In this document: piece by piece, positions 1 through 64,000 of the stretch
Layout: each line of letters begins with the position of its first letter
Position numbering within the stretch: the first letter of the stretch is position 1
Source of the DNA: Perkinsus olseni
Lineage: Eukaryota; Perkinsozoa; Perkinsida; Perkinsidae
Direction: 5' to 3'
Length of the DNA: 64,000 nucleotides
Assembly: GCA_013115135.1 (NCBI GenBank)
Contig: JABANP010000190.1
Location: 27,252 to 91,251 of the forward strand
Position numbers and translations under genes: made by a program
The notes under the pieces: generated by a model
Databases searched by the model: none
What the model saw: only the letters and a program-made list of their open reading frames with translations
What the model was told of the DNA's origin: nothing

Positions 1-24
1 ACTTGAGTTCTCTAATGATTAACA
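1..24 (+). repeat. 3' end of an LTR (132-bp LTR family A), cut by window edge
   Basis: The first 24 bases match the last 24 of the 132-bp LTRs at 12244, 25138, 52982 and 54068 with a few substitutions and end in the same TTAACA. The rest of this LTR lies upstream of the window. Confidence 0.75.
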
Positions 25-2377
25 TACACATTGTATAGAAGGATCTATGCGGCACATAGCAGCTTATTCTGGCCTCGACATCGTGAGAAGTTCCATCGTG
101 TTCAAGAGTAACGCCGAAATAAAGAGTTCCCGAGTTCCTGACGCACAAACTGCCGGCTCGGTCAGCCCGACTGACAATATCATTGTCAGTCGGTAATAAC
201 GACTGATAATAATATTGTCAGATAATAACGACTCGTTATTGTCACAATAACGCTTTGTCGACTAACCAGGTCAGACTAACTCGTGTCTGAATCAGGCAGT
301 CTGATACTTCCGCGACGGAAGCTCCGCCCCGGGAGTGGAGGGATGGAGAATAATGGGGCTGGCCGCTACACGCATCACGTCATATACCCGCTGTGCGCAG
401 CCAAACGCGGGAACCGCAGGCGTAAGGCAGTAGGGAGGGTAGTCGTAGACCCCTTGCTACCCTCACTGAGGGTCCCTTACTGCCCTCAGGTTCGTCGCGG
501 CCACCGCGCCGACTCCAAATCCCCATAGTCAGAGGTTTCACAGGATTATTCAAAGAGGCTTCTATGAAGGGAGCCATTTCACGATTCTGTAATTGGATGC
601 AAAAATGGAGTTTCACCGGCAAAACGCGTAGAAGAGTTTCACGCGAAGAACACGATGAGTTGTGTACTCATGTCACTCCGCGTGATAAGGCTGGTGTGAA
701 ACGTGTTCTACACTGAGGTCGAAACTCATTTCGAAACGCGTTATAGCGCGTCATGGCGTAAGAAACACGCGTTTGTCACTACACGTGTGAAATGAGACCA
801 TTTGGAGTCCAAATTTTGGACGCGGCATACCACGCTGAAACCAGCAACAGAGCAATAGCGAATAGTCCCCCGAGGGGGTTATTCGTTAAGCGTTAATCGG
901 AGGGGCCCCCGCAACCTCCCACGCTTGTCAAACGTTCAGTTGGGGACCGGCCAGTGGCCGGTCTACGCGAAAGGCTTCCGGACTTCGGAGAATCTCGCGA
1001 TCTCCGCTGGAGATTCTCCGGGGACTCTAGGTCCTTAGTGTTTTCTTGGCCCTACTCGACCCTCCCTTCGTGGTTGTTCGGGGGATCGCCCTCTGGGATG
1101 TTTGTCTCCTTCGTGAGAAAGGAGGCAAACATCAAAACAGACGAACACGTTTGTCAGCCTTTCTGGTGCTTCCGTCCTCTGGAATGTCCACCCCTGTTCG
1201 TCTTCGGAGAGCAGTGAAAATTCGGGTGGATGCCTTCAAGCCTCGGTGTGAGCTCTCAGAACTTAGCGCTGTGTTATAGCCTACATCATGCCGGCTACGA
1301 AGAGCACAGTGTTCACGTCGAGACTTATTAGCGTTAGCAGCGGTTCACATTTCTTCCGGGAAATCTTGAACGGCGCTTTGTTCTCCTTCACGGGAAAACA
1401 TCGCTCCTGAAGCTAAGATATCACCATCATCGTTGACTATCAACGGAAATGAAACCGCGGGGGACTAGGAGAAGGTTTTTCCGAAACCCGAATAGTGCAA
1501 TAAGCACTGAGCAGCGGAGTGCCACTTGTGAGGCATCTCAGAGCAGCCGACAGCCGTGTCAAACAGGTCGACCAGAACAGAGACGACAGCTCAGGTGCCA
1601 GAACTGTGACAGGCTGTCCCTGACCGCCACTGCGAATTGGTGGGCAAGCGAACGACAGTTCTCGACTAGAGAACTGTGACAGTTCTGACCAGGCCGAACC
1701 ATTTGTGGGTGAGCGAAATAGGTGCCCGCTTGTGGGTGAGTGGGTTTGATTCTCTCACGCATAAAATGAAAACCACAGATTGAAACGTTCCTTAATAACG
1801 AGCAATACATGAATTAGTCATCACGTCTTCCTGCTCTAAGGCTTCGACCGACTCCTTCTGCATCTTCCTCCATCCTCGCGGTCACCGTCCCAGTCGCCAG
1901 TCGTCCGACGCTTGCTCCCGCTGCTACTATATATTTTTTTTTCTTTTTTTGATAGCAAATATTCAATGGTGGGCCTAAATGAAAACCACAATTTAAAGGC
2001 TAAGTAGTTGATTTAAGACAATTCTCTACCTTGCTGGCCTGGCCAAACGGTCTGTCCCATAGCTTGTGTCGTATCCGGGTACAAGAGGTGGGCGGCGCCC
2101 ACTTGGCGCCTCCTAGGTCTTGCTTTTACGGCAAAGCTTTGACCCACGTCGAACCCTGCTGGTTCAACCCAGAACTAAAGGGGGCAGTAGTAATGCGGGA
2201 GAGAAGTAGATAAAACCCCAAAAATGAAGTAAAAGAAACCAGTGAATCAAGGTAAGTACGGAGTAAGTGATGAAGTGAGAATCTAGGCGGCTGGGAGACC
2301 CTGTCCGGCGGCGGCACAGGGCCAGCGCTTAGAGATTGCTTCCACAGTCGGAGTACACTGGAGGTACGGTTGACCAG
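25..2377. other. Intergenic DNA, no supported gene
   Basis: Only short overlapping open frames on both strands with no recognisable domain or signal peptide. Small stem-loops occur, for example perfect 10-bp arms at 986-995 and 1011-1020 and a hairpin at 1100-1130. A T-rich tract lies at about 1931-1950. Confidence 0.6.
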
Positions 2378-2680
2378 CTACATGGACACGCTGATTCGAG
2401 ATCGATTGCCTCCGGGAGCAAAACTGGTCTCAGGTTGGATTATTGCTCCATCGTGTTGCACACAGTCGAGGTGAGGCGGGAGGGACTCCCTCCGAGGGAG
2501 TGTAACGTCCGCCACTCTTCCTTCTGAGCTCACTCTTTCGAGCACGCTCTCAAGCTTGAAGGGCATCTTGTTGGTCTTGAAGTCCTGGGTCTGGGCACCA
2601 GATGCTGCAGACGCCCTTGGCAATGTGCTTAACACAACAGCGCAGAGTAAGCCGAGAGGCAGAATTGTACTTGCGTACAC
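2378..2680 (-). CDS. Possible small secreted protein (100 aa), doubtful
   Basis: The frame starts with a good signal-peptide-like segment (MYASTILPLGLLCAVVLS, then LPRASA) followed by a polar 75-residue tail with no known domain. I do not recognise it. A 22-bp scar of the type described under findings lies inside it at 2479-2500; a 14-bp gain shifts frame, so the C-terminal part is probably not original sequence. It could be the first exon of a gene or a decayed gene. The signal peptide alone is weak evidence. Confidence 0.3.
   Translation of the reverse strand: MYASTILPLGLLCAVVLSTLPRASAASGAQTQDFKTNKMPFKLESVLERVSSEGRVADVTLPRRESLPPHLDCVQHDGAIIQPETSFAPGGNRSRISVSM
2479..2500. repeat. Inverted-TSD scar, 8-mer GGAGGGAG
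   Basis: Seven bases of the 8-mer, its complete reverse complement, then bases 2-8 again; exact. It sits inside the doubtful frame 2378-2680. Confidence 0.8.
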
Positions 2681-2896
2681 CGCAACAAAATGGCTATGGT
2701 GGAATAGATCAAGATGATGACCTATAGAAACACAGCACTACGGAGTTACGCTGTACAGTGCTCACGGCAAAAAATCACAGCAATGAAGGGAAGAACATAA
2801 CAGCAAATACGAACTGTTCTGAACGAACACGACTTTACTAAGTGCAGCATATGGCGGTACCAATGGCGGAACAATATCAGGCATACAACCTGGAAA

Positions 2897-3307
2897 CTAC
2901 TTAATAGGTTTGAGTATTATTTGGGATTCATGATCAAGGTTGATGACGAAGAAGCCGCTGAAGAGATACATGTCTTGGAAGGCTTCCGGGTTCAGAGACA
3001 GACCGCAATCTTCCTTCAGAATCTTTCTATAATTCTCGAACGACTTCTTAGCGCCGAAAGTCAAAGTATAGTAATGAGGGCATCCTTCTCCGATAATTGG
3101 GAACTTTTGGTTGAAAGTAGTAATGGGACGAGATCCTGACTTCCTCTGATCTTCTGATGCCCAGCATTCAGTCGTGATCTCGTTGCTAGCAGTTGGATCG
3201 AAACCGAAGGAGATGCGGTACTTGTCGAACTCGTACCTGTAGTTGAACTGGAAAGCGCTTACAGTAGCCACTAGCAGCGGAAAGAGCAGCGTCAAGATGA
3301 TCACCAT
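2897..3307 (-). CDS. Small secreted protein, short member of the window's secreted family
   Basis: A 136-aa protein with a clear N-terminal signal peptide (MVIILTLLFPLLVATVSA, cleavage likely before FQ). The mature part keeps a reduced version of the cysteine pattern seen in the longer family members at 12887, 17414, 43504 and 45610: a Cys in ECWASE (about residue 48), a CP pair in GEGCPHYY, and KEDCGLSL near residue 103. It lacks the Y-R-C and G-P-Y segments and is about half the length of the others. It is probably exported or on the cell surface; function unknown. No intron is needed to read it. The start is the first Met and begins the hydrophobic segment directly. Confidence 0.65.
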   Translation of the reverse strand: MVIILTLLFPLLVATVSAFQFNYRYEFDKYRISFGFDPTASNEITTECWASEDQRKSGSRPITTFNQKFPIIGEGCPHYYTLTFGAKKSFENYRKILKEDCGLSLNPEAFQDMYLFSGFFVINLDHESQIILKPIK

Positions 3308-4094
3308 GCTGGGACAAAGCTAAGTCCTGAAAACGGGGTCAACCTGTCAGGTGAGCGGCCAACGTACCTCGTGTGCTAATTAATAGAAATTGCTCTCCCA
3401 GTCGTAGCACGCCCAAGGTGCGGTTGCCCAGCTATCAGCACGCGTTTAGTCGGTGGAGCCATATAGACGTCCTCCAGGAATCAGATTGGTCTCAGATAAG
3501 GTGGAATCGGAGCCCCTCGGCCGCGCTGTATTTTTGGGTACCTCAAGAGCGCACGATAGACCGCAGGTTGAGGCTTTATTTCGGCGAGGGGTTCTCGCGG
3601 AGCGCCGGACACTCGAAGATACAAGATCATAGTTGCTATCGCATATCTGCGGATAGGATTCTTGCTGGACATGGAGCAGAAGTTGCGCCGGCAGGCTCTG
3701 TCTCCTCTGTTGCACGAAGTAGGACGATGGTCATGATGCAACCAGTAGCATCCTTCTAGCTTCCCTTCAGTCAAGATGAGGGGGTATGCGCGACAGCAAG
3801 ACTACAGCTGCAGGAGTATCCTACTACTCTTGACATATGTTATTATGGCAATCGTTCAGTATGATTTATAGTACGGGGTTATTGAAGACACTCCCCCGGA
3901 GGCTCTCTGACAGAGGGTGTCCGCCCAGAGCCAGGAGCTGACTGACTAGGATTGGCCGATGTGTACCTTCGGAAACACTGCCGTAGCTTCGAGCTTGTAC
4001 GAGCGAGGTTCGAGGATTTGGCCACGGCTTGCAGCTCGCTGCTCATCTAGTAGCGTGACTCAACGTGCGCATGTGGCGGACTGTTCTGTATCGT
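3308..4094. other. Intergenic DNA, left flank of the LTR element
   Basis: No supported coding region. The last bases before 4095 do not match the bases after 10431, so no target-site duplication flanks the LTR element here. Confidence 0.5.
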
Positions 4095-4428
4095 TGTTGG
4101 TTTATCAGGCGCGGTACCCCGAGTGGCGACCAAGATATTTACAAGATTCTAGTCGAGTTGGCTAATGCGGTTGTTTAATAAGCGATGCACCCGGGTACGA
4201 TTCCGGCTTGCTGTACTTTTGTATTTGGTTGCTGTCCCATCATTGCGTATTTTATAGCTATTTATATTATCGATTACGCTATGGAGGGAGGGGGAGCCGT
4301 TGTCCTATATCGATTGATAAATAATCCTATTATCGGCCTCTGATGTCTGGTGTGGAGTCGACGAGTGATATGTCAATTGTGGGTGAGGATCACCCCTCGG
4401 TATCCCAATCCATCGGGACCAGTGAACA
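4095..4428 (+). repeat. 5' LTR (334 bp)
   Basis: Matches 10098-10431 at an offset of 6003 over its whole length, with TG at the start and CA at the end. The gag-pol start codon at 4343 lies inside it. Confidence 0.93.
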
Positions 4429-7400
4429 TGGTGCACCGTCCGGGAAAGATGGAAAGGGACCGGGGGACCTTCTCCGCAGGGCTATCGCAGCCGCGGCCCA
4501 ATCGACCACCGAGACAGGCTGGACGTGGTATAGTGATAAACTAACATGTCTACAGATAGTTGAGCACGCCATTGGCGCCAACCCGAAATCTACTGCGATA
4601 TCCCATATGCAATTCGTGGGAGCCGAAGGCAAGCCTATAGGCATTTCGCTGAAAGCTCTCTCGAAAAGCTGGGAGATTCAACAACACTGGGATGGTCCTA
4701 GGGAAGAGGGTTTGGAAAACCTTCGTTCTCGTAAGGGCTCCTGGCGTTGGACGAAGTTTCGCAGATTGTTGGATTTCTCACTTAGCGGTGTTCAGGGCAA
4801 TGCCTCACCGTTACGTCTATTAGCGTATAGTTTCTTCCTACCGCGTTCTGTAGTAGCTGAACTACGTCAGATAGTCGTAGATCACATTGTTACAGCAGAC
4901 GCAGAAGGAAAACCCACGCTCAATAGAGAAGCTGACATCTTCTCGTGGAAGGATATTCGCGAGCCAGATGATGTGAGTTCGAGCTCTACTGAGTATATCC
5001 TATCGGTCAAGAAGGCTTATGAGAAGTGGGTTAAGCAATGCTCCGAGTTCTGCAAGATAGCCGAAGACAAGATGACTCAGCTAGAGTCCTGTGAGGACTA
5101 TAGTAACCCAGTTTTACTCCTACGACGATGGTCGAGCCTATACAAGAAGGCTGGTCATGTGGAGTTTAGTAGGGTAGTTGAGGAGGAAGCCTTCCTATGT
5201 GGCAAGCTTTCAGAAACGAAAGGTTTGACCCTGGACTGGTCATTCCGTGCCTGCTTGTTCGAACTATTCCTACAGAGCTGCCCGCGAGCCCATAATCATG
5301 ACTCTGGGTTTGGCTCTTTGGTCAACGACGTTAGGAACAAGAGCACTTCTCCTCAAGACGTCCTCTCCAAGCTCCAAGCTACGGCTCTGCAGAACAAGGA
5401 GTCTTCTATTGATGATTACTTAGGGTTGGTCACTACTAAAGTGACTTCCCGAGAGAATCATCGGCCCAAGCGCCAATCTGATTATCAGAGTGCTATCCCC
5501 ATGGCCAAGCGGAGCAAGACGCAGCCAGGTTATAAGAACACGGCACGGGATACACAGAAACGGGCCAGTGAGGTCTTTCGCCTTCCGGCATCCGAGATTG
5601 CTCTAAGGAAGGAGCGAGGCCTCTGCTTCAAATGTAATCAACACGGTCACATAGCAAGCGAGTGCCCTAAGAAGACTCCTTACGCTGTTGAGAAGAACAA
5701 ACAACGTATCTCTGATGCTTCTACTAATAGTCAATCTGCCTACTTGCAGGATAGTGTAGAGTTGCCCACAAATGTTAATAGTGGTGGACGGATGGGGAAT
5801 GCGAATGAAACCGATGCTTCAGTAATGCTGACTGATAATAAAGATCAGCAGAAGCTAGCTGTGACAACAGTGATGGGCTCGACTTGTCCTTGCCCGAAGT
5901 CTGGCCAATACCTCATCCTACGCGCCGGGATAGACTCCATGGCGGGGGTGAATATGGTTAAACAAGGCATAGTTAACAAGCTTAAATGCACAGAAAGTCG
6001 GACGCAGAACCCAGTTGTCATACATGGAGTGAATAGTGTTAGCAAGCTCGATAGAGAGTGTACGATATATATATCGTTACACGATCGCCAAGCGAAGCTC
6101 TCATTCGCAATATGCAGAGACATCAGCCTTCCGAACTCAGTGGACTTGTTGATAGGCAAACCAAGCTTCGGTCTACTCGGCATCGATCTTGTCCTTCCGA
6201 GCCCAGCAGAGCAAGATGCCATCAAGAAGCCGAGCTTGAGTAGGACTAAGGAAGAGATGATTCGATACGGAGAGACATACCTAGTGGAGCTCTTACAGAA
6301 ACCGTATGCTCTCCCAGGTGCTTCCAAGTACCAGGGGACATTACAGAGGCTTGAGAAGGCTCCCGATAGTATTGATGTATCTGATCATCCGAGACAGTTA
6401 TACAAGTATGTAATAACGTGGAACGACAAAGACCTTAGAGCCCCAAAAAGCTCAGTAGGAGCGCTCGGGGGGTCGTATGATTACTCTTACCCGATCTTGA
6501 ATAGCATGACTGACAGTCAGCAACGGGAATTCCAACTAGAAGTTGATAACTTCATTAAACATAAATGGTGGGTACCCGAAACTGACGATCAGAGATTGAA
6601 TGACTCAGCAGACATAATGGGGAACGTTTGCACCTTCCCAGTGAGTCAATCCTTATTGAAATCAACAAAGGTGCGACCATGCACCGATTGTCGATCACTA
6701 AACGCAACATTGCCCCAGGCATCGTATGATGGATTTCCGATATTCGAAAGTATATCTCTAGTGAGGGCACGATGGAGTTCAGACTACACTCTTGCCTTCC
6801 TCGATTTGAGTAAAGCGTTTTATCGCCTACATTTAGGCAATAACAAAGCGCTACGTATACTATCGAATAACAAAAGATATACATGCCATAGAGTAGCATT
6901 TGGCCTAATCTTTGGGCCTGCCGCCCTCAGTGGAGCAGTTTTAACCCTGCTTAACACTAGTTTCTCGGCACTGCTAGGCCGAAAGATTGAATGCAACTCA
7001 ACACGAGACTTCATCGATTTGGTACCAGATTTATTCGTGGTACCTTATTACGATGACGTGGTAGTGTGGGGTAACGCAAGGCTGGTCCAGAGATTCACGG
7101 ACATCCTAGTGGAAATAGCTCCATTGATGGGAGCAGAGTTCCCCGAGACTAAGCAAGATTGGCTCACGAACAAAGAACAACAAGGCTCAACGCCAAATAG
7201 AGTTTATAGACACCTCGGTTGTAACTGGTCTCGGGACGAGGAGGGCAACCTGAGGATAGAATGCATTGTTCCTTCACGGAGCTCAATAATCATCCCGAAT
7301 CCGATGAGCCGCACAGACGCCTTCAGGCTGGGGGGTTACCTCTACGATCCTCTGAGGCTCCATCCATCTGCGAGGCTCTCAGCTGATGTGCTGCGCAGAT

Positions 7401-10066
7401 GGTTTGGGAAGTCTGAAGGAGGAAATAAGAGGAAGGCTTGGCAAAAGAAATGGCCCCTTACTGACTCGACATGGTCCATGGTCAGCAAATTGATGGATAA
7501 TGCATATCTCGATGGCTACGGATCATGCCAGCATAACCAGATAGGATCGCCGCGGTTCATAGTAGCCTTCTGTGACGCTTCGAACGAGGGATGGGGCTTG
7601 CTTCTCTATGCGGTGGAAGATGAATATGACCCATCATCAGATGTCTTTCCGCCTAAGGAAAAGCTTATCGAAGCACATGCCGGTGAATGGGACGATAAGA
7701 AAGTGAATTATCATGTGAACCGGAAGGAGGCTATTACGTTACATCGAACAATGAAGGCCATTACAGAATGGTTACCTAGGTTCATGTTAGACGTCAGACA
7801 ACGCCTCCAGGTATCCATTTACTGCGATAATAGCAGTGCAGTGGCTTGGGCTAATAAAGGCTCGGTCTCAATGCGTTCGTATGACAAGGTAGCCTTGCAG
7901 CGTCTATCTGAGTCAATGAGCGACATGAGAAGGGACTGCCAACTGCAATTCAGTGTCACCTTGAATGTAAAATACATCCAGGGGTTGAAGAATACAATCG
8001 CAGATCGACTAAGCCGCAGTGATATCCGAAGTCATATGTTGCCACCGTTGAAGTCGAATACCCGTAAGACTCCTACACCGAAGGAACCTGATGAAACAGT
8101 AGTTATGATAGCAACCCCTTCGGGGGAGCTCGGTCTTGTTGATACTGTAGGATTACCTCATCGTGGTGTATGGAGTAGTCATGTGATGGACCCGATGTAT
8201 GTACCTATGAGAATAGACAATGATCGTGACGAATTGCTAGATGTACTCGTAGCCTCACCGCTCGAGGGAGCTGCTGCAACTTCGGACTACGAGAGCCTTG
8301 TGGGCTTGGGGAACTGGCAGTTGTCAGATATATTGGATCATCTGAGAAGAGCTTTTAAAGATAAAGCCTTTCTCGAAAAAGAAGAAGTGACCCAAGGAGT
8401 CACCTACCTTGATTTGATGAGCTCATTACGACCCGATATATATCCCGACTGCAGACCTAGTACCAAGGCTCAGAACCTGGCTGAGGGATCATCAAAGGGT
8501 CCATTATATAGATGGAACAAAGAGCAAGAGATTTTACAGGCTATTGACCCAAGAGAGGAAAAGCCACTTTGGTGTTATGTATTAATCACACATAGGGCCC
8601 AGATGTGGGCTATATACAAAGTGCACGATCATCCTCTGGCTGGGCATAGAGGTCTACCACGAGCTGTATTCTCCATGAGGAAGCTTCAGCTCTGGTGGCC
8701 GACTCAGGTATCTGATACAAATAGATTTATAAGATCCTGTAAGATATGTCAGCTTGCGAAGTTGCATGATGTTCCAAGTACGCAACCACTAGCTTATAGA
8801 CGCTGGCAAAAGCGTTTTGAAACGATCCAGATCGATTGGATGGGACCTTTTGCCCCTACGACGCAGAACGACCCTTGCCCGCTTCTATCGCCAGACTCAC
8901 CCGTATACTATTGCATTATGATCTGTGAAGCCACTAAGGTCATGATGGCGATACCATCTCGCTCGAATGATACCCGATGTCTGATAAGTTGCTTGATGCA
9001 ATGGATAGCGGCATACGGCCCGCCGTGTACCCTGCAAATGGACAACGCGGGTGCACACCATAATGCATCAGAGCTTTACCCTTTTCTGCAATATTGGGAT
9101 ATACACCCTCGATATGGCCTCTCTAGACGACCGGAATCGCAGGGCCTTGTGGAACGAGCGATAAGGGACCTGAAAGATGGTATAAGGATGGCTAATATAC
9201 AAACAGCAGCATCTACCCTACCTTGGTGGGCTGCAGTACAAATTGCCACAGTTGTTCATAACAACTCGATGAAGTCTGGGATAGTTCCGTGCTCACCAAA
9301 TGAACTTGCACTAGGGGATGAGAATTCTCTGATACGCAACCTTGGGCGAGGGGGCGGTGAGACGCCAGAATCGATCTGGGGGACAGTCAACTCTGTTGTG
9401 AAGGACCTCTTCGAAGCAAACCAGGTAGCGGTAGCAGAGCGTGCCCTTGCAGCTGAAACCCAAGAGTTGGCCAAGTCTCAACCGAAAGCAAGATTCGTAC
9501 CTGGACAAGAAGTGAAAATGAGCCGAATTGTTAATGGCAAGAGAGAACTGAGTGGGCCTTACAAGATCCTTAGTATCAGTAATGACAACCCAATGGTATT
9601 TCAGCTTGAAGGCCATAAGTTTCCAGTACCGATAAGTCATCTTCTGCCCTTCAACATGAGTGTTGAACGAGATAGATACGACCATGCGGCGAAACCTGGC
9701 ATTGATAGACTATCAGTAAGTCTGAAAGATAAAGCTCCTTGGGGAATTCCCCTCGACGAAGCAACTAAACGCCATTGGGTGGTATACCGTGTATTAGATG
9801 AAACAGATGAGTCTCCAGAGCCAATAACGACGATCTATATTGCACAAGTCATTGCTCATAAGGCAGATCAGAAACTCCTTGTTCAAGGACTTGACAGTAC
9901 AAATAGAGGCTCGTGGAAGCTACCACCGAAAGGCCATCGATCTGATGCACAGCACCTCATTCTCTATGATGACGTGGTGGGAAGAAAGGCTTTCCTTCCC
10001 ACGGCGAAGAATCGCCTCCCAAAGATTGTTCAAGAGTGGCTCAATTCTGTAGGCGTTTCATGCTGA
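4343..10066 (+). CDS. Gag-Pol polyprotein of LTR retrotransposon (1907 aa)
   Basis: One uninterrupted frame encodes the whole replication machinery. Domains by residue: Gag-like region 1-420; CX2CX4HX4C zinc knuckle 428-441; aspartic protease near 531, where the expected D-[ST]-G reads D-S-M, followed by LLIGKPSFGLLG; reverse transcriptase with first Asp at about 821 (FLDLSKAF) and Y-Y-D-D at 902-905; RNase H with Asp 1078 and Asp 1162; integrase with H-X4-H at 1430/1435 and C-X2-C at 1466/1469, then the catalytic triad D1498, D1567, E1604; and a basic C-terminal tail. The ATG lies in the 5' LTR, so the first 28 codons recur in the 3' LTR and the frame reads through the primer binding site. 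Gag and Pol are fused with no frameshift, so stoichiometry must be set in another way. The odd protease glycine could make the copy inactive. Confidence 0.93.
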   Translation: MSGVESTSDMSIVGEDHPSVSQSIGTSEHGAPSGKDGKGPGDLLRRAIAAAAQSTTETGWTWYSDKLTCLQIVEHAIGANPKSTAISHMQFVGAEGKPIGISLKALSKSWEIQQHWDGPREEGLENLRSRKGSWRWTKFRRLLDFSLSGVQGNASPLRLLAYSFFLPRSVVAELRQIVVDHIVTADAEGKPTLNREADIFSWKDIREPDDVSSSSTEYILSVKKAYEKWVKQCSEFCKIAEDKMTQLESCEDYSNPVLLLRRWSSLYKKAGHVEFSRVVEEEAFLCGKLSETKGLTLDWSFRACLFELFLQSCPRAHNHDSGFGSLVNDVRNKSTSPQDVLSKLQATALQNKESSIDDYLGLVTTKVTSRENHRPKRQSDYQSAIPMAKRSKTQPGYKNTARDTQKRASEVFRLPASEIALRKERGLCFKCNQHGHIASECPKKTPYAVEKNKQRISDASTNSQSAYLQDSVELPTNVNSGGRMGNANETDASVMLTDNKDQQKLAVTTVMGSTCPCPKSGQYLILRAGIDSMAGVNMVKQGIVNKLKCTESRTQNPVVIHGVNSVSKLDRECTIYISLHDRQAKLSFAICRDISLPNSVDLLIGKPSFGLLGIDLVLPSPAEQDAIKKPSLSRTKEEMIRYGETYLVELLQKPYALPGASKYQGTLQRLEKAPDSIDVSDHPRQLYKYVITWNDKDLRAPKSSVGALGGSYDYSYPILNSMTDSQQREFQLEVDNFIKHKWWVPETDDQRLNDSADIMGNVCTFPVSQSLLKSTKVRPCTDCRSLNATLPQASYDGFPIFESISLVRARWSSDYTLAFLDLSKAFYRLHLGNNKALRILSNNKRYTCHRVAFGLIFGPAALSGAVLTLLNTSFSALLGRKIECNSTRDFIDLVPDLFVVPYYDDVVVWGNARLVQRFTDILVEIAPLMGAEFPETKQDWLTNKEQQGSTPNRVYRHLGCNWSRDEEGNLRIECIVPSRSSIIIPNPMSRTDAFRLGGYLYDPLRLHPSARLSADVLRRWFGKSEGGNKRKAWQKKWPLTDSTWSMVSKLMDNAYLDGYGSCQHNQIGSPRFIVAFCDASNEGWGLLLYAVEDEYDPSSDVFPPKEKLIEAHAGEWDDKKVNYHVNRKEAITLHRTMKAITEWLPRFMLDVRQRLQVSIYCDNSSAVAWANKGSVSMRSYDKVALQRLSESMSDMRRDCQLQFSVTLNVKYIQGLKNTIADRLSRSDIRSHMLPPLKSNTRKTPTPKEPDETVVMIATPSGELGLVDTVGLPHRGVWSSHVMDPMYVPMRIDNDRDELLDVLVASPLEGAAATSDYESLVGLGNWQLSDILDHLRRAFKDKAFLEKEEVTQGVTYLDLMSSLRPDIYPDCRPSTKAQNLAEGSSKGPLYRWNKEQEILQAIDPREEKPLWCYVLITHRAQMWAIYKVHDHPLAGHRGLPRAVFSMRKLQLWWPTQVSDTNRFIRSCKICQLAKLHDVPSTQPLAYRRWQKRFETIQIDWMGPFAPTTQNDPCPLLSPDSPVYYCIMICEATKVMMAIPSRSNDTRCLISCLMQWIAAYGPPCTLQMDNAGAHHNASELYPFLQYWDIHPRYGLSRRPESQGLVERAIRDLKDGIRMANIQTAASTLPWWAAVQIATVVHNNSMKSGIVPCSPNELALGDENSLIRNLGRGGGETPESIWGTVNSVVKDLFEANQVAVAERALAAETQELAKSQPKARFVPGQEVKMSRIVNGKRELSGPYKILSISNDNPMVFQLEGHKFPVPISHLLPFNMSVERDRYDHAAKPGIDRLSVSLKDKAPWGIPLDEATKRHWVVYRVLDETDESPEPITTIYIAQVIAHKADQKLLVQGLDSTNRGSWKLPPKGHRSDAQHLILYDDVVGRKAFLPTAKNRLPKIVQEWLNSVGVSC
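4429..4445 (+). other. Primer binding site of the LTR element
   Basis: Directly after the CA end of the 5' LTR the sequence begins TGGTGCACCGTCC, the usual TGG complement of a tRNA CCA end. I cannot name the tRNA. The site is also coding, within gag-pol. Confidence 0.6.
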
Positions 10067-10083
10067 CGCAAAAATCAGCGCGC

Positions 10084-10097
10084 GCCTTGGGGGGGCG
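10084..10097 (+). other. Polypurine tract
   Basis: A G-run (CCTTGGGGGGGCG) directly before the TG of the 3' LTR, 18 bases after the gag-pol stop. It is the expected position for plus-strand priming. Confidence 0.65.
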
Positions 10098-10431
10098 TGT
10101 TGGTTTATCAGGCGCGGTACCCCGAGTGGCGACCAAGATATTTACAAGATTCTAGTCGAGTTGGCTAATGCGGTTGTTTAATAAGCGATGCACCCGGGTA
10201 CGATTCCGGCTTGCTGTACTTTTGTATTTGGTTGCTGTCCCATCATTGCGTATTTTATAGCTATTTATATTATCGATTACGCTATGGAGGGAGGGGGAGC
10301 CGTTGTCCTATATCGATTGATAAATAATCCTATTATCGGCCTCTGATGTCTGGTGTTGAGTCGACGAGTGATATGTCAATTGTGGGTGAGGATCACCCCT
10401 CGGTATCCCAATCCATCGGGACCAGTGAACA
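10098..10431 (+). repeat. 3' LTR (334 bp)
   Basis: Near-identical copy of 4095-4428. It carries the first 28 codons of gag again; in this copy the frame runs past the LTR end to a stop at 10555. Confidence 0.93.
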
Positions 10432-10520
10432 CGACCAAGTAGGGACTCTCATCGGGCCGGCATCTATATTCCCAGTAGACACTCAAGTCTTCTTCATCCA
10501 AGATGAGAGTAAGTTCGTAA
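10432..10520 (-). pseudogene. Fragment of a secreted-family gene next to the 3' LTR
   Basis: Read on the minus strand, this reads LTLIL, acidic residues, VYWEYRCRPDESPYLV, matching residues of the gene at 12887-13684 (LTLISEE and YWLYRCRPDDRPYLVG). The fragment ends exactly at the LTR boundary after Leu-Val. The rest of the gene is not on the other side of the element (before 4095), so the gene was not simply split by it. Confidence 0.6.
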
Positions 10521-10712
10521 TACTTCGTGCAACACATGCAGGCAGGCAGCCTTAGTGAACCGGAAGCTCTGATAGAACTGCTGGTCTGAGTAGGACTCGA
10601 ACGGGTTGATTCCGTCGGTTAAGACGTGACGTTGTAACTGCTCTGCTTGCTCGGCAGCATGCAGGTCGTCAAGCTCCTGCGGATCTAGCAGATCGCGATC
10701 GTCGAAGTCCAT
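10494..10712 (-). pseudogene. Possible PIF/Harbinger-type transposase N-terminus
   Basis: A 72-residue frame has an acidic start and then NPFESYSDQQFYQSFRFTK, which resembles the conserved N-terminal block of Harbinger/DDE_4 transposases (D-P-x-E-x-x-S-D-x-x-F-x-x-x-F-R-F-S/T-K). No catalytic region follows; the frame ends in the secreted-gene fragment. I call it a relic, with low certainty because only one short motif supports it. Confidence 0.3.
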
Positions 10713-10929
10713 GAATAAAGGTATCTGTCGTTTTCAGAGTGGACCCCGGGAAGTAGCTTGAAGTTCAACTTCGGGTTGAACCACCGTTATTCGTTGTCCT
10801 CGGCTGGACTGAGCACATCAATGAATTTTCAGTAGTAGGAGAGATGTTCTAACGGTAGCGGGTTAAGCCGTCATCCGTGTGGGCGTGGGATCGATCCCTA
10901 TGATGTTCATTTTCGCCGAAACGTGTGCT

Positions 10930-11100
10930 GAAAATGTCTTTTAAGGATGTCCTTATCCTCGGGTGAGGACGTCTTTAAGTTTAGGATCCTAAGGTTAAGT
11001 GAGGACAACCTTATGAAATGGCTTGTCCTTACTTAAGGATTCCTAAGGTTAGGATCCTAAACTTAAAGACATCCTTACTCAGGAAATCCTATGAAATAGG
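10930..11100. repeat. Foldback sequence with perfect 22-bp arms
   Basis: Arms 10971-10992 and 11049-11070 are perfect inverted repeats of 22 bp. The pairing extends outward imperfectly (GGGTGAGGAC before the first arm, ATCCTTACTC after the second). The centre repeats the words CCTAAGGTTA and GGATCCTAA. No TSD was found. It may be a small MITE or a structured regulatory element. Confidence 0.65.
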
Positions 11101-11339
11101 CCCCAGGTGGCGAGAGATGTGATCTCGTTGCGGTTGTTACTATCAATACCAATATCAATTGTAACAATACCAGCTACTAGCTACCAATCATTCTATTCCC
11201 CCTTCTCAGCGAAACATTCACCATACCAAGAAAGGTCTCGGACGAACTGTCGTCCTACAATCATACATAGTTCTTGAGAGTACCAGAGATAGTTCTAGCC
11301 TCGCGAAGCTAGTAACGTGCTTTAAGGCAGCGACACAAC

Positions 11340-11372
11340 ATGTAGTGACTACATGTTGACTACATTGTAGTC
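11340..11372. repeat. Variant inverted-TSD scar (complement word twice)
   Basis: ATGTAGT, then GACTACAT, GTT, GACTACAT again, then TGTAGTC. It matches the scar rule for the 8-mer ATGTAGTC except that the inverted word is present twice around GTT. Confidence 0.45.
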
Positions 11373-11520
11373 ACACACAAACATCCCAGGCCGCCAGAAT
11401 CCGATCAGGAAAGAAATAGAAACAACCGTGGGGAATTCATCGTGGCATTCGACGCATTGTTCCTTCCAGCACGTAGTGCTTTTCAATGTACTCAGTGGAT
11501 TGCTTCTTGACAATCCGTCT

Positions 11521-11621
11521 CATTGCACTGCATTTCAACGCTACAGAGAGCCCCCAACCATGCACATCAGGAAGAGGCTGAGCCGGAACCGGCGTTGGAC
11601 TATAAACTCGCACAAACACAC
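11521..11621 (+). repeat. SINE-like dispersed repeat, copy 1
   Basis: Shares the block CATTGCACTGC, TCAACGCTACAGAG, GCCGGAA and GGCGTTGGACTATAAACTC followed by a CA-rich tail with copies at 30603, 36584 (minus) and 54575. A diverged relative may lie at 28808-28871. Confidence 0.65.
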
Positions 11622-12243
11622 GCTGTCGTTTAGTTAATTACCCGCGGCTCGATCGGAAGTCAGTCTTAAAAATACCCTCCTGCCAAGCGGTGTCCGTTCT
11701 CCCTCTGTCGTCAGCGTGCAATGCGGGATTGAGCAGAGCCATCTATCATTGACAGCAGATGCCGCACCTCTCTCGCAGTGGTTTTCATTGGCTTTATTCA
11801 GTAGCGCAACCCCAGTGGAACTGTTTTGCCTCTCTGACCTACCAACAGCGGGTCCAAGAGCACGATGATGCGAAGGAAGGCTGTACCGGGTAGCTGACTG
11901 CTGGATAGTTGCATCGCCCCATCACTAGATTCTTCGCTTGTCAGTGGCCATCCAATCCGCCCGACAGATTCTTACATGTTGCTCAACCATCTCCTTGCCC
12001 GACGGGCAGCTCTTTCACTTCAACCGCGGCCACGCGTGCTCATCTTTCGGAACGATCACGCTACGGCGGCATTGATTGAAGCCGCCTTAACGACAGGCTG
12101 GTATGCCTTTTCCGCATTCACTCGTCTGCAAAGATCCCCTTCGAGCTTTAGTATACTTTCATGCCCTTTCCCCGAAGGAAAACTTTCCGTCAACTCTATC
12201 CTATTTTTGTACTTTCTGCTTCGGAAAACACCACGGCCATGAC

Positions 12244-12375
12244 TGTAGTTGTGCAAGTGCACAACTATGGCTCCTAAGCCTAGCCTGACGCTAGTTGAAG
12301 ACTTTATCAGTGTTACTATTGGTAGAATCTCAGGATTCCACTAAACCATTGACTTGGGTTCCCTAATGGTTAACA
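12244..12375 (+). mobile_element. Solo LTR, family A (132 bp), TSD ATGAC
   Basis: TG...CA element of 132 bp homologous to the LTRs of the element at 52982. It is flanked by the 5-bp duplication ATGAC at 12239-12243 and 12376-12380. A solo LTR is the product of recombination between the two LTRs of a complete insertion. A small inverted repeat, GTTGTGC/GCACAAC, lies near its start. Confidence 0.9.
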
Positions 12376-12886
12376 ATGACAGTGTGAGCTCCTATTCGCG
12401 GGAAATAGTTGAACATGCGAGAGCCATGCACGGATGATGTTTCGATGGACCTGGCACGGTCGTACAGTTTATTGCCTTTTCCAAAACAAAAATACCATGG
12501 CTCTATTGAAAGCTCATGTCCCGACTGATTGTCACCTATCATGCAGCCGCGGAGACGCTTGAGGAGGAGATATGCAGAAGACCACGTTGCAGAGATGACC
12601 CGACTGGAAGACACGGCCTCTGATTATTCTGCCAACGCAACAGGTCTCTTCTAGGTGACAGGAGCCCCATCAAACCTGGAGAAAAAGTTAGTTTACTTGC
12701 CGAATCTAACGTTGACGAATTTGTTATGAGAACAGAAATTCAACGGTAGACGACAGCCTCGGTAGCATGACGGTACTAGCGCGCTGACGAAGCAGCAGAA
12801 AAGAACTTCTCTTAAAGAAGTTTCAACCTCATGAGACAAGAAAAAAAATATCCGAGATATTTCTACACTTCGACTTGTTGATGTCA
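12376..12886. other. Intergenic DNA
   Basis: No supported gene, domain or signal peptide between the solo LTR and the secreted-protein gene that ends at 12887. Confidence 0.45.
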
Positions 12887-13684
12887 TCAACTTGGTGAAG
12901 ACGGGGAGACGAGAGTGATAGATCGACCTTCGAAACGAGTGGTGAACTTGCCGACGGGTGCGAATGTCAAATCGACGAGGTCACCCGACTCAAGGGCCGC
13001 ACCACAAGCGATTTCCAGCTTGTCCTTGAACTCATTGAAAGTGGTCTCGTCGGCTGGATCAATGAGATGTCTCGTTGCACGCACTGTGACCGGATTGATG
13101 CGGAAATCGGTCGCGACCCAAGATGACGGAGTCGAGCCGCATGTGACCCAAAGCTCCGCTCGGAGACGCTCTTCACGCACGTACAGGAGGTGAATAACAC
13201 CATAGTTCGAACTGAAACTAGGATACCATTGATATGGAATGGGGGCCTCCTCAGCCAGGTTGCCACCCCTTGCGAAGGCCGCCACCTCATTCCCTAAAGT
13301 AGAGAGCACAGTACCGTCGATGTGGTAGCGGAAGGTCTTGAGGTCACCGTCGAAGATATCATACAGAGGAGGGCAGTGCCTACGAATCCGACCAATCAGG
13401 TTAGTTTTACCGTAGTCAATACCGAACGGGCCGGATGCATTGGTAGCGGGCGGTTGAATAACAGGAAACGGTCCGACCAAGTAGGGTCTGTCATCGGGTC
13501 GGCATCTGTATAGCCAATAGACGACCCATGCTGGGGTGTCGTCATTGGATTCCCAATGTTCTTCCGAGATGAGAGTAAGTTGAAGGTCAACATCAGCACC
13601 ATAGAGCACGTATTTGCCACGGATTTGAGCCTCCACCGAAGCCAAAAATATGACCGAAATGAACCAGGACAGGATAATAGCCAT
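12887..13684 (-). CDS. Secreted protein, 265 aa, family with conserved cysteines
   Basis: Starts with a signal peptide (MAIILSWFISVIFLASVEA, cleavage before QIRGKY). The mature protein has the family's landmarks in order: VYWLYRCRPDD (Cys about residue 60), a GPFP block, IRRHCPP (about 105), a DGDLKTF block, LWVTCGSTPSS (about 180) and KLEIACGAAL (about 225). It lacks the hydrophobic C-terminal tail of the member at 17414 and ends VSPSSPS. No introns. Likely exported; role unknown. The start context CCGTATGGC is shared with the genes at 17414 and 46332. Clusters of CGTCAC words lie upstream at about 13900-14150. Confidence 0.75.
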   Translation of the reverse strand: MAIILSWFISVIFLASVEAQIRGKYVLYGADVDLQLTLISEEHWESNDDTPAWVVYWLYRCRPDDRPYLVGPFPVIQPPATNASGPFGIDYGKTNLIGRIRRHCPPLYDIFDGDLKTFRYHIDGTVLSTLGNEVAAFARGGNLAEEAPIPYQWYPSFSSNYGVIHLLYVREERLRAELWVTCGSTPSSWVATDFRINPVTVRATRHLIDPADETTFNEFKDKLEIACGAALESGDLVDLTFAPVGKFTTRFEGRSITLVSPSSPS

Positions 13685-14896
13685 ACGGGGTAGGTGAACT
13701 AAGAGATTGTTCTCGGGAAAGAGGCCAACACGGCGAGTGGCAACCGAGATGTGATGAGCCGAAAGAGAATAGGCTACCTACGTGATCACTATCAAACTCT
13801 AGTAAGAGAAAGGCGATGACTCTCGAATACTAGCATCGTATACGATGCCCTAAATGACAATAACTCATAGGAACCGCTGAGTTCTGCCAACCACGAGACA
13901 CGCACGCGCATAGCACGCTGCGCGAGTCACGCAGCGCGACAAGATCATATACGCGCTGTCAAGTAGAACTCATTAGCAAGCAGAGTGAGGTCATTAGAAA
14001 GAAGAGCCTGCTCGGCTTCTTAGTGCCAAGGGACGATAACCGCACAGGCTGAAGACGGGCGGAGAAATCCGAGTTGTTGTCTACTGCAGAGTGCACTCAT
14101 AATTTACGTGTCGTAAACAAAGCGACGTGACGTCACCCGTGTCACGGCGGGGTATGAACACAACGCTGCTACAGCTTCCATTTCCTTCCGCTGAAAGAGA
14201 AGAAATGCCGGAAGGCTTCCGGTCAAGCCACATGAAGTGTTCTTCGAGCGGATGTCAGTCCCATTGCCAACGCAAGACGGCGAAGGAGCAAATGGAATTA
14301 TCTTCGAAGCTTGCTGTCAGGGGGATTTAGCTGCACACTGTACACGCATGCACAAAAAATAATGTGAACGATATGATTCTGCGCAAGTCGGTTAGGTGGG
14401 ACAATTTGCTTGTATTTCCGAGAGTTGTTTCGCTCGCTCCTTCGTACTACATGCTCAATTTTGACGTATCGTCGTGCACGCGTCGCACGGATGTACTCTA
14501 TACCGCACCGAGCCGCCCATCAACCCCGCTGAATTGATGTTCCTCTTGCGAGCACGCGGGGTTGCCTCTTTGCAGAATCGCAGCCGAAAGCATTGCACGG
14601 AACCGAAAACCAACAACCTCCGCATGCGAGACCCTCGCAGCGAGCACTCCGCACAAGATACGACCAGAAGCTTCAACTCAGAGGGCAAGTCTCGACCAAC
14701 CGGACAACAAGCTCGACGCCAAGTTGCCAACATGAATTTGATGGCCGTTCTGTGAAGATGCGGCTCCCGTCACGTCACAGCTGCGAAGCTTCTGATTGCC
14801 TCCCGGCATTTCATATCGTATTCGTGAGCCTGCTCTGATCAGGCTGTTCTACAAGCCCCGTTGAGAGACCTCTCTTTTCTGCTCTCATTCTCGCGA

Positions 14897-15000
14897 GTTA
14901 GTTGTGCCAGTGCACAGCCATGGAACCACAGCTCAAGCTTGACGAATCGTCTATGACGATAGTGACAGACCTTATCATCACTTCAACCGTTGAAGTTCAA
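14897..15000 (+). repeat. Diverged LTR-like copy, family A
   Basis: TTAGTTGTGCCAGTGCACAG followed by CCATGG and further matches resembles the first 50 bases of the 132-bp LTRs. The 3' part is obscured, in part by a scar at 14981-15002. No TSD seen. Confidence 0.4.
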
Positions 15001-15002
15001 CG
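14981..15002. repeat. Inverted-TSD scar, 8-mer CTTCAACG
   Basis: Exact 7 + 8 inverted + 7 architecture. Confidence 0.8.
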
Positions 15003-15039
15003 CGACTTCAATGAGGTCGCTTTGAAGAGGTAACAGATC

Positions 15040-15061
15040 AGGGAGTGGCTCCCTGGGAGTC
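15040..15061. repeat. Inverted-TSD scar, 8-mer AGGGAGTC, one mismatch
   Basis: Both outer parts are exact. The inverted word reads GGCTCCCT instead of GACTCCCT, one transition. Confidence 0.6.
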
Positions 15062-15182
15062 GTTTCATGATTTGTACAATGTACAGCGATTATACGGTAG
15101 TTGCGTGTCGGCCTGCCAGACTTTTGTTGAGCCCTGAAGGTCTGGATCTCGTTTGGCTGGTACCGGAAGCTCAAGAGAAAGC

Positions 15183-15204
15183 ATTACAGACTGTAATTTA
15201 CAGT
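15183..15204. repeat. Inverted-TSD scar, 8-mer ATTACAGT
   Basis: Exact 7 + 8 inverted + 7 architecture. Confidence 0.8.
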
Positions 15205-16029
15205 GTTACTTTGAGACTCCTCCTAGCCGCGAATAAATTGGTCATTACTGAGTACTAATCTCGCGCGTAAAACTCCACGGTTCTCTCTTTACCAGGACGT
15301 TCTCATCACTGAGGCAGTACCAGTCAAGTATCAAGCATCAAGTTCATCAGCCTGACTGCGTCATCAAGCACAATCGGTTAGCCAGATTGATTCGATCCGG
15401 TTCAAGCTGGGAAGTACCGCAACTCTACCAGTTGAGAGCGGAAGCATCATGTTTCTCATTTGCCTCGTGTGAGGAGGGGAGCTCTCCCTTCGTTTTGAGT
15501 CGTTGACCCAGTGGTGGACCACCAGCTCAGCAGCGGAACTTCAGCCCATATCTGAGCTGGGGATTGCTCAGACTGCCCACAGCAGCAGTGCCTCGGCGAA
15601 GGAGCTGTTCTCTATTGCTGCTCCCGAGGGAGATTAAAGTTCTCAATTTGAGAAAAGCGAAACACTACATGCTTCATCGCTCAATGAAGGGGCAGGCCGT
15701 GAAACGAGTGGGCCCTCTTCATGGTGACAACTCAGCTGGACATGTCCCAACTCGCAAGGCGGCATCACAAGCGAATCACACGTGCGAAGGCTGTCCCCAC
15801 CTCCTCAACCACTCAAGGTGAGTTGGGAAGTGGGGTTGCTGTTTCCGGTGCTTACGGCAACTTCAGATCCCGTGATGATCGTCTTCAGACGAGGTTTCCA
15901 AGCTCGCCAGACGAGGCCTCCACGGTGTACAGCGGTTGTAACGTCCTCGAGAGGTCGCGGCCGCTGTTGGGCTCCACTCCGAGAACATATATATTCATAA
16001 ATATATGAGAACGAGTGCAGACTGTCCCC

Positions 16030-16051
16030 TGACGAAGTTCGTCAGACGAAC
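16030..16051. repeat. Inverted-TSD scar, 8-mer TGACGAAC
   Basis: Exact 7 + 8 inverted + 7 architecture. Confidence 0.8.
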
Positions 16052-16105
16052 TAATGCTGGACGGCCATAGGAAGACGATCTGTACCCTTTGTGACCGCTG
16101 GACGA

Positions 16106-16127
16106 AATTGCTGAGCAATTTTTGCTC
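16106..16127. repeat. Inverted-TSD scar, 8-mer AATTGCTC, one mismatch
   Basis: The last part reads TTTGCTC where ATTGCTC is expected; all other positions fit. Confidence 0.6.
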
Positions 16128-16879
16128 TGGTCGTAATGGTGACGCCCAACTGTCCGGGACACCCTACCGGACAGGGAATGTCTCTCTCAGGTGAGCGCGC
16201 GTGCTCATCTATTGCATCTTTTGCGCGTGGGAAGTTCCAAATGAAAATGACAAATACATTGCTGGCGCGAAGGGCTTGTCAAGGGACATGAGACAATCTT
16301 GTCGAGCCAACTCGCTCAAAGGTGTAGTGAACTCCCTCCGTCGTGGGTACCATTATTTGTGATACTCTTGTGTGATTCTCTGAGCTAGGCTGTGCATTTG
16401 TCCCTCCTCGCTAGACCACGTCATTTTAATGTCATTACGATATTGTGGTGCATATTTGAGCATCAGGTCAGCATCTCTTCCTGTATCCCTGTTACTGGCT
16501 GAAGCATGGTTTTGTTAAGTCAAGAGGGAAATAACAACAAGGGTTGTCTGGGCCAGCTATCCTTGCAAGGGCGTTCTGAAACGAGCATCGTCACACCGGC
16601 TTCATTTCTGTCCCATAACGTCGTCACCTCCTGCTGCGCCCTCAAGCCTGCTTACTGCATCTTTAGCGTATCGAATCACCGAAATCAAGATCTCGGCGTA
16701 TGCAATGCGCATCCCTCAGAGGGATCCCCTTTGCGCCGAGGCCACCTGAGCCAGCTGCGCGATGAAAGCTTTCTTTGTACATCGTTCTGTACACGTTACA
16801 CTCGACACGTCTCTCAGTACAAAGGGCGGCAGCTGTCCCAGCCCCATCGGTACTGGCCTCGAGGCAGCGAGGCCCTCGC

Positions 16880-17028
16880 TGACCGTTTATGATAGATCGC
16901 TGCTGATCGATGCGATTATGGCCGGCTTGCAGACACTCTCCTTGTGCCAGGTCGCGACGACCAGGACTGAGGTCCCGGTTTCCACAAGCGCGTAAATGGA
17001 TGAGGATTCACTCGCTAGCCTCGTTCCT
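16880..17028 (+). repeat. Dispersed repeat also at 41851-42020 and 48012-48180
   Basis: Shared words include ATAGATCGCTG, GACACTCTCCTTG, CCCGGTTYCCACAAGCGCG and TAAATGGATGAG. The copies at 41.9 kb (and its inverted twin at 48.1 kb) carry a 14-bp scar that is absent here (empty word CTGAGGTC at 16967-16974). A neighbouring block, 16762-16830, recurs at about 47395-47465. Confidence 0.65.
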
Positions 17029-17413
17029 GTCCCGCATCGTCTCGCGTGACTCTAGCCGCGTCACGTCAACCCATGCGCGTCACGCCATGCTCTATCCTCG
17101 CGTACGCTCGTCGTACTTGGATTTCTGTTCCCCATTTCGCGCCGATCGCTTTCGATCTCATTCTCGTTCGACACATTTAACCCATACATACACATCATCT
17201 CATTGATCTTAGGAATCTAAGTAATCTGAGGAGAAGATTCCCTCAATTTTTGGTCATCTCGCGTTGGCCACGAGCGAAAGTAAAGAAACAACAGCCTCTC
17301 ATCTCGAGATGATCTCCCATACGCGCCTAACGTACATTGGAGTCCCAGATGCGGCAGCTTCTCTCTGACTTAACTATTCCCTATGGCTAGGTACTTTTTG
17401 CTCTCCCTCCCGT

Positions 17414-18163
17414 ATGGCAATCATTCAAACGTTGCTGATCTCAGCTCTACTACTCGCCTCTGCGAACGGTCAACTGCCTGGTCTATATACTACCGACGCT
17501 GCACCAGGTTTCTTCGCGGCGATCAAGATTAACGAGGATAGGTCCTTGACTGTGATTTACAGGTGCTCCGTCAACGACGATACAAATCTTTATGCCGGAC
17601 CGTATGGTTTGAGTCGCGTCTCTCTATCCGGCGAAAACTCCATTATCGGCGACGTGCCTGCAGAGATTAGGCAGAGATGTCCTCATGTCGGTCTTGTCGA
17701 TGGTGACTTTCACATTCTCCACTTCGAGGCAAGTAAGCTCACCGTTCCCATTGAGGGTGAGGCCAGGGTCTTATCGAGACGCTACGCAGCCCCAAAGCAC
17801 GGTTACAGGACTCAAGAGTTGGACATTGAACTGAAGATTCTTGATGGTGTCCAGGGGACTATGACTTTCATATGCGGAGCGAATAAGGCTTCGAGGATCT
17901 CTGCCCATCTCGACTACAATTACGATGAAAGCAAGTATGAGGTGAAGGAGCTCTCCAAGTGGGAGGTACTCAGAGACAACCTGCAACGCTCTTGCGGTAT
18001 AAACTTGTCGACGGATGACTGCCGGACTGTAGTCTTCAATACCCCGACTACGGCTGTGACTCAGTTCAGAGGTGGTGTTATCACTTTTCAAGAAGAAAGT
18101 ACATCAATCGAATCATACATAGGCCTTCTCATACTGCTTTCGATATTCGGTATCTTTCGTTAG
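17414..18163 (+). CDS. Secreted protein, 249 aa, with hydrophobic C-terminal tail
   Basis: Signal peptide MAIIQTLLISALLLASANG, then QLPGLYTTDAAPGFF. Family landmarks: VIYRCSVND (Cys about residue 53), AGPYGLS, IRQRCPHVGLVDGDF (about 95), a long central part, TFICGANKAS (about 156) and QRSCGINLSTDDCR (about 195-203). The last 16 residues are hydrophobic (YIGLLILLSIFGIFR), suggesting a membrane or lipid anchor at the cell surface; the choice between anchor types is inference. It is the best-preserved family member in the window and reads in one exon. Its closest relative here is the gene at 45540-46332. Function unknown. CGTCACG words cluster 320-380 bp upstream, and the start lies in CCGTATGGC. 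Confidence 0.82.
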   Translation: MAIIQTLLISALLLASANGQLPGLYTTDAAPGFFAAIKINEDRSLTVIYRCSVNDDTNLYAGPYGLSRVSLSGENSIIGDVPAEIRQRCPHVGLVDGDFHILHFEASKLTVPIEGEARVLSRRYAAPKHGYRTQELDIELKILDGVQGTMTFICGANKASRISAHLDYNYDESKYEVKELSKWEVLRDNLQRSCGINLSTDDCRTVVFNTPTTAVTQFRGGVITFQEESTSIESYIGLLILLSIFGIFR

Positions 18164-18639
18164 CCACATTCTTGAGGGCATGCAGTGCAGCCTGCACCTT
18201 GCAGGCGTCCTCGAAGCTTTGTTCTGAATCCTCATCAGTGATGAGTCGTCATGATGTTCGTCACGATGCAGATTTGCCATTTGGTACTAGACAAATTTCG
18301 AGTAGGAAAATCGTTGAAAGCTTCTGTTAAAGTGGCTCGGCCAGTTCTGTAGCACATTTTTACGCCTTTCGGAGCTCAGAAAGGCCTTTCACTACCTAGT
18401 TAGGTTCCGTGACTTTGGCATTGTTATTCTCACAACAGCTCTGCCAACAGGAACGATTTCGTGGCTACGGCCGTTCGGCGTTATCAGCTACATTTCACTT
18501 TGTGCAACTGCTTGTGTTGACTTGGGTAAAATAATAACACAGAACTGACTTCTCACGTAGCACCGGGGGCAATAAGTGTGTTTGATCTTATAAGGATTTC
18601 CCAGACCGAAAGGCGCCGAGCCACCCAACTAGAATAGCT
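18164..18639. other. Intergenic DNA
   Basis: No supported gene. A possible decayed scar (20 of 22 positions) lies at about 18223-18244. Confidence 0.4.
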
Positions 18640-18891
18640 GACCTCATTAGACTGCTCTTCCTAGACTAGTAACCAGAGAGGGACGGTAAACCCCAGAGCG
18701 CGGTGTGAAGCCGGACTCCCTTGCGAAACACCAAACCAACCGGCGACCGCTCGTCGGTCGAGAATCACCGGGCCATGTGTGTATATCGCATTGCGAGAGT
18801 GCATAGCTTAGCATACTGCAAGGCCTGCTCCTGCTCCGCGATAACCGTACCGAGACGAAGTTGAATAGGGAGAGCTCGCCATTGATGGACC

Positions 18892-18913
18892 GTCACCGTC
18901 GGTGACTCACCGA
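18892..18913. repeat. Inverted-TSD scar, 8-mer GTCACCGA
   Basis: Exact architecture. The homologous repeat at about 47665-47672 has only a single similar 8-mer (CTGGTGAG on plus), so this is an insertion. Confidence 0.85.
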
Positions 18914-18940
18914 GCCTGCTCCGGGTGGAGACCCTTAACC

Positions 18941-18962
18941 TTCAGAGCCTCTGAATCAGAGG
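18941..18962. repeat. Inverted-TSD scar, 8-mer TTCAGAGG
   Basis: Exact architecture. The homologous repeat at 47634-47641 has the single word (CCTCTGAA on plus) and no scar. Confidence 0.88.
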
Positions 18963-19035
18963 TCGGCTAAGAGCTAGCCTATCCGCAAGTAGGGCAAGTC
19001 GTTGAGCGGCAGTACCAGCTAATTCCACATGTGCG

Positions 19036-19051
19036 GCCATCTTGGCTCAAG
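19036..19051 (+). other. Spliced-leader relic at the LINE 5' end
   Basis: GCCATCTTGGCTCAAG differs by one base from GCCATTTTGGCTCAAG, the 3' part of the trans-spliced leader known from dinoflagellates and Perkinsus. It lies exactly at the boundary where the host repeat stops and the LINE 5' UTR begins, about 40 bases before the ORF1 frame opens. The reading is that a trans-spliced LINE mRNA was reverse transcribed. Confidence 0.7.
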
Positions 19052-19618
19052 TTGTTTACTCCCCTAATCGTTCGGCCTCCAGCCTTCTGAAACATTGCAG
19101 TCAAGCTCACCGACTTCCTCGCACTGCAGAAACAAGTTGGGGCCCTGACGGCTGCTCTTGCAAGCAAGCAAGATAGAGTTATATTTAAGGAGACAGATGG
19201 CACCGAGACCAGCATCACCGATTATTTGACCAAAGTTGGTCAGAGAGTGAATACCATGGAGCAGGGTCTGATTGCTGTGACCAATGAAGTGAAAGCAATG
19301 GAATCGTGGGATGGAAGTTTGGACAGCAAGATCGACTCACAGTCCCATCTGCTCCGTTCGATCGCCGAGGCAGTACAAGCCAAGCCGCTTGCCGTTTCGT
19401 CAAGGAGCCTACCCCAGCAAAGCGCTGACCCCGTGTGTGAAGTGGTAATGAGCCCGACGGTAAGTGAAGTGGTGATGAGCCCGACGGTAACCGGCTCGAC
19501 AGAATATGGCACTGATGAAAGATTCAACGGTACTGGCTATTCAGGAACAACTTGTTCCGAACAAGACCCTTCGACTTCAGAACCAACGCGCGGGTCGTGG
19601 TATACGGTATTCCGGAAC

Positions 19619-19756
19619 TGTTGTCATGTCGCAGGCGCGCACGCCATTGTTTGTGAGACTGTCTTCTGCTAGGCTTAAGTGATTTACCATTGATCTGTTG
19701 ATAAGTTATTGAGATTAACCTCTCCTATATCTGGGTATTGTGTTCCCTGGATTACA
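19619..19756 (+). repeat. 5' LTR (138 bp)
   Basis: Matches 24576-24713 with one difference (CATGTCG versus CGTGTCG). Its last base is the A of the gag ATG. Confidence 0.93.
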
Positions 19757-20829
19757 TGGTGGAGAACTCCTTGGCTGATTCTGCGGAGAACCTTCCTCCC
19801 GCTGTTGTTAAAGTTTGTGCTCTACTTGGTGTTAAGGACAGTACTTTGCTTCGGTTCCTCCCTGATGCGGAGATTGACAAGTACTGCTCCAAGTTTGTTG
19901 GTCATGGAGCGGTGAGTTTAGAAGAAACTCTATCGTTCCGTTCTTATGTTGCGTCGTTGAGGTCTGCCCCTGCTCAGGCTGCGACGACTTCCAGTGATTT
20001 TGGTGCTGTATCCTTTGCTTCTGGTGATGATCATACTGCTGATGAGGTTCCTACTATGTCGCGGATGTTGCAGATCGTCAAGTCTATTAAGCTGCCGAAC
20101 GAGAGGTGTTACGAAGGTTACCAAGATGACCGTAGTGTGACTTGGTTCATTTCAGAACTCAGTAACGAAGCTCGACTCTATCAGCTCGATAGTAAAGGAT
20201 GCTGGCTGCTGCTACAAAGTTCATGTTCTGCTTCCGTGCGCACAGGTCTGTTACAGTATGTTCAACAAAAATGTGCTCCTGGCAAATGGTTGGTTGACTT
20301 TTCAAGGATGTCAGGATTGGGTGTTGACTACCTTCGGTCTACTTACAGTGCTAGTGATGATCCTTCCTTCCTTGAGGACCGGATATCTTCGCTGAGACAA
20401 AAAGGCGATGAGAATGTGTTTCAGTACTTGGATAGACTCAATGTTGTGGTAGCTCAAGCTCGACTCTGCGGCCTGAATGTGTCTGAAGCTCAAGTGTGCA
20501 AATACTACAGGCAAGGTTTGAGGCGTGATTCGCTTAAAGCAGCAAATTACCACTTCTCGCATGTAGTTGCGGCATCAAAGCTCGCCACTGAGTTGTATAA
20601 CTTTGGACGGCTCAATGGTACACGATTCCAGGAGGATCGTGATGATAAGACTACTTCTACTGGTAATGGCTCCAAATCTGGTTCTTTTTTTCTGAAGCTG
20701 AGTCCGAGTACATTAGGAGCAACAAGATCTGCTTTAGGTTTGCTAAGTGGGGTAACTGTGATAGAGATTCTTGCCATTTCAAGCACCTTCCTCTACAACA
20801 AATCAAGGATGGTCTGGTTGCTAAGGTGA
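19756..20829 (+). CDS. Gag protein of the 138-bp-LTR element
   Basis: About 357 aa from the ATG at 19756; codons upstream in this frame start with TTG and are not needed. The start codon is formed by the final A of the LTR plus the TGG of the primer binding site. The N-terminus (MVENSLADSAENLPPAVVKV) is homologous to that of the element at 52982 (MVENPSS). Residues about 120-300 resemble a capsid-like helical region (WFISELSNEARLYQL, FQYLDRLNVVVAQARLCGL). In its own frame it ends without a zinc finger; the finger is reached only after a -1 shift at 20685-20691. Expected to assemble into virus-like particles in the cytoplasm. Confidence 0.85.
   Translation: MVENSLADSAENLPPAVVKVCALLGVKDSTLLRFLPDAEIDKYCSKFVGHGAVSLEETLSFRSYVASLRSAPAQAATTSSDFGAVSFASGDDHTADEVPTMSRMLQIVKSIKLPNERCYEGYQDDRSVTWFISELSNEARLYQLDSKGCWLLLQSSCSASVRTGLLQYVQQKCAPGKWLVDFSRMSGLGVDYLRSTYSASDDPSFLEDRISSLRQKGDENVFQYLDRLNVVVAQARLCGLNVSEAQVCKYYRQGLRRDSLKAANYHFSHVVAASKLATELYNFGRLNGTRFQEDRDDKTTSTGNGSKSGSFFLKLSPSTLGATRSALGLLSGVTVIEILAISSTFLYNKSRMVWLLR
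20685..20691 (+). promoter_or_regulatory. Candidate -1 ribosomal frameshift site, T TTT TTT
   Basis: Seven T residues are read TCT TTT TTT in the gag frame, the canonical X XXY YYZ heptamer with all U. Shifting by -1 enters the frame encoding the CCCH zinc finger and protease. That frame is closed upstream by TAA at 20664-20666, so the overlap window is small and contains this heptamer. A homopolymer sequencing error is the alternative. Confidence 0.6.
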
Positions 20830-22340
20830 ATTCTACTTCCACTACTACACCCTCAGTTGATAGCAAACCGTCTGCTTCAGGAACAACATCATCTGCTGCT
20901 ACTGGTCGTCCTTCGGCCGATGGTAACATCAAGCTTTGCGGCAGTACTTGTAGTTCGAACCACACGTTACGTGTTCCTCAACTTTTGACTTTTATGGTAG
21001 AAATTGACACCGGTTCCAGCTGCAGTATTGTTACACGCAAACTTGAGACTGCGTTAACTCAATTAGGGTTATTGTTGGGCTCTGTTGGTGAGATGAAGAC
21101 TTACCACACGGCGTTGGCGTCCTCTTTATTACATGCAGTAAGGCGAATTACGGTTTGTTTGGCTTTGTTGGACGCTGATATGGGAGTTAATTATATTCTC
21201 TGGGAGCCCTATGTTATCGAATCTGACCCGCCAGGTTGTGATGGTTTGTTTGGCAGGGACGTGGTTAGCTGGGGTGGTGGCGCTAATAATGGCCTTCAGG
21301 TTGTGACTATTGATGGACCAATGGATATTTCGCAGTTCTCGTGCACTTTTAATGAACTACGTGAACTGCGCGGTTATCAGTTCAGTTCTGATGAGCTTTT
21401 ACCACCTGATCGACAAGCAGTTGCTGAAGAGATCCTTTACCCTGTGCGAGATGGTAAGGTCGACTTGGATGACTCGATGGCCACTTTACCTGATGACTGT
21501 GATATTGGTAATACACTCAAGGTCGGGACGGGAGCTGGGAGGAAAACCGTGGAGGAGATTCCTTTTGATAGTGTTCCTCTTCCCGATTTATCTCATCCAA
21601 CTTTTGCTCCCTGTGATGATCCGATCGATCGTGTTCTATACCAAAATGGTTGGTATCGTGTTTCCGTGCATAAGTGTGCTTCTACTAACAGTTTTTATTT
21701 TGCTGCTGAGATTTCTCGTGAGATTTCCGCTTGGATGGACCAGTTATCGTTTAAACCGGTTAGTAGAGTACATTGGCGCTGGGCCAAAGCCTTTTCGGAA
21801 GCCAAGACCGAGTGTTTGCGCCAGATCAATAAGTTCATTGATGATGATAAGCTCCGTCGTGTACCGTCTAGTCAGAATCTTTTCAGGAGTAATTACTACC
21901 CTGTAAAAGGGCGTAAACGATATCGTATTGTTCTGCCATTGCTAAAGTTTAATCAAGCGCTACGTTATATCTGCAGATTTGATCCTATTGTGAATCCGCA
22001 GCATAGAATGAGCGTTGCCTTACATAGGATGCGATTTGCCCCATCATTAAGTTTACTTGATATAAGTGATGCGTATATGAATATTCGTGTTTTAAGTTCA
22101 TTGTCTGATAAGTTACAACTGTGGTATCATGGTAGTGCTTGGGCCTTTAGATATCTCATTTACGGTAGTAGCTGTGCGCCTCCGACTCTTGAGTACTCTG
22201 TCCAGTTTCTTGAGAGCCTCTGTCCATCTCCTTCGAAAGGTCTTCCACCGGCATGTAGTTTTATGGATGATTTGGTGAAGCCCCGTCATTTACATCATCA
22301 ACAAGCAGGCCAAGCGGTTCGAAGCGTTGCAGAAGACTGA
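20691..22340 (+). CDS. Pol part 1: CCCH finger, aspartic protease, reverse transcriptase
   Basis: Entered by the -1 shift. It starts with a zinc-binding motif C-X8-C-X4-C-X3-H (CFRFAKWGNCDRDSCHFKH), then a Ser/Thr-rich linker, a protease with FMVEIDTGSSCSIV (D-T-G-S intact) and a reverse transcriptase with SLLDISDAYMNIRV and the active-site box FMDDL at about 22259-22273 (Y-x-D-D variant F-M-D-D). Just after FMDDLVK the frame runs into unrelated codons and stops at 22340, while the next part continues in another frame. This copy is therefore probably defective between the palm and thumb of the polymerase. Confidence 0.82.
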   Translation, partial: SEAESEYIRSNKICFRFAKWGNCDRDSCHFKHLPLQQIKDGLVAKVNSTSTTTPSVDSKPSASGTTSSAATGRPSADGNIKLCGSTCSSNHTLRVPQLLTFMVEIDTGSSCSIVTRKLETALTQLGLLLGSVGEMKTYHTALASSLLHAVRRITVCLALLDADMGVNYILWEPYVIESDPPGCDGLFGRDVVSWGGGANNGLQVVTIDGPMDISQFSCTFNELRELRGYQFSSDELLPPDRQAVAEEILYPVRDGKVDLDDSMATLPDDCDIGNTLKVGTGAGRKTVEEIPFDSVPLPDLSHPTFAPCDDPIDRVLYQNGWYRVSVHKCASTNSFYFAAEISREISAWMDQLSFKPVSRVHWRWAKAFSEAKTECLRQINKFIDDDKLRRVPSSQNLFRSNYYPVKGRKRYRIVLPLLKFNQALRYICRFDPIVNPQHRMSVALHRMRFAPSLSLLDISDAYMNIRVLSSLSDKLQLWYHGSAWAFRYLIYGSSCAPPTLEYSVQFLESLCPSPSKGLPPACSFMDDLVKPRHLHHQQAGQAVRSVAED

Positions 22341-24492
22341 TCCAGCCTCGTGTGGTACTTATCGTCAGGCGTTGAAGGTACTTGGTGCTCTTACTAATGA
22401 TAGTGATGTACTGCCATTGAATTTGCTTCCGATTAAACATTCTTTGATCGGCTTGCTTGCATCATGGCGATCTTGTGACTCTGCTTCCTGGGATGATCCT
22501 CTGCCTAATGCTGTGGGTGAATGTTTACTGGATTGGCTGAGATTGGTTGTGAATTCCGTGTTACCACGTGTGCCTCGCTATGTTGATCCTGCTGCCGATC
22601 TAAGGGTATTCACAGACTCCAGTAAGTACATGCAGTGCTATCGTGTATATTTTGCTGTTGATGATCCTGATACAGCTACTCCACTATTTCAAGAGCAGTT
22701 TGTATTGTCTCGTGGTCAACAGAACTTCCACATCAACACGCTTGAGTTGGCTTGCGTCTGGAGGGCTCTGAGCCGTCTACAGTTATTGCGCTGTGACACT
22801 GGCTTAGAGTTCACCGGCATTATACATGTTATGTTGGACTCGGCTACGGCTCTGAGTCTGCTTACGACTGGTCGGGTTGCCCGTGGTCCCTTTCAGGCTT
22901 TGAATCAAAAGTATCTTGACTTGACGCGGTCGGCGACTGAAGGCCTCAAGATTCAGTATCACTTTGTTCGATCTGGTTCTAATGCGGCTGATGTCGGCAC
23001 TCGTCATGATGTTCTCCAGCGTGTTCTCGATTTGCGAGAATCGCTACGTCTTGAGAAGATTGAGACGGCTAAGATGGAAAAGAAAGGTGCGGTTCCAGAT
23101 TCGGCCCTTGTAGTGCGTATTCGTGACCGTTTTGGATACGTCCGTGATCGTCGAAACGACGATGAAGATGCTTGCGTTGTTGGTCGCAAACGTCGACGTG
23201 TATCTGATGCTGCTGCTGGTGATAATATTGTTACTGGCAACGCACGGAATGGTTCTCATGGTATATTCAATAATGCCCGCCCTGTTCGCTTGGATGAGCT
23301 CGATTATGCTGGTACGGTGTTAAGTGGACCTCTGCTTCAGGAGTACTTACAACAGCGTATCGGAGCGATAGATGGGGTAGTTGAGCCTATGAGGATTGAA
23401 GATAAGGATATGCAGCTCGCTCTGATTCGTGCAGCTCGTAATGCGGCTCACGATGGGATTGATGCTACCTTGTCGCGGCTTCAAAGGTCTTTCGTATGGT
23501 CTAATATGAAAGCTATGGTAAAGTCTGAGTGTGATGGGTGCACTCTTTGTAGTGTAACTAAAGTTGCACCTGGTGATAAATTTTTCAAGCAACCGCCAAC
23601 AGTTGCGAGGGTTCTTCCAGTCCCTTTTCATAAAGTTCAGATGGATGTACTTGGCCCTGTTGGAGGTTCTGCACGGATGTATGTTACTACTCTCTGCTGT
23701 TGTTATACTGGTTATGTTGCTACTCGTGCAACTCTCCGTTGTCCCACTTATTCGGATGTGTTACTCCTGCTCAACTGGGTCTATCGTATTTTTGGTCATG
23801 TACCCGAAATTGTCCAAAGTGATAATGCTTCGATATTTGTGAAGGCTAGTCAAGGTGTACCCTTCACATGGCAATTTTCTCCTGTTCGAGGAAGTGTGTC
23901 GAATGGCATGATTGAACGGAAGCACCGCTGTATCAATACTAAGCTTCGTCGTTTAAATTTCCAGGGTGTCAAGCCCACTACTGATCGAGAGTGGCAAGAT
24001 ATGTTGGATAAGATTGTGGGTGAGTTGAATGCTTCACCAATTCCGAAGGCTGGTGGTTTGTCTGCTCTAGATGTTTTACTTCGATATCCTCCTACAGATT
24101 TGCTAACTGGTCTACCACGGTTACTTCCAAAGGATTCTGTTAAGATATGGGATGCGTATCGTACGAAGTGTGCAGAGCGTTCAGCTAATGCTATTGGTGT
24201 CAAAGATCGCCGAATTGAGCCTGGTCAAGTTGTTTATTTAAGGTGTGATGATCACGCTCCTAAACTTGCACCACGGTATACGCCGGTTACTGTTGAAGCT
24301 ATCCTGGGTTCTAATCGTATCAGGCTAACTGATGGTACCATTGTTCACTCCAAAGATTTGAAGGTATTACAGAATCATGTTCGTGAAGACTCTGATGATG
24401 ACGATGGCAGTGATGATGATAGCGAAGATAATACTAGCTCTACTACTAGTGCTAATGGAGATGATAGTCGGATTGATAATGTTGCTGATTGA
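22279..24492 (+). CDS. Pol part 2: RNase H and integrase
   Basis: The frame is open from just after a TGA at 22276 (PVIYIINKQAKRFEALQK...), overlapping part 1. RNase H: RVFTDSSKYMQCY, ELACVWRAL, VMLDSATALSLL and the closing SNAADVGTRHDV, typical of the BEL/Pao type. Integrase: zinc part around AAHDGIDATLSRLQ...CDGCTLC, then the triad in KVQMDVLGPV, IVQSDNASIF and NGMIERKH. The protein ends with a strongly acidic tail (DDDDGSDDDSEDN). It inserts cDNA into the host genome in the nucleus. It needs fusion to part 1 to be made, and the frame break near 22276-22290 prevents that. Confidence 0.82.
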   Translation, partial: SPVIYIINKQAKRFEALQKTDPASCGTYRQALKVLGALTNDSDVLPLNLLPIKHSLIGLLASWRSCDSASWDDPLPNAVGECLLDWLRLVVNSVLPRVPRYVDPAADLRVFTDSSKYMQCYRVYFAVDDPDTATPLFQEQFVLSRGQQNFHINTLELACVWRALSRLQLLRCDTGLEFTGIIHVMLDSATALSLLTTGRVARGPFQALNQKYLDLTRSATEGLKIQYHFVRSGSNAADVGTRHDVLQRVLDLRESLRLEKIETAKMEKKGAVPDSALVVRIRDRFGYVRDRRNDDEDACVVGRKRRRVSDAAAGDNIVTGNARNGSHGIFNNARPVRLDELDYAGTVLSGPLLQEYLQQRIGAIDGVVEPMRIEDKDMQLALIRAARNAAHDGIDATLSRLQRSFVWSNMKAMVKSECDGCTLCSVTKVAPGDKFFKQPPTVARVLPVPFHKVQMDVLGPVGGSARMYVTTLCCCYTGYVATRATLRCPTYSDVLLLLNWVYRIFGHVPEIVQSDNASIFVKASQGVPFTWQFSPVRGSVSNGMIERKHRCINTKLRRLNFQGVKPTTDREWQDMLDKIVGELNASPIPKAGGLSALDVLLRYPPTDLLTGLPRLLPKDSVKIWDAYRTKCAERSANAIGVKDRRIEPGQVVYLRCDDHAPKLAPRYTPVTVEAILGSNRIRLTDGTIVHSKDLKVLQNHVREDSDDDDGSDDDSEDNTSSTTSANGDDSRIDNVAD

Positions 24493-24575
24493 TGTTTTCT
24501 TTTTGGCATCGTTTTCACCTTTCCCCTCTGGTTGATTGCCTCTTTTTGATAGTTTTTTCTTCCGGGGGAGGGGGA

Positions 24576-24713
24576 TGTTGTCGTGTCGCAGGCGCGCACG
24601 CCATTGTTTGTGAGACTGTCTTCTGCTAGGCTTAAGTGATTTACCATTGATCTGTTGATAAGTTATTGAGATTAACCTCTCCTATATCTGGGTATTGTGT
24701 TCCCTGGATTACA
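24576..24713 (+). repeat. 3' LTR (138 bp)
   Basis: See the 5' LTR at 19619. It is followed by the second GGAAC. Confidence 0.93.
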
Positions 24714-25137
24714 GGAACCAGACGAGAAAGAATGGCACTATCCCACCGACGCAGCGAATCTTTGACCCCCAGGGGCTGCCTGAGTCTGTACGCAGTCGTC
24801 CTTCGGTTAGAGAGCAGCTCCTCTCGGTATTGCATAGCATTAAACTCAACCCCAAGGACGATGTACTGAAAACGGCGAGAAGAATGGGTAAATATAATTC
24901 GGAAAACCCGAGTAGAGTGCGCCATATAGTGGTCTCCTTTACTACCCCAGAGGTTGCTTAAGATTTCGTCAACTCTTGCGGATCTGTTCTGAGGAACCAC
25001 GGGTGTGGAGTCAGATGGTGGAGACCTTTCAACCAGAGAAGTAATCGGAGCCCCGAGCAGATGGACAGCAAATTCCTGGCCCTATCGACCAGACTCGACC
25101 AAATTGCGAGCATCGTCGGTGCGCGTACGAATGTAGC

Positions 25138-25269
25138 TGTAGTTGTGCAAGTGCACAACAATGGCTCCTAAGCCTAGCCTGACGCTAGTTGATGACTTTA
25201 TTAGTGTTATTATTGGCAGAATCTCAGGATTCCACTAAACCATTGACTTGAGTTTCCCGATGGTTAACA
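25138..25269 (+). mobile_element. Solo LTR, family A (132 bp), TSD GTAGC
   Basis: TG...CA, 132 bp, flanked by GTAGC at 25133-25137 and 25270-25274. It is inserted in the last codons of the LINE ORF1 (before VAQQGFQ and stop). Confidence 0.93.
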
Positions 25270-25290
25270 GTAGCCCAGCAGGGTTTTCAG

Positions 25291-27060
25291 TAATTGGCGG
25301 GCCACGCTCCGGAGAATCTGCTCTTGTAAAATATGCCCGTAACACTACTGATAATGCTCAACTATTATCGTCCCATTTGTATAATACTTCTGAGCCGCTC
25401 TTCATCCGGCCAGTGTCGTATAATCTGTCTAATGTGGAACCCTTTTGTGCTGCCAATTCACGAAGAAACCTGTACCATTTACCCCCAGCAAATGTTGATA
25501 TATTTTTTCATAGTGACCGCTGTTGCCGTATAACTTACAATGATGACTCTAGTGCTACGTGCTTAGTGTTGGAAAAGAAAAGAGAAGAAAAGAAAAGAGG
25601 CCGATCTTTTGAAAAGAAAAATAGAAGAAATGAAGAAGAGGAGAAAAAGAGGCCCAGTAGAGAACGCCCGAGTAGTAGTTATGGTGGAAGTAGCTGTAGT
25701 TGTAGTGATACTATTCAAGCTGAAGTGGAGACGTCACTAAATGCAGCGATTGACCAAGCGCCAGGAAGAGTCCACAGGGGCAAACTCAACAGGACGAAGC
25801 TAGACCCAGCGAGGAGGAGAGTCGACAAGGAGTCTGAAACAGAGACCGATACACCACCCAGGGAGATAGAAGACAGAGGCGACTGTACCAGCCAACCAGT
25901 AAGTCTGGGAGCTAGAGATGCAGAGGGTAGTGACGAGATGTGCGCCATTTTCGGGCATGAGCTCCGCTCGCGAGAATCCAGGACTTGTGACATCGGGCAT
26001 AGCCAACTGCTAACAAAATCGCACAAGTTTACTGTGGGAACACTGAATATCCGTACGGCACGTAAACCTCGGCAATTGGCAAACCTGGTGGGCCTTATTG
26101 AGAGCATGAAGCTGGATATATATCGTGTGCGAATCCCGAATGGAGACTGAGGAGAGATTAGACAACTACCAAATCCTAAACGCCACCAGCAAGGGTATCA
26201 AAAGTATCCTGTCCAAGAGAGCTCAGAATTCACTGATAAAATGGACCGTGCACCAAGAAAGGATAATATCATGTCGCTTGTTTGGGAAGCATTTTCGTAT
26301 CACAGTTATTGGAGTATATTGGCCGGCCAACAACCGCAACAAGCAACCAGGATATTACGAGCGCTTCTCAGAAGAACTAGATACCGTCATATCCCGGGTC
26401 CCGGTGAGAGACATGCTACTCATATGTGGCGACTTCAACTGCACGGGGCCAAATCGAGAGCTTCTCGAGACATCAGCTCATACGAATGACTTATGCGTAG
26501 GTCAGTGGGACAAGTTTGAATACCTATCGGGCACGCCAACCTGGAGGCACCCCAACGCTGAGCTTCAGGGTAATGTCCTTGACCTGATTATCATCAGACG
26601 ACGTTATGTGAACATGATGGAGGCAATGGGGGTGAAGGATCCCCGCCCGGTGGAAACTGATCATAGGCCCGTCTGGGCCAGAATTGGACTACATATATGT
26701 AAAGGAATGGGACACCCAAACCGTGCCAAGGCCGGACAACTCATTCGGCGAATATGCGACTCCTCACCACAGACGCAAAGACTGGATCAAATGCTGGAGA
26801 CAGCCTTGGAAAAGGACTCCAGTATACGATCACCGGACGGAGAATGGGACGCCTTTCGGACACAACTCGAACATGCAATTCGTGAAGTCGAGAAGACGAA
26901 TCACAGAAATAACACATCGCGACCCACTGAGAGGAAAGAAAGACGATCCAGGATGGCCACCGCGATACAGGATATGACCAAGTGCCGAGTGGCCGATGAC
27001 AAAGCTATGTGGAAAATACTTCAAGACACGTTCAAGGTGCGCTCAGTACAGGGTGGCTGA
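25291..27060 (+). pseudogene. LINE ORF2 fragment with apurinic-type endonuclease
   Basis: After a Lys/Glu-rich stretch (25570-25680) the frame reaches KFTVGTLNIRTARKPRQLANL, the start of an exonuclease-endonuclease-phosphatase domain. A frameshift at the ATATATAT run near 26118 moves to the next frame, which carries IVCESRMETEERLDNYQIL (catalytic Glu), LICGDFNCTGP (G-D-F-N) and VETDHRPVWA (T-D-H). These boxes define the target-nicking endonuclease of LINEs. The frame ends at 27060 inside the TIR element, before any reverse transcriptase. It cannot be functional as it stands. Confidence 0.75.
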
Positions 27061-27624
27061 AGGCTGAGGAAGAATCATTCTTCCCTTCCCCAATAATTCC
27101 CGTTTTAGTTCCCGGGAATAATGGCCGGCGTGGAAGGGGACGAATAGACCTCATTTGGGGAACTATCATAAAAATCGCCCTTCGCCCATGAAAACCCAAA
27201 ATCAAAGCCCGGAAAACGCTGAGGAACCTTTTTGGCAGCCCTCTTGTCCGCTAGGCCAGAGAAAATTAGTGTAATGACCTTGAGCCCTGTCATTTTTCAC
27301 GATTCACCCGTTCGGGGGTACACTCATCGAAGAGCGCAAGTACTGGGGCCCCTAGTATGCTATCCGCTATCTAGCCTCTTATCATCATCGACACGACCGG
27401 TCGGACCGGTGAGGCACGTTTTCATCGTAGCGGAGGCGTTTTATATGAACATGATAGCAACAAAGGCAGGAGTCGCTCAGAAATACAGGTTCGTCGATAT
27501 TTCATACATAATTTGTATAATTCCCGAAAAGGCAGATATTATTCCCCGAAATAATTCCTTTCTTCCCTTCCCCGGGAATATTCCCGGGAACTATGGGAAT
27601 AATTCCCCACTTTCAGCCACCCTG
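27049..27624. mobile_element. Non-autonomous TIR element (576 bp)
   Basis: Ends in perfect 13-bp inverted repeats: CAGGGTGGCTGAA at 27049-27061 and TTCAGCCACCCTG at 27612-27624. Subterminal parts also pair loosely (TTCCCTTCCCC, TTCCCGGGAATA). No transposase. Flanking 8-mers GCTCAGTA and CTTATGAG do not match, so the superfamily is open; the CAG start would allow hAT. Confidence 0.6.
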
Positions 27625-28327
27625 CTTATGAGTCACTGCTGCTTGTAGGTCCTGGCATACATGTCTGATCTTAATATAATGGTAACGGCGCTAGAACCCG
27701 CAGGAGGATTATATTATGCCAATATTACTGCGCTTACAAGCCTCGATCACACATTATATTTTCATGAACCGAATGTGAGAAATAGCGGCAGTGTTTGTCG
27801 CTGATCTTAACAACCTGCACCACTACCAAGGTTCGAGCAGATGAATGGCTGTTATTCGATATGAAGTGCTTAATATCTTCTCATGCCAGGGCACTATGTA
27901 ACAACACTCACTCCATCATTACTGCTGATGAAACTGCCGTCTGTAGGTGTTTCCCAAATATTTACCCGTGATGGCATATTGGTATGTACCGCTATACAGG
28001 AGGGCTTAATAAGGCTCGGAAATCCGCCAATGAGAGTATTGCATAAACCTTCATTAGAGATATCACTTGATCGAGAAAGCAAGGATAACAACAACAGCAA
28101 TGATGATGATCATCATCATCAACCCACGAACAGTAATGCATTCATATCTGCGATGCACATGAATTTTTTTAATGTTCAGGCAGTAGTAAGCTATGATGAG
28201 TTCATAACAGCGGCGATGAAAGGCAGTAAGACTAGTTTTTATAAGTTACCAGCATCAGTGATGCTGCGTCATAGTTTGCTCATAACGAGACTTCGAGATC
28301 GAGCTATGCGTTATTGCTGCTGCCGGC
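27625..28327. other. Region with one unassigned open frame (27883-28527)
   Basis: A 214-codon frame on the plus strand contains a microsatellite-derived N/D/H run and continues through the scar at 28381, and its 3' third belongs to the duplicated segment 28328-28656. No domain or signal peptide is seen. It is more likely a chance frame than a gene. Confidence 0.35.
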
Positions 28328-28656
28328 GCTGCGGCGCGATGTATCGCACCATATTCAACGATAGGATGCAGTTTCCCCTAGCCGAGATTCTCGGCTCGAG
28401 AAAGGGTACTTCTCGTGGTTTGCGAGTTGGGTGTTCGGAGGGAGAGTCCATATCGCGAGTGTCTCGTCACTACACACCGTCAAACAGTGACTGTCTTCGC
28501 TATTTGCTTTGTCGAGTTGTGAAGTAGAGTGATACGTTTTAACTCAGTATCGATCGGCTCATGCATAGTAACGCGTCGGTATGGACACCCGTTGTAGAAC
28601 AGCATGCATGCATGGCATACACGTACGGGTTACCCGGATCTGAAGCTGATCCGACA
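28328..28656 (+). repeat. Duplicated segment B (inverted copy at 56082-56411)
   Basis: Near-identical in reverse orientation to 56082-56411, with single-base indels such as GAAGTAGAG versus GAAGTCAGAG. It is joined in the right copy to pieces that lie 3 kb and 6.6 kb away in the left half. Confidence 0.9.
28381..28402. repeat. Inverted-TSD scar, 8-mer GCCGAGAA, one mismatch
   Basis: The last part reads TCGAGAA for CCGAGAA. Present in both copies of segment B, so older than the duplication. Confidence 0.65.
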
Positions 28657-28706
28657 GGACATACGTAAACAGATCCTGCGAGGAAGCTTTTCAGTTCGAC
28701 GGGAGC

Positions 28707-28728
28707 CCCTGAGCCTCAGGGCCTGAGG
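28707..28728. repeat. Inverted-TSD scar, 8-mer CCCTGAGG
   Basis: Exact architecture. Confidence 0.8.
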
Positions 28729-29217
28729 AAAGGCTTTTGACAAACCGTCAGCTTATAATCGTTTATTTCCGTTAGAGCATAGTCCCCATGTTGAGCGCGT
28801 GGGCGATTGAGCGCACTGAATCTAACGAAGCCGGAGTTGACGGTGGACTATGAACTCGCGCACACACGCGCCCATAGTTAATCTTGACGTTCTAAAACTC
28901 CGGTCATATCAAGGCTGGTTGAACAATTATTTGAAATTGAACCTTGATCGTCCAGCGATCAAACTTTTGGCTCCAACAGACCTCCTCACCGCTAGCAGGC
29001 ACTTCCGTACTACTAGCACGGTACGTCAGCGACACGGAAGTTGAGAAGAAACATTAATTTAAGTGTTGTTTCCTGAAGCGGACTGCCCGATCGGATTGTG
29101 CAGTTGAGCTCGGTCTCGGATCGATCGCAACGTTGGGGGGTCGCCAGGCAAAAGTGCCTTCTCCCCGGCTGCTCGATTCGCGACACGAGCTCTTTAAGAG
29201 AGCCTCTCTTCCCGATG

Positions 29218-30002
29218 TTAAGCGAGTTCGCGGACGGTAGACCGGGATTTTTGTACGGAAGTCGAAGATGACTGCGACAGGGATGCTGACGGTTCCGCAA
29301 AAAGATCAGTGCGCGTGGGATATCTCCAGCTAAGCGTGACCGTCCCACCCTGGTCAACAGGGATCAATCTAGGCGTATGAATGTACGCCTTCGGTGTACA
29401 CTTGAAGAAGATTTTCCCCTTAAGGCGCATGACCCGAGGCCAAAAAGCACAGGCGAAGTTTGCCCGAACGACGACGAGCCAGGCACTGGCAATGCCACAT
29501 TGCCGTTGATACCTTGCGAGCCCCTGCCTATACGTAGAGAACCACGATAATATCTTGTGGGTGCTATTCCAGCGCACCACCATATCCCTAGGTATGATGC
29601 GGAATCTATGACCATCAGGAAGGAACTCTTTTACAGACTGGTGAAGTAGATCGAACGTGTTGTTCCGAACATCATGTTCGATTGTCTAACGAAGCAGCCA
29701 TTAATACGGAGCTCTCTCGAGAGGCTTCCAATGACTTTGGTTGATCTATTTGTACTCCACTCCAAGGAGGCCTCATCGTAGGAGTCGTCAATATCAGCAG
29801 ATGCCTAGGACCCGTCGTCGTCGTCGTCGCCAGCGAGGGATTCCTCGTCTCGGAGCAGGTCTAGTTGTTCCTGTTGTTCACATTGGGGTGCTTCGAAACC
29901 TCCTGTCGACGTCAGTGCATTTTCGTCCGCTCCCTCCCCGGAATCACTAAACTGGTCGCTGGTTAGACGGTCTAACTTAGACCAGCCAAGCCCAGAAGCC
30001 AA
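29218..30002 (-). pseudogene. hAT-family transposase relic
   Basis: On the minus strand an acidic segment (about 30002-29808, ending in a run of Asp) is followed, after one in-frame TAG, by DIDDSYDEASLEW, then KVIGSLSRELRINGCFVRQ, then FDLLHQSVKEFLPDG and RDMVVRWNSTHKILSWF. The R-W-N-S-T box with upstream hydrophobic residues is the conserved block of hAT transposases. The two halves are in different frames only because of the 14-bp scar at 29659-29680; without it they are continuous. The catalytic N-terminal and C-terminal dimerisation regions were not found. It may be a relative of the source of the 8-bp-TSD MITE at 56730. Confidence 0.6.
29659..29680. repeat. Inverted-TSD scar inside the hAT transposase relic, one mismatch
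   Basis: 8-mer GATGTTCG; the first part reads GTTGTTC. Removing the net 14 bp rejoins the transposase frame on the minus strand. Confidence 0.75.
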
Positions 30003-30602
30003 TGGAATTTACGACGCACAAATGAAATCTATGCGCCCAGCAGGTTAAGTGCACGAAGCCAGTCTCGCCCATACAATATTCAGTTCTGAGTAGGGCCAGA
30101 GCGCGAAAATTGGAGGCTCCAACTTGGAGCTGGCGTTATCCATGGCGATTGACCGTACCTTCCCCAAGCAACCCGCAGCTTCCAGCTTGATTACGAATCA
30201 GATTCTGATTCGCTTCGATTATCGCTTCTGATTATCAGAAGCTGTTTCTTGGATATGTTGTGTATGATGACAATGCATAAGGATTCGAAGTGTAATCAAA
30301 ACCGTTTCATGAGTAGATTCTGCGAAATGGGCGAGCGAAAAATCTGCCCGCTTCAGATTTGCCAAACTAACTTAGAATATTGTGCCGTATGAGGCTCTAG
30401 CCCACCCAGAATCCGCGAATAATGGAAAGAAAGTTGGTGGACTTTTTGAGTCCTCGAGATGATGCTTGTCGTGGCACACCGGACGAGGCTTGTGTGACGG
30501 TCGTAGGCACAGCCCTCGGATGTGTAAGCGGATCCTGCCAGGAGGAAAGGGAGCCTTTCGGGTTGAATGTACCCCTGAGGACAGCTCATTTATAATCTGT
30601 CT

Positions 30603-30706
30603 GATTGCACTGCATGTCAACGCTACAGAGTGCCCTTAACTGTGCACATCGGCAAGAGTCTAACTAAGCCGGAATCGGCGTTGGACTATAAACTCACACA
30701 CACTAA
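30603..30706 (+). repeat. SINE-like dispersed repeat, copy 2
   Basis: Same block structure as 11521-11621, ending GGACTATAAACTCACACACAC. No clear TSD. Confidence 0.65.
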
Positions 30707-31004
30707 GCAAATCCCTTGAGGTTTTACCGTATTCCCTTGAGGACTTCCTCAAGGGTAATGCGCTTAAAATCCCTAAGTTATAGGCCCATAGGCCCTATAT
30801 GTTAAGTGTTCCGTACGATGGGGTACTTCAATGACCTTCGCTTCGCAAGCGTGCGATACACATTTTACACATCACGGTACCGTAGCTCGGTACGGCACGC
30901 CTTTCGAAACCGTGAACGTTTTTATAAGCTTACGCGCCATAACCGTAATTTTGTCCATGTCTACATAGGGCGCAGCTACTCTAGCTAAGTGCAGACGATG
31001 ACCA

Positions 31005-31026
31005 AGACGAGACTCGTCTGACGAGT
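31005..31026. repeat. Inverted-TSD scar, 8-mer AGACGAGT
   Basis: Exact architecture. Confidence 0.82.
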
Positions 31027-31186
31027 CCAGAGACCACGAGTCCATTTACCTCCCTCGAGACCACAGGCTTCGAGCCAGGTGTTGGTATCGAGGGGTTGCT
31101 TGCCAGGTGATGGTATCGAGGGCTAGCTTGCGACCAGAAGAGGCCGTAAGTTGCAAAGCAGGAATGATACCGCGGTGAGCGAATGC

Positions 31187-31208
31187 TCCGACAGTGTCGG
31201 ACCGACAC
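31187..31208. repeat. Inverted-TSD scar, 8-mer TCCGACAC
   Basis: Exact architecture. Confidence 0.82.
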
Positions 31209-33762
31209 CGACTAAACACAACACACCCATTAGAAGCTGTTTCATTTAAAGGGTGACCGAGGTAAAGAAACTAAACGCGTCTTATTAGCGCGCGTTTCTT
31301 CATGCAACTCGGGCTGTCGCTGAATGCAACAGTCTTACCCCTAAAGGCAGTAGTCTGACTACAATATCAACCCGACGCTAGCAAGCATGCGGGCGACGTG
31401 ATTGAGAACTAGCGAAAAACCAACCAACACGTCAAGGCCCTTGACAAGCCCGGAAACACTTGGGCACGGCCAAGTGATAAAAAAGGTTTGGTAAGCGTAA
31501 CGCTCAGAGCGTCCATTATATGCACCCAGACTACGTACGAGACTCTTGTAACAAGAGTCTTTCTGAAGAGACTTCACCGGGCAAAATAATGCCAATCAAG
31601 ATTGTCGTGGAACGAAAGCCAAATAGAGCTTCTGTGGCAAGAAAGTAAACCTATAACCTCGTTTCACCATGTTCAGCGGGGCAGCAGCGGATATATCTTC
31701 AAATTCTGCCAACAATGTAGCCAAGATAACTGTCACCTCTCGAATGGCCAGGTATCGCCCGGGACAATAACGCGGACCGCCCCCAAAGGCAAGATGATGG
31801 CTGACGCGACTCGCATCCACGGTTTTCCCATCATCCCCAAACCACAGTTCAGGCCTAAAACATAATGAAATCGCCGCTCTGATCCTGCAGAACAGATCCT
31901 TGCCTGAAATATGTTCCACCATGTACGGGTTGGGACATCGCCTTCCGAAGGAGCAGGAGGAATGACGTGCGGGCGGGAAACTCTACGTCTGCGACGCTTG
32001 TAGCCCTCGGTATTGGAGAGCGCCATAACACCGAACGGAGGTTGGAGCTGCATACAACAAGACTCAGCCCTACGGAAGCCTTGCGAATATTGCGCAGTAC
32101 TCTCAATGTCTCCAAAACGCAGCATTGCAGGAAAGGTAAGCGTTCAGTATCTTCCTTTGTAGTCGAAATTATTCCTTCCATAGAGTCAACCTCAGCCCTC
32201 GCCCTGCGCTGTGCATCGGGATAGAGGCAGAAGTAGTAGAGCGCCCAAGATACAGTTACCGAGGCAGTGTCACTACCCGCTATCAAGAATCTGAGGACGT
32301 TGAAGATCTATCGCCAATACCACATCGGGCCGCAAATGCACGGGGAAATGCCCTCACGTAGATAGGTTTCCGATGAGGTCGTTCTCCGGAAGGGCCAGCA
32401 TTTTATCCAGCAGATCCGGCTTTTCACCAGACTTCGCCAACTTCCTGTCCTCTTTTCTTGCACGGATGATATCACCGCAATGTTCGTGTAGTAGCTTGGC
32501 ATACTTATGGTACTGACAGAAGAGGCGAATCAGTGGAATTAGTATGGCGATGATCTCATGCCCTACATTTTTCACTGCGGGGTCGAGGTTGAATGGAAAG
32601 ATGTTGCGAGTAGAGAGAGGAAAAGCGGCCCGCTCCAGACCGAGTGACACGCCTTCGAGATAGCCGTTAATAGTGTTCTGGACATCCTTTGATTTGCCAT
32701 TAACTGCCTCACCTACAGAGTTATTCACGCGGTAGCCCTAGACGAGACGAAGTTGAATTCCGTACCATCTCCACCAAGAAAGTTGAAGTCGATTCCAAAC
32801 GTCGTGACGCATAGAATGTCCAGTGAACAGCGCGGAATCCATTCTTCAGGTTTGCAAAGGATCCGCCCCTCTCGATCGCGAGATAACGCCTTAATTTCTT
32901 TTGCCTGACGAAAGCAGCAACTATAAGGCAGCAGTACTATTCACATTATGCACAATCGTTCGACCATCCTACCAGTTTTGATGCAACATGTGCTATCTTT
33001 GGGAGCATTGCATCGCAGTGCACCGCATTGAATGCAGGTGCTCCTAGTCTTCGGTTCCTCTTCCATGTTTCTCCTTCGCTATTCACCATTCCCTTAACCT
33101 CGGCCTCATCCTCGTTCATCCGCCGGATAAAAGTGGGTGACCAATTATTTTCAACACCATCATTCTTAACACACGGAGAATTTCATCACAAGGGTGGTTC
33201 GTGCCAACACTTAAGCAGCAATTTCAACACTTGCCATTGCAGAGAGTTTTACCTAACACTTCTTATTTCAACACATCCTAGTGTTGAAGAAGCCCTACCA
33301 GAAACAGTTTTTTTCAACACTGCAGTGGTCTTTTTAAACACTTAACTTTCTCCTGATTCTACGCTCCTTTGCGAGGCTGCGAACTTCGCAGATACTCTGT
33401 GCTAGAGAGTAACATGCCCCGTAGAAAAACCGAGTAGAAAAACCGACCGAGCCGGCTGAGAGCTGCAAATTAGTGCAAAACGCAAGACCGAATACGCCGG
33501 AAACACGGAGTTCACGATCCCTAGAGCAGGGAACACACATCGAAAAGACAGGAGGTCAGACATTCGATTAATTTGTGCACCGTTGAGTGACTTTCACTGG
33601 AAGGCTTCCGGAGTATACGCCCTCTGGAGGGTAGCATCTGTGTGACCAAGCGAGTGGTTGTGTGGAATACGCATTCGATTTACAATGAACTAGAAGTGTT
33701 GTATTTCCGAATTCCCGACCTCCGCTAATTCGGATTCGAAGAAGTTGAAGAAGTTTTCCGTG

Positions 33763-33784
33763 GTAACCAATGGTTACTAACCAT
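33763..33784. repeat. Inverted-TSD scar, 8-mer GTAACCAT (also at 59454-59475)
   Basis: Exact and present in both copies of segment C, so older than the duplication. Confidence 0.82.
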
Positions 33785-33871
33785 GCTATTACTCGATGAA
33801 CTACTTGCTGTGGTTTCCAGTCCATCCACGTCGGTAGGGTGGACCTGGAGAGCTTTGAACTTCTTGAAACG

Positions 33872-33893
33872 GGTTGGAGTCCAACCGTTGGAC
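33872..33893. repeat. Polymorphic inverted-TSD scar, left only, 8-mer GGTTGGAC
   Basis: Exact. The right copy has the single uninterrupted word at 59563-59570. Confidence 0.92.
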
Positions 33894-33999
33894 GTCCCCC
33901 ATTATCATGCCGTTTCCTTCCCTGTACGATTTTGGCGGAGGTATCTGGGGAAAGGATATCACAGGAAGATGTCCTAGTCAACGAATCGTAAGAGCAGAC

Positions 34000-34383
34000 T
34001 TAAGTACCTTGGTGGTTCGAAGTAGACGAGTGTCGAGCTGTTTCCCTGGGAGGGACTTCGGCAGAGCTTCGACTACTCCTAGTAGTCAAAGTTCCAGAGA
34101 CCAGAGAAGCAATCTCAGAGACCATCGCCGGAGAAGTCCCCTCCTCGTTGTCATTTTCTGCTCTGCTAACGAGGCAAACATGATAACATTGCCTAGACTG
34201 GCAACACATAGGACATGTACATATCCGCATACCACGTGGGTCCCATAGCGTACGGACGAACTTTATCTCGTAGATACTGTACACCTGTTCCACCCAATCG
34301 CGGGGATTCTTATGCCTCCTGCTTTGCCGAGCACCCACAGCTGCCCCGTCTAGAGATCGCGACTGCCGAGATGAGCTCGCCAC
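34000..34383 (-). CDS. Unassigned 127-aa Cys-rich frame in the TTAA-flanked insertion
   Basis: The frame is kept in both copies (59677-60060, with one visible substitution). It contains DWVEQVYSIYEIKFVRTLW and a compact Cys/His group, CTCPMCCQSRQCYHVC, which could bind zinc. Such a group would suit a DNA-binding or C-terminal domain of a transposase encoded by the element, but no family is recognised. It may also be an exon or a chance frame. Confidence 0.35.
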   Translation of the reverse strand: MASSSRQSRSLDGAAVGARQSRRHKNPRDWVEQVYSIYEIKFVRTLWDPRGMRICTCPMCCQSRQCYHVCLVSRAENDNEEGTSPAMVSEIASLVSGTLTTRSSRSSAEVPPRETARHSSTSNHQGT

Positions 34384-34716
34384 ATAATACCGTAGGTGCG
34401 GCGTGGCTGTGTATACAATATGTGGATGACATTCCTGAGCATTAGCCAGGGAAGCTGGCTGAGGTTCGAGTCGCGTAGAGCAAGTTTTGCTATCATCGGT
34501 CTATATCATCGGTTTTCCAGGAACTACACGAGTGGCTGGTATTACAAGCAGGCGTAGAGCGACTCGAATCTATGCGTTCGTCAGCGAATCGACGAGAATA
34601 GATGGCAGAAGTGTCACTCCATTTCGAGGGGGGGGGCGCAAAGTAAAGCGGGCGAGCCGCAGTAACCAATCATTGAGACTCTGAAGAATGGAGCTTGGGC
34701 AAGAAGCCAGGCGCCA

Positions 34717-34738
34717 CTAACGAGTCGTTAGTAACGAT
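34717..34738. repeat. Inverted-TSD scar, 8-mer CTAACGAC, one mismatch
   Basis: The last part ends GAT instead of GAC. Present in both copies. Confidence 0.65.
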
Positions 34739-34847
34739 ACCAACGCAACACAGACTAGGGCGAGAAACATACTGAACGTCAACCCAGGATCGATGCGAGA
34801 ACGGCAAGCGTAATATAAGCAAAAGGCAAGGAGCGGAAGGGTTCGGG

Positions 34848-34869
34848 GAGCGGACTCCGCTCAGCGGAG
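34848..34869. repeat. Inverted-TSD scar, 8-mer GAGCGGAG
   Basis: Exact and present in both copies of segment C (right copy near 60538). Confidence 0.82.
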
Positions 34870-36176
34870 ACAGATATGAAGGTGCTCCAATAACAACTCT
34901 AATAGGCGAAGTGCCGTTCACGAATATGTATGTAAGTGTTGCAAAAACCAGCAAAACAACGATCTTTCGCAACACTCAAAAAGTGTTAAAAATGATGATG
35001 GTGAAAAAAGACTGCCGAACAAAAGAGTTGAAAATGACAGTGCAAGTGGTGCAAAAACAGGTGTTTAGAAAAACTCCGGTGAGGAAAAACGATTTACTCG
35101 ATAAAAGTTGTCGGGCGGGCCTTCAGGATCTGGTGTATAACGTCTGTATTGTAAATGACAACCAAGGGCTTCCCCATCAACCTGAGGAATACGATGTACG
35201 ACGACAGTATCTCACCAAATCTTGGGATTGTACTTCATTTTGAATACATCTCCATGCGTATCAGCTAGAATGTGGCAGAGATCGAAGAGGCGCACGGTAG
35301 GCCATGGTAAGAAGCCTAGTAGTGGGACATCTCCCTGAGAAGATCACTATTTCACTTCCGATGGGGCCAGGGTGCACCTACGTTCACAGGACCCCCAAGC
35401 TCGCGAATCGATTCTTTCTTCTTCGTAATCTTCTTCTCCTTCTTCTTGAGACCACGAAGATACATGACTGCTAAAATTGACAAGGTTGCCGTAACCACTA
35501 TTGTAGTATGTAATCGACCCTGGCGGGTGAGATTCCTCCAAACTGTCGACCATGTGACAGCGAAGCGGCCCAGTGTGGACACAGCAGAATCCATGGGAAT
35601 GCAAAAGCTGGCACACGGAGCTATCCCTGGCAGACTGTCACTAACAGTTATGATAGCAGACGACTAAACACAGACGCCGGTGTTTCGTCGTCACATCTGC
35701 GTATGAACAATTGAGAGAAACTGTACTGGAGGTACTGTAGCTCCGCACAGTATCGTTACCTGAGACTGAGCCCACAGATTGAGAGGACTCCTAACCTGAG
35801 CTGCCTGAGCAGCTAGTTAATGATGTTATTGGTGTAATCGTAGATGTTATAGGAACAGAATCTTTCCTATGGACGAACAACACCGTGGCGAGGAACGCAC
35901 GCGAATCGAGTGAGCCGAGATTGCTGGAAACTACTCGTGCTCATTCTCAGCCTCTACGACCTCAAATACCCATGCTCCTACCGAGGCTTCCCTGCTACCA
36001 AGACCCAATGCGGCCGTTCAGGTCCCTGAGGTGACCGGATCCGCCCTTTTCGTATCACGACGACAACCATTCTTTTGTACCACAGATTGTGCGGCGTCCG
36101 CACAAGGACGATTGTATCCAACCCCTAATCCAGTGCCTTCTGATTTCCATGTGCATTGTTCGTGTATTCTTCCGCC

Positions 36177-36198
36177 TCCGAGCGGCTCGGACCGAGCC
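36177..36198. repeat. Inverted-TSD scar, 8-mer TCCGAGCC (also at 55073-55094)
   Basis: Exact in both arms. Confidence 0.82.
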
Positions 36199-36583
36199 GT
36201 CCCCCTCATGAGTCAAACACACCAACTTTCAGCACACCACCGTGTTGCTAGTACGTTTTATTGCGAAGCGAGCGGAGCGTATACTGTGCAATATAATGGC
36301 AAAGACCTCGATTGCTGCTGCGTACCGATGGTACGGTACCCTCAATCCCAAACTTGCTATGCACACTTGCTCGTTGTGTCAGTACAGTGTGGCCTGTAGC
36401 TACTGGCTATTCATCGAATGATGAACCGGACTCGAGAGGAGTTTAGGAAAAACGTGTATTCAGCATCGTGAGGAGGACAGCACCCGATAGCCGGGACGAT
36501 TGGCCGCACATTGTGCGCACAACCGCAAATGCGAACAAAGACCAAAGTGCGTAGCAGCAATGGAGGTAGTTATCACTATAGTG

Positions 36584-36696
36584 TGTGTGAGTTTATAGTC
36601 CAACGCCGGTTCTTCCGGCTTAGTTAGACTCGAAGCCGTGCTCGTGCTTAGTCGGGGGCTCTGCGTAGCGTTGATAAGCAGTGCAATGATTGCATT
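36584..36696 (-). repeat. SINE-like repeat, copy 3, with 10-bp TSD
   Basis: Minus-strand copy of the dispersed repeat flanked by CACTATAGTG at 36574-36583 and 36697-36706. The body contains GCTTCGAGTCT, which resembles a tRNA B box. Same insertion as 54575-54687 in the other arm. Confidence 0.75.
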
Positions 36697-37679
36697 CACT
36701 ATAGTGCAACTGCCACTTCCATGGTCTTAGCTTAAAACTCTTACGGGAAGGGCTCACGCTGACGAAGGTTGGAGGTCTCATCGCTTCTCACTCTGTGCGT
36801 TCGTGCGTTGGGAATTATTTCTCCACGACTATTGGGATTCAGCTAGCTTACATCGTTGTAAAGCGCATGGTTCGTCTTTTCCATAAAAATTACAGCATCG
36901 GTCTCATTCGCGTTCTACCAGTCAAAAGCTTCGCCAAGATTTACTACTACCATGCACAACTACACAAAGTCAAGTCCGGCAAGGGTTTCGTGCGTCCATT
37001 ACACTGGAATACTGGGCGTGCGTCAGACTCATGAGCTTTCAGTTTTCTCAGATGCCAGAATCCAGCCTCTCCCATGCTCTCATCCCGAACTTTTACGGGA
37101 AGCTCCTTCGGTATCTTATAAAATTTTGCCTCTCTATTTTAGCCGCATCAGGCGTGGTCCGCCTGCTGGAGTTTGTCAGCGGGGACATTGTGAGTCGAGA
37201 CACTGCGTCCTTATGCATTCTCTCTCCGTCGCCGCCGGGTTTGCCATTCGATAGAGGCTAACATGTTCCAGGTTCTTGCGTCCCTGAAGGGTCCGACTCC
37301 TGTTCTTGGTCGGAAAGGTTATGACATTCGCGAAGCAGTTGTTCCTGGTGCAAGTGGACTTGTATTGAAGGTGGCAAACGGGTGCAAAACTCGGCGATCG
37401 TCGAACCAGTGATTGACCGCTCACTCTGGATATTACTCTGGCGATTACTCTCTTGACCAGATTATTGCTCGGCTCCTTGGCCTGTGGAAAGGAGGCCGTG
37501 TAATCAGAAGGCTTCTCCTCAATGCGAACCATGTAAGAATTTGGCGATAGGCAAATCGCCTAAGGCAATTCGCTGCCTAGAAATCGCCCGCGTCAAAATT
37601 TCTGCCGTAATCGACTGTGAGGTCGAACCGAAGCGCAAATCGCCGTGTCCAGCCACCCCATCTATCGAGCTCGCTCATT

Positions 37680-40600
37680 AGTGTTTCTATTCAGCCAGAG
37701 GTACTCCGGCAGCTGGCATTGCAGGTCGATCACCGGACGCCATCCGTGACGATGCCCATTCACCGCCTTGGTGAGTTTGTCAGGCTGAGATGCATTCAAC
37801 TGCAATTGCAAACATCGAATTCACTCAGTTCTTGTCGACTCGAGTCGCTGCTACCTAGTACATTTTCCTTCCAGATGACGATAGTTTCGAGGCTGCTCAG
37901 AGGCATGCTCAAGACGAACAGAAAAAGCTAGAGCAGGTGAGTCTGGAGAGACCCATTGAGACTCTCTGCTAGAGATTATCGCCTGCCCATGACAGTGATG
38001 ATTATCATAAGGCGCAATCTGAGATGGCTCATCAAGTCATCCGCTTAGACCGAGGTTAGAGGCTCTACCCGAATGCGCTCCTCGCTTGGCACTTTAGAGC
38101 GGCTGGAAACGTGCGTTCTCGATTGGGAGCTCCTCGTTTTTCTTCAACAGAATGCGACACAGTACTTCGATGAGTTGGAGGGTAGTCGGCATCCCTACCG
38201 AACAGTTGAAGACTATCATAGAGCATATATTTCAAAGAGACAGATGCCTACAAATGTCATCAAGGTGAGTGGAGCTGCCTGGTACTTCTGAACTGTGTTT
38301 TCATCCGACATTCAGCGTGTCCTTCGGGCAATCTCGGAGATGAACCCCACCCTCAAGACTATAGAGTGTATGCTCCCTCACAATGAGATCATTATTATGG
38401 CGCAAGCGAGTTCAAAAAGGTTTGCCGAAAGCAAGCCTCGTTCCATGCTTGATGGAGTTCCATTCGTGGTCAAGGGTGACCTACGAGTAAGTACCCACTC
38501 GCATCACGGCCTATCTGCTATCGGACGAGCCTTTTTAGGTTACAGGCCTCCCTAACCTGCACGGTACGAACCCGAAGAACCCTCTCCCAGGCACCATCGG
38601 CTCGGTATGCAGATCCTCGAAGCATCGCTGGACCAACGAGTTTCTCGGCGATGCCAGTCACAGTGTCGTCTGCGGCTTGCACATTTCAGGACGTTAACGA
38701 CCCTGTGGTTCAAGCTCTTCTCGATGCCGGAGCGATCCTCCTGGGAACGGCAACTATGCATGAGTATGGGACCTCGCCTCTTGGATATAACAGTACCCCG
38801 CTGATGAAATTAACCTGTGTCTGCAACGCTCCTAATTGTCCTTAGAATGGTATGAAGGCCCTGTGAACGCTTTCGACGTATCACGCTATTCTGGGGGTAG
38901 CTCCAGTGGTAGTGCAACAATCGTGGCTTCCGGCATTGTAAGTGACGGCGTTTGCGGCGTCTATAGACCACCATCTGATCCTCTGAGTTTGTTCCGGTCT
39001 CATCGGAATCTCCAGTACCGGGTATGCAGTCCGGGCGATATGGAATGAGTCGGCCTCACCAGCTCTGCTGATTACAGACGAGCCCTGGCTAATTCAGCAG
39101 CCCTAGTTTTGGGCGATCGTTACCTTTTGCTTCAGGTGCCGTTCGCTATCGGGCTAGATGGTGGTGGATCTATCCGAATACCATCATCATGGTCTGGAGT
39201 GGTTGGCCTCGCGCCCACCTTTGGCCGGGTAAACTTATCTGACAGCCATAGGCCACTGGCATTCTTCTCGTCTGGCACAGGTCAATATTGAGACTACTGG
39301 GACTCCTGCTTCGACTGTCACTCACTGTGGCCCCATTGCAGCAACAGTGGCTGATGCAGCGCACGTCCTCAGAGTTATAGGCAAGACCGAGCACCAAGGT
39401 ATGATGAAAACATACTCCTCAGTGATCGTGCATTGCGACGGCGGCCCTAGTTTCAGTAGACTTGCCGCTGGCGAAAGACTACCGAGAAATTGTTATGACT
39501 CATCTCGATGAATGATTATACTGTAGGACTTCTAGTCAGGCAGACGACCCAGAGACGTTTACATGTATCGCAGCCGTCTGTTCTCATCAGGAACTCATGT
39601 CTATGACTGCCTGTATGGATCGAGAGGCAGGCCCCCAGTGCATCTACATGCGCTGGCAGCGCCTCCGCGGAAGAATCGTATAATCAAAGTTGGAGTGTTC
39701 CAAGACTGGGTCCAGCACAGTGACCCGGAAATATATACTGTAAGCGGGCGTAGGAGATTTTTCACGGGGCATCTCTATTCGTCAGGCATATAAGGAGACA
39801 CTGGAGAAACTAAACTGGGAGGTTCATCACTTCACTCTGCCAAACATGAATGCACAAGCTGTATCACACTGTAATTAGTCTGAATCGAGTATCGGTAGAC
39901 CACCGATCGTAATGTGAGCACTAAGCACGGCAAGGAAATCAATCGAGATCCAATTCCTCTGGATTCTTCCGTGCGTGATATGTACGTCGTGCTCCTTCCC
40001 GGACCCGCAGGTTCATAGTATGGACCAGTTGTTTATGCTAATCGCATTGCTGTGACAAGAGTCGTACTGATTGTTGGAGCTGATTTCATTCTCGAGAGAT
40101 TCCTTTCTTCGCAGCTCTCGCCATCACTTGCGAATTTAGCAAGACGATAGATCACGAGGACATCGGTAGGCTACAGCCGGGTACCCAGGTAAGGGGCGGC
40201 ACAGTAGTCGGATTTAACCGTCAGATCTGCAACAGATTCAACTTGGCTTCGGAAGAGACATCAGCGCAGTCGAGGCACTTGCGATCCAACGGCTGAAGGG
40301 CTGGTCTTTGGAACAATGGTGAGCGTCGGCCGTTCTTGTTCTTTCTCATGATGAGAGTAGCTACCCGAACTGAACCGATATTCGGCTCGAACTCAGGAAT
40401 TCGGTATTCGAGAACGTTGATGCTGTTTGTACACCAACACTTCCCTTGACGTCCATACCGATTCCAAAAAATGCCAAATCTCATGGTAGGAGATAAAGAT
40501 GGGATGATGTTGATAAAATTATCAACAGTGAGAGTCGAGTCTATCTCAATGTAGGTGTTTTCTATCCACAACTCGGTTTTCGTATGATGCGTTATGTCTG

Positions 40601-40796
40601 GCCAACCAACTTGCTAGGCTTCCCTTCTATCAGTGTTCCGGTAGGATATGACGCTCATGGCATGCCGATCGGCTTCCAGGTAAGATATGGGCTGGTGACG
40701 CTCCAACGTGTACATGATCGAATCAGATCATTTGCCCGCATTGGAAGGACGATGAATGTTTGTATCTCGCCATGGAAGTGGAAAAGGCTACCATAG
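37680..40796 (+). CDS. Amidase-signature hydrolase, multi-exon, left copy
   Basis: An enzyme of the amidase-signature family (Ser-cisSer-Lys triad), which hydrolyses amide bonds. Conserved pieces occur in order on separate exons: a coiled N-terminal part (exon 37875-37936), an exon ending 38264, exon 38316-38486 with [12 protein letters not shown] (catalytic Lys), 38539-38604, 38690-38792 with [16 protein letters not shown], 38846-38937 with [17 protein letters not shown] (cis-Ser loop), 39136-39228 with [12 protein letters not shown] (nucleophile Ser) and GLAPTFGR, 39281-39398 with [15 protein letters not shown], later [50 protein letters not shown] and finally [23 protein letters not shown] near 40680. 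Introns are mostly 50-55 nt with GT...AG borders. The true first exon and the exact stop are not settled. FAAH-like or general amidase; substrate unknown. Confidence 0.82.
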
Positions 40797-40838
40797 AGAA
40801 CCGCAGAAAACCTATCAGATACTGGAGAGACCTGCTAG

Positions 40839-40860
40839 GTTAGGAATCCTAACTTGGGAT
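40839..40860. repeat. Inverted-TSD scar, 8-mer GTTAGGAT, one mismatch
   Basis: The last part reads TTGGGAT. Present in both arms. Confidence 0.62.
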
Positions 40861-41120
40861 ATGCTCGAATTTCGGCTGCTATAAAGATGCTACAGGATCT
40901 TCTACACATGCAGTTGCAGCTAGAATAGGCTAGCACTGCCAAGATCTAAAGTGAAGCTCATCGGCAACAGTTTTTGCATTTTTTGTGATCCCCATTCCGA
41001 TCGTAAGGTGGTGTCCGCTTACCTCTCATTAGCACCATCATATCCATACTTCAAGCTTCACAGTCTGAGGTTTATGTTGTGTCAATATAATTAACACAAT
41101 GCATATGTCTCTAGGAACGA

Positions 41121-41142
41121 AAGACAGCCTGTCTTAGACAGG
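41121..41142. repeat. Inverted-TSD scar, 8-mer AAGACAGG
   Basis: Exact, both arms. Confidence 0.82.
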
Positions 41143-41307
41143 TTATTGTATTGTAACCATGATTGGCTCACGGATGACCTGAGGAGTCCTCAGTGATGAG
41201 GACCCAGTGCATGAGTTACTGAGTACTTCTCAGGTTGCGACGATAACTAATAACATGACTTGAGGAATGAAACGGTGCGAAAACATTCTAAATCGGAACT
41301 AAACGGC

Positions 41308-41329
41308 AGGCTCCTGGAGCCTGGCTCCA
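41308..41329. repeat. Inverted-TSD scar, 8-mer AGGCTCCA
   Basis: Exact, both arms. Confidence 0.82.
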
Positions 41330-41940
41330 GTTCTATGCCACGGTGGCGTGCCATAGTTCTGTGGGTTAGCGCTGTTGTCCAATCTAGTATGCACTCATTC
41401 GCAGTATTGGTCTCACGGGTGAACTGCGAGAGACGTGATACTCGAGTGGTCCATCGCGAGTGTCAACAGCTTGAGATTGAAGTCCAAAAAGTCCTGCAGA
41501 CAACGAAATCGAACATCCCATTTGCGAAGTTGAATTTCCCAGCGCCGCGAAATTGAAGCTTCCAAGGATCATCCACGAATATTGGATGTTCGAATGTGAA
41601 GTTGGAGTTCCTTGTTGCGAAGTTGAACTTACGAAGGGCCAACGTGCGGATGCGAAAGGCCCACCTGAAAATTGAATCTTCCACGTGCGGAATACATATT
41701 CCGGTTTCAGGTTCGACCATCCAGCTTCGATCGCATCGACGAACTCGATGGTTCCGTTGGAGCCGAACCAGATGCTGGTAAGGTGTAGTCGACAGAATCT
41801 CCTAAAGCCCACAAAGTCCCTCAGCCTGATCAGTACTCGCGTGGCGAACCATTTACGATAGATCGCTGGCCGCTGGCGGGCTTCTATGGTCGGGCAACGC
41901 GTGCGGACACTCTCCTTGGGCCGGGCCGCAAAGACCAGGG

Positions 41941-41962
41941 CTCAGATGATCTGAGACAGATC
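41941..41962. repeat. Inverted-TSD scar, 8-mer CTCAGATC, one mismatch
   Basis: The last part begins with A instead of T. The related repeat at 16967-16974 lacks the scar. Confidence 0.7.
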
Positions 41963-42259
41963 CCGGTTCCCACAAGCGCGTAAATGGATGAGCATTCACC
42001 CGTTAGCCTCATTGCTAGAGGACCTCTGGTTCACGTCCCAGCGCCGGGGAGGAAGGGAGCCGGGTAATAGCTGACCTCATTAGACTGCTCTTCCTGGACT
42101 AGTAACCAGTGAATCAAACTCCTTACAACACATTTTATTGATGAGAGGGACGGTAAACCCCAGAGCGCGGTGTGAAACCGGACTCCCTTGCGAAAGACAA
42201 AACCAAACCGGCACCCGCTTGTTGGTCAAAACCACCGAGCCATCCGTGTATACCGCATT

Positions 42260-43503
42260 TCGCATTTCGCCAGATCCGCCTCGGGAAGGTCTGGACAGTC
42301 TGGGCCAAGGTAGTGCAGAATTTCGTGGCGCGCGGTAATGGTCTGCCACAGGTCCTCGATCACATCAAGGTTCGGAGCTCAACGGATAAAATACTCATGC
42401 AAAGTGTCTTTCATACGTGGCGGGTTGGGGTGTCGGAAAATCGGATAAAAAAGATGACAGCTTCGCTCCGCTGTTGGTGGGACCAAGAGGGAGGCGAAGA
42501 AGGACGGCAATTGTGACGTAATTAATCATACCATAAGGTTTCATCATCAGTATACGATGGTTGCGTTTACAAGTAGGACGTCGTGTGCGTTCGGCGCCGC
42601 GTTCGGGATATCCTCTCTTCAACGGGTGAATCCTCTATAGTGTGATGCCACACAATAAGATCGCGATAAAGTACTTTACGATATGAATTGGAAAGCACGT
42701 GCGCTTGGAGGTACGACAGTTCGAGCCGTTCAAGTCGTTAGCTCACCTTGCTCGTCCCCTATCCTGTGTTTGGCAATACACAACTCTGTCGGCCTCAGCT
42801 AGCGGCAGGTGTCAGCCCATTAAACTCGTCAGACTCTAGAAGTACAGAACCAATAAACAACGTGAATACGAGTGAATGAGGGAGATGGTTGAATAGTTGA
42901 AAATAAATATCTCATTGGCTCATCGACCTTATTCATGCTCCCAGTGCTTGTGGTGTACATTGTGCGTCTCAATAGGACTCCACGGTGAAGTCTGACCCAA
43001 CCAACTCGGCAATATAACGGCTGCTGTCTCCAATGATTCTCTCTTGTCTTCTCTCTGTGCTTCTTTTTGCCTAGCGTAAGTATTACGTCAGCTCGACTTC
43101 GTGGTGTCACTGCTGAGATGTTCCTATGAATGATAAACTCGAACTATAAACAAGACAAGCCAGCTGCAATGGTGAAATCTTTGTTGAAAATAGATGGACC
43201 CATCGGAGCACCCACAGGGTTGTTACTATTGACGAAGTTGTTGTGAGAACAAGAATGTCGAAGTTACAAAATCTGAATTGATAGTTAAACACATGGTTAA
43301 GCACCCGGGGTTCCGAGATGCGCTTTACTGATGACCCATGGTGAAATGCTCCAGTGTTCAAAACGGCCAGGCAACGTGGCGTACTTAGACGAAATCGTAG
43401 TGACAAAGCAGCGCAGGGCGCCGAAGGCCCGAAGCATTAGAGAAAGGCAAACGAGAGGAGATTTGTGAAGCACCGTAGTGATGAAAAGTTGTTTATACCA
43501 CCC
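42260..43503. other. Spacer between the inverted arms, left part
   Basis: No supported gene. It begins with a short tandem CGCATTTCGCATTTCGCC at the arm boundary. Confidence 0.45.
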
Positions 43504-44227
43504 TCAGAGCCACAGATTCACCTCTGAATTGGGCGAGCACCGTTCTTTGGTTGCAAAGATCACGCGTTCAAGGTCCCCCGGTGCCAGGGCTATATCGCAT
43601 TCACTTTGCATTGCTGTCTTGAAGTCGTTAAAGGCTTGACGAAACCACGGATGGATACCGAACTCTGGGTACGGGACGCCTTCCGTGGTGAGGCATAGAA
43701 AAGCCTCAACTCGACGCGGTGAAGTCACTCCGCAGGTTGCCCTCACATGAACTTCCGACCGAGCACGCACGTAGAACTCGAGCTCGACGTCACCGAAGAT
43801 ATAGTGATACCAAATTTCGTAATTGGTGTCAACCCTCGCAGCGGTTATCGTCTCATTTGACATACTGAGGATGAGGGTGTCGCGCGAGGCGTACGTGATG
43901 CTGCGGAAGTCACTGTCGACGATTCCAGCGTCAGGGCAGCGCTCCTGGATGCGAGCATGCAGGCTGTCGATACCACCAGCAGTTCCGTCATAATCTATGT
44001 CGTACACACCAGCAGTAGACCCGGCACGTAGACCGTACGGCCCAGCGCGAAAGATGGGGTCTTGGGTTGAAAGGAAGCACCTGTGGAACAGATGGACCGT
44101 GTCGTTCTCGTCAACGGAGACGAGCGTGGAAGCCATTCGAAGCGCGGGCATCAAATTTATCAGCTTATTTGGCGTTCGCCGAAGCGAGAAGTAGAACAGA
44201 AATCAACGAGGGTAGGATGAGCGTCAT
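43504..44227 (-). pseudogene. Secreted-family gene with a frame break after the signal peptide
   Basis: A signal peptide MTLILPSLISVLLLASANA starts at 44227 and meets a stop one codon later (AAATAA). The next frame, shifted by one base, encodes the mature protein with the family landmarks: HLFHRCFLSTQD, AGPYGLRAG, IQERCPDAGIVDSDF, VRATCGVTSP and MQSECDIALAPGDLE, ending at 43504. A single-base indel therefore separates signal and mature parts. An unusual intron or an alternative start is less likely. The C-terminal hydrophobic tail is absent. Confidence 0.6.
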
Positions 44228-45539
44228 CACTAAGAAAAGGCAAGTAAAAGCAAGTAGAGAATCTACGTCACGTAACGTACGTGCATTACGTGATCGATGA
44301 AGTTGGAAGTGTGGTCACTGGACTGTCTCCCGGACCCGGAGACTGTCGGGCACCCCATCAAGAGCTCGTCAGGAATCGAAGGTGAATTGCAGCTGAAGGG
44401 TGTAGCGTAGACGGGCAGCGGAAGAATCGATGGGCTTCTGCTCGTTGGGAGGATTCTGGTTATTCGACTTGTCTCTGCGTACACTTCACACAGGAAATCG
44501 CGCCACCGGAGCTGTCCCGGCGCCGAATCAAATCGGCATCGTCATCATTCGTTTTCGCAGGCTCCGGGTGGAGGATCTTCGCCCGTGAGAAGGAAGGAAT
44601 AGTCTGACGTTGAAGAGGGGATACAATCCGTCTGGGGCCCAGACTCTGGGCTGTCGGGGCCGAAGTAGTCAAGAATGCGTGGCTCGCGGTAATGGCCTGT
44701 CAGTCGCAGGTGACATCTCCGAGCTCGGCATCATCGAGAACCGTGTAGCACAGCAGGTACAAACCTTCTTTTCTCGATACGACGGCCTCTGGCCGTGAAC
44801 CCGCCGGACCACCCACATAGTTATTCGATTTTGATCTTGGACATCGCTGCAGGCCTGCGGACTCGATCATCTCCTCGGCATTGTAAGCGTGGGAGTTCGT
44901 AGAACTCGCCGAGTTCAACTCGGGCCGAGTTACTCGGCGCGTTCTGGGTGGATGACTGACTCAATTTGAGTTGACGAGCTGATGCCATGCCTGCCGCTAC
45001 GGGCGGCGCTCGAACTGAACGGCTCACATTGAGCCGTTTAACTTGTCCAAGCCACGTAGTCCTGCGTGCGGATTTGCGGCATTGACGAATCAGCAAGGGT
45101 AGAGGGTCCCAACAACCGAGCACGTGACACTTTGAAGCGCATCATGAGCGATCACTGACGCCGCTCAGATGTCTGTGCCTGCTTGTATCTCATTGAACCA
45201 GAACACAAGCGCCTCGAAATCTGAAGCGAGTCAGCCTGTCGCAGCAGGTGACACTAAGCGACACTAGCCGTGAAACTGTTGCCTTTGACGAGATTGTTAT
45301 GAGAACGAGAATGTCAAAGTAACGAAATCGTATTTGACAGTGAAATTTATGTCAAAATTTTTTGAGCTTCGAAAGATGCGCTGTAGCACCAACTAGATCA
45401 TGCTCATAACCGATTCAAACAACAATGCGTGCAACTTCACACTGTGCTGACCACAGTGTGATCGTTACAATGCAACGAACATTGAGTTGACTATGCAGTA
45501 TAGCGTGGCAGAGCTGTTCAGTACTAATATAATGGACAG
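44228..45539. other. Intergenic DNA with a tandem double scar
   Basis: No supported gene. ACGT-rich words lie at 44262-44295, just upstream of the broken secreted gene. A double scar lies at 44902-44938. Confidence 0.45.
44902..44938. repeat. Two overlapping inverted-TSD scars in tandem (GAACTCGG, then AACTCGGC)
   Basis: The first scar is 44902-44923 and the second 44917-44938; both are exact. The second uses the last part of the first as its target, so two events hit the same place. Confidence 0.85.
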
Positions 45540-46332
45540 CTAACGAAAAACACGAAAGATCGAGAATATAACCAATACGGCTATAATTTCACCGGTGTCT
45601 ATTTTCTCCTCATGAAGCGTGATACGTTGGCCTCTGAACTCCACCTCTGCCGTCGTGGGGGAAGAAAATCCCACGCTTTTCAAGTCGTTTGGACGACAGA
45701 GTTACACCGCAAACAGCTCGCAAGCTGTCGCTGAGCTTCGCAAAGTTGGTCTCATCGTTTCTGCGGGCAGAAGTTTCCGCCACGTCATACTGACTAGTAT
45801 GGGAATTGTAGTCGTAGCCTACAGTGACTCTGGAAGCCTTATTCGCTCCGCATACAAAAATCATCGTCCCGTGCACACCGTCGAAGAGCTTCAACTCGAT
45901 GTCCAACTCCGCAGTACGGTAACCGTATTGTGGGAGGGCGTACTGCCTTGTCAAGGACTTCTGGTTACCCTGCACGGTGACCCTTAGAGTAGATCCGTCG
46001 AAGTTGAGGATGCCGAGGTCATCATCGGCGATATCCACATAGGGACAGTTACCTCTGATGAGTGTGACGGCGTCGGCGACTTCAATCACAGTTCCAGAGA
46101 CAAGAGAGTACTCGTTCGGTGCAGATGCCGGGCTCAGAAGATATGGCCCGGCGAAGAGGTCCGTGTCACTGTTGACGTCGCACCTGTAGATCACAGTCAC
46201 GGATCTTCCCTCGTTCACTTTTATGAGCAGCAGAAAGCCTGGTGCGGGTTCAGGGGCATATAAACCAGGCAACTGGGCGTTCGTCAGGGCGAAGAGTAGG
46301 ACTGAGATCAGCGACGTCAGCATGTGGGCCAT
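45540..46332 (-). CDS. Secreted protein, close relative of the gene at 17414, frameshifted near its end
   Basis: Starts MAHMLTSLISVLLFALTNA (signal peptide, start context CCGTATGGC), then QLPGLYAPEPAPGFL. Landmarks: VIYRCDVNSDTD, AGPYLLS, IRGNCPYVDIADDDLG, QYGYRTAELDIELKLFDGV, MIFVCGANKASR and LRAVCGVTLS. As written, the frame runs into FPHDGRGGVQRPTYHAS and stops at 45610. Dropping one base in the CCCCC run at about 45657 would instead give a tail like that of its relative (FRGQRITLHEE, then a hydrophobic end IAVLVIFSIFRVFR) with a stop at 45540. This could be a recent mutation or a homopolymer error. Role unknown, probably surface exposed. A longer N-terminal extension to 46389 is possible but would bury the signal peptide. 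Confidence 0.72.
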
Positions 46333-46389
46333 ACGGAGAGGGCAGAACCAAAAGGAGCTGGTCGACGAGTTAGACGCACAGCGGCACAC

Positions 46390-47559
46390 GAGCTACTCCT
46401 GCGGAAAGCCTTCATAAGAAGCTCGATGGAACAGCCCTTCCCAGAGATATTTTTCTCAGGCTGAAAGAAATCGAAGCGGGTTGTGACTGCGGCAGTTCTA
46501 GCGCAATCGACGCACCAGGGGAGCACGTGGTGTTGCCCGGGACTGTCTCCGGAGAAGGTTGGTCCTCGAGCGACTTCGGGAAATTACGCTGCTTATTTAA
46601 CAGATAGGAAAGGACAGCATTTGGTGGTCCAAGTGCATCAGACGGCCTGATCGGAGTCAGAGCCGAGTCATAGAGCTATTCATGTCTAATGTGGCTTAAA
46701 ATATGGCGCCGGCCATGCTGTCCCCAGTGCCCTTGGAAGGCAGCCTCTCATGCGTTCGTCGGCGCCTCGGTGCGGTCTCTGGTGACTACATGGGCAGTGA
46801 TTTGATTTGACCGTGAGACTGTGGGCCACCGCTCGTGGCGAGGCGATGGAACGCCCTACCGAATGTCGTTCTCGACATTTGCTGTAGTTTGAAACCGCGA
46901 AGCTCCGACTGCGAAAGAGAGCCGCTTTCTCGCCGACACAACGCACTCGTACGCAAGCACTCCTACGAAATCCATGGCGCGTCGGACATTCTGGCTGTCA
47001 CAGCGTAAAAGTGATCGTATATGCCTTTTGTTGGACGTAGGACTGAGTCCTACGGTAGGAGTTCTTCATGTGCCAAGATTCTTGATCCACCTCTCACGAC
47101 AATCTTGATTCTCTCCTTGGAGAAAGTTATCTTTGTTACACTCTCTCCTTGAAAAGTGATGACCCCACCTCTGGACTGAGTGACCGCCGTAGCTGGGGTA
47201 TTGATTCAATACTCTGAACCCTGTATTGGGTCTGGAAAAGCCACGCCATGATGACATTGACGCGACCAGTTACCGCCGGAGACAGCCACCATAGCACTGC
47301 CAGCGCAGGGCTTGGCCCATCGTCTTGAAGGCAATGATTGATTAGCCATCAGTTGATTGTACGACCATCGTTTCGATGACAATGAGATGTGTCTTCTCGA
47401 AGCTTTCCTTATACACCGTCCTGTATGTGGTATAGTCGCCACGTCTCTCAGTACAAAAAAGATCCTGCTACGCCGTAGCAGCTACGGCGGCGCGAATAGC
47501 CCTTAGAGCCCCACGAAATGCCTCCAACTCCGCACCTGTCATCGCCGCAGGATTAACCT
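46390..47559. other. Intergenic DNA in the spacer
   Basis: No supported gene. A block at about 47395-47465 matches 16762-16830. A scar lies at 47466-47487. Confidence 0.45.
47466..47487. repeat. Inverted-TSD scar, 8-mer TGCTACGG
   Basis: Exact architecture. Confidence 0.82.
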
Positions 47560-47955
47560 CTGCACATGTGGAATAAGCTGGCCCTACCGCTCAACGACTT
47601 GCCCTACTTGGAGATGGGCTAGCTCTTAGCCGACCTCTGAAGGTTGAGGGTCTCCACCCGGAGACTGGTGAGGGTCCAGCAATGGCGAGCTCTCCCTATT
47701 CAACTTCGTCTCGGTACGGTTATCGCGGAGCAGGAGCAGGCCTTGCAGTATGCTAAGCTATGCACTCTCACAATGCGGTATACACGGATGGCTCGGTGGT
47801 TTTGACCAACAAGCGGGTGCCGGTTGGTTTTGTCTTTCGCAAGGGAGTCCGGTTTCACACCGCGCTCTGGGGTTTACCGTCCCTCTCATCAATAAAATGT
47901 GTTGTAAGGAGTTTGATTCACTGGTTACTAGTCCAGGAAGAGCAGTCTAATGAGG
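47560..47955 (-). repeat. Dispersed repeat, scar-free copy of the repeat at 18640-19033
   Basis: The reverse complement matches 18640-19033. From 47772 onward it is also the first part of the right inverted arm. Confidence 0.7.
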
Positions 47956-48581
47956 TCAGCTATTACCCGGCTCCCTTCCTCCCCGGCGCTGGGACGTGAA
48001 CCAGAGGTCCTCTAGCAATGAGGCTAACGGGTGAATGCTCATCCATTTACGCGCTTGTGGGAACCGGGATCTGTCTCAGATCATCTGAGCCCTGGTCTTT
48101 GCGGCCCGGCCCAAGGAGAGTGTCCGCACGCGTTGCCCGACCATAGAAGCCCGCCAGCGGCCAGCGATCTATCGTAAATGGTTCGCCACGCGAGTACTGA
48201 TCAGGCTGAGGGACTTTGTGGGCTTTAGGAGATTCTGTCGACTACACCTTACCAGCATCTGGTTCGGCTCCAACGGAACCATCGAGTTCGTCGATGCGAT
48301 CGAAGCTGGATGGTCGAATCTGAAACGGGAATATGTATTCCGCACGTGGAAGATTCAATTTTCAGGTGGGCCTTTCGCATCCGCACGTTGGCCCTTCGTA
48401 AGTTCAACTTCGCAACAAGGAACTCCAACTTCACATTCGAACATCCAATATTCGTGGACGATCCTTGGAACCTTCAATTTCGCGGCGCTGGGAAATTCAA
48501 CTTCGCAAATGGGATGTTCGATTTCGTTGTCTGCAGGACTTTTTTTGCACTTTAATCTCAAGCTGTTGACACTCACGATGG

Positions 48582-48603
48582 ACCACTCCGAGTGGTCCAC
48601 TCG
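48582..48603. repeat. Polymorphic inverted-TSD scar, right only, 8-mer ACCACTCG
   Basis: Exact. The left arm has the single word (CGAGTGGT) at 41443-41450. Confidence 0.92.
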
Positions 48604-49249
48604 AGTATCACGTCTCTCGCAGTTCACCCGTGAGACCAATACTGCGAATGAGTGCATACTAGATTGGACAACAGCGCTAACCCACAGAACTATGGCACGC
48701 CACCGTGGCATAGAACTGGAGCCAGGCTCCAGGAGCCTGCCGTTTAGTTCCGATTTAGAATGTTTTCGCACCGTTTCATTCCTCAAGTCATGTTATTAGT
48801 TATCGTCGCAACCTGAGAAGTACTCAGTAACTCATGCACTGGGTCCTCATCACTGAGGACTCCTCAGGTCATCCGTGAGCCAATCATGGTTACAATACAA
48901 TAACCTGTCTAAGACAGGCTGTCTTTCGTTCCTAGAGACATATGCATTGTGTTAATCATATTGACACAACATAAACCTCAGACTGTGAAGCTTGAAGTAT
49001 GGATATGATGGTGCTAATGAGAGGTAAGCGGACACCACCTTACGATCGGAATGGGGATCACAAAAAATGCGAAAACTGTTGCCGATGAGCTTCACTTTAG
49101 ATCTTGGCAGTGCTAGCCTATTCTAGCTGCAACTGCATGTGTAGAAGATCCTGTAGCATCTTTATAGCAGCCGAAATTCGAGCATATCCCAAGTTAGGAT
49201 TCCTAACCTAGCAGGTCTCTCCAGTATCTGATAGGTTTTCTGCGGTTCT

Positions 49250-52200
49250 CTATGGTAGCCTTTTCCACTTCCATGGCGAGATACAAACATTCATCGTCCT
49301 TCCAATGCGGGCAAATGATCTGATTCGATCATGTACACGTTGGAGCGTCACCAGCCCATATCTTACCTGGAAGCCGATCGGCATGCCATGAGCGTCATAT
49401 CCTACTGGAACACTGATAGAAGGGAAGCCTAGCAAGTTGGTTGGCCAGACATAACGCATCATACGAAAACCGAGTTGTGGATAGAAAACACCTACATTGA
49501 GATAGACTCGACTCTCACTGTTGATAATTTTATCAACATCATCCCATCTTTATCTCCTACCATGAGATTTGGCATTTTTTGGAATCGGTATGGACGTCAA
49601 GGGAAGTGTTGGTGTACAAACAGCATCAACGTTCTCGAATACCGAATTCCTGAGTTCGAGCCGAATATCGGTTCAGTTCGGGTAGCTACTCTCATCATGA
49701 GAAAGAACAAGAACGGCCGACGCTCACCATTGTTCCAAAGACCAGCCCTTCAGCCGTTGGATCGCAAGTGCCTCGACTGCGCTGATGTCTCTTCCGAAGC
49801 CAAGTTGAATCTGTTGCAGATCTGACGGTTAAATCCGACTACTGTGCCGCCCCTTACCTGGGTACCCGGCTGTAGCCTACCGATGTCCTCGTGATTTATC
49901 GTCTTGCTAAATTCGCAAGTGATGGCGAGAGCTGCGAAGGAAGGAATCTCTCGAGAATGAAATCAGCTCCAACAATCAGTACGACTCTTGTCACAGCAAT
50001 GCGATTAGCATAAACAACTGGTCCATACTATGAACCTGCGGGTCCGGGAAGGAGCACGACGTACATATCACGCACGGAAGAATCCAGAGGAATTGGATCT
50101 CGATTGATTTCCTTGCCGTGCTTAGTGCTCACATTACGATCGGTGGTCTACCGATACTCGATTCAGACTAATTACAGTGTGATACAGCTTGTGCATTCAT
50201 GTTTGGCAGAGTGAAGTGATGAACCTCCCAGTTTAGTTTCTCCAGTGTCTCCTTATATGCCTGACGAATAGAGATGCCCCGTGAAAAATCTCCTACGCCC
50301 GCTTACAGTATATATTTCCGGGTCACTGTGCTGGACCCAGTCTTGGAACACTCCAACTTTGATTATACGGTTCTTCCGCGGAGGCGCTGCCAGCGCATGT
50401 AGATGCACTGGGGGCCTGCCTCTCGATCCATACAGGCAGTCATAGACATGAGTTCCTGATGAGAACAGACGGCTGCGATGCATGTAAACGTCTCTGGGTC
50501 GTCTGCCTGACTAGAAGTCCTACAGTATAATCATTCATCGAGATGAGTCATAACAATTTCTCGGTAGTCTTTCGCCAGCGGCAAGTCTACTGAAACTAGG
50601 GCCGCCGTCGCAATGCACGATCACTGAGGAGTATGTTTTCATCATACCTTGGTGCTCGGTCTTGCCTATAACTCTGAGGACGTGCGCTGCATCAGCCACT
50701 GTTGCTGCAATGGGGCCACAGTGAGTGACAGTCGAAACAGGAGTCCCAGTAGTCTCAATATTGACCTGTGCCAGACGAGAAGAATGCCAGTGGCCTATGG
50801 CTGTCAGATAAGTTTACCCGGCCAAAGGTGGGCGCGAGGCCAACCACTCCAGACCATGATGATGGTATTCGGATAGATCCACCGCCATCTAGCCCGATAG
50901 CGAACGGCACCTGAAGCAAAAGGTAACGATCGCCCAAAACTAGGGCTGCTGAATTAGCCAGGGCTCGTCTGTAATCAGCAGAGCTGGTGAGGCCGACTCA
51001 TTCCATATCGCCCGGACTGCATACCCGGTACTGGAGATTCCGATGAGACCGGAACAAACTCAGAGGATCAGATGGTGGTCTATAGACGCCGCAAACGCCG
51101 TCACTTACAATGCCGGAAGCCACGATTGTTGCACTACCACTGGAGCTACCCCCAGAATAGCGTGATACGTCGAAAGCGTTCACAGGGCCTTCATACCATT
51201 CTAAGGACAATTAGGAGCGTTGCAGACACAGGTTAATTTCATCAGCGGGGTACTGTTATATCCAAGAGGCGAGGTCCCATACTCATGCATAGTTGCCGTT
51301 CCCAGGAGGATCGCTCCGGCATCGAGAAGAGCTTGAACCACAGGGTCGTTAACATCCTGAAGTGGGCAAGCCTCAGACGACACTGTGACTGGCATCGCTG
51401 ACCAACTCGTGGGTCCAGCGATGCTTCGAGGATCTGCATACCGAGCCGATGGTGCCTGGGAGAGGGTTCTTCGGGTTTGTACCGTGCAGGTTAGGGAGGC
51501 CTTTAACCTGAAAAGGCTCGTCCGATAGCAGATAGGCCGTGATGCGAGTGGGTACTTACTCGTAGGTCACCCTTGACCACGAATGGAACTCCATCAAGCA
51601 TGGAACGAGGCTTGCTTTCGGCAAACCTTTTTGAACTCGCTTGCGCCATAATAATGATCTCATTGTGAGGGAGCATACACTCTATAGTCTTGAGGGTGGG
51701 GTTCATCTCCGAGATTGCCCGAAGGACACGCTGAATGTCGGATGGAAAACACAGTTCAGAAGTACCAGGCAGCTCCACTCACCTTGATGACATTTGTAGG
51801 CATCTGTCTCTTTGAAATATATGCTCTATGATAGTCTTCAACTGTTCGGTAGGGATGCCGACTACCCTCCAACTCATCGAAGTACTGTGTCGCATTCTGT
51901 TGAAGAAAAACGAGGAGCTCCCAATCGAGAACGCACGTTTCCAGCCGCTCTAAAGTGCCAAGCGAGGAGCGCATTCGGGTAGAGCCTCTAACCTCGGTCT
52001 AAGCGGATGACTTGATGAGCCATCTCAGATTGCGCCTTATGATAATCATCACTGTCATGGGCAGGCGATAATCTCTAGCAGAGAGTCTCAATGGGTCTCT
52101 CCAGACTCACCTGCTCTAGCTTTTTCTGTTCGTCTTGAGCATGCCTCTGAGCAGCCTCGAAACTATCGTCATCTGGAAGGAAAATGTACTAGGTAGCAGC

Positions 52201-52366
52201 GACTCGAGTCGACAAGAACTGAGTGAATTCGATGTTTGCAATTGCAGTTGAATGCATCTCAGCCTGACAAACTCACCAAGGCGGTGAATGGGCATCGTCA
52301 CGGATGGCGTCCGGTGATCGACCTGCAATGCCAGCTGCCGGAGTACCTCTGGCTGAATAGAAACAC
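49250..52366 (-). CDS. Amidase-signature hydrolase, multi-exon, right copy
   Basis: Mirror copy of 37680-40796 with the same exons and intron borders and scattered substitutions, for example changes in the intron before [11 protein letters not shown] and GTTAAAGGCC for GTTACAGGCC at an exon start (Lys for Thr). The coding motifs, the Lys of VVKGD and both Ser loops are kept, so both copies may be expressed. Confidence 0.78.
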
Positions 52367-52981
52367 TAATGAGCGAGCTCGATAGATGGGGTGGCTGGAC
52401 ACGGCGATTTGCGCTTCGGTTCGACCTCACAGTCGATTACGGCAGAAATTTTGACGCGGGCGATTTCTAGGCAGCGAATTGCCTTAGGCGATTTGCCTAT
52501 CGCCAAATTCTTACATGGTTCGCATTGAGGAGAAGCCTTCTGATTACACGGCCTCCTTTCCACAGGCCAAGGAGCCGAGCAATAATCTGGTCAAGAGAGT
52601 AATCGCCAGAGTAATTATCCAGAGTGAGCGGTCAATCACTGGTTCGACGATCGCCGAGTTTTGCACCCGTTTGCCACCTTCAATACAAGTCCACTTGCAC
52701 CAGGAACAACTGCTTCGCGAATGTCATAACCTTTCCGACCAAGAACAGGAGTCGGACCCTTCAGGGACGCAAGAACCTGGAACATGTTAGCCTCTATCGA
52801 ATGGCAAACCCGCCGGCGACGGAGAGAGAATGCATAAGGACGCAGTGTCTCGACTCACAATGTCCCCGCTGACAAACTCCAGCAGGCGGACCACGCCTGA
52901 TGCGGCTAAAATAGAGAGGCAAAATTTTATAAGATACCGAAGGAGCTTCCCGTAAAAGTTCGGGATGAGAGCATGGGAGAG

Positions 52982-53113
52982 TGTAGTTGTGCAAGTGCAC
53001 AACTATGGCTCCTAAGCCTAGCCTCACGCTAGTTGATGACTTTATTAGTGTTATTATTGGCAGAATCTCAGGATTCCACTAAACCATTGACTTGAGTTTC
53101 CCGATGGTTAACA
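52982..53113 (+). repeat. 5' LTR (132 bp)
   Basis: Identical by eye to 54068-54199; its last base is the A of the ATG. Confidence 0.95.
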
Positions 53114-53922
53114 TGGTGGAGAACCCGTCTTCCGATTCCTCGGTGAACCCTGCGGGCTTGCAGATTGCTCAAGCTTTCGGTGTAGAGAATGTTTACCTTT
53201 TACGATATGTTAGTGATGAAGAATTTGCTGAGAAGTGCGAAGAGATGCTCACTGATGAGAAGACGACTGTTGCTGATATATTGACTTGGTGCGATTATAT
53301 GGAGAGTATTGAAGATACTCGTCCCCAGTTGTATCGTTCTGCCAACGTTTCCATTAAGGATGTGCGCGATAGGATGGGTTCCCAGGAAAGACCTGTGGGT
53401 GATGTTATTATTACTACCACTGCTGCTGCTTTAATTGCTGGCTCGACACCGTTCACTGTGACCAGTATTGGCAAGATTGGCTCTGAACAAGTTGTACATC
53501 TGGTATCCGAGGATAGCGAATGTGATAATCTGGTCTGCGACAAAGATGCGATGGGAACTATGGACGATGATGATAGTGGTACTATTATGGGTCATGTTGA
53601 TAATATTGAACCCAAAGTTCTCAAAGTTGTTCATCCTGAGAATAGAGACTGTATTAATTTCGATTCAGTACTATTATTCTTGCCTGATAAACCGACCTTT
53701 GCTGTTGCTGCTGATCCCATTGTTCACACTATTTCTCAGAATGAGTGGTATTGTATTGCTACTACTGCGATGTCAGAAGGTGTTAAGCAGAATGAGTTTT
53801 TCATTAATAGCAGTAAACTTTTCATGAGTGATAGTTACTTTTATCCTGTGAAGAGAAGGAAAAGACTCAAAGCTGTGTTTCCTTTTCTATCGTTTGATCC
53901 TGTCCTCACGTATGTGATGTAG
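53113..53922 (+). CDS. Truncated Gag-Pol remnant of the non-autonomous LTR element (269 aa)
   Basis: Starts MVENPSSDSSVNPAG, homologous to the Gag start of the element at 19619 (also LLRYVSDEEFAEKC versus LLRFLPDAEIDKYC). The second half (ISQNEWYCIATTAMSEG, YFYPVKRRKRLKAVFPFL) matches the region just before the reverse transcriptase of that element (LYQNGWYRVS, NYYPVKGRKRYRIVLPLL). Capsid, protease and polymerase are missing. The frame is intact for 269 codons, so an expressed short Gag-like protein is possible. An Asp-rich stretch follows the stop at about 53957-53997, recalling the acidic Pol tail. Confidence 0.75.
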   Translation: MVENPSSDSSVNPAGLQIAQAFGVENVYLLRYVSDEEFAEKCEEMLTDEKTTVADILTWCDYMESIEDTRPQLYRSANVSIKDVRDRMGSQERPVGDVIITTTAAALIAGSTPFTVTSIGKIGSEQVVHLVSEDSECDNLVCDKDAMGTMDDDDSGTIMGHVDNIEPKVLKVVHPENRDCINFDSVLLFLPDKPTFAVAADPIVHTISQNEWYCIATTAMSEGVKQNEFFINSSKLFMSDSYFYPVKRRKRLKAVFPFLSFDPVLTYVM

Positions 53923-54067
53923 CTAAAGTCCTCAGAGATGCTCGTTTTAATATCGACGATGATGACGATGATGATAATACTGTTGTTGTAAATGATGATT
54001 CCACTTCTTAGCTTTCTTTTATTGTTTTTATTGTCACTGTACGCTTCCGTCTCTTAGGGGAGGGAGA

Positions 54068-54199
54068 TGTAGTTGTGCAAGTGCACAACTATGGCTCCTA
54101 AGCCTAGCCTCACGCTAGTTGATGACTTTATTAGTGTTATTATTGGCAGAATCTCAGGATTCCACTAAACCATTGACTTGAGTTTCCCGATGGTTAACA
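54068..54199 (+). repeat. 3' LTR (132 bp)
   Basis: Identical to 52982-53113, followed by the second GAGAG. Confidence 0.95.
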
Positions 54200-54574
54200 G
54201 AGAGGCTGGATTCTGGCATCTGAGAAAACTGAAAGCTCATGAGTCTGACGCACGCCCAGTATTCCAGTGTAATGGACGCACGAAACCCTTGCCGGACTTG
54301 ACTTTGTGTAGTTGTGCATGGTAGTAGTAAATCTTGGCGAAGCTTTTGACTGGTAGAACGCGAATGAGACCGATGCTGTAATTTTTATGGAAAAGACGAA
54401 CCATGCGCTTTACAACGATGTAAGCTAGCTGAATCCCAATAGTCGTGGAGAAATAATTCCCAACGCACGAACGCACAGAGTGAGAAGCGATGAGACCTCC
54501 AACCTTCGTCAGCGTAAGCCCTTCCCGTAAGAGTTTTAAGCTAAGACCATGGAAGTGGCAGTTGCACTATAGTG

Positions 54575-54687
54575 AATGCAATCATTGCACTGCTTATCAA
54601 CGCTACACAGAGCCCCCGACTAAGCACGAGCACGGCTTCGAGTCTAACTAAGCCGGAAGAACCGGCGTTGGACTATAAACTCACACA
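54575..54687 (+). repeat. SINE-like repeat, copy 4, with 10-bp TSD
   Basis: Mirror of 36584-36696; flanked by CACTATAGTG at 54565-54574 and 54688-54697. Confidence 0.78.
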
Positions 54688-55133
54688 CACTATAGTGATA
54701 ACTACCTCCATTGCTGCTACGCACTTTGGTCTTTGTTCGCATTTGCGGTTGTGCGCACAATGTGCGGCCAATCGTCCCGGCTATCGGGTGCTGTCCTCCT
54801 CACGATACTGAATACACGTTTTTCCTAAACTCCTCTCGAGTCCGGTTCATCATTCGATGAATAGCCAGTAGCTACAGGCCACACTGTACTGACACAACGA
54901 GCAAGTGTGCATAGCAAGTTTGGGATTGAGGGTACCGTACCATCGGTACGCAGCAGCAATCGAGGTCTTTGCCATTATATTGCACAGTATACGCTCCGCT
55001 CGCTTCGCAATAAAACGTACTAGCAACACGGTGGTGTGCTGAAAGTTGGTGTGTTTGACTCATGAGGGGGACGGCTCGGTCCGAGCCGCTCGGAGGCGGA
55101 AGAATACACGAACAATGCACATGGAAATCAGAA

Positions 55134-55155
55134 GGCACTGCCAGTGCCGCACTGG
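55134..55155. repeat. Polymorphic inverted-TSD scar, right only, 8-mer GGCACTGG
   Basis: Exact. The left arm has the single word (CCAGTGCC) at 36130-36137. Confidence 0.93.
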
Positions 55156-55223
55156 ATTAGGGGTTGGATACAATCGTCCTTGTGCGGACGCCGCACAATC
55201 TGTGGTACAAAAGAATGGTTGTC

Positions 55224-55245
55224 GTCGTGAATCACGACTCGTGAT
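55224..55245. repeat. Polymorphic inverted-TSD scar, right only, 8-mer GTCGTGAT
   Basis: Exact. The left arm has the single word (ATCACGAC) at 36054-36061. Confidence 0.93.
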
Positions 55246-55704
55246 ACGAAAAGGGCGGATCCGGTCACCTCAGGGACCTGAACGGCCGCATTGGGTCTTG
55301 GTAGCAGGGAAGCCTCGGTAGGAGCATGGGTATTTGAGGTCGTAGAGGCTGAGAATGAGCACGAGTAGTTTCCAGCAATCTCGGCTCACTCGATTCGCGT
55401 GCGTTCCTCGCCACGGTGTTGTTCGTCCATAGGAAAGATTCTGTTCCTATAACATCTACGATTACACCAATAACATCATTAACTAGCTGCTCAGGCAGCT
55501 CAGGTTAGGAGTCCTCTCAATCTGTGGGCTCAGTCTCAGGTAACGATACTGTGCGGAGCTACAGTACCTCCAGTACAGTTTCTCTCAATTGTTCATACGC
55601 AGATGTGACGACGAAACACCGGCGTCTGTGTTTAGTCGTCTGCTATCATAACTGTTAGTGACAGTCTGCCAGGGATAGCTCCGTGTGCCAGCTTTTGCAT
55701 TCCC

Positions 55705-56054
55705 ATGGATTCTGCTGTGTCCACACTGGGCCGCTTCGCTGTCACATGGTCGACAGTTTGGAGGAATCTCACCCGCCAGGGTCGATTACATACTACAATA
55801 GTGGTTACGGCAACCTTGTCAATTTTAGCAGTCATGTATCTTCGTGGTCTCAAGAAGAAGGAGAAGAAGATTACGAAGAAGAAAGAATCGATTCGCGAGC
55901 TTGGGGGTCCTGTGAACGTAGGTGCACCCTGGCCCCATCGGAAGTGAAATAGTGATCTTCTCAGGGAGATGTCCCACTACTAGGCTTCTTACCATGGCCT
56001 ACCGTGCGCCTCTTCGATCTCTGCCACATTCTAGCTGATACGCATGGAGATGTA
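55705..56054 (+). pseudogene. Cytochrome P450, first exons only, right copy
   Basis: Exon 1 (55705-55911) with the membrane anchor, the 53-nt intron and part of exon 2 (from 55965, GDVPLLGFLPW...) are present, but the gene is cut at the palindromic turn after THGDV. The remaining exons lie 0.5 kb further on and on the opposite strand (56543-58852), so this copy cannot make a P450. Confidence 0.85.
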
Positions 56055-56084
56055 ATACATCTCCATGCGTATCAGCTAGAATGT
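56026..56084. repeat. Perfect 29-bp palindrome with 1-nt centre at a rearrangement joint
   Basis: Arms 56026-56054 and 56056-56084. The first arm is the end of inverted arm A, and the second is the same sequence read back (35244-35273). It is the point where copying reversed direction. Confidence 0.93.
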
Positions 56085-56411
56085 CGGATCAGCTTCAGAT
56101 CCGGGTAACCCGTACGTGTATGCCATGCATGCATGCTGTTCTACAACGGGTGTCCATACCGACGCGTTACTATGCATGAGCCGATCGATACTGAGTTAAA
56201 ACGTATCACTCTGACTTCACAACTCGACAAAGCAAATAGCGAAGACAGTCACTGTTTGACGGTGTGTAGTGACGAGACACTCGCGATATGGACTCTCCCT
56301 CCGAACACCCAACTCGCAAACCACGAGAAGTACCCTTTCTCGAGCCGAGAATCTCGGCTAGGGGAAACTGCATCCTATCGTTGAATATGGTGCGATACAT
56401 CGCGCCGCAGC
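56082..56411 (-). repeat. Duplicated segment B, right copy
   Basis: Reverse complement of 28328-28656. It overlaps the preceding palindrome by TGT and the following segment by GC. Confidence 0.9.
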
Positions 56412-56542
56412 CAAGTGATAAAAAAGGTTTGGTAAGCGTAACGCTCAGAGCGTCCATTATATGCACCCAGACTACGTACGAGACTCTTGTAACAAGAGTC
56501 TTTCTGAAGAGACTTCACCGGGCAAAATAATGCCAATCAAGA

Positions 56543-58852
56543 TTGTCGTGGAACGAAAGCCAAATAGAGCTTCTGTGGCAAGAAAGTAAACCTATAACCT
56601 CGTTTCACCATGTTCAGCGGGGCAGCAGCGGATATATCTTCAAATTCTGCCAACAATGTAGCCAAGATAACTGTCACCTCTCGAATGGCCAGGTATCGCC
56701 CGGGACAATAACGCGGACCGCCCCCAAAGCAGTGTTGGCATAAAGGTCGTCCTATTTTTCCTTTTCGCGTTTTCCCGCCTTTTCTTTCCGCCGCAATTCA
56801 CCACTGTTTATTAGGGTTGAACGACGAAATTTTCGGCTGCTAAGCAGAATGCACGTTACAACTGTGGTCGCCCTTCGCCTCTGTTCTCTCTGTAGCAAGA
56901 GACCCATTGGATGCCGTGTCACGTGCACGCATGCGCAAGTGTGACTCACACAAAGTGTGTCAAGTGTGAGTCACGCTGATCAGACGTCACACTGTGTGAC
57001 GCCTGATCATACTCCTTATCGAATCTTCTCCTAAAATTCTCCTTTGTCTTAACTACAACGATACTCTTATCAGCGGCATACTAGTAAATTTCCAATTTTT
57101 CGGCACCTGGTACCTTACAGCGGTTCGATCATCTGTAGCCGCTTATTGACTCTATCTCTTTTCCCTACTGATGGCCGCCTGATCCGGGTATTGAGGTTCG
57201 AGTTGAATTCAATCGAAGCTTCTGATTTAAAAGTGCTGCTTCCGATATCGAGAGAGTACCGATGTAGAATACGGAGCGTCCGGAGGTTCTCGGGCGCGCT
57301 TTCTGAACAAGATCGCTGGCGAAACCTGCCGGGGTACGCATGAAGAAGCTTCGGATGTAGCCGAAGGAATTTCAGAAAAACACTATTTTCCGCTATTTTC
57401 CTATTTCAACAAAAAAATTACCAGAAAGAAAAAAATAATCTATTTTTCCACGTTTATGCCAATACTGCCCCAAAGGCAAGATGATGGCTGACGCGACTCG
57501 CATCCACGGTTTTCCCATCATCCCCAAACCACAGTTCAGGCCTAAAACATAATGAAATCGCCGCTCTGATCCTGCAGAACAGATCCTTGCCTGAAATATG
57601 TTCCACCATGTACGGGTTGGGACATCGCCTTCCGAAGGAGCAGGAGGAATGACGTGCGGGCGGGAAACTCTACGTCTGCGACGCTTGTAGCCTCGGTATT
57701 GGAGAGCGCCATAACACCGAACGGAGGTTGGAGCTGCATACAACAAGACTCAGCCCTACGGAAGCCTTGCGAATATTGCGCAGTACTCTCAATGTCTCCA
57801 AAACGCAGCATTGCAGGAAAGGTAAGCGTTCAGTATCTTCCTTTGTAGTCGAAATTATTCCTTCCAGAGAGTCAACCTCAGCCCTCGCCCTGCGCTGTGC
57901 ATCGGGATAGAGGCAGAAGTAGTAGAGCGCCCAAGATACAGTTACCGAGGCAGTGTCACTACCCGCTATCAAGAATCTGAGGACGTTGAAGATCTATCGC
58001 CAATACCACATCGGGCCGCAAATGCACGGGGAAATGCCCTCACGTAGATAGGTTTCCGATGAGGTCGTTCTCCGGAAGGGCCAGCATTTTATCCAGCAGA
58101 TCCGGCTTTTCACCAGACTTCGCCAACTTCCTGTCCTCTTTTCTTGCACGGATGATATCACCGCAATGTTCGTGTAGTAGCTTGGCATACTTATGGTACT
58201 GACAGAAGAGGCGAATCAGTGGAATTAGTATGGCGATGATCTCATGCCCTACATTTTTCACTGCGGGGTCGAGGTTGAATGGAAAGATGTTGCGAGTAGA
58301 GAGAGGAAAAGCGGCCCGCTCCAGACCGAGTGACACGCCTTCGAGATAGCCGTTAATAGTGTTCTGGACATCCTGTGATTTGCCATTAGCTGCCTCACCT
58401 ACAGAGTTATTCACGCAGTAGCCCTAAACGAGACGAAGTTGAATTCCGTACCATCTCCACCAAGAAAGTTCAAGTCGATTCCAAACGTCGTGACGCATAG
58501 AATGTCCAGTGAACAGCGCGGAATCCATTCTTCAGGTTTGCAAAGGATTCGGCCCTCTCGATCGCGAGATAAGGCCTTAATTTCTTTTGCCTGACGAAAG
58601 CAGCAACTATAAGGCAGCAGTACTATTCACAGCATGCACAATCGTTCGACCATCCTACCAGTTTTGATGCAACATGTGCTATCTTTGGGAGCATTGCATC
58701 GCAGTGCACCGCATTGAATGCAGGTGCTCCCAGTCTTCGGTTCCTCTTCCATGTTTCTCCTTCGCTATTCACCATTCCCTTAACCTCGGCCTCATCCTCG
58801 TTCATCCGCCGGATAAAAAGTGGGTGACCAATTATTTTCAACACCATCATTC
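56543..58852 (-). pseudogene. Cytochrome P450, 3' two thirds, right copy, interrupted by a MITE
   Basis: Same exons as 31596-33169: LRMMVLKIIGHPLF, EGETWKRNRRLGAPAFN, IAGSDTASVTVSWALYYF, ETLR, LQPPFGVMALSNTEATS and the haem region. The frame after SNTE is intact here, unlike the left copy. The MITE at 56730-57467 splits the exon just at the haem loop (between CCCCAAAG target copies). The 5' exons are on the other strand, so the locus is dead. Confidence 0.82.
56730..57467. mobile_element. hAT-type MITE (738 bp), 8-bp TSD CCCCAAAG
   Basis: Terminal inverted repeats CAGTGTTGGCATAAA and TTTATGCCAATACTG match at 14 of 15 positions. The duplication CCCCAAAG lies at 56722-56729 and 57468-57475. 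The left copy has the single empty target at 31781-31788. A CAG-start TIR with an 8-bp TSD is diagnostic of hAT. There is no transposase inside. Internal GTGTGAC-type repeats lie at about 56937-57010. Confidence 0.95.
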
Positions 58853-59676
58853 TTAACACACGGAGAATTTCATCACAAGGGTGGTTCGTGCCAACACTTA
58901 AGCAGCAATTTCAACACTTGCCATTGCAGAGAGTTTTTTTCCTAACACTTCTTATTTCAACACATCCTAGTGTTGGAAGAAGCCCTACCAGAAACAGTTT
59001 TTTTCAACACTGCAGTGGTCTTTTTTAAACACTTAACTTTCTCCTGATTCTACGCTCCTTTGCGAGGCTGCGAACTTCGCAGATACTCTGTGCTAGAGAG
59101 TAACATGCCCCGTAGAAAACCGAGTAGAAAAACCGACCGAGCCGCCTGAGAGCTGCAAATTAGTGCAAAACGCAAGACCGAATAGGCCGGAAACACGGAG
59201 TTCACGATCCCTAGAGCAGGGAACACACATCGAAAAAGACAGAAGGTCAGACATTTGATTAATTCGTGCACCGTTGAGTGACTTTCACTGGAAGGCTTCC
59301 GGAGTATACGCCCTCTAAAGGGTAGCATCTGTGTGACCAAGCGAGTGGTTGTGTGGAATACGCATTCGACTTACAATGAACTAGAAGTGTTGTATTTCCG
59401 AATTCCCGACCTCCGCTAATTCGGATTCGAAGAAGTTGAAGAAGTTTTCCGTGGTAACCAATGGTTACTAACCATGCTATTACTCGATGAACTACTTGCC
59501 GTGGTTTTCAGTCCATCCACGTCGGTAGGGTGGACCTGGAGAGCTTTGAACTTCTTGAAACGGGTTGGACGTCCCCATTATCATGCCGTTTCCTTCCCTG
59601 TACGATTTTTGGCGGAGGTATCTGGGGAAAGGATATCACAGGAAGATGTCCTAGTCAACGAATCGTAAGAGCAGAC

Positions 59677-60060
59677 TTAAGTACCTTGGTGGTTCGAAGT
59701 AGACGAGTGTCGAGCTGTTTCCCTGGGAAAAACTTCGGCAGAGCTTCGACTACTCCTAGTAGTCAAAGTTCCAGAGACCAGAGAAGCAATCTCAGAGACC
59801 ATCGCCGGAGAAGTCCCCTCCTCATTGTCATTTTCTGCTCTGCTAACGAGGCAAACATGATAACATTGCCTAGACTGGCAACACATAGGACATGTACATA
59901 TCCGCATACCACGTGGGTCCCATAGCGTACGGACGAACTTTATCTCGTAGATACTATACACCTGTTCCACCCAATCGCGGGGATTCTTATGCCTCCTGCT
60001 TTGCCGAGCACCCACAGCTGCCCCGTCTAGAGATCGCGACTGCCGAGATGAGCTCGCCAC
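59677..60060 (-). CDS. Unassigned 127-aa Cys-rich frame, right copy
   Basis: Same as 34000-34383 with one visible residue change (Pro to Phe near the C-terminus). Confidence 0.33.
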   Translation of the reverse strand: MASSSRQSRSLDGAAVGARQSRRHKNPRDWVEQVYSIYEIKFVRTLWDPRGMRICTCPMCCQSRQCYHVCLVSRAENDNEEGTSPAMVSEIASLVSGTLTTRSSRSSAEVFPRETARHSSTSNHQGT

Positions 60061-60227
60061 ATAATACCGTAGGTGCGGCGTGGCTGTGTATACAATATGT
60101 GGATCACATTCCTGAACTTTAGCCAGGGAAGCTGGCTGAGGTTCGAGCCGCGTAGAGCAAGTTTTGCTATCATCGGTCTATATCATCGGTTTTCCAGGAA
60201 CTACACGAGTGGCTGGTATTACAAGCA

Positions 60228-60249
60228 GGCGTAGTCTACGCCGCGTAGA
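60228..60249. repeat. Polymorphic inverted-TSD scar, right only, 8-mer GGCGTAGA
   Basis: Exact. The left copy has the single word at 34551-34558. Confidence 0.93.
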
Positions 60250-60790
60250 GCGACTCGAATCTATGCGTTCGTCAGCAAATCGACGAGAATAGATGGCAGA
60301 AGTGTCACTCATTTCGAGGGGGGGGGCGCAAAGTAAAGCTGGGCGAGCCGCAGTAACCAATCATTGAGACTCTGAAGAATGGAGCTTGGGCAGAAGCCAG
60401 GCGCCACTAACGAGTCGTTAGTAACGATATCAACGCAACACAGACTAGGGCGAGAAACATACTGAACGTTAACCCAGGATCGATGCGAGAACGGCAAGCG
60501 TAATATAAGCAAAAGGCAAGGAGCGGAAGGGTTCGGGGAGCGGACTCCGCTCAGCGGAGACAGATATGAAGGTGCTCAAATAACAACTCTGATAGGCGAA
60601 GTGCCGTTCACGAATATGTATGTAAGTGTTGCAAAAACCAGCAAAACAACGATCTTTCGCAACACTCAAAAAGTGTTAAAAATGATGATGGTGAAAAAAG
60701 ACTGCCGAACAAAAGAGTTGAAAATGACAGTGCAAGTGGTGCAAAAACAGGTGTTTAGAAAAACTCCGGTGAGGAAAAACGATTTACTCG

Positions 60791-61647
60791 TCATACATCC
60801 ACTCCACGAGTGCGGCCGAGGATGGCTCGACGGCGTGCGTCCCCTCTTATCGTTCTCACCTTGTTGGTGTATCTAGTGCCAATTAAACGTTCGCTTTATT
60901 GTTTCGTGTTCTAGCAGTGTCGATGGCTGATGTACTGGAGTGGCACAACGTTTGGTGTTGTGCCTCATGATGAGACTCTTCGGCCGTAGACTACGGCCCG
61001 TAGCACTCCTCGCTGGGATTAGCTATGGGTCTGCGGAGGAGGGCCTCTCCGTGTCACGCTATTTGCAGGTGTATTCGGCCTCCTAATTTCTCAACGCGAT
61101 ATCCTTCGAACACGAATTTCTGAGTGAGCACAAGCAATATCACGAGGAACCAATCTGGCGGAAATGGCGCCGTCGCCCGCCGACTGTTGCCACTGAGGGC
61201 CGGAAGTTTGTCTTAGGCCGGAGAACCTGTCGAAGGGCAAATTCTCCCACTTGATTGCGGCGTGCACGCACGTGAACTGTGCAAGCTCATGAGAATTCGA
61301 TCTGAACCCATATCAGCCTTGTCTCTATATGTCTCTGATATATGTCTCAGCCTTGTCTCACGATATAGCGTCACTCCCTTTCCCGCTCGGCTATAACGTG
61401 AGGACGTCACCGTCTCTCGTGACGTGACGTCTCTCGTGACGTGACGTCTCTCGCGACGTGACGGCGCCACGTCACGCCCTGGTGTCACGAGGGATTAAGC
61501 CTGGCAACGTTCACAATGGGCTAGACCATCTCCTGTACTCCGGGCCTTTTACCCTTCCCCGTATCATCTAATGCTTCTATCTCGCTTGTGGGTCAGATCC
61601 GCTGATCTATTGTGTGTTGTAGCGTCTGAGACCTATCCAACATCTCA
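60791..61647. other. Intergenic DNA upstream of the last secreted gene
   Basis: No gene seen. It includes a one-mismatch scar at 60983-61004 (8-mer GCCGTAGT) and the CGTCAC-rich tandem repeat at 61411-61461. Confidence 0.5.
61411..61461 (+). promoter_or_regulatory. 17-bp tandem repeat of GTGACGTGACGTC-type words, candidate promoter element
   Basis: Three copies of CGTCTCTCGTGACGTGA (third with one change), 190-240 bp upstream of the secreted gene at 61648, flanked by further CGTCAC words. Similar words cluster upstream of other secreted genes in the window. Confidence 0.5.
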
Positions 61648-62445
61648 ATGATGAATTTCCTCTCAACTTGGCTTATCCCGGCTCAACTTCTGGTCATCAC
61701 TACGGCTCAGGATGTTGGCAGGTTCGTCCACAGAGGTGGAGTCTACAACATAACCTACGATGTGAACGAGCAGGGTCAGATTTTCTTCGGGTTCACCTCG
61801 ACAGCTCCCCCTCTACCCGGGTCCCCCGCAGGGACACCTCCCCGCTCCCTGGGGAATTACTACGGACTATACCCCCTCTCGAAGGTCGGAGATAACACCT
61901 ACGCCGTCGGCCCGCGAGCCGACGTTGCGTCTTGGTATGGCGCTATTACGGATCAACTACAACAGCTTGGTGTGGCAAAAGCTAACGAGCCGTTAGCTGG
62001 TATCCAGACCGGAGACTTGACCACTCTGACTTATACGAGCGGTGACACTTTCACCAGCAACTTCCGTAACGAGACGATTGAGTTCAAGAGAATCCCATAC
62101 GGCCTGATTGCCGGTGAGTTCGAGTACTCCGAGGCCGAGGCTCCTCACCTCAAGCTCCACTACCGCATCCGTTCGAATGGTGCTGTGGGCATACAGGCTT
62201 CGTGTGACGGCGGCAGCATAACTCCCCGTTTCCTCTTTAAGCTCACTCGACGTGACATAGGTATGCCCTACAGTGTGAGGTCCCTTGGGATGACTTCGCT
62301 GTATCCTCTCATTCACATGGTCCGGTCTGATTGCCCGACCGCGGGTGTGAAATACACTGACCTATCAAATGTGGTCTTCGCCGCACAAGACACTATATAT
62401 GTGAGAGTCGGAGGAGTAATTCGAGCCCTCACCAGAACAAATTAA
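61648..62445 (+). CDS. Secreted protein, 265 aa, divergent family member
   Basis: Starts MMNFLSTWLIPAQLLVITTA (signal peptide; the second Met may be the true start), mature N-terminus QDVGRFVHRGGVYN. It shares the later landmarks of the family: YGLYPLS in place of AGPYGLS, a TGDLTTLTYTSGD block, KLHYRIRSNGAVGIQASCDGGS (Cys about residue 190) and MVRSDCPTAGVKYTDLSNVVF near the C-terminus. It lacks the early Y-R-C and C-P cysteines and the hydrophobic tail and has a Pro-rich insertion (APPLPGSPAGTPP). Single exon. Likely exported; function unknown. Confidence 0.75.
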   Translation: MMNFLSTWLIPAQLLVITTAQDVGRFVHRGGVYNITYDVNEQGQIFFGFTSTAPPLPGSPAGTPPRSLGNYYGLYPLSKVGDNTYAVGPRADVASWYGAITDQLQQLGVAKANEPLAGIQTGDLTTLTYTSGDTFTSNFRNETIEFKRIPYGLIAGEFEYSEAEAPHLKLHYRIRSNGAVGIQASCDGGSITPRFLFKLTRRDIGMPYSVRSLGMTSLYPLIHMVRSDCPTAGVKYTDLSNVVFAAQDTIYVRVGGVIRALTRTN

Positions 62446-64000
62446 GCATCTCACAACTACAGTGAGCAGGCTCCCTGATCGTCACAGACTTTAGAGCTTT
62501 CTTGTGTCGCTACCGAGCATTCTGGTGAATCTCGGCAGTGCCAATTTCTTATTTATCTTCGATAGGCTTTTTAACCGGTATCAACCCGTCTCACCGTAGC
62601 TTTTTTTACTCCTGGTTTTACAGGACAGCCCAATGCGATTGTCGCATCTATTTTTATTTCCCTTATTGCGAGTCTAGCGTCGTGTTAGAGTAAAAGTGAG
62701 GAATTCAGCGATAATTACTCCTGACAAAAACATACACGCTCACTCAGGTGAGCTCGGTGAAACCCTTTCAACCGGGCGCCGTCCGGATACCCGTTGGCAT
62801 ATCCTACGGTCCGCACCCAATGGGTCGTGGTGGGCAGCCCAACTGCCAGACTCCTGCCGTAGAACTCGGATAATCGTGCTGACAAGTTTCACGTTTTTGT
62901 GAGGGTTTCAACACAACAACGCCAGTGATTCTTATATAGTCAGCTATTAACGGTTAACAAATGATAGCCTAGAGTCTGAGCCAAGTCCAATCCTTCGAGA
63001 ATACCCTTGGTCGACCAAGTGGCATGAAGTGGCATCGTGGCAGGGTTCCAATCCCGACATGAGGATCGCCGTGACGAAATTACCACCACGCAGAGGCTCG
63101 AGCTAGCGCAATGCCAGTGTGGTGCGGTGGTGGCCGGTGCAACCGTACAAAGTAGTGTAGTCAGTGATGATGGCGGACGTGAGTTTGACCAGCCCGCCCT
63201 CCCTGGATGCAGAGGTTGCTGACTCGGCCTGAGGCCGGGCATGGAGTCAGGCGACTCTGAGTGTCCTACTGAACAGTTGTGACAGCTAACTCACTGGTTG
63301 GACAGCAACCACTGGCTCCTGGCGGGAGCCTCCAGCCTGGTTTCTGGCTCTGACACTGGTAAGTATCAGATTAGGTCAGAGCGCGGTCACATCACTGTTC
63401 AGCATTCCCAACCTCTGCATCATGCAGAATTTCGCCGTTGGTAGCTCGTTTCAGTCGTGCTGCGAATGAGCAACTACTTCGGACGCTCCGGCTGTGACGC
63501 AGCGCTTGGATACATGCAGCTCGTCGCTCTCGCGTACCAAACCTCGACAAAAACAGAAGGCACCGGAGGATTGGGCTATCAGTTGGGCTCAGCGGTTCCA
63601 TGAAGCAGATACCAACTGACCACCGTTGATGACTCCGCTGTAGTCACTAGAAAGGCACAATGCGGACAGACATCGAACATCATGAAGCCCAACTCACACG
63701 ACGAACGAGAGAAAGACAAATCGGGCGCGGTAGGCTACGCTTTCGCCAGAGACGTCGTCAGAGGCTCTACAAAACTAGTACTGCAAGGGCTACTACTTTT
63801 AAATGACTGAGAACACAGAAGTTGTGTGCCTCACGCACGAGATAGACGAGCATCATAAGGTAATGACTCCGGCCCGAACTGAGCTTTCAAATACACGTGC
63901 TTTCCGAATCAAATAGGGATCAGTGCCCCTCCGGTGATCGTTGCAGAACCCGAACTGCTGGCTCGAAGGTCTCGGGCAATACATTCTGCGACAGTTGTCG
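62446..64000. other. Intergenic DNA to the window end
   Basis: No supported gene, repeat family or TSD-flanked element recognised. Short open frames on both strands have no domain. Confidence 0.5.

What the first reader, a model, noticed from the sequence alone, without database searches (positions are those of the whole stretch)
2479..61004. About 30 scars of one fixed architecture: N1-7, full reverse complement of N1-8, N2-8
Seen directly. Exact scars start at 2479, 14981, 15183, 16030, 18892, 18941, 28707, 31005, 31187, 33763, 33872, 34848, 36177, 41121, 41308, 44902, 44917, 47466, 48582, 55134, 55224 and 60228. One-mismatch scars start at 15040, 16106, 28381, 29659, 34717, 40839, 41941 and 60983. 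The 8-mers differ from each other. Fourteen of the 22 positions are fixed by the others, so chance expectation in 64 kb is about 64000/4^14, roughly 0.0002 exact scars. None was found in the LTR elements. The geometry is what hAT excision predicts if a nick one base outside each end makes flank hairpins and one hairpin is opened exactly at the far end of the 8-bp TSD. Usual hAT footprints vary; a constant 14-bp gain suggests a dedicated repair or cutting step, or a different mechanism (8-nt staggered break with double template switch).
Basis: partly seen in the sequence, partly recalled or inferred. Interest (0 to 1): 0.95.

Follow-up and report, generated by a model that had tools for sequence, protein, structure and literature searches.

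The report
Uniform scars of jumping-gene excision
This Perkinsus-like genome carries many 22-base scars, each made from an 8-base target as forward copy, backward copy, forward copy; they look like the trace left when a hAT-type jumping gene leaves and the break is mended in one nearly fixed way, which is unusual because such breaks are normally mended in many different ways.

Summary
All 22 claimed exact and 8 claimed one-mismatch scars check out; the window holds 31 exact ones, with none at word lengths 6, 7 and 9-13. In 318 kb of the same genome 100 exact scars fit the rule; among joins of two TSD hairpins the 14-bp gain stands alone (100 against 0 in the control; gains 13 and 15: 0). Duplicated sequences show a +14 bp event on a plain 8-bp site: of 138 indel events 27 are 14 bp long, and all 27 are scars (26 distinct). 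The spliced leader is that of Perkinsus. The base next to each former element end is complemented, the target favours T2/A7, and hAT elements with 8-bp TSDs are present, one in the window. I read the scars as hAT excision footprints: both flank hairpins opened at the TSD edge and joined over 8 complementary bases. hAT origin is likely (about 0.8); the joining step is inferred (about 0.5). Not shown: an element in one copy and the scar in another. Variable hAT footprints are known; a uniform, genome-wide one was not found in the papers searched.

The parts
800..821 (.). exact scar, W=ATTTGGAC
2479..2500 (.). exact scar, W=GGAGGGAG
14981..15002 (.). exact scar, W=CTTCAACG
15183..15204 (.). exact scar, W=ATTACAGT; paralog L002 lacks 14 bp here
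16030..16051 (.). exact scar, W=TGACGAAC; paralog L002 is gapped here (alignment split)
18892..18913 (.). exact scar, W=GTCACCGA
18941..18962 (.). exact scar, W=TTCAGAGG; empty in paralog at 47634-47641
19544..19565 (.). exact scar, W=GGAACAAG
28707..28728 (.). exact scar, W=CCCTGAGG
29962..29983 (.). exact scar, W=GTTAGACC
31005..31026 (.). exact scar, W=AGACGAGT
31187..31208 (.). exact scar, W=TCCGACAC
33763..33784 (.). exact scar, W=GTAACCAT; empty in L118, second copy at 59454
33872..33893 (.). exact scar, W=GGTTGGAC; empty in duplicate at 59563-59570
34848..34869 (.). exact scar, W=GAGCGGAG; second copy at 60538
36177..36198 (.). exact scar, W=TCCGAGCC; second copy at 55073
41121..41142 (.). 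exact scar, W=AAGACAGG; second copy at 48904
41308..41329 (.). exact scar, W=AGGCTCCA; second copy at 48717
44630..44651 (.). exact scar, W=GTCTGGGC
44902..44923 (.). exact scar, W=GAACTCGG; overlaps the next scar by 7 bases
44917..44938 (.). exact scar, W=AACTCGGC; target one base off that of the neighbouring scar
47466..47487 (.). exact scar, W=TGCTACGG
48582..48603 (.). exact scar, W=ACCACTCG; inverted copy empty at 41443-41450
48717..48738 (.). exact scar, copy of 41308
48904..48925 (.). exact scar, copy of 41121
55073..55094 (.). exact scar, copy of 36177
55134..55155 (.). exact scar, W=GGCACTGG; inverted copy empty at 36130-36137
55224..55245 (.). exact scar, W=GTCGTGAT; inverted copy empty at 36054-36061
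59454..59475 (.). exact scar, copy of 33763
60228..60249 (.). exact scar, W=GGCGTAGA; direct copy empty at 34551-34558
60538..60559 (.). exact scar, copy of 34848
15040..15061 (.). one-mismatch scar (majority rule); the other 24 start at 284, 1000, 2088, 12799, 12877, 13919, 14939, 16106, 28381, 29189, 29659, 30109, 31536, 34717, 37548, 40839, 41941, 48068, 49186, 52478, 56337, 56477, 60407, 60983
29659..29680 (.). one-mismatch scar in a stretch related to hAT loci; empty in copies L013 and L014
56730..57467 (.). 738-bp hAT-type element, TIRs CAGTGTTGGCATAAA / CAGTATTGGCATAAA
56722..56729 (+). left 8-bp target site duplication CCCCAAAG
57468..57475 (+). right 8-bp target site duplication CCCCAAAG
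31781..31788 (+). empty site of that element in the direct duplicate (single CCCCAAAG)

Best explanation
Each scar is the footprint of a hAT-type DNA transposon that sat in an 8-bp target W=N1..N8 (duplicated on insertion) and was cut out. Transposase nicks one base outside each 5' end (recalled from hAT biochemistry), and the freed 3'-OH closes the flank into a hairpin: left N1..N7-N8'..N1', right N8'..N2'-N1..N8. Both hairpins are then opened at the outer edge of the TSD, leaving 3' tails that end in rc(W) and in W. These 8-base tails are exactly complementary, anneal, and are filled in and ligated, giving N1-7 + rc(N1-8) + N2-8, a 22-bp scar with a net gain of 14 bp. The edge may be found without a ruler: when the two hairpins cross-pair, pairing ends where the TSD ends, so a junction-cutting enzyme would cut there. 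Shown: the rule, the 14-bp gain over a plain 8-bp site, recurrence, the target preference, and hAT elements with 8-bp TSDs in this genome. Inferred: that excision made the scars, and the opening and annealing steps.
For: 14-bp insertions in duplicated sequence are scars in 27 of 27 cases of 138 indel events; six empty partners inside the window carry one W. Among joins F(p,q) of two offset hairpins p+q=8 stands alone: 100 exact in 318,045 bases against 0 in one Markov control, 0 at gain 13, 0 at gain 15, classical p=q=1 footprint 4 against 5. k=8 versions without the one-base offset: 0 in the window. W favours T2/A7: 77 of 186 positions in 93 unique scars, P 3e-7 (tested after seeing the pattern); Hermes prefers nTnnnnAn (PMC10368747, passages). 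hAT dimerisation domain at 21 loci, one in a 581-aa open frame with DUF4371. Elements with TIRs and 8-bp TSDs, three with an empty paralog. Two scars abut a TAGAGATGGGC element end in exact register.
Against: No locus was found with the element in one copy and the scar in another; filled sites whose paralogs could be judged were plainly empty in them. In the all-against-all comparisons 26 distinct scars stand beside one insertion with an 8-bp TSD (two more were found by looking for them). T2/A7 bias at the hAT ends themselves is weak or absent: 13 of 34 at TAGAGATGGGCA ends (P 0.05), 5 of 14 for TSDs known on both sides, 5 of 22 at ends of the CAGTRTTGGC family (P 0.66). The abutting scars have two mismatches each, the one in L006 could be a 7-bp tandem repeat, and 0 of 26 further loci with that TIR word showed one. 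Known hAT footprints vary from event to event, so uniformity needs a cause of its own.
Confidence: 0.6

Rival explanations
1. One reading: hAT excision, but one hairpin is opened at its tip and the other at its base, or more generally the two openings leave P-nucleotides adding up to 8, and the ends are joined without annealing.
For: All splits with p+q=8 give the same 22 letters, so sequence cannot tell them apart.
Against: Needs two cuts coordinated to a fixed sum; independent cuts would also give gains of 13 and 15, of which there are 0 in 318,045 bases.
Confidence: 0.17
2. Aborted insertion: the hairpins form straight after strand transfer, when gap filling has reached N7, so the element leaves almost at once and there is no lasting filled stage.
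For: 26 distinct scars beside one insertion in the all-against-all comparisons, and no filled-versus-scar pair was found.
Against: The same imbalance follows if elements simply jump often; lasting insertions with 8-bp TSDs do exist.
Confidence: 0.12
3. No transposon: an enzyme makes an 8-nt staggered break, and fill-in with two template switches (or hairpin closure of the filled ends) builds the scar.
For: No element has been seen at a scar locus in another copy.
Against: Does not by itself predict the loss of exactly one base on each side or the T2/A7 preference; template switches without homology would hardly be exact 100 times.
Confidence: 0.07
4. Another superfamily with 8-bp target duplications (Merlin, P, others) is responsible.
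For: Merlin makes 8- or 9-bp TSDs, and two preserved ORFs and remnants are reported from Perkinsus marinus (PMC8101967, passages).
Against: No Merlin domain match in this genome. The P-element search also found nothing, but its control did not ring either. Other superfamilies were not searched. The one-base offset fits hAT.
Confidence: 0.04

Closest known systems
Ac/Ds excision footprints in Candida albicans, yeast and plants (PMC5873905, passages)
   Same: Inverted (P-nucleotide) repeats centred on the complement of the base next to the transposon, explained by flank hairpins and end joining, often with microhomology.
   Different: 28 footprint types among 128 revertants there, with P-nucleotides of at most 3 nt (arms up to 20 nt in yeast). 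Here one type, with 7-bp arms on both sides sharing one rc(W).
TcBuster footprints in HEK-293 cells (PMC3499496, passages)
   Same: hAT element, hairpin model, small complementary insertions.
   Different: Variable insertions of a few bases and deletions up to 50 bp.
Natural DNA transposon excisions between two rice species (PMC4423477, passages)
   Same: Excision traces read from genome comparison.
   Different: Mostly deletions and filler of varied size; 8 of 94 left exactly two TSD copies; only nine hAT transpositions among its polymorphisms.
mPing repair using TSD microhomology (PMC4561436, title and start of abstract in listings)
   Same: The TSD guides the join.
   Different: The outcome there is precise repair; here TSD-guided annealing of opened hairpins would add 14 bp.
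Hermes transposase (PMC10368747, passages)
   Same: 8-bp target with nTnnnnAn preference.
   Different: The passages read treat the transpososome, not donor-site repair in a protist.

Membership tests
hAT excision footprint | Built on an 8-bp target duplicate | tested here: met
   Only k=8 in excess; empty partner has one 8-bp W
hAT excision footprint | Inverted repeats centred on the complement of the base next to the element (one-base offset hairpins) | tested here: met
   k=8 offset form 31 in the window, k=8 forms without the offset on either or both sides 0
hAT excision footprint | hAT-like target preference | tested here: met
   T2/A7 77 of 186 in scars, P 3e-7; Hermes nTnnnnAn. Weak or absent at this genome's own hAT ends
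hAT excision footprint | Cognate element seen at the same locus in another copy or strain | tested here: inconclusive
   None found; filled sites with readable paralogs were empty, not scarred; no second strain available
hAT excision footprint | Depends on transposase | not testable with these tools
   needs an experiment
hAT transposons in this genome | hAT C-terminal dimerisation domain | tested here: met
   21 matches at E up to 0.001, all over the cut-off; Pfam hit in L009
hAT-type non-autonomous element at 56730-57467 | TIRs with 8-bp TSD at an otherwise empty site | tested here: met
hAT-type non-autonomous element at 56730-57467 | Moved by a hAT transposase that recognises these TIRs | not tested
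   no autonomous partner with the same TIR was sought or identified; its hAT label rests on TIR look (recalled) and TSD length
Merlin (considered) | DDE_Tnp_IS1595 transposase domain in the genome | tested here: not met
   0 matches; control rang in one genome
P element (considered) | Tnp_P_element domain in the genome | tested here: inconclusive
   0 matches, but no control genome rang either

The most novel reading that the evidence does not exclude
This lineage mends hAT excision breaks by one dedicated, template-like route: both hairpins are cross-paired, cut where TSD homology ends, and joined over 8 bases, so that every excision writes the same 14-bp gain. This makes a readable, genome-wide and datable record of every jump, and a mutation process among the commonest indels of this genome.
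Probability: 0.5. Interest if true: 0.87.

Novelty: new variant of a known kind. Interest (0 to 1): 0.82.

Why it matters
In the papers seen here, hAT hairpin repair is read from reporter assays, where outcomes are mixed. Here one outcome dominates the sampled genome, so the hairpin-opening and joining steps become testable by sequence alone, past jumps could be counted and dated, and a 14-bp gain (which breaks the reading frame) becomes a frequent, recognisable mutation: it is the commonest indel length after 1 bp. In three near-identical duplications of the window, five scar differences stand beside 68 substitutions.

Tried and rejected
Chance: rejected by the k=4-13 scan, 100 Markov simulations, the trimmed and untrimmed forms and the hairpin-join family. 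Some longer trimmed forms are not zero (k=9 with trims 1 and 3: 9 and 8; k=10 with trims 3 and 3: 4); by their letters these are the same scars where a flanking base happens to pair. A second scar family hinted at by 15-base palindromes with loops of 3 and 5 was an artefact of counting stems outward from the loop; 75% of the loop-3 cases pair inside the loop, as the scars do. Assembly artefact: unlikely, since exact scars with different W lie in 10 of 20 stretches and in paralogs of 75-99% identity.

Filled-versus-scar pairs: sought in the window, around the CAGTRTTGGC elements and around the TAGAGATGGGC ends; none found. Paralogs that stopped being homologous at the junction could not be judged.

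Tandem insertion with loss of one element was considered for the two abutting scars (L014 1227-1248, L006 1968-1989), but reinsertion into a scar explains them equally well; no abutting scar was seen in the 26 other TAGAGATGGGCA loci read. Of the 35 places with that word, 34 were read; the one at the start of contig C904 was not. Two of the 26 (L110, L112) are probably not element ends, as the word runs on in a paralog.

Loss of classical end joining as the reason for uniformity: not supported, as one Ku exon match just over its cut-off and one DRMBL (Artemis/Pso2 class, recalled) match are present.

Abundant 270-bp repeat at 30434-30703: looked at as a possible element; no clear TIR or TSD seen by eye.
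Full report
What is there. Let W=N1..N8. The scar is N1-7, then the reverse complement of N1-8, then N2-8 (22 bp). The rule is its own reverse complement, so it has no strand. The window holds 31 exact scars; k=6, 7 and 9-13 give none, k=5 one and k=4 twenty. All 22 exact and 8 one-mismatch claims are right; by majority rule there are 31 exact, 25 with one and 25 with two mismatches. Counted against the middle word, the mismatch classes 0, 1, 2, 3 hold 31, 17, 25 and 26, against means of 0, 0, 0.2 and 3.2 in five Markov simulations. No exact scar appeared in 100 Markov simulations. Twenty 10-kb stretches of the same genome give 34 exact and 21 one-mismatch scars, with exact ones in 10 of 20 stretches. 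By simple proportion the 61-Mb assembly would hold on the order of 10,000 exact scars (inference; the stretches were contig starts, not a random draw).

Organism. The spliced leader CCGTAGCCATCTTGGCTCAAG or a one-letter variant occurs 87 times, 0 times in the reversed control. It equals the last 21 letters of PmaSL1 of Perkinsus marinus as printed in PMC3101222 (passages). Genus Perkinsus or a close relative is therefore very likely. The species was not determined; 61 Mb against 87 Mb for P. marinus (PMC7789003, passages) and the lack of a Merlin match speak for another species, weakly.

It is an event, not a motif. In duplicated sequence the same site occurs with and without 14 bp. Of 138 indel events, 27 are 14 bp long; 52 are 1 bp long, and the next commonest length above 4 bp is 7 bp with 5. 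Of the 27, 17 are exact scars, 6 have one and 3 have two mismatches; one (L021) could not be scored there because it lies near an end, and scores one mismatch. Two of the 27 (33764, 59461) are one scar seen in two copies, so 26 are distinct. Left out of that count were L037 (a tandem array), L001 and L044 (which repeat the window), alignments under 70% identity or 100 columns, and gaps that lie within 10 columns of another gap or between poorly matching flanks. An earlier, stricter run on fewer loci gave 21 of 21 among 136 events. One more pair, L069 with the scar and L133 without, was read by eye. The empty partner carries a single W: within the window at 41443, 36130, 36054, 34551, 59563 and 47634 for the scars at 48582, 55134, 55224, 60228, 33872 and 18941; over 28 bases three of these partners match fully, those of 48582 and 18941 have one and that of 33872 three mismatches. 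Where three copies could be compared, one has the scar and two do not (L003 434 and 989 against L006 and L017; window 29659 against L013 and L014), so gain rather than loss is the likely direction.

Rate. The three near-identical duplications differ by 28, 37 and 3 substitutions over 5192, 3301 and 1827 aligned bases, and by 1, 2 and 2 scars. The second scar of the 3301-bp pair (33872) is split by the aligner into gaps of 7 and 8. Exact scars lie in long open frames less often than expected: 2 of 65 in frames of 250 codons or more, which cover 22% of the bases, and 9 of 65 in frames of 150 codons or more, which cover 39%, as expected for a frame-breaking mutation. The scar-free stretch 4095-10431 is bounded by repeats 99.7% alike, so it may simply be young.

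Why hAT. (1) If transposase nicks one base outside each end and closes the flanks (recalled biochemistry; the matching footprint rule is in PMC5873905, passages), the left hairpin reads N1..N7 N8'..N1' and the right one N8'..N2' N1..N8. The scar has N8' directly after N7 and N1' directly before N2; k=8 forms without this offset number 0 in the window. (2) W prefers T at 2 and A at 7: 77 of 186 in 93 unique scars against 24.5%, P 3e-7, while T1/A8, T3/A6 and T4/A5 give 27, 53 and 47. This was tested after the pattern had been seen. Hermes prefers nTnnnnAn (PMC10368747, passages; also PMC8721813, passages). (3) The genome has 21 matches to the hAT dimerisation domain, one in a 581-aa open frame with DUF4371. 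(4) A 738-bp element at 56730-57467 has TIRs CAGTGTTGGCATAAA / CAGTATTGGCATAAA and the TSD CCCCAAAG, and its direct duplicate has the empty site at 31781. Three relatives have TSDs GGTAGAAG, CGCGGAGA and GGTTGATG, the last two with empty paralogs. A second family with TIR TAGAGATGGGC or a close variant has TSDs GTCTGATG in L004 and GTCCGGAG in L006. (5) Two scars abut an end of that second family in exact register; about 0.03 would be expected for 40 ends (40 is a rounded number, somewhat more ends were looked at). Both have two mismatches, the L006 case may be a 7-bp tandem repeat, and none of 26 further loci shows one.

Why the joining step matters. Let the left and right hairpins be opened so that p and q bases of rc(W) remain. 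Direct joining gives a gain of 6+p+q. In 318,045 bases (window, 19 of the 20 stretches, 21 hAT loci) gain 14 stands out: 100 exact against 0 in one Markov control, with 0 at gain 13 and 0 at gain 15. The simple footprint p=q=1 gives 4 against 5. Other excesses are small: single hits at gains 16 and 20, low counts at gains 9-12 (at most 11 against 1 for one form), and 257 against 90 for the bare 6-base direct repeat at gain 6; these were not followed up. All splits with p+q=8 give the same letters. The simplest cause of an exact sum is that both hairpins are opened fully (p=q=8), leaving 3' tails that end in rc(W) and W; these pair over 8 bases and fill-in gives the scar. This is inference. One way to find the edge without a ruler is that the two hairpins cross-pair and pairing stops where the duplicated target stops.

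What is missing. No locus was found with an element in one copy and a scar in another. Flanks of elements were searched in the genome and junctions of some of the paralogs were read: where homology crosses the junction, the partner reads as an empty site. So the step from hAT excision to scar is argued from anatomy, not seen. The hAT ends themselves show little T2/A7 bias: 13 of 34 at TAGAGATGGGCA ends (P 0.05), 5 of 14 for TSDs known on both sides, and 5 of 22 at CAGTRTTGGC ends (P 0.66), against 38 of 154 in control 8-mers. The first two sets together do not differ from the scars (Fisher P 0.74), but they are few.

Known and new. Hairpin-derived inverted footprints are established for Ac/Ds and TcBuster, where they vary (PMC5873905; PMC3499496; passages read). 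Rice comparisons show mostly deletions and filler (PMC4423477, passages). Searches for Perkinsus with transposon and palindrome words, for hAT excision footprints, for dinoflagellate excision footprints and for P-nucleotide footprints (listings) showed no title or abstract that reports a uniform scar of this kind in the open-licence library; most papers behind those listings were not opened, and subscription papers were not searchable. I file it as a new variant of a known kind.

Noticed in passing
window 35245-42259 and 47772-56054: Large inverted duplication, arms 98-99% alike by BLAST (3 and 28 substitutions), with about 5.5 kb between the arms; it may be real or an assembly feature.
   Followed up: partly
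window 31469-35100 and 56410-60790: Direct duplication of about 3.6 kb, 97.7-100% alike, the second copy holding the 738-bp element.
   Followed up: partly
window 52982-54199: 1218-bp insert with about 130-bp terminal repeats and a 5-bp overlap at the empty site in the inverted copy, as for a small LTR-type element; similar repeats at 12244-12375 and 25138-25269.
   Followed up: no
window 44902-44938: Two exact scars overlapping by 7 bases, targets one base apart: the same spot was hit twice.
   Followed up: partly
L004 2563 and 2662, L013 1226 and 1325: The same two scars sit inside two copies of a hAT-related sequence, so the scars are older than the copying of that sequence.
   Followed up: no
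window 30434-30703: About 270-bp repeat with 29 other places at roughly 79-93% identity in a capped list; nature unknown.
   Followed up: no
318 kb pooled sequence: The 7+7 form with a 6-base direct repeat (gain 6) occurs 257 times against 90 in the control; may be tandem repeats or another process.
   Followed up: no
L037 (C401:1-10000): Tandem array with many self-matches; left out of the pooled counts.
   Followed up: no
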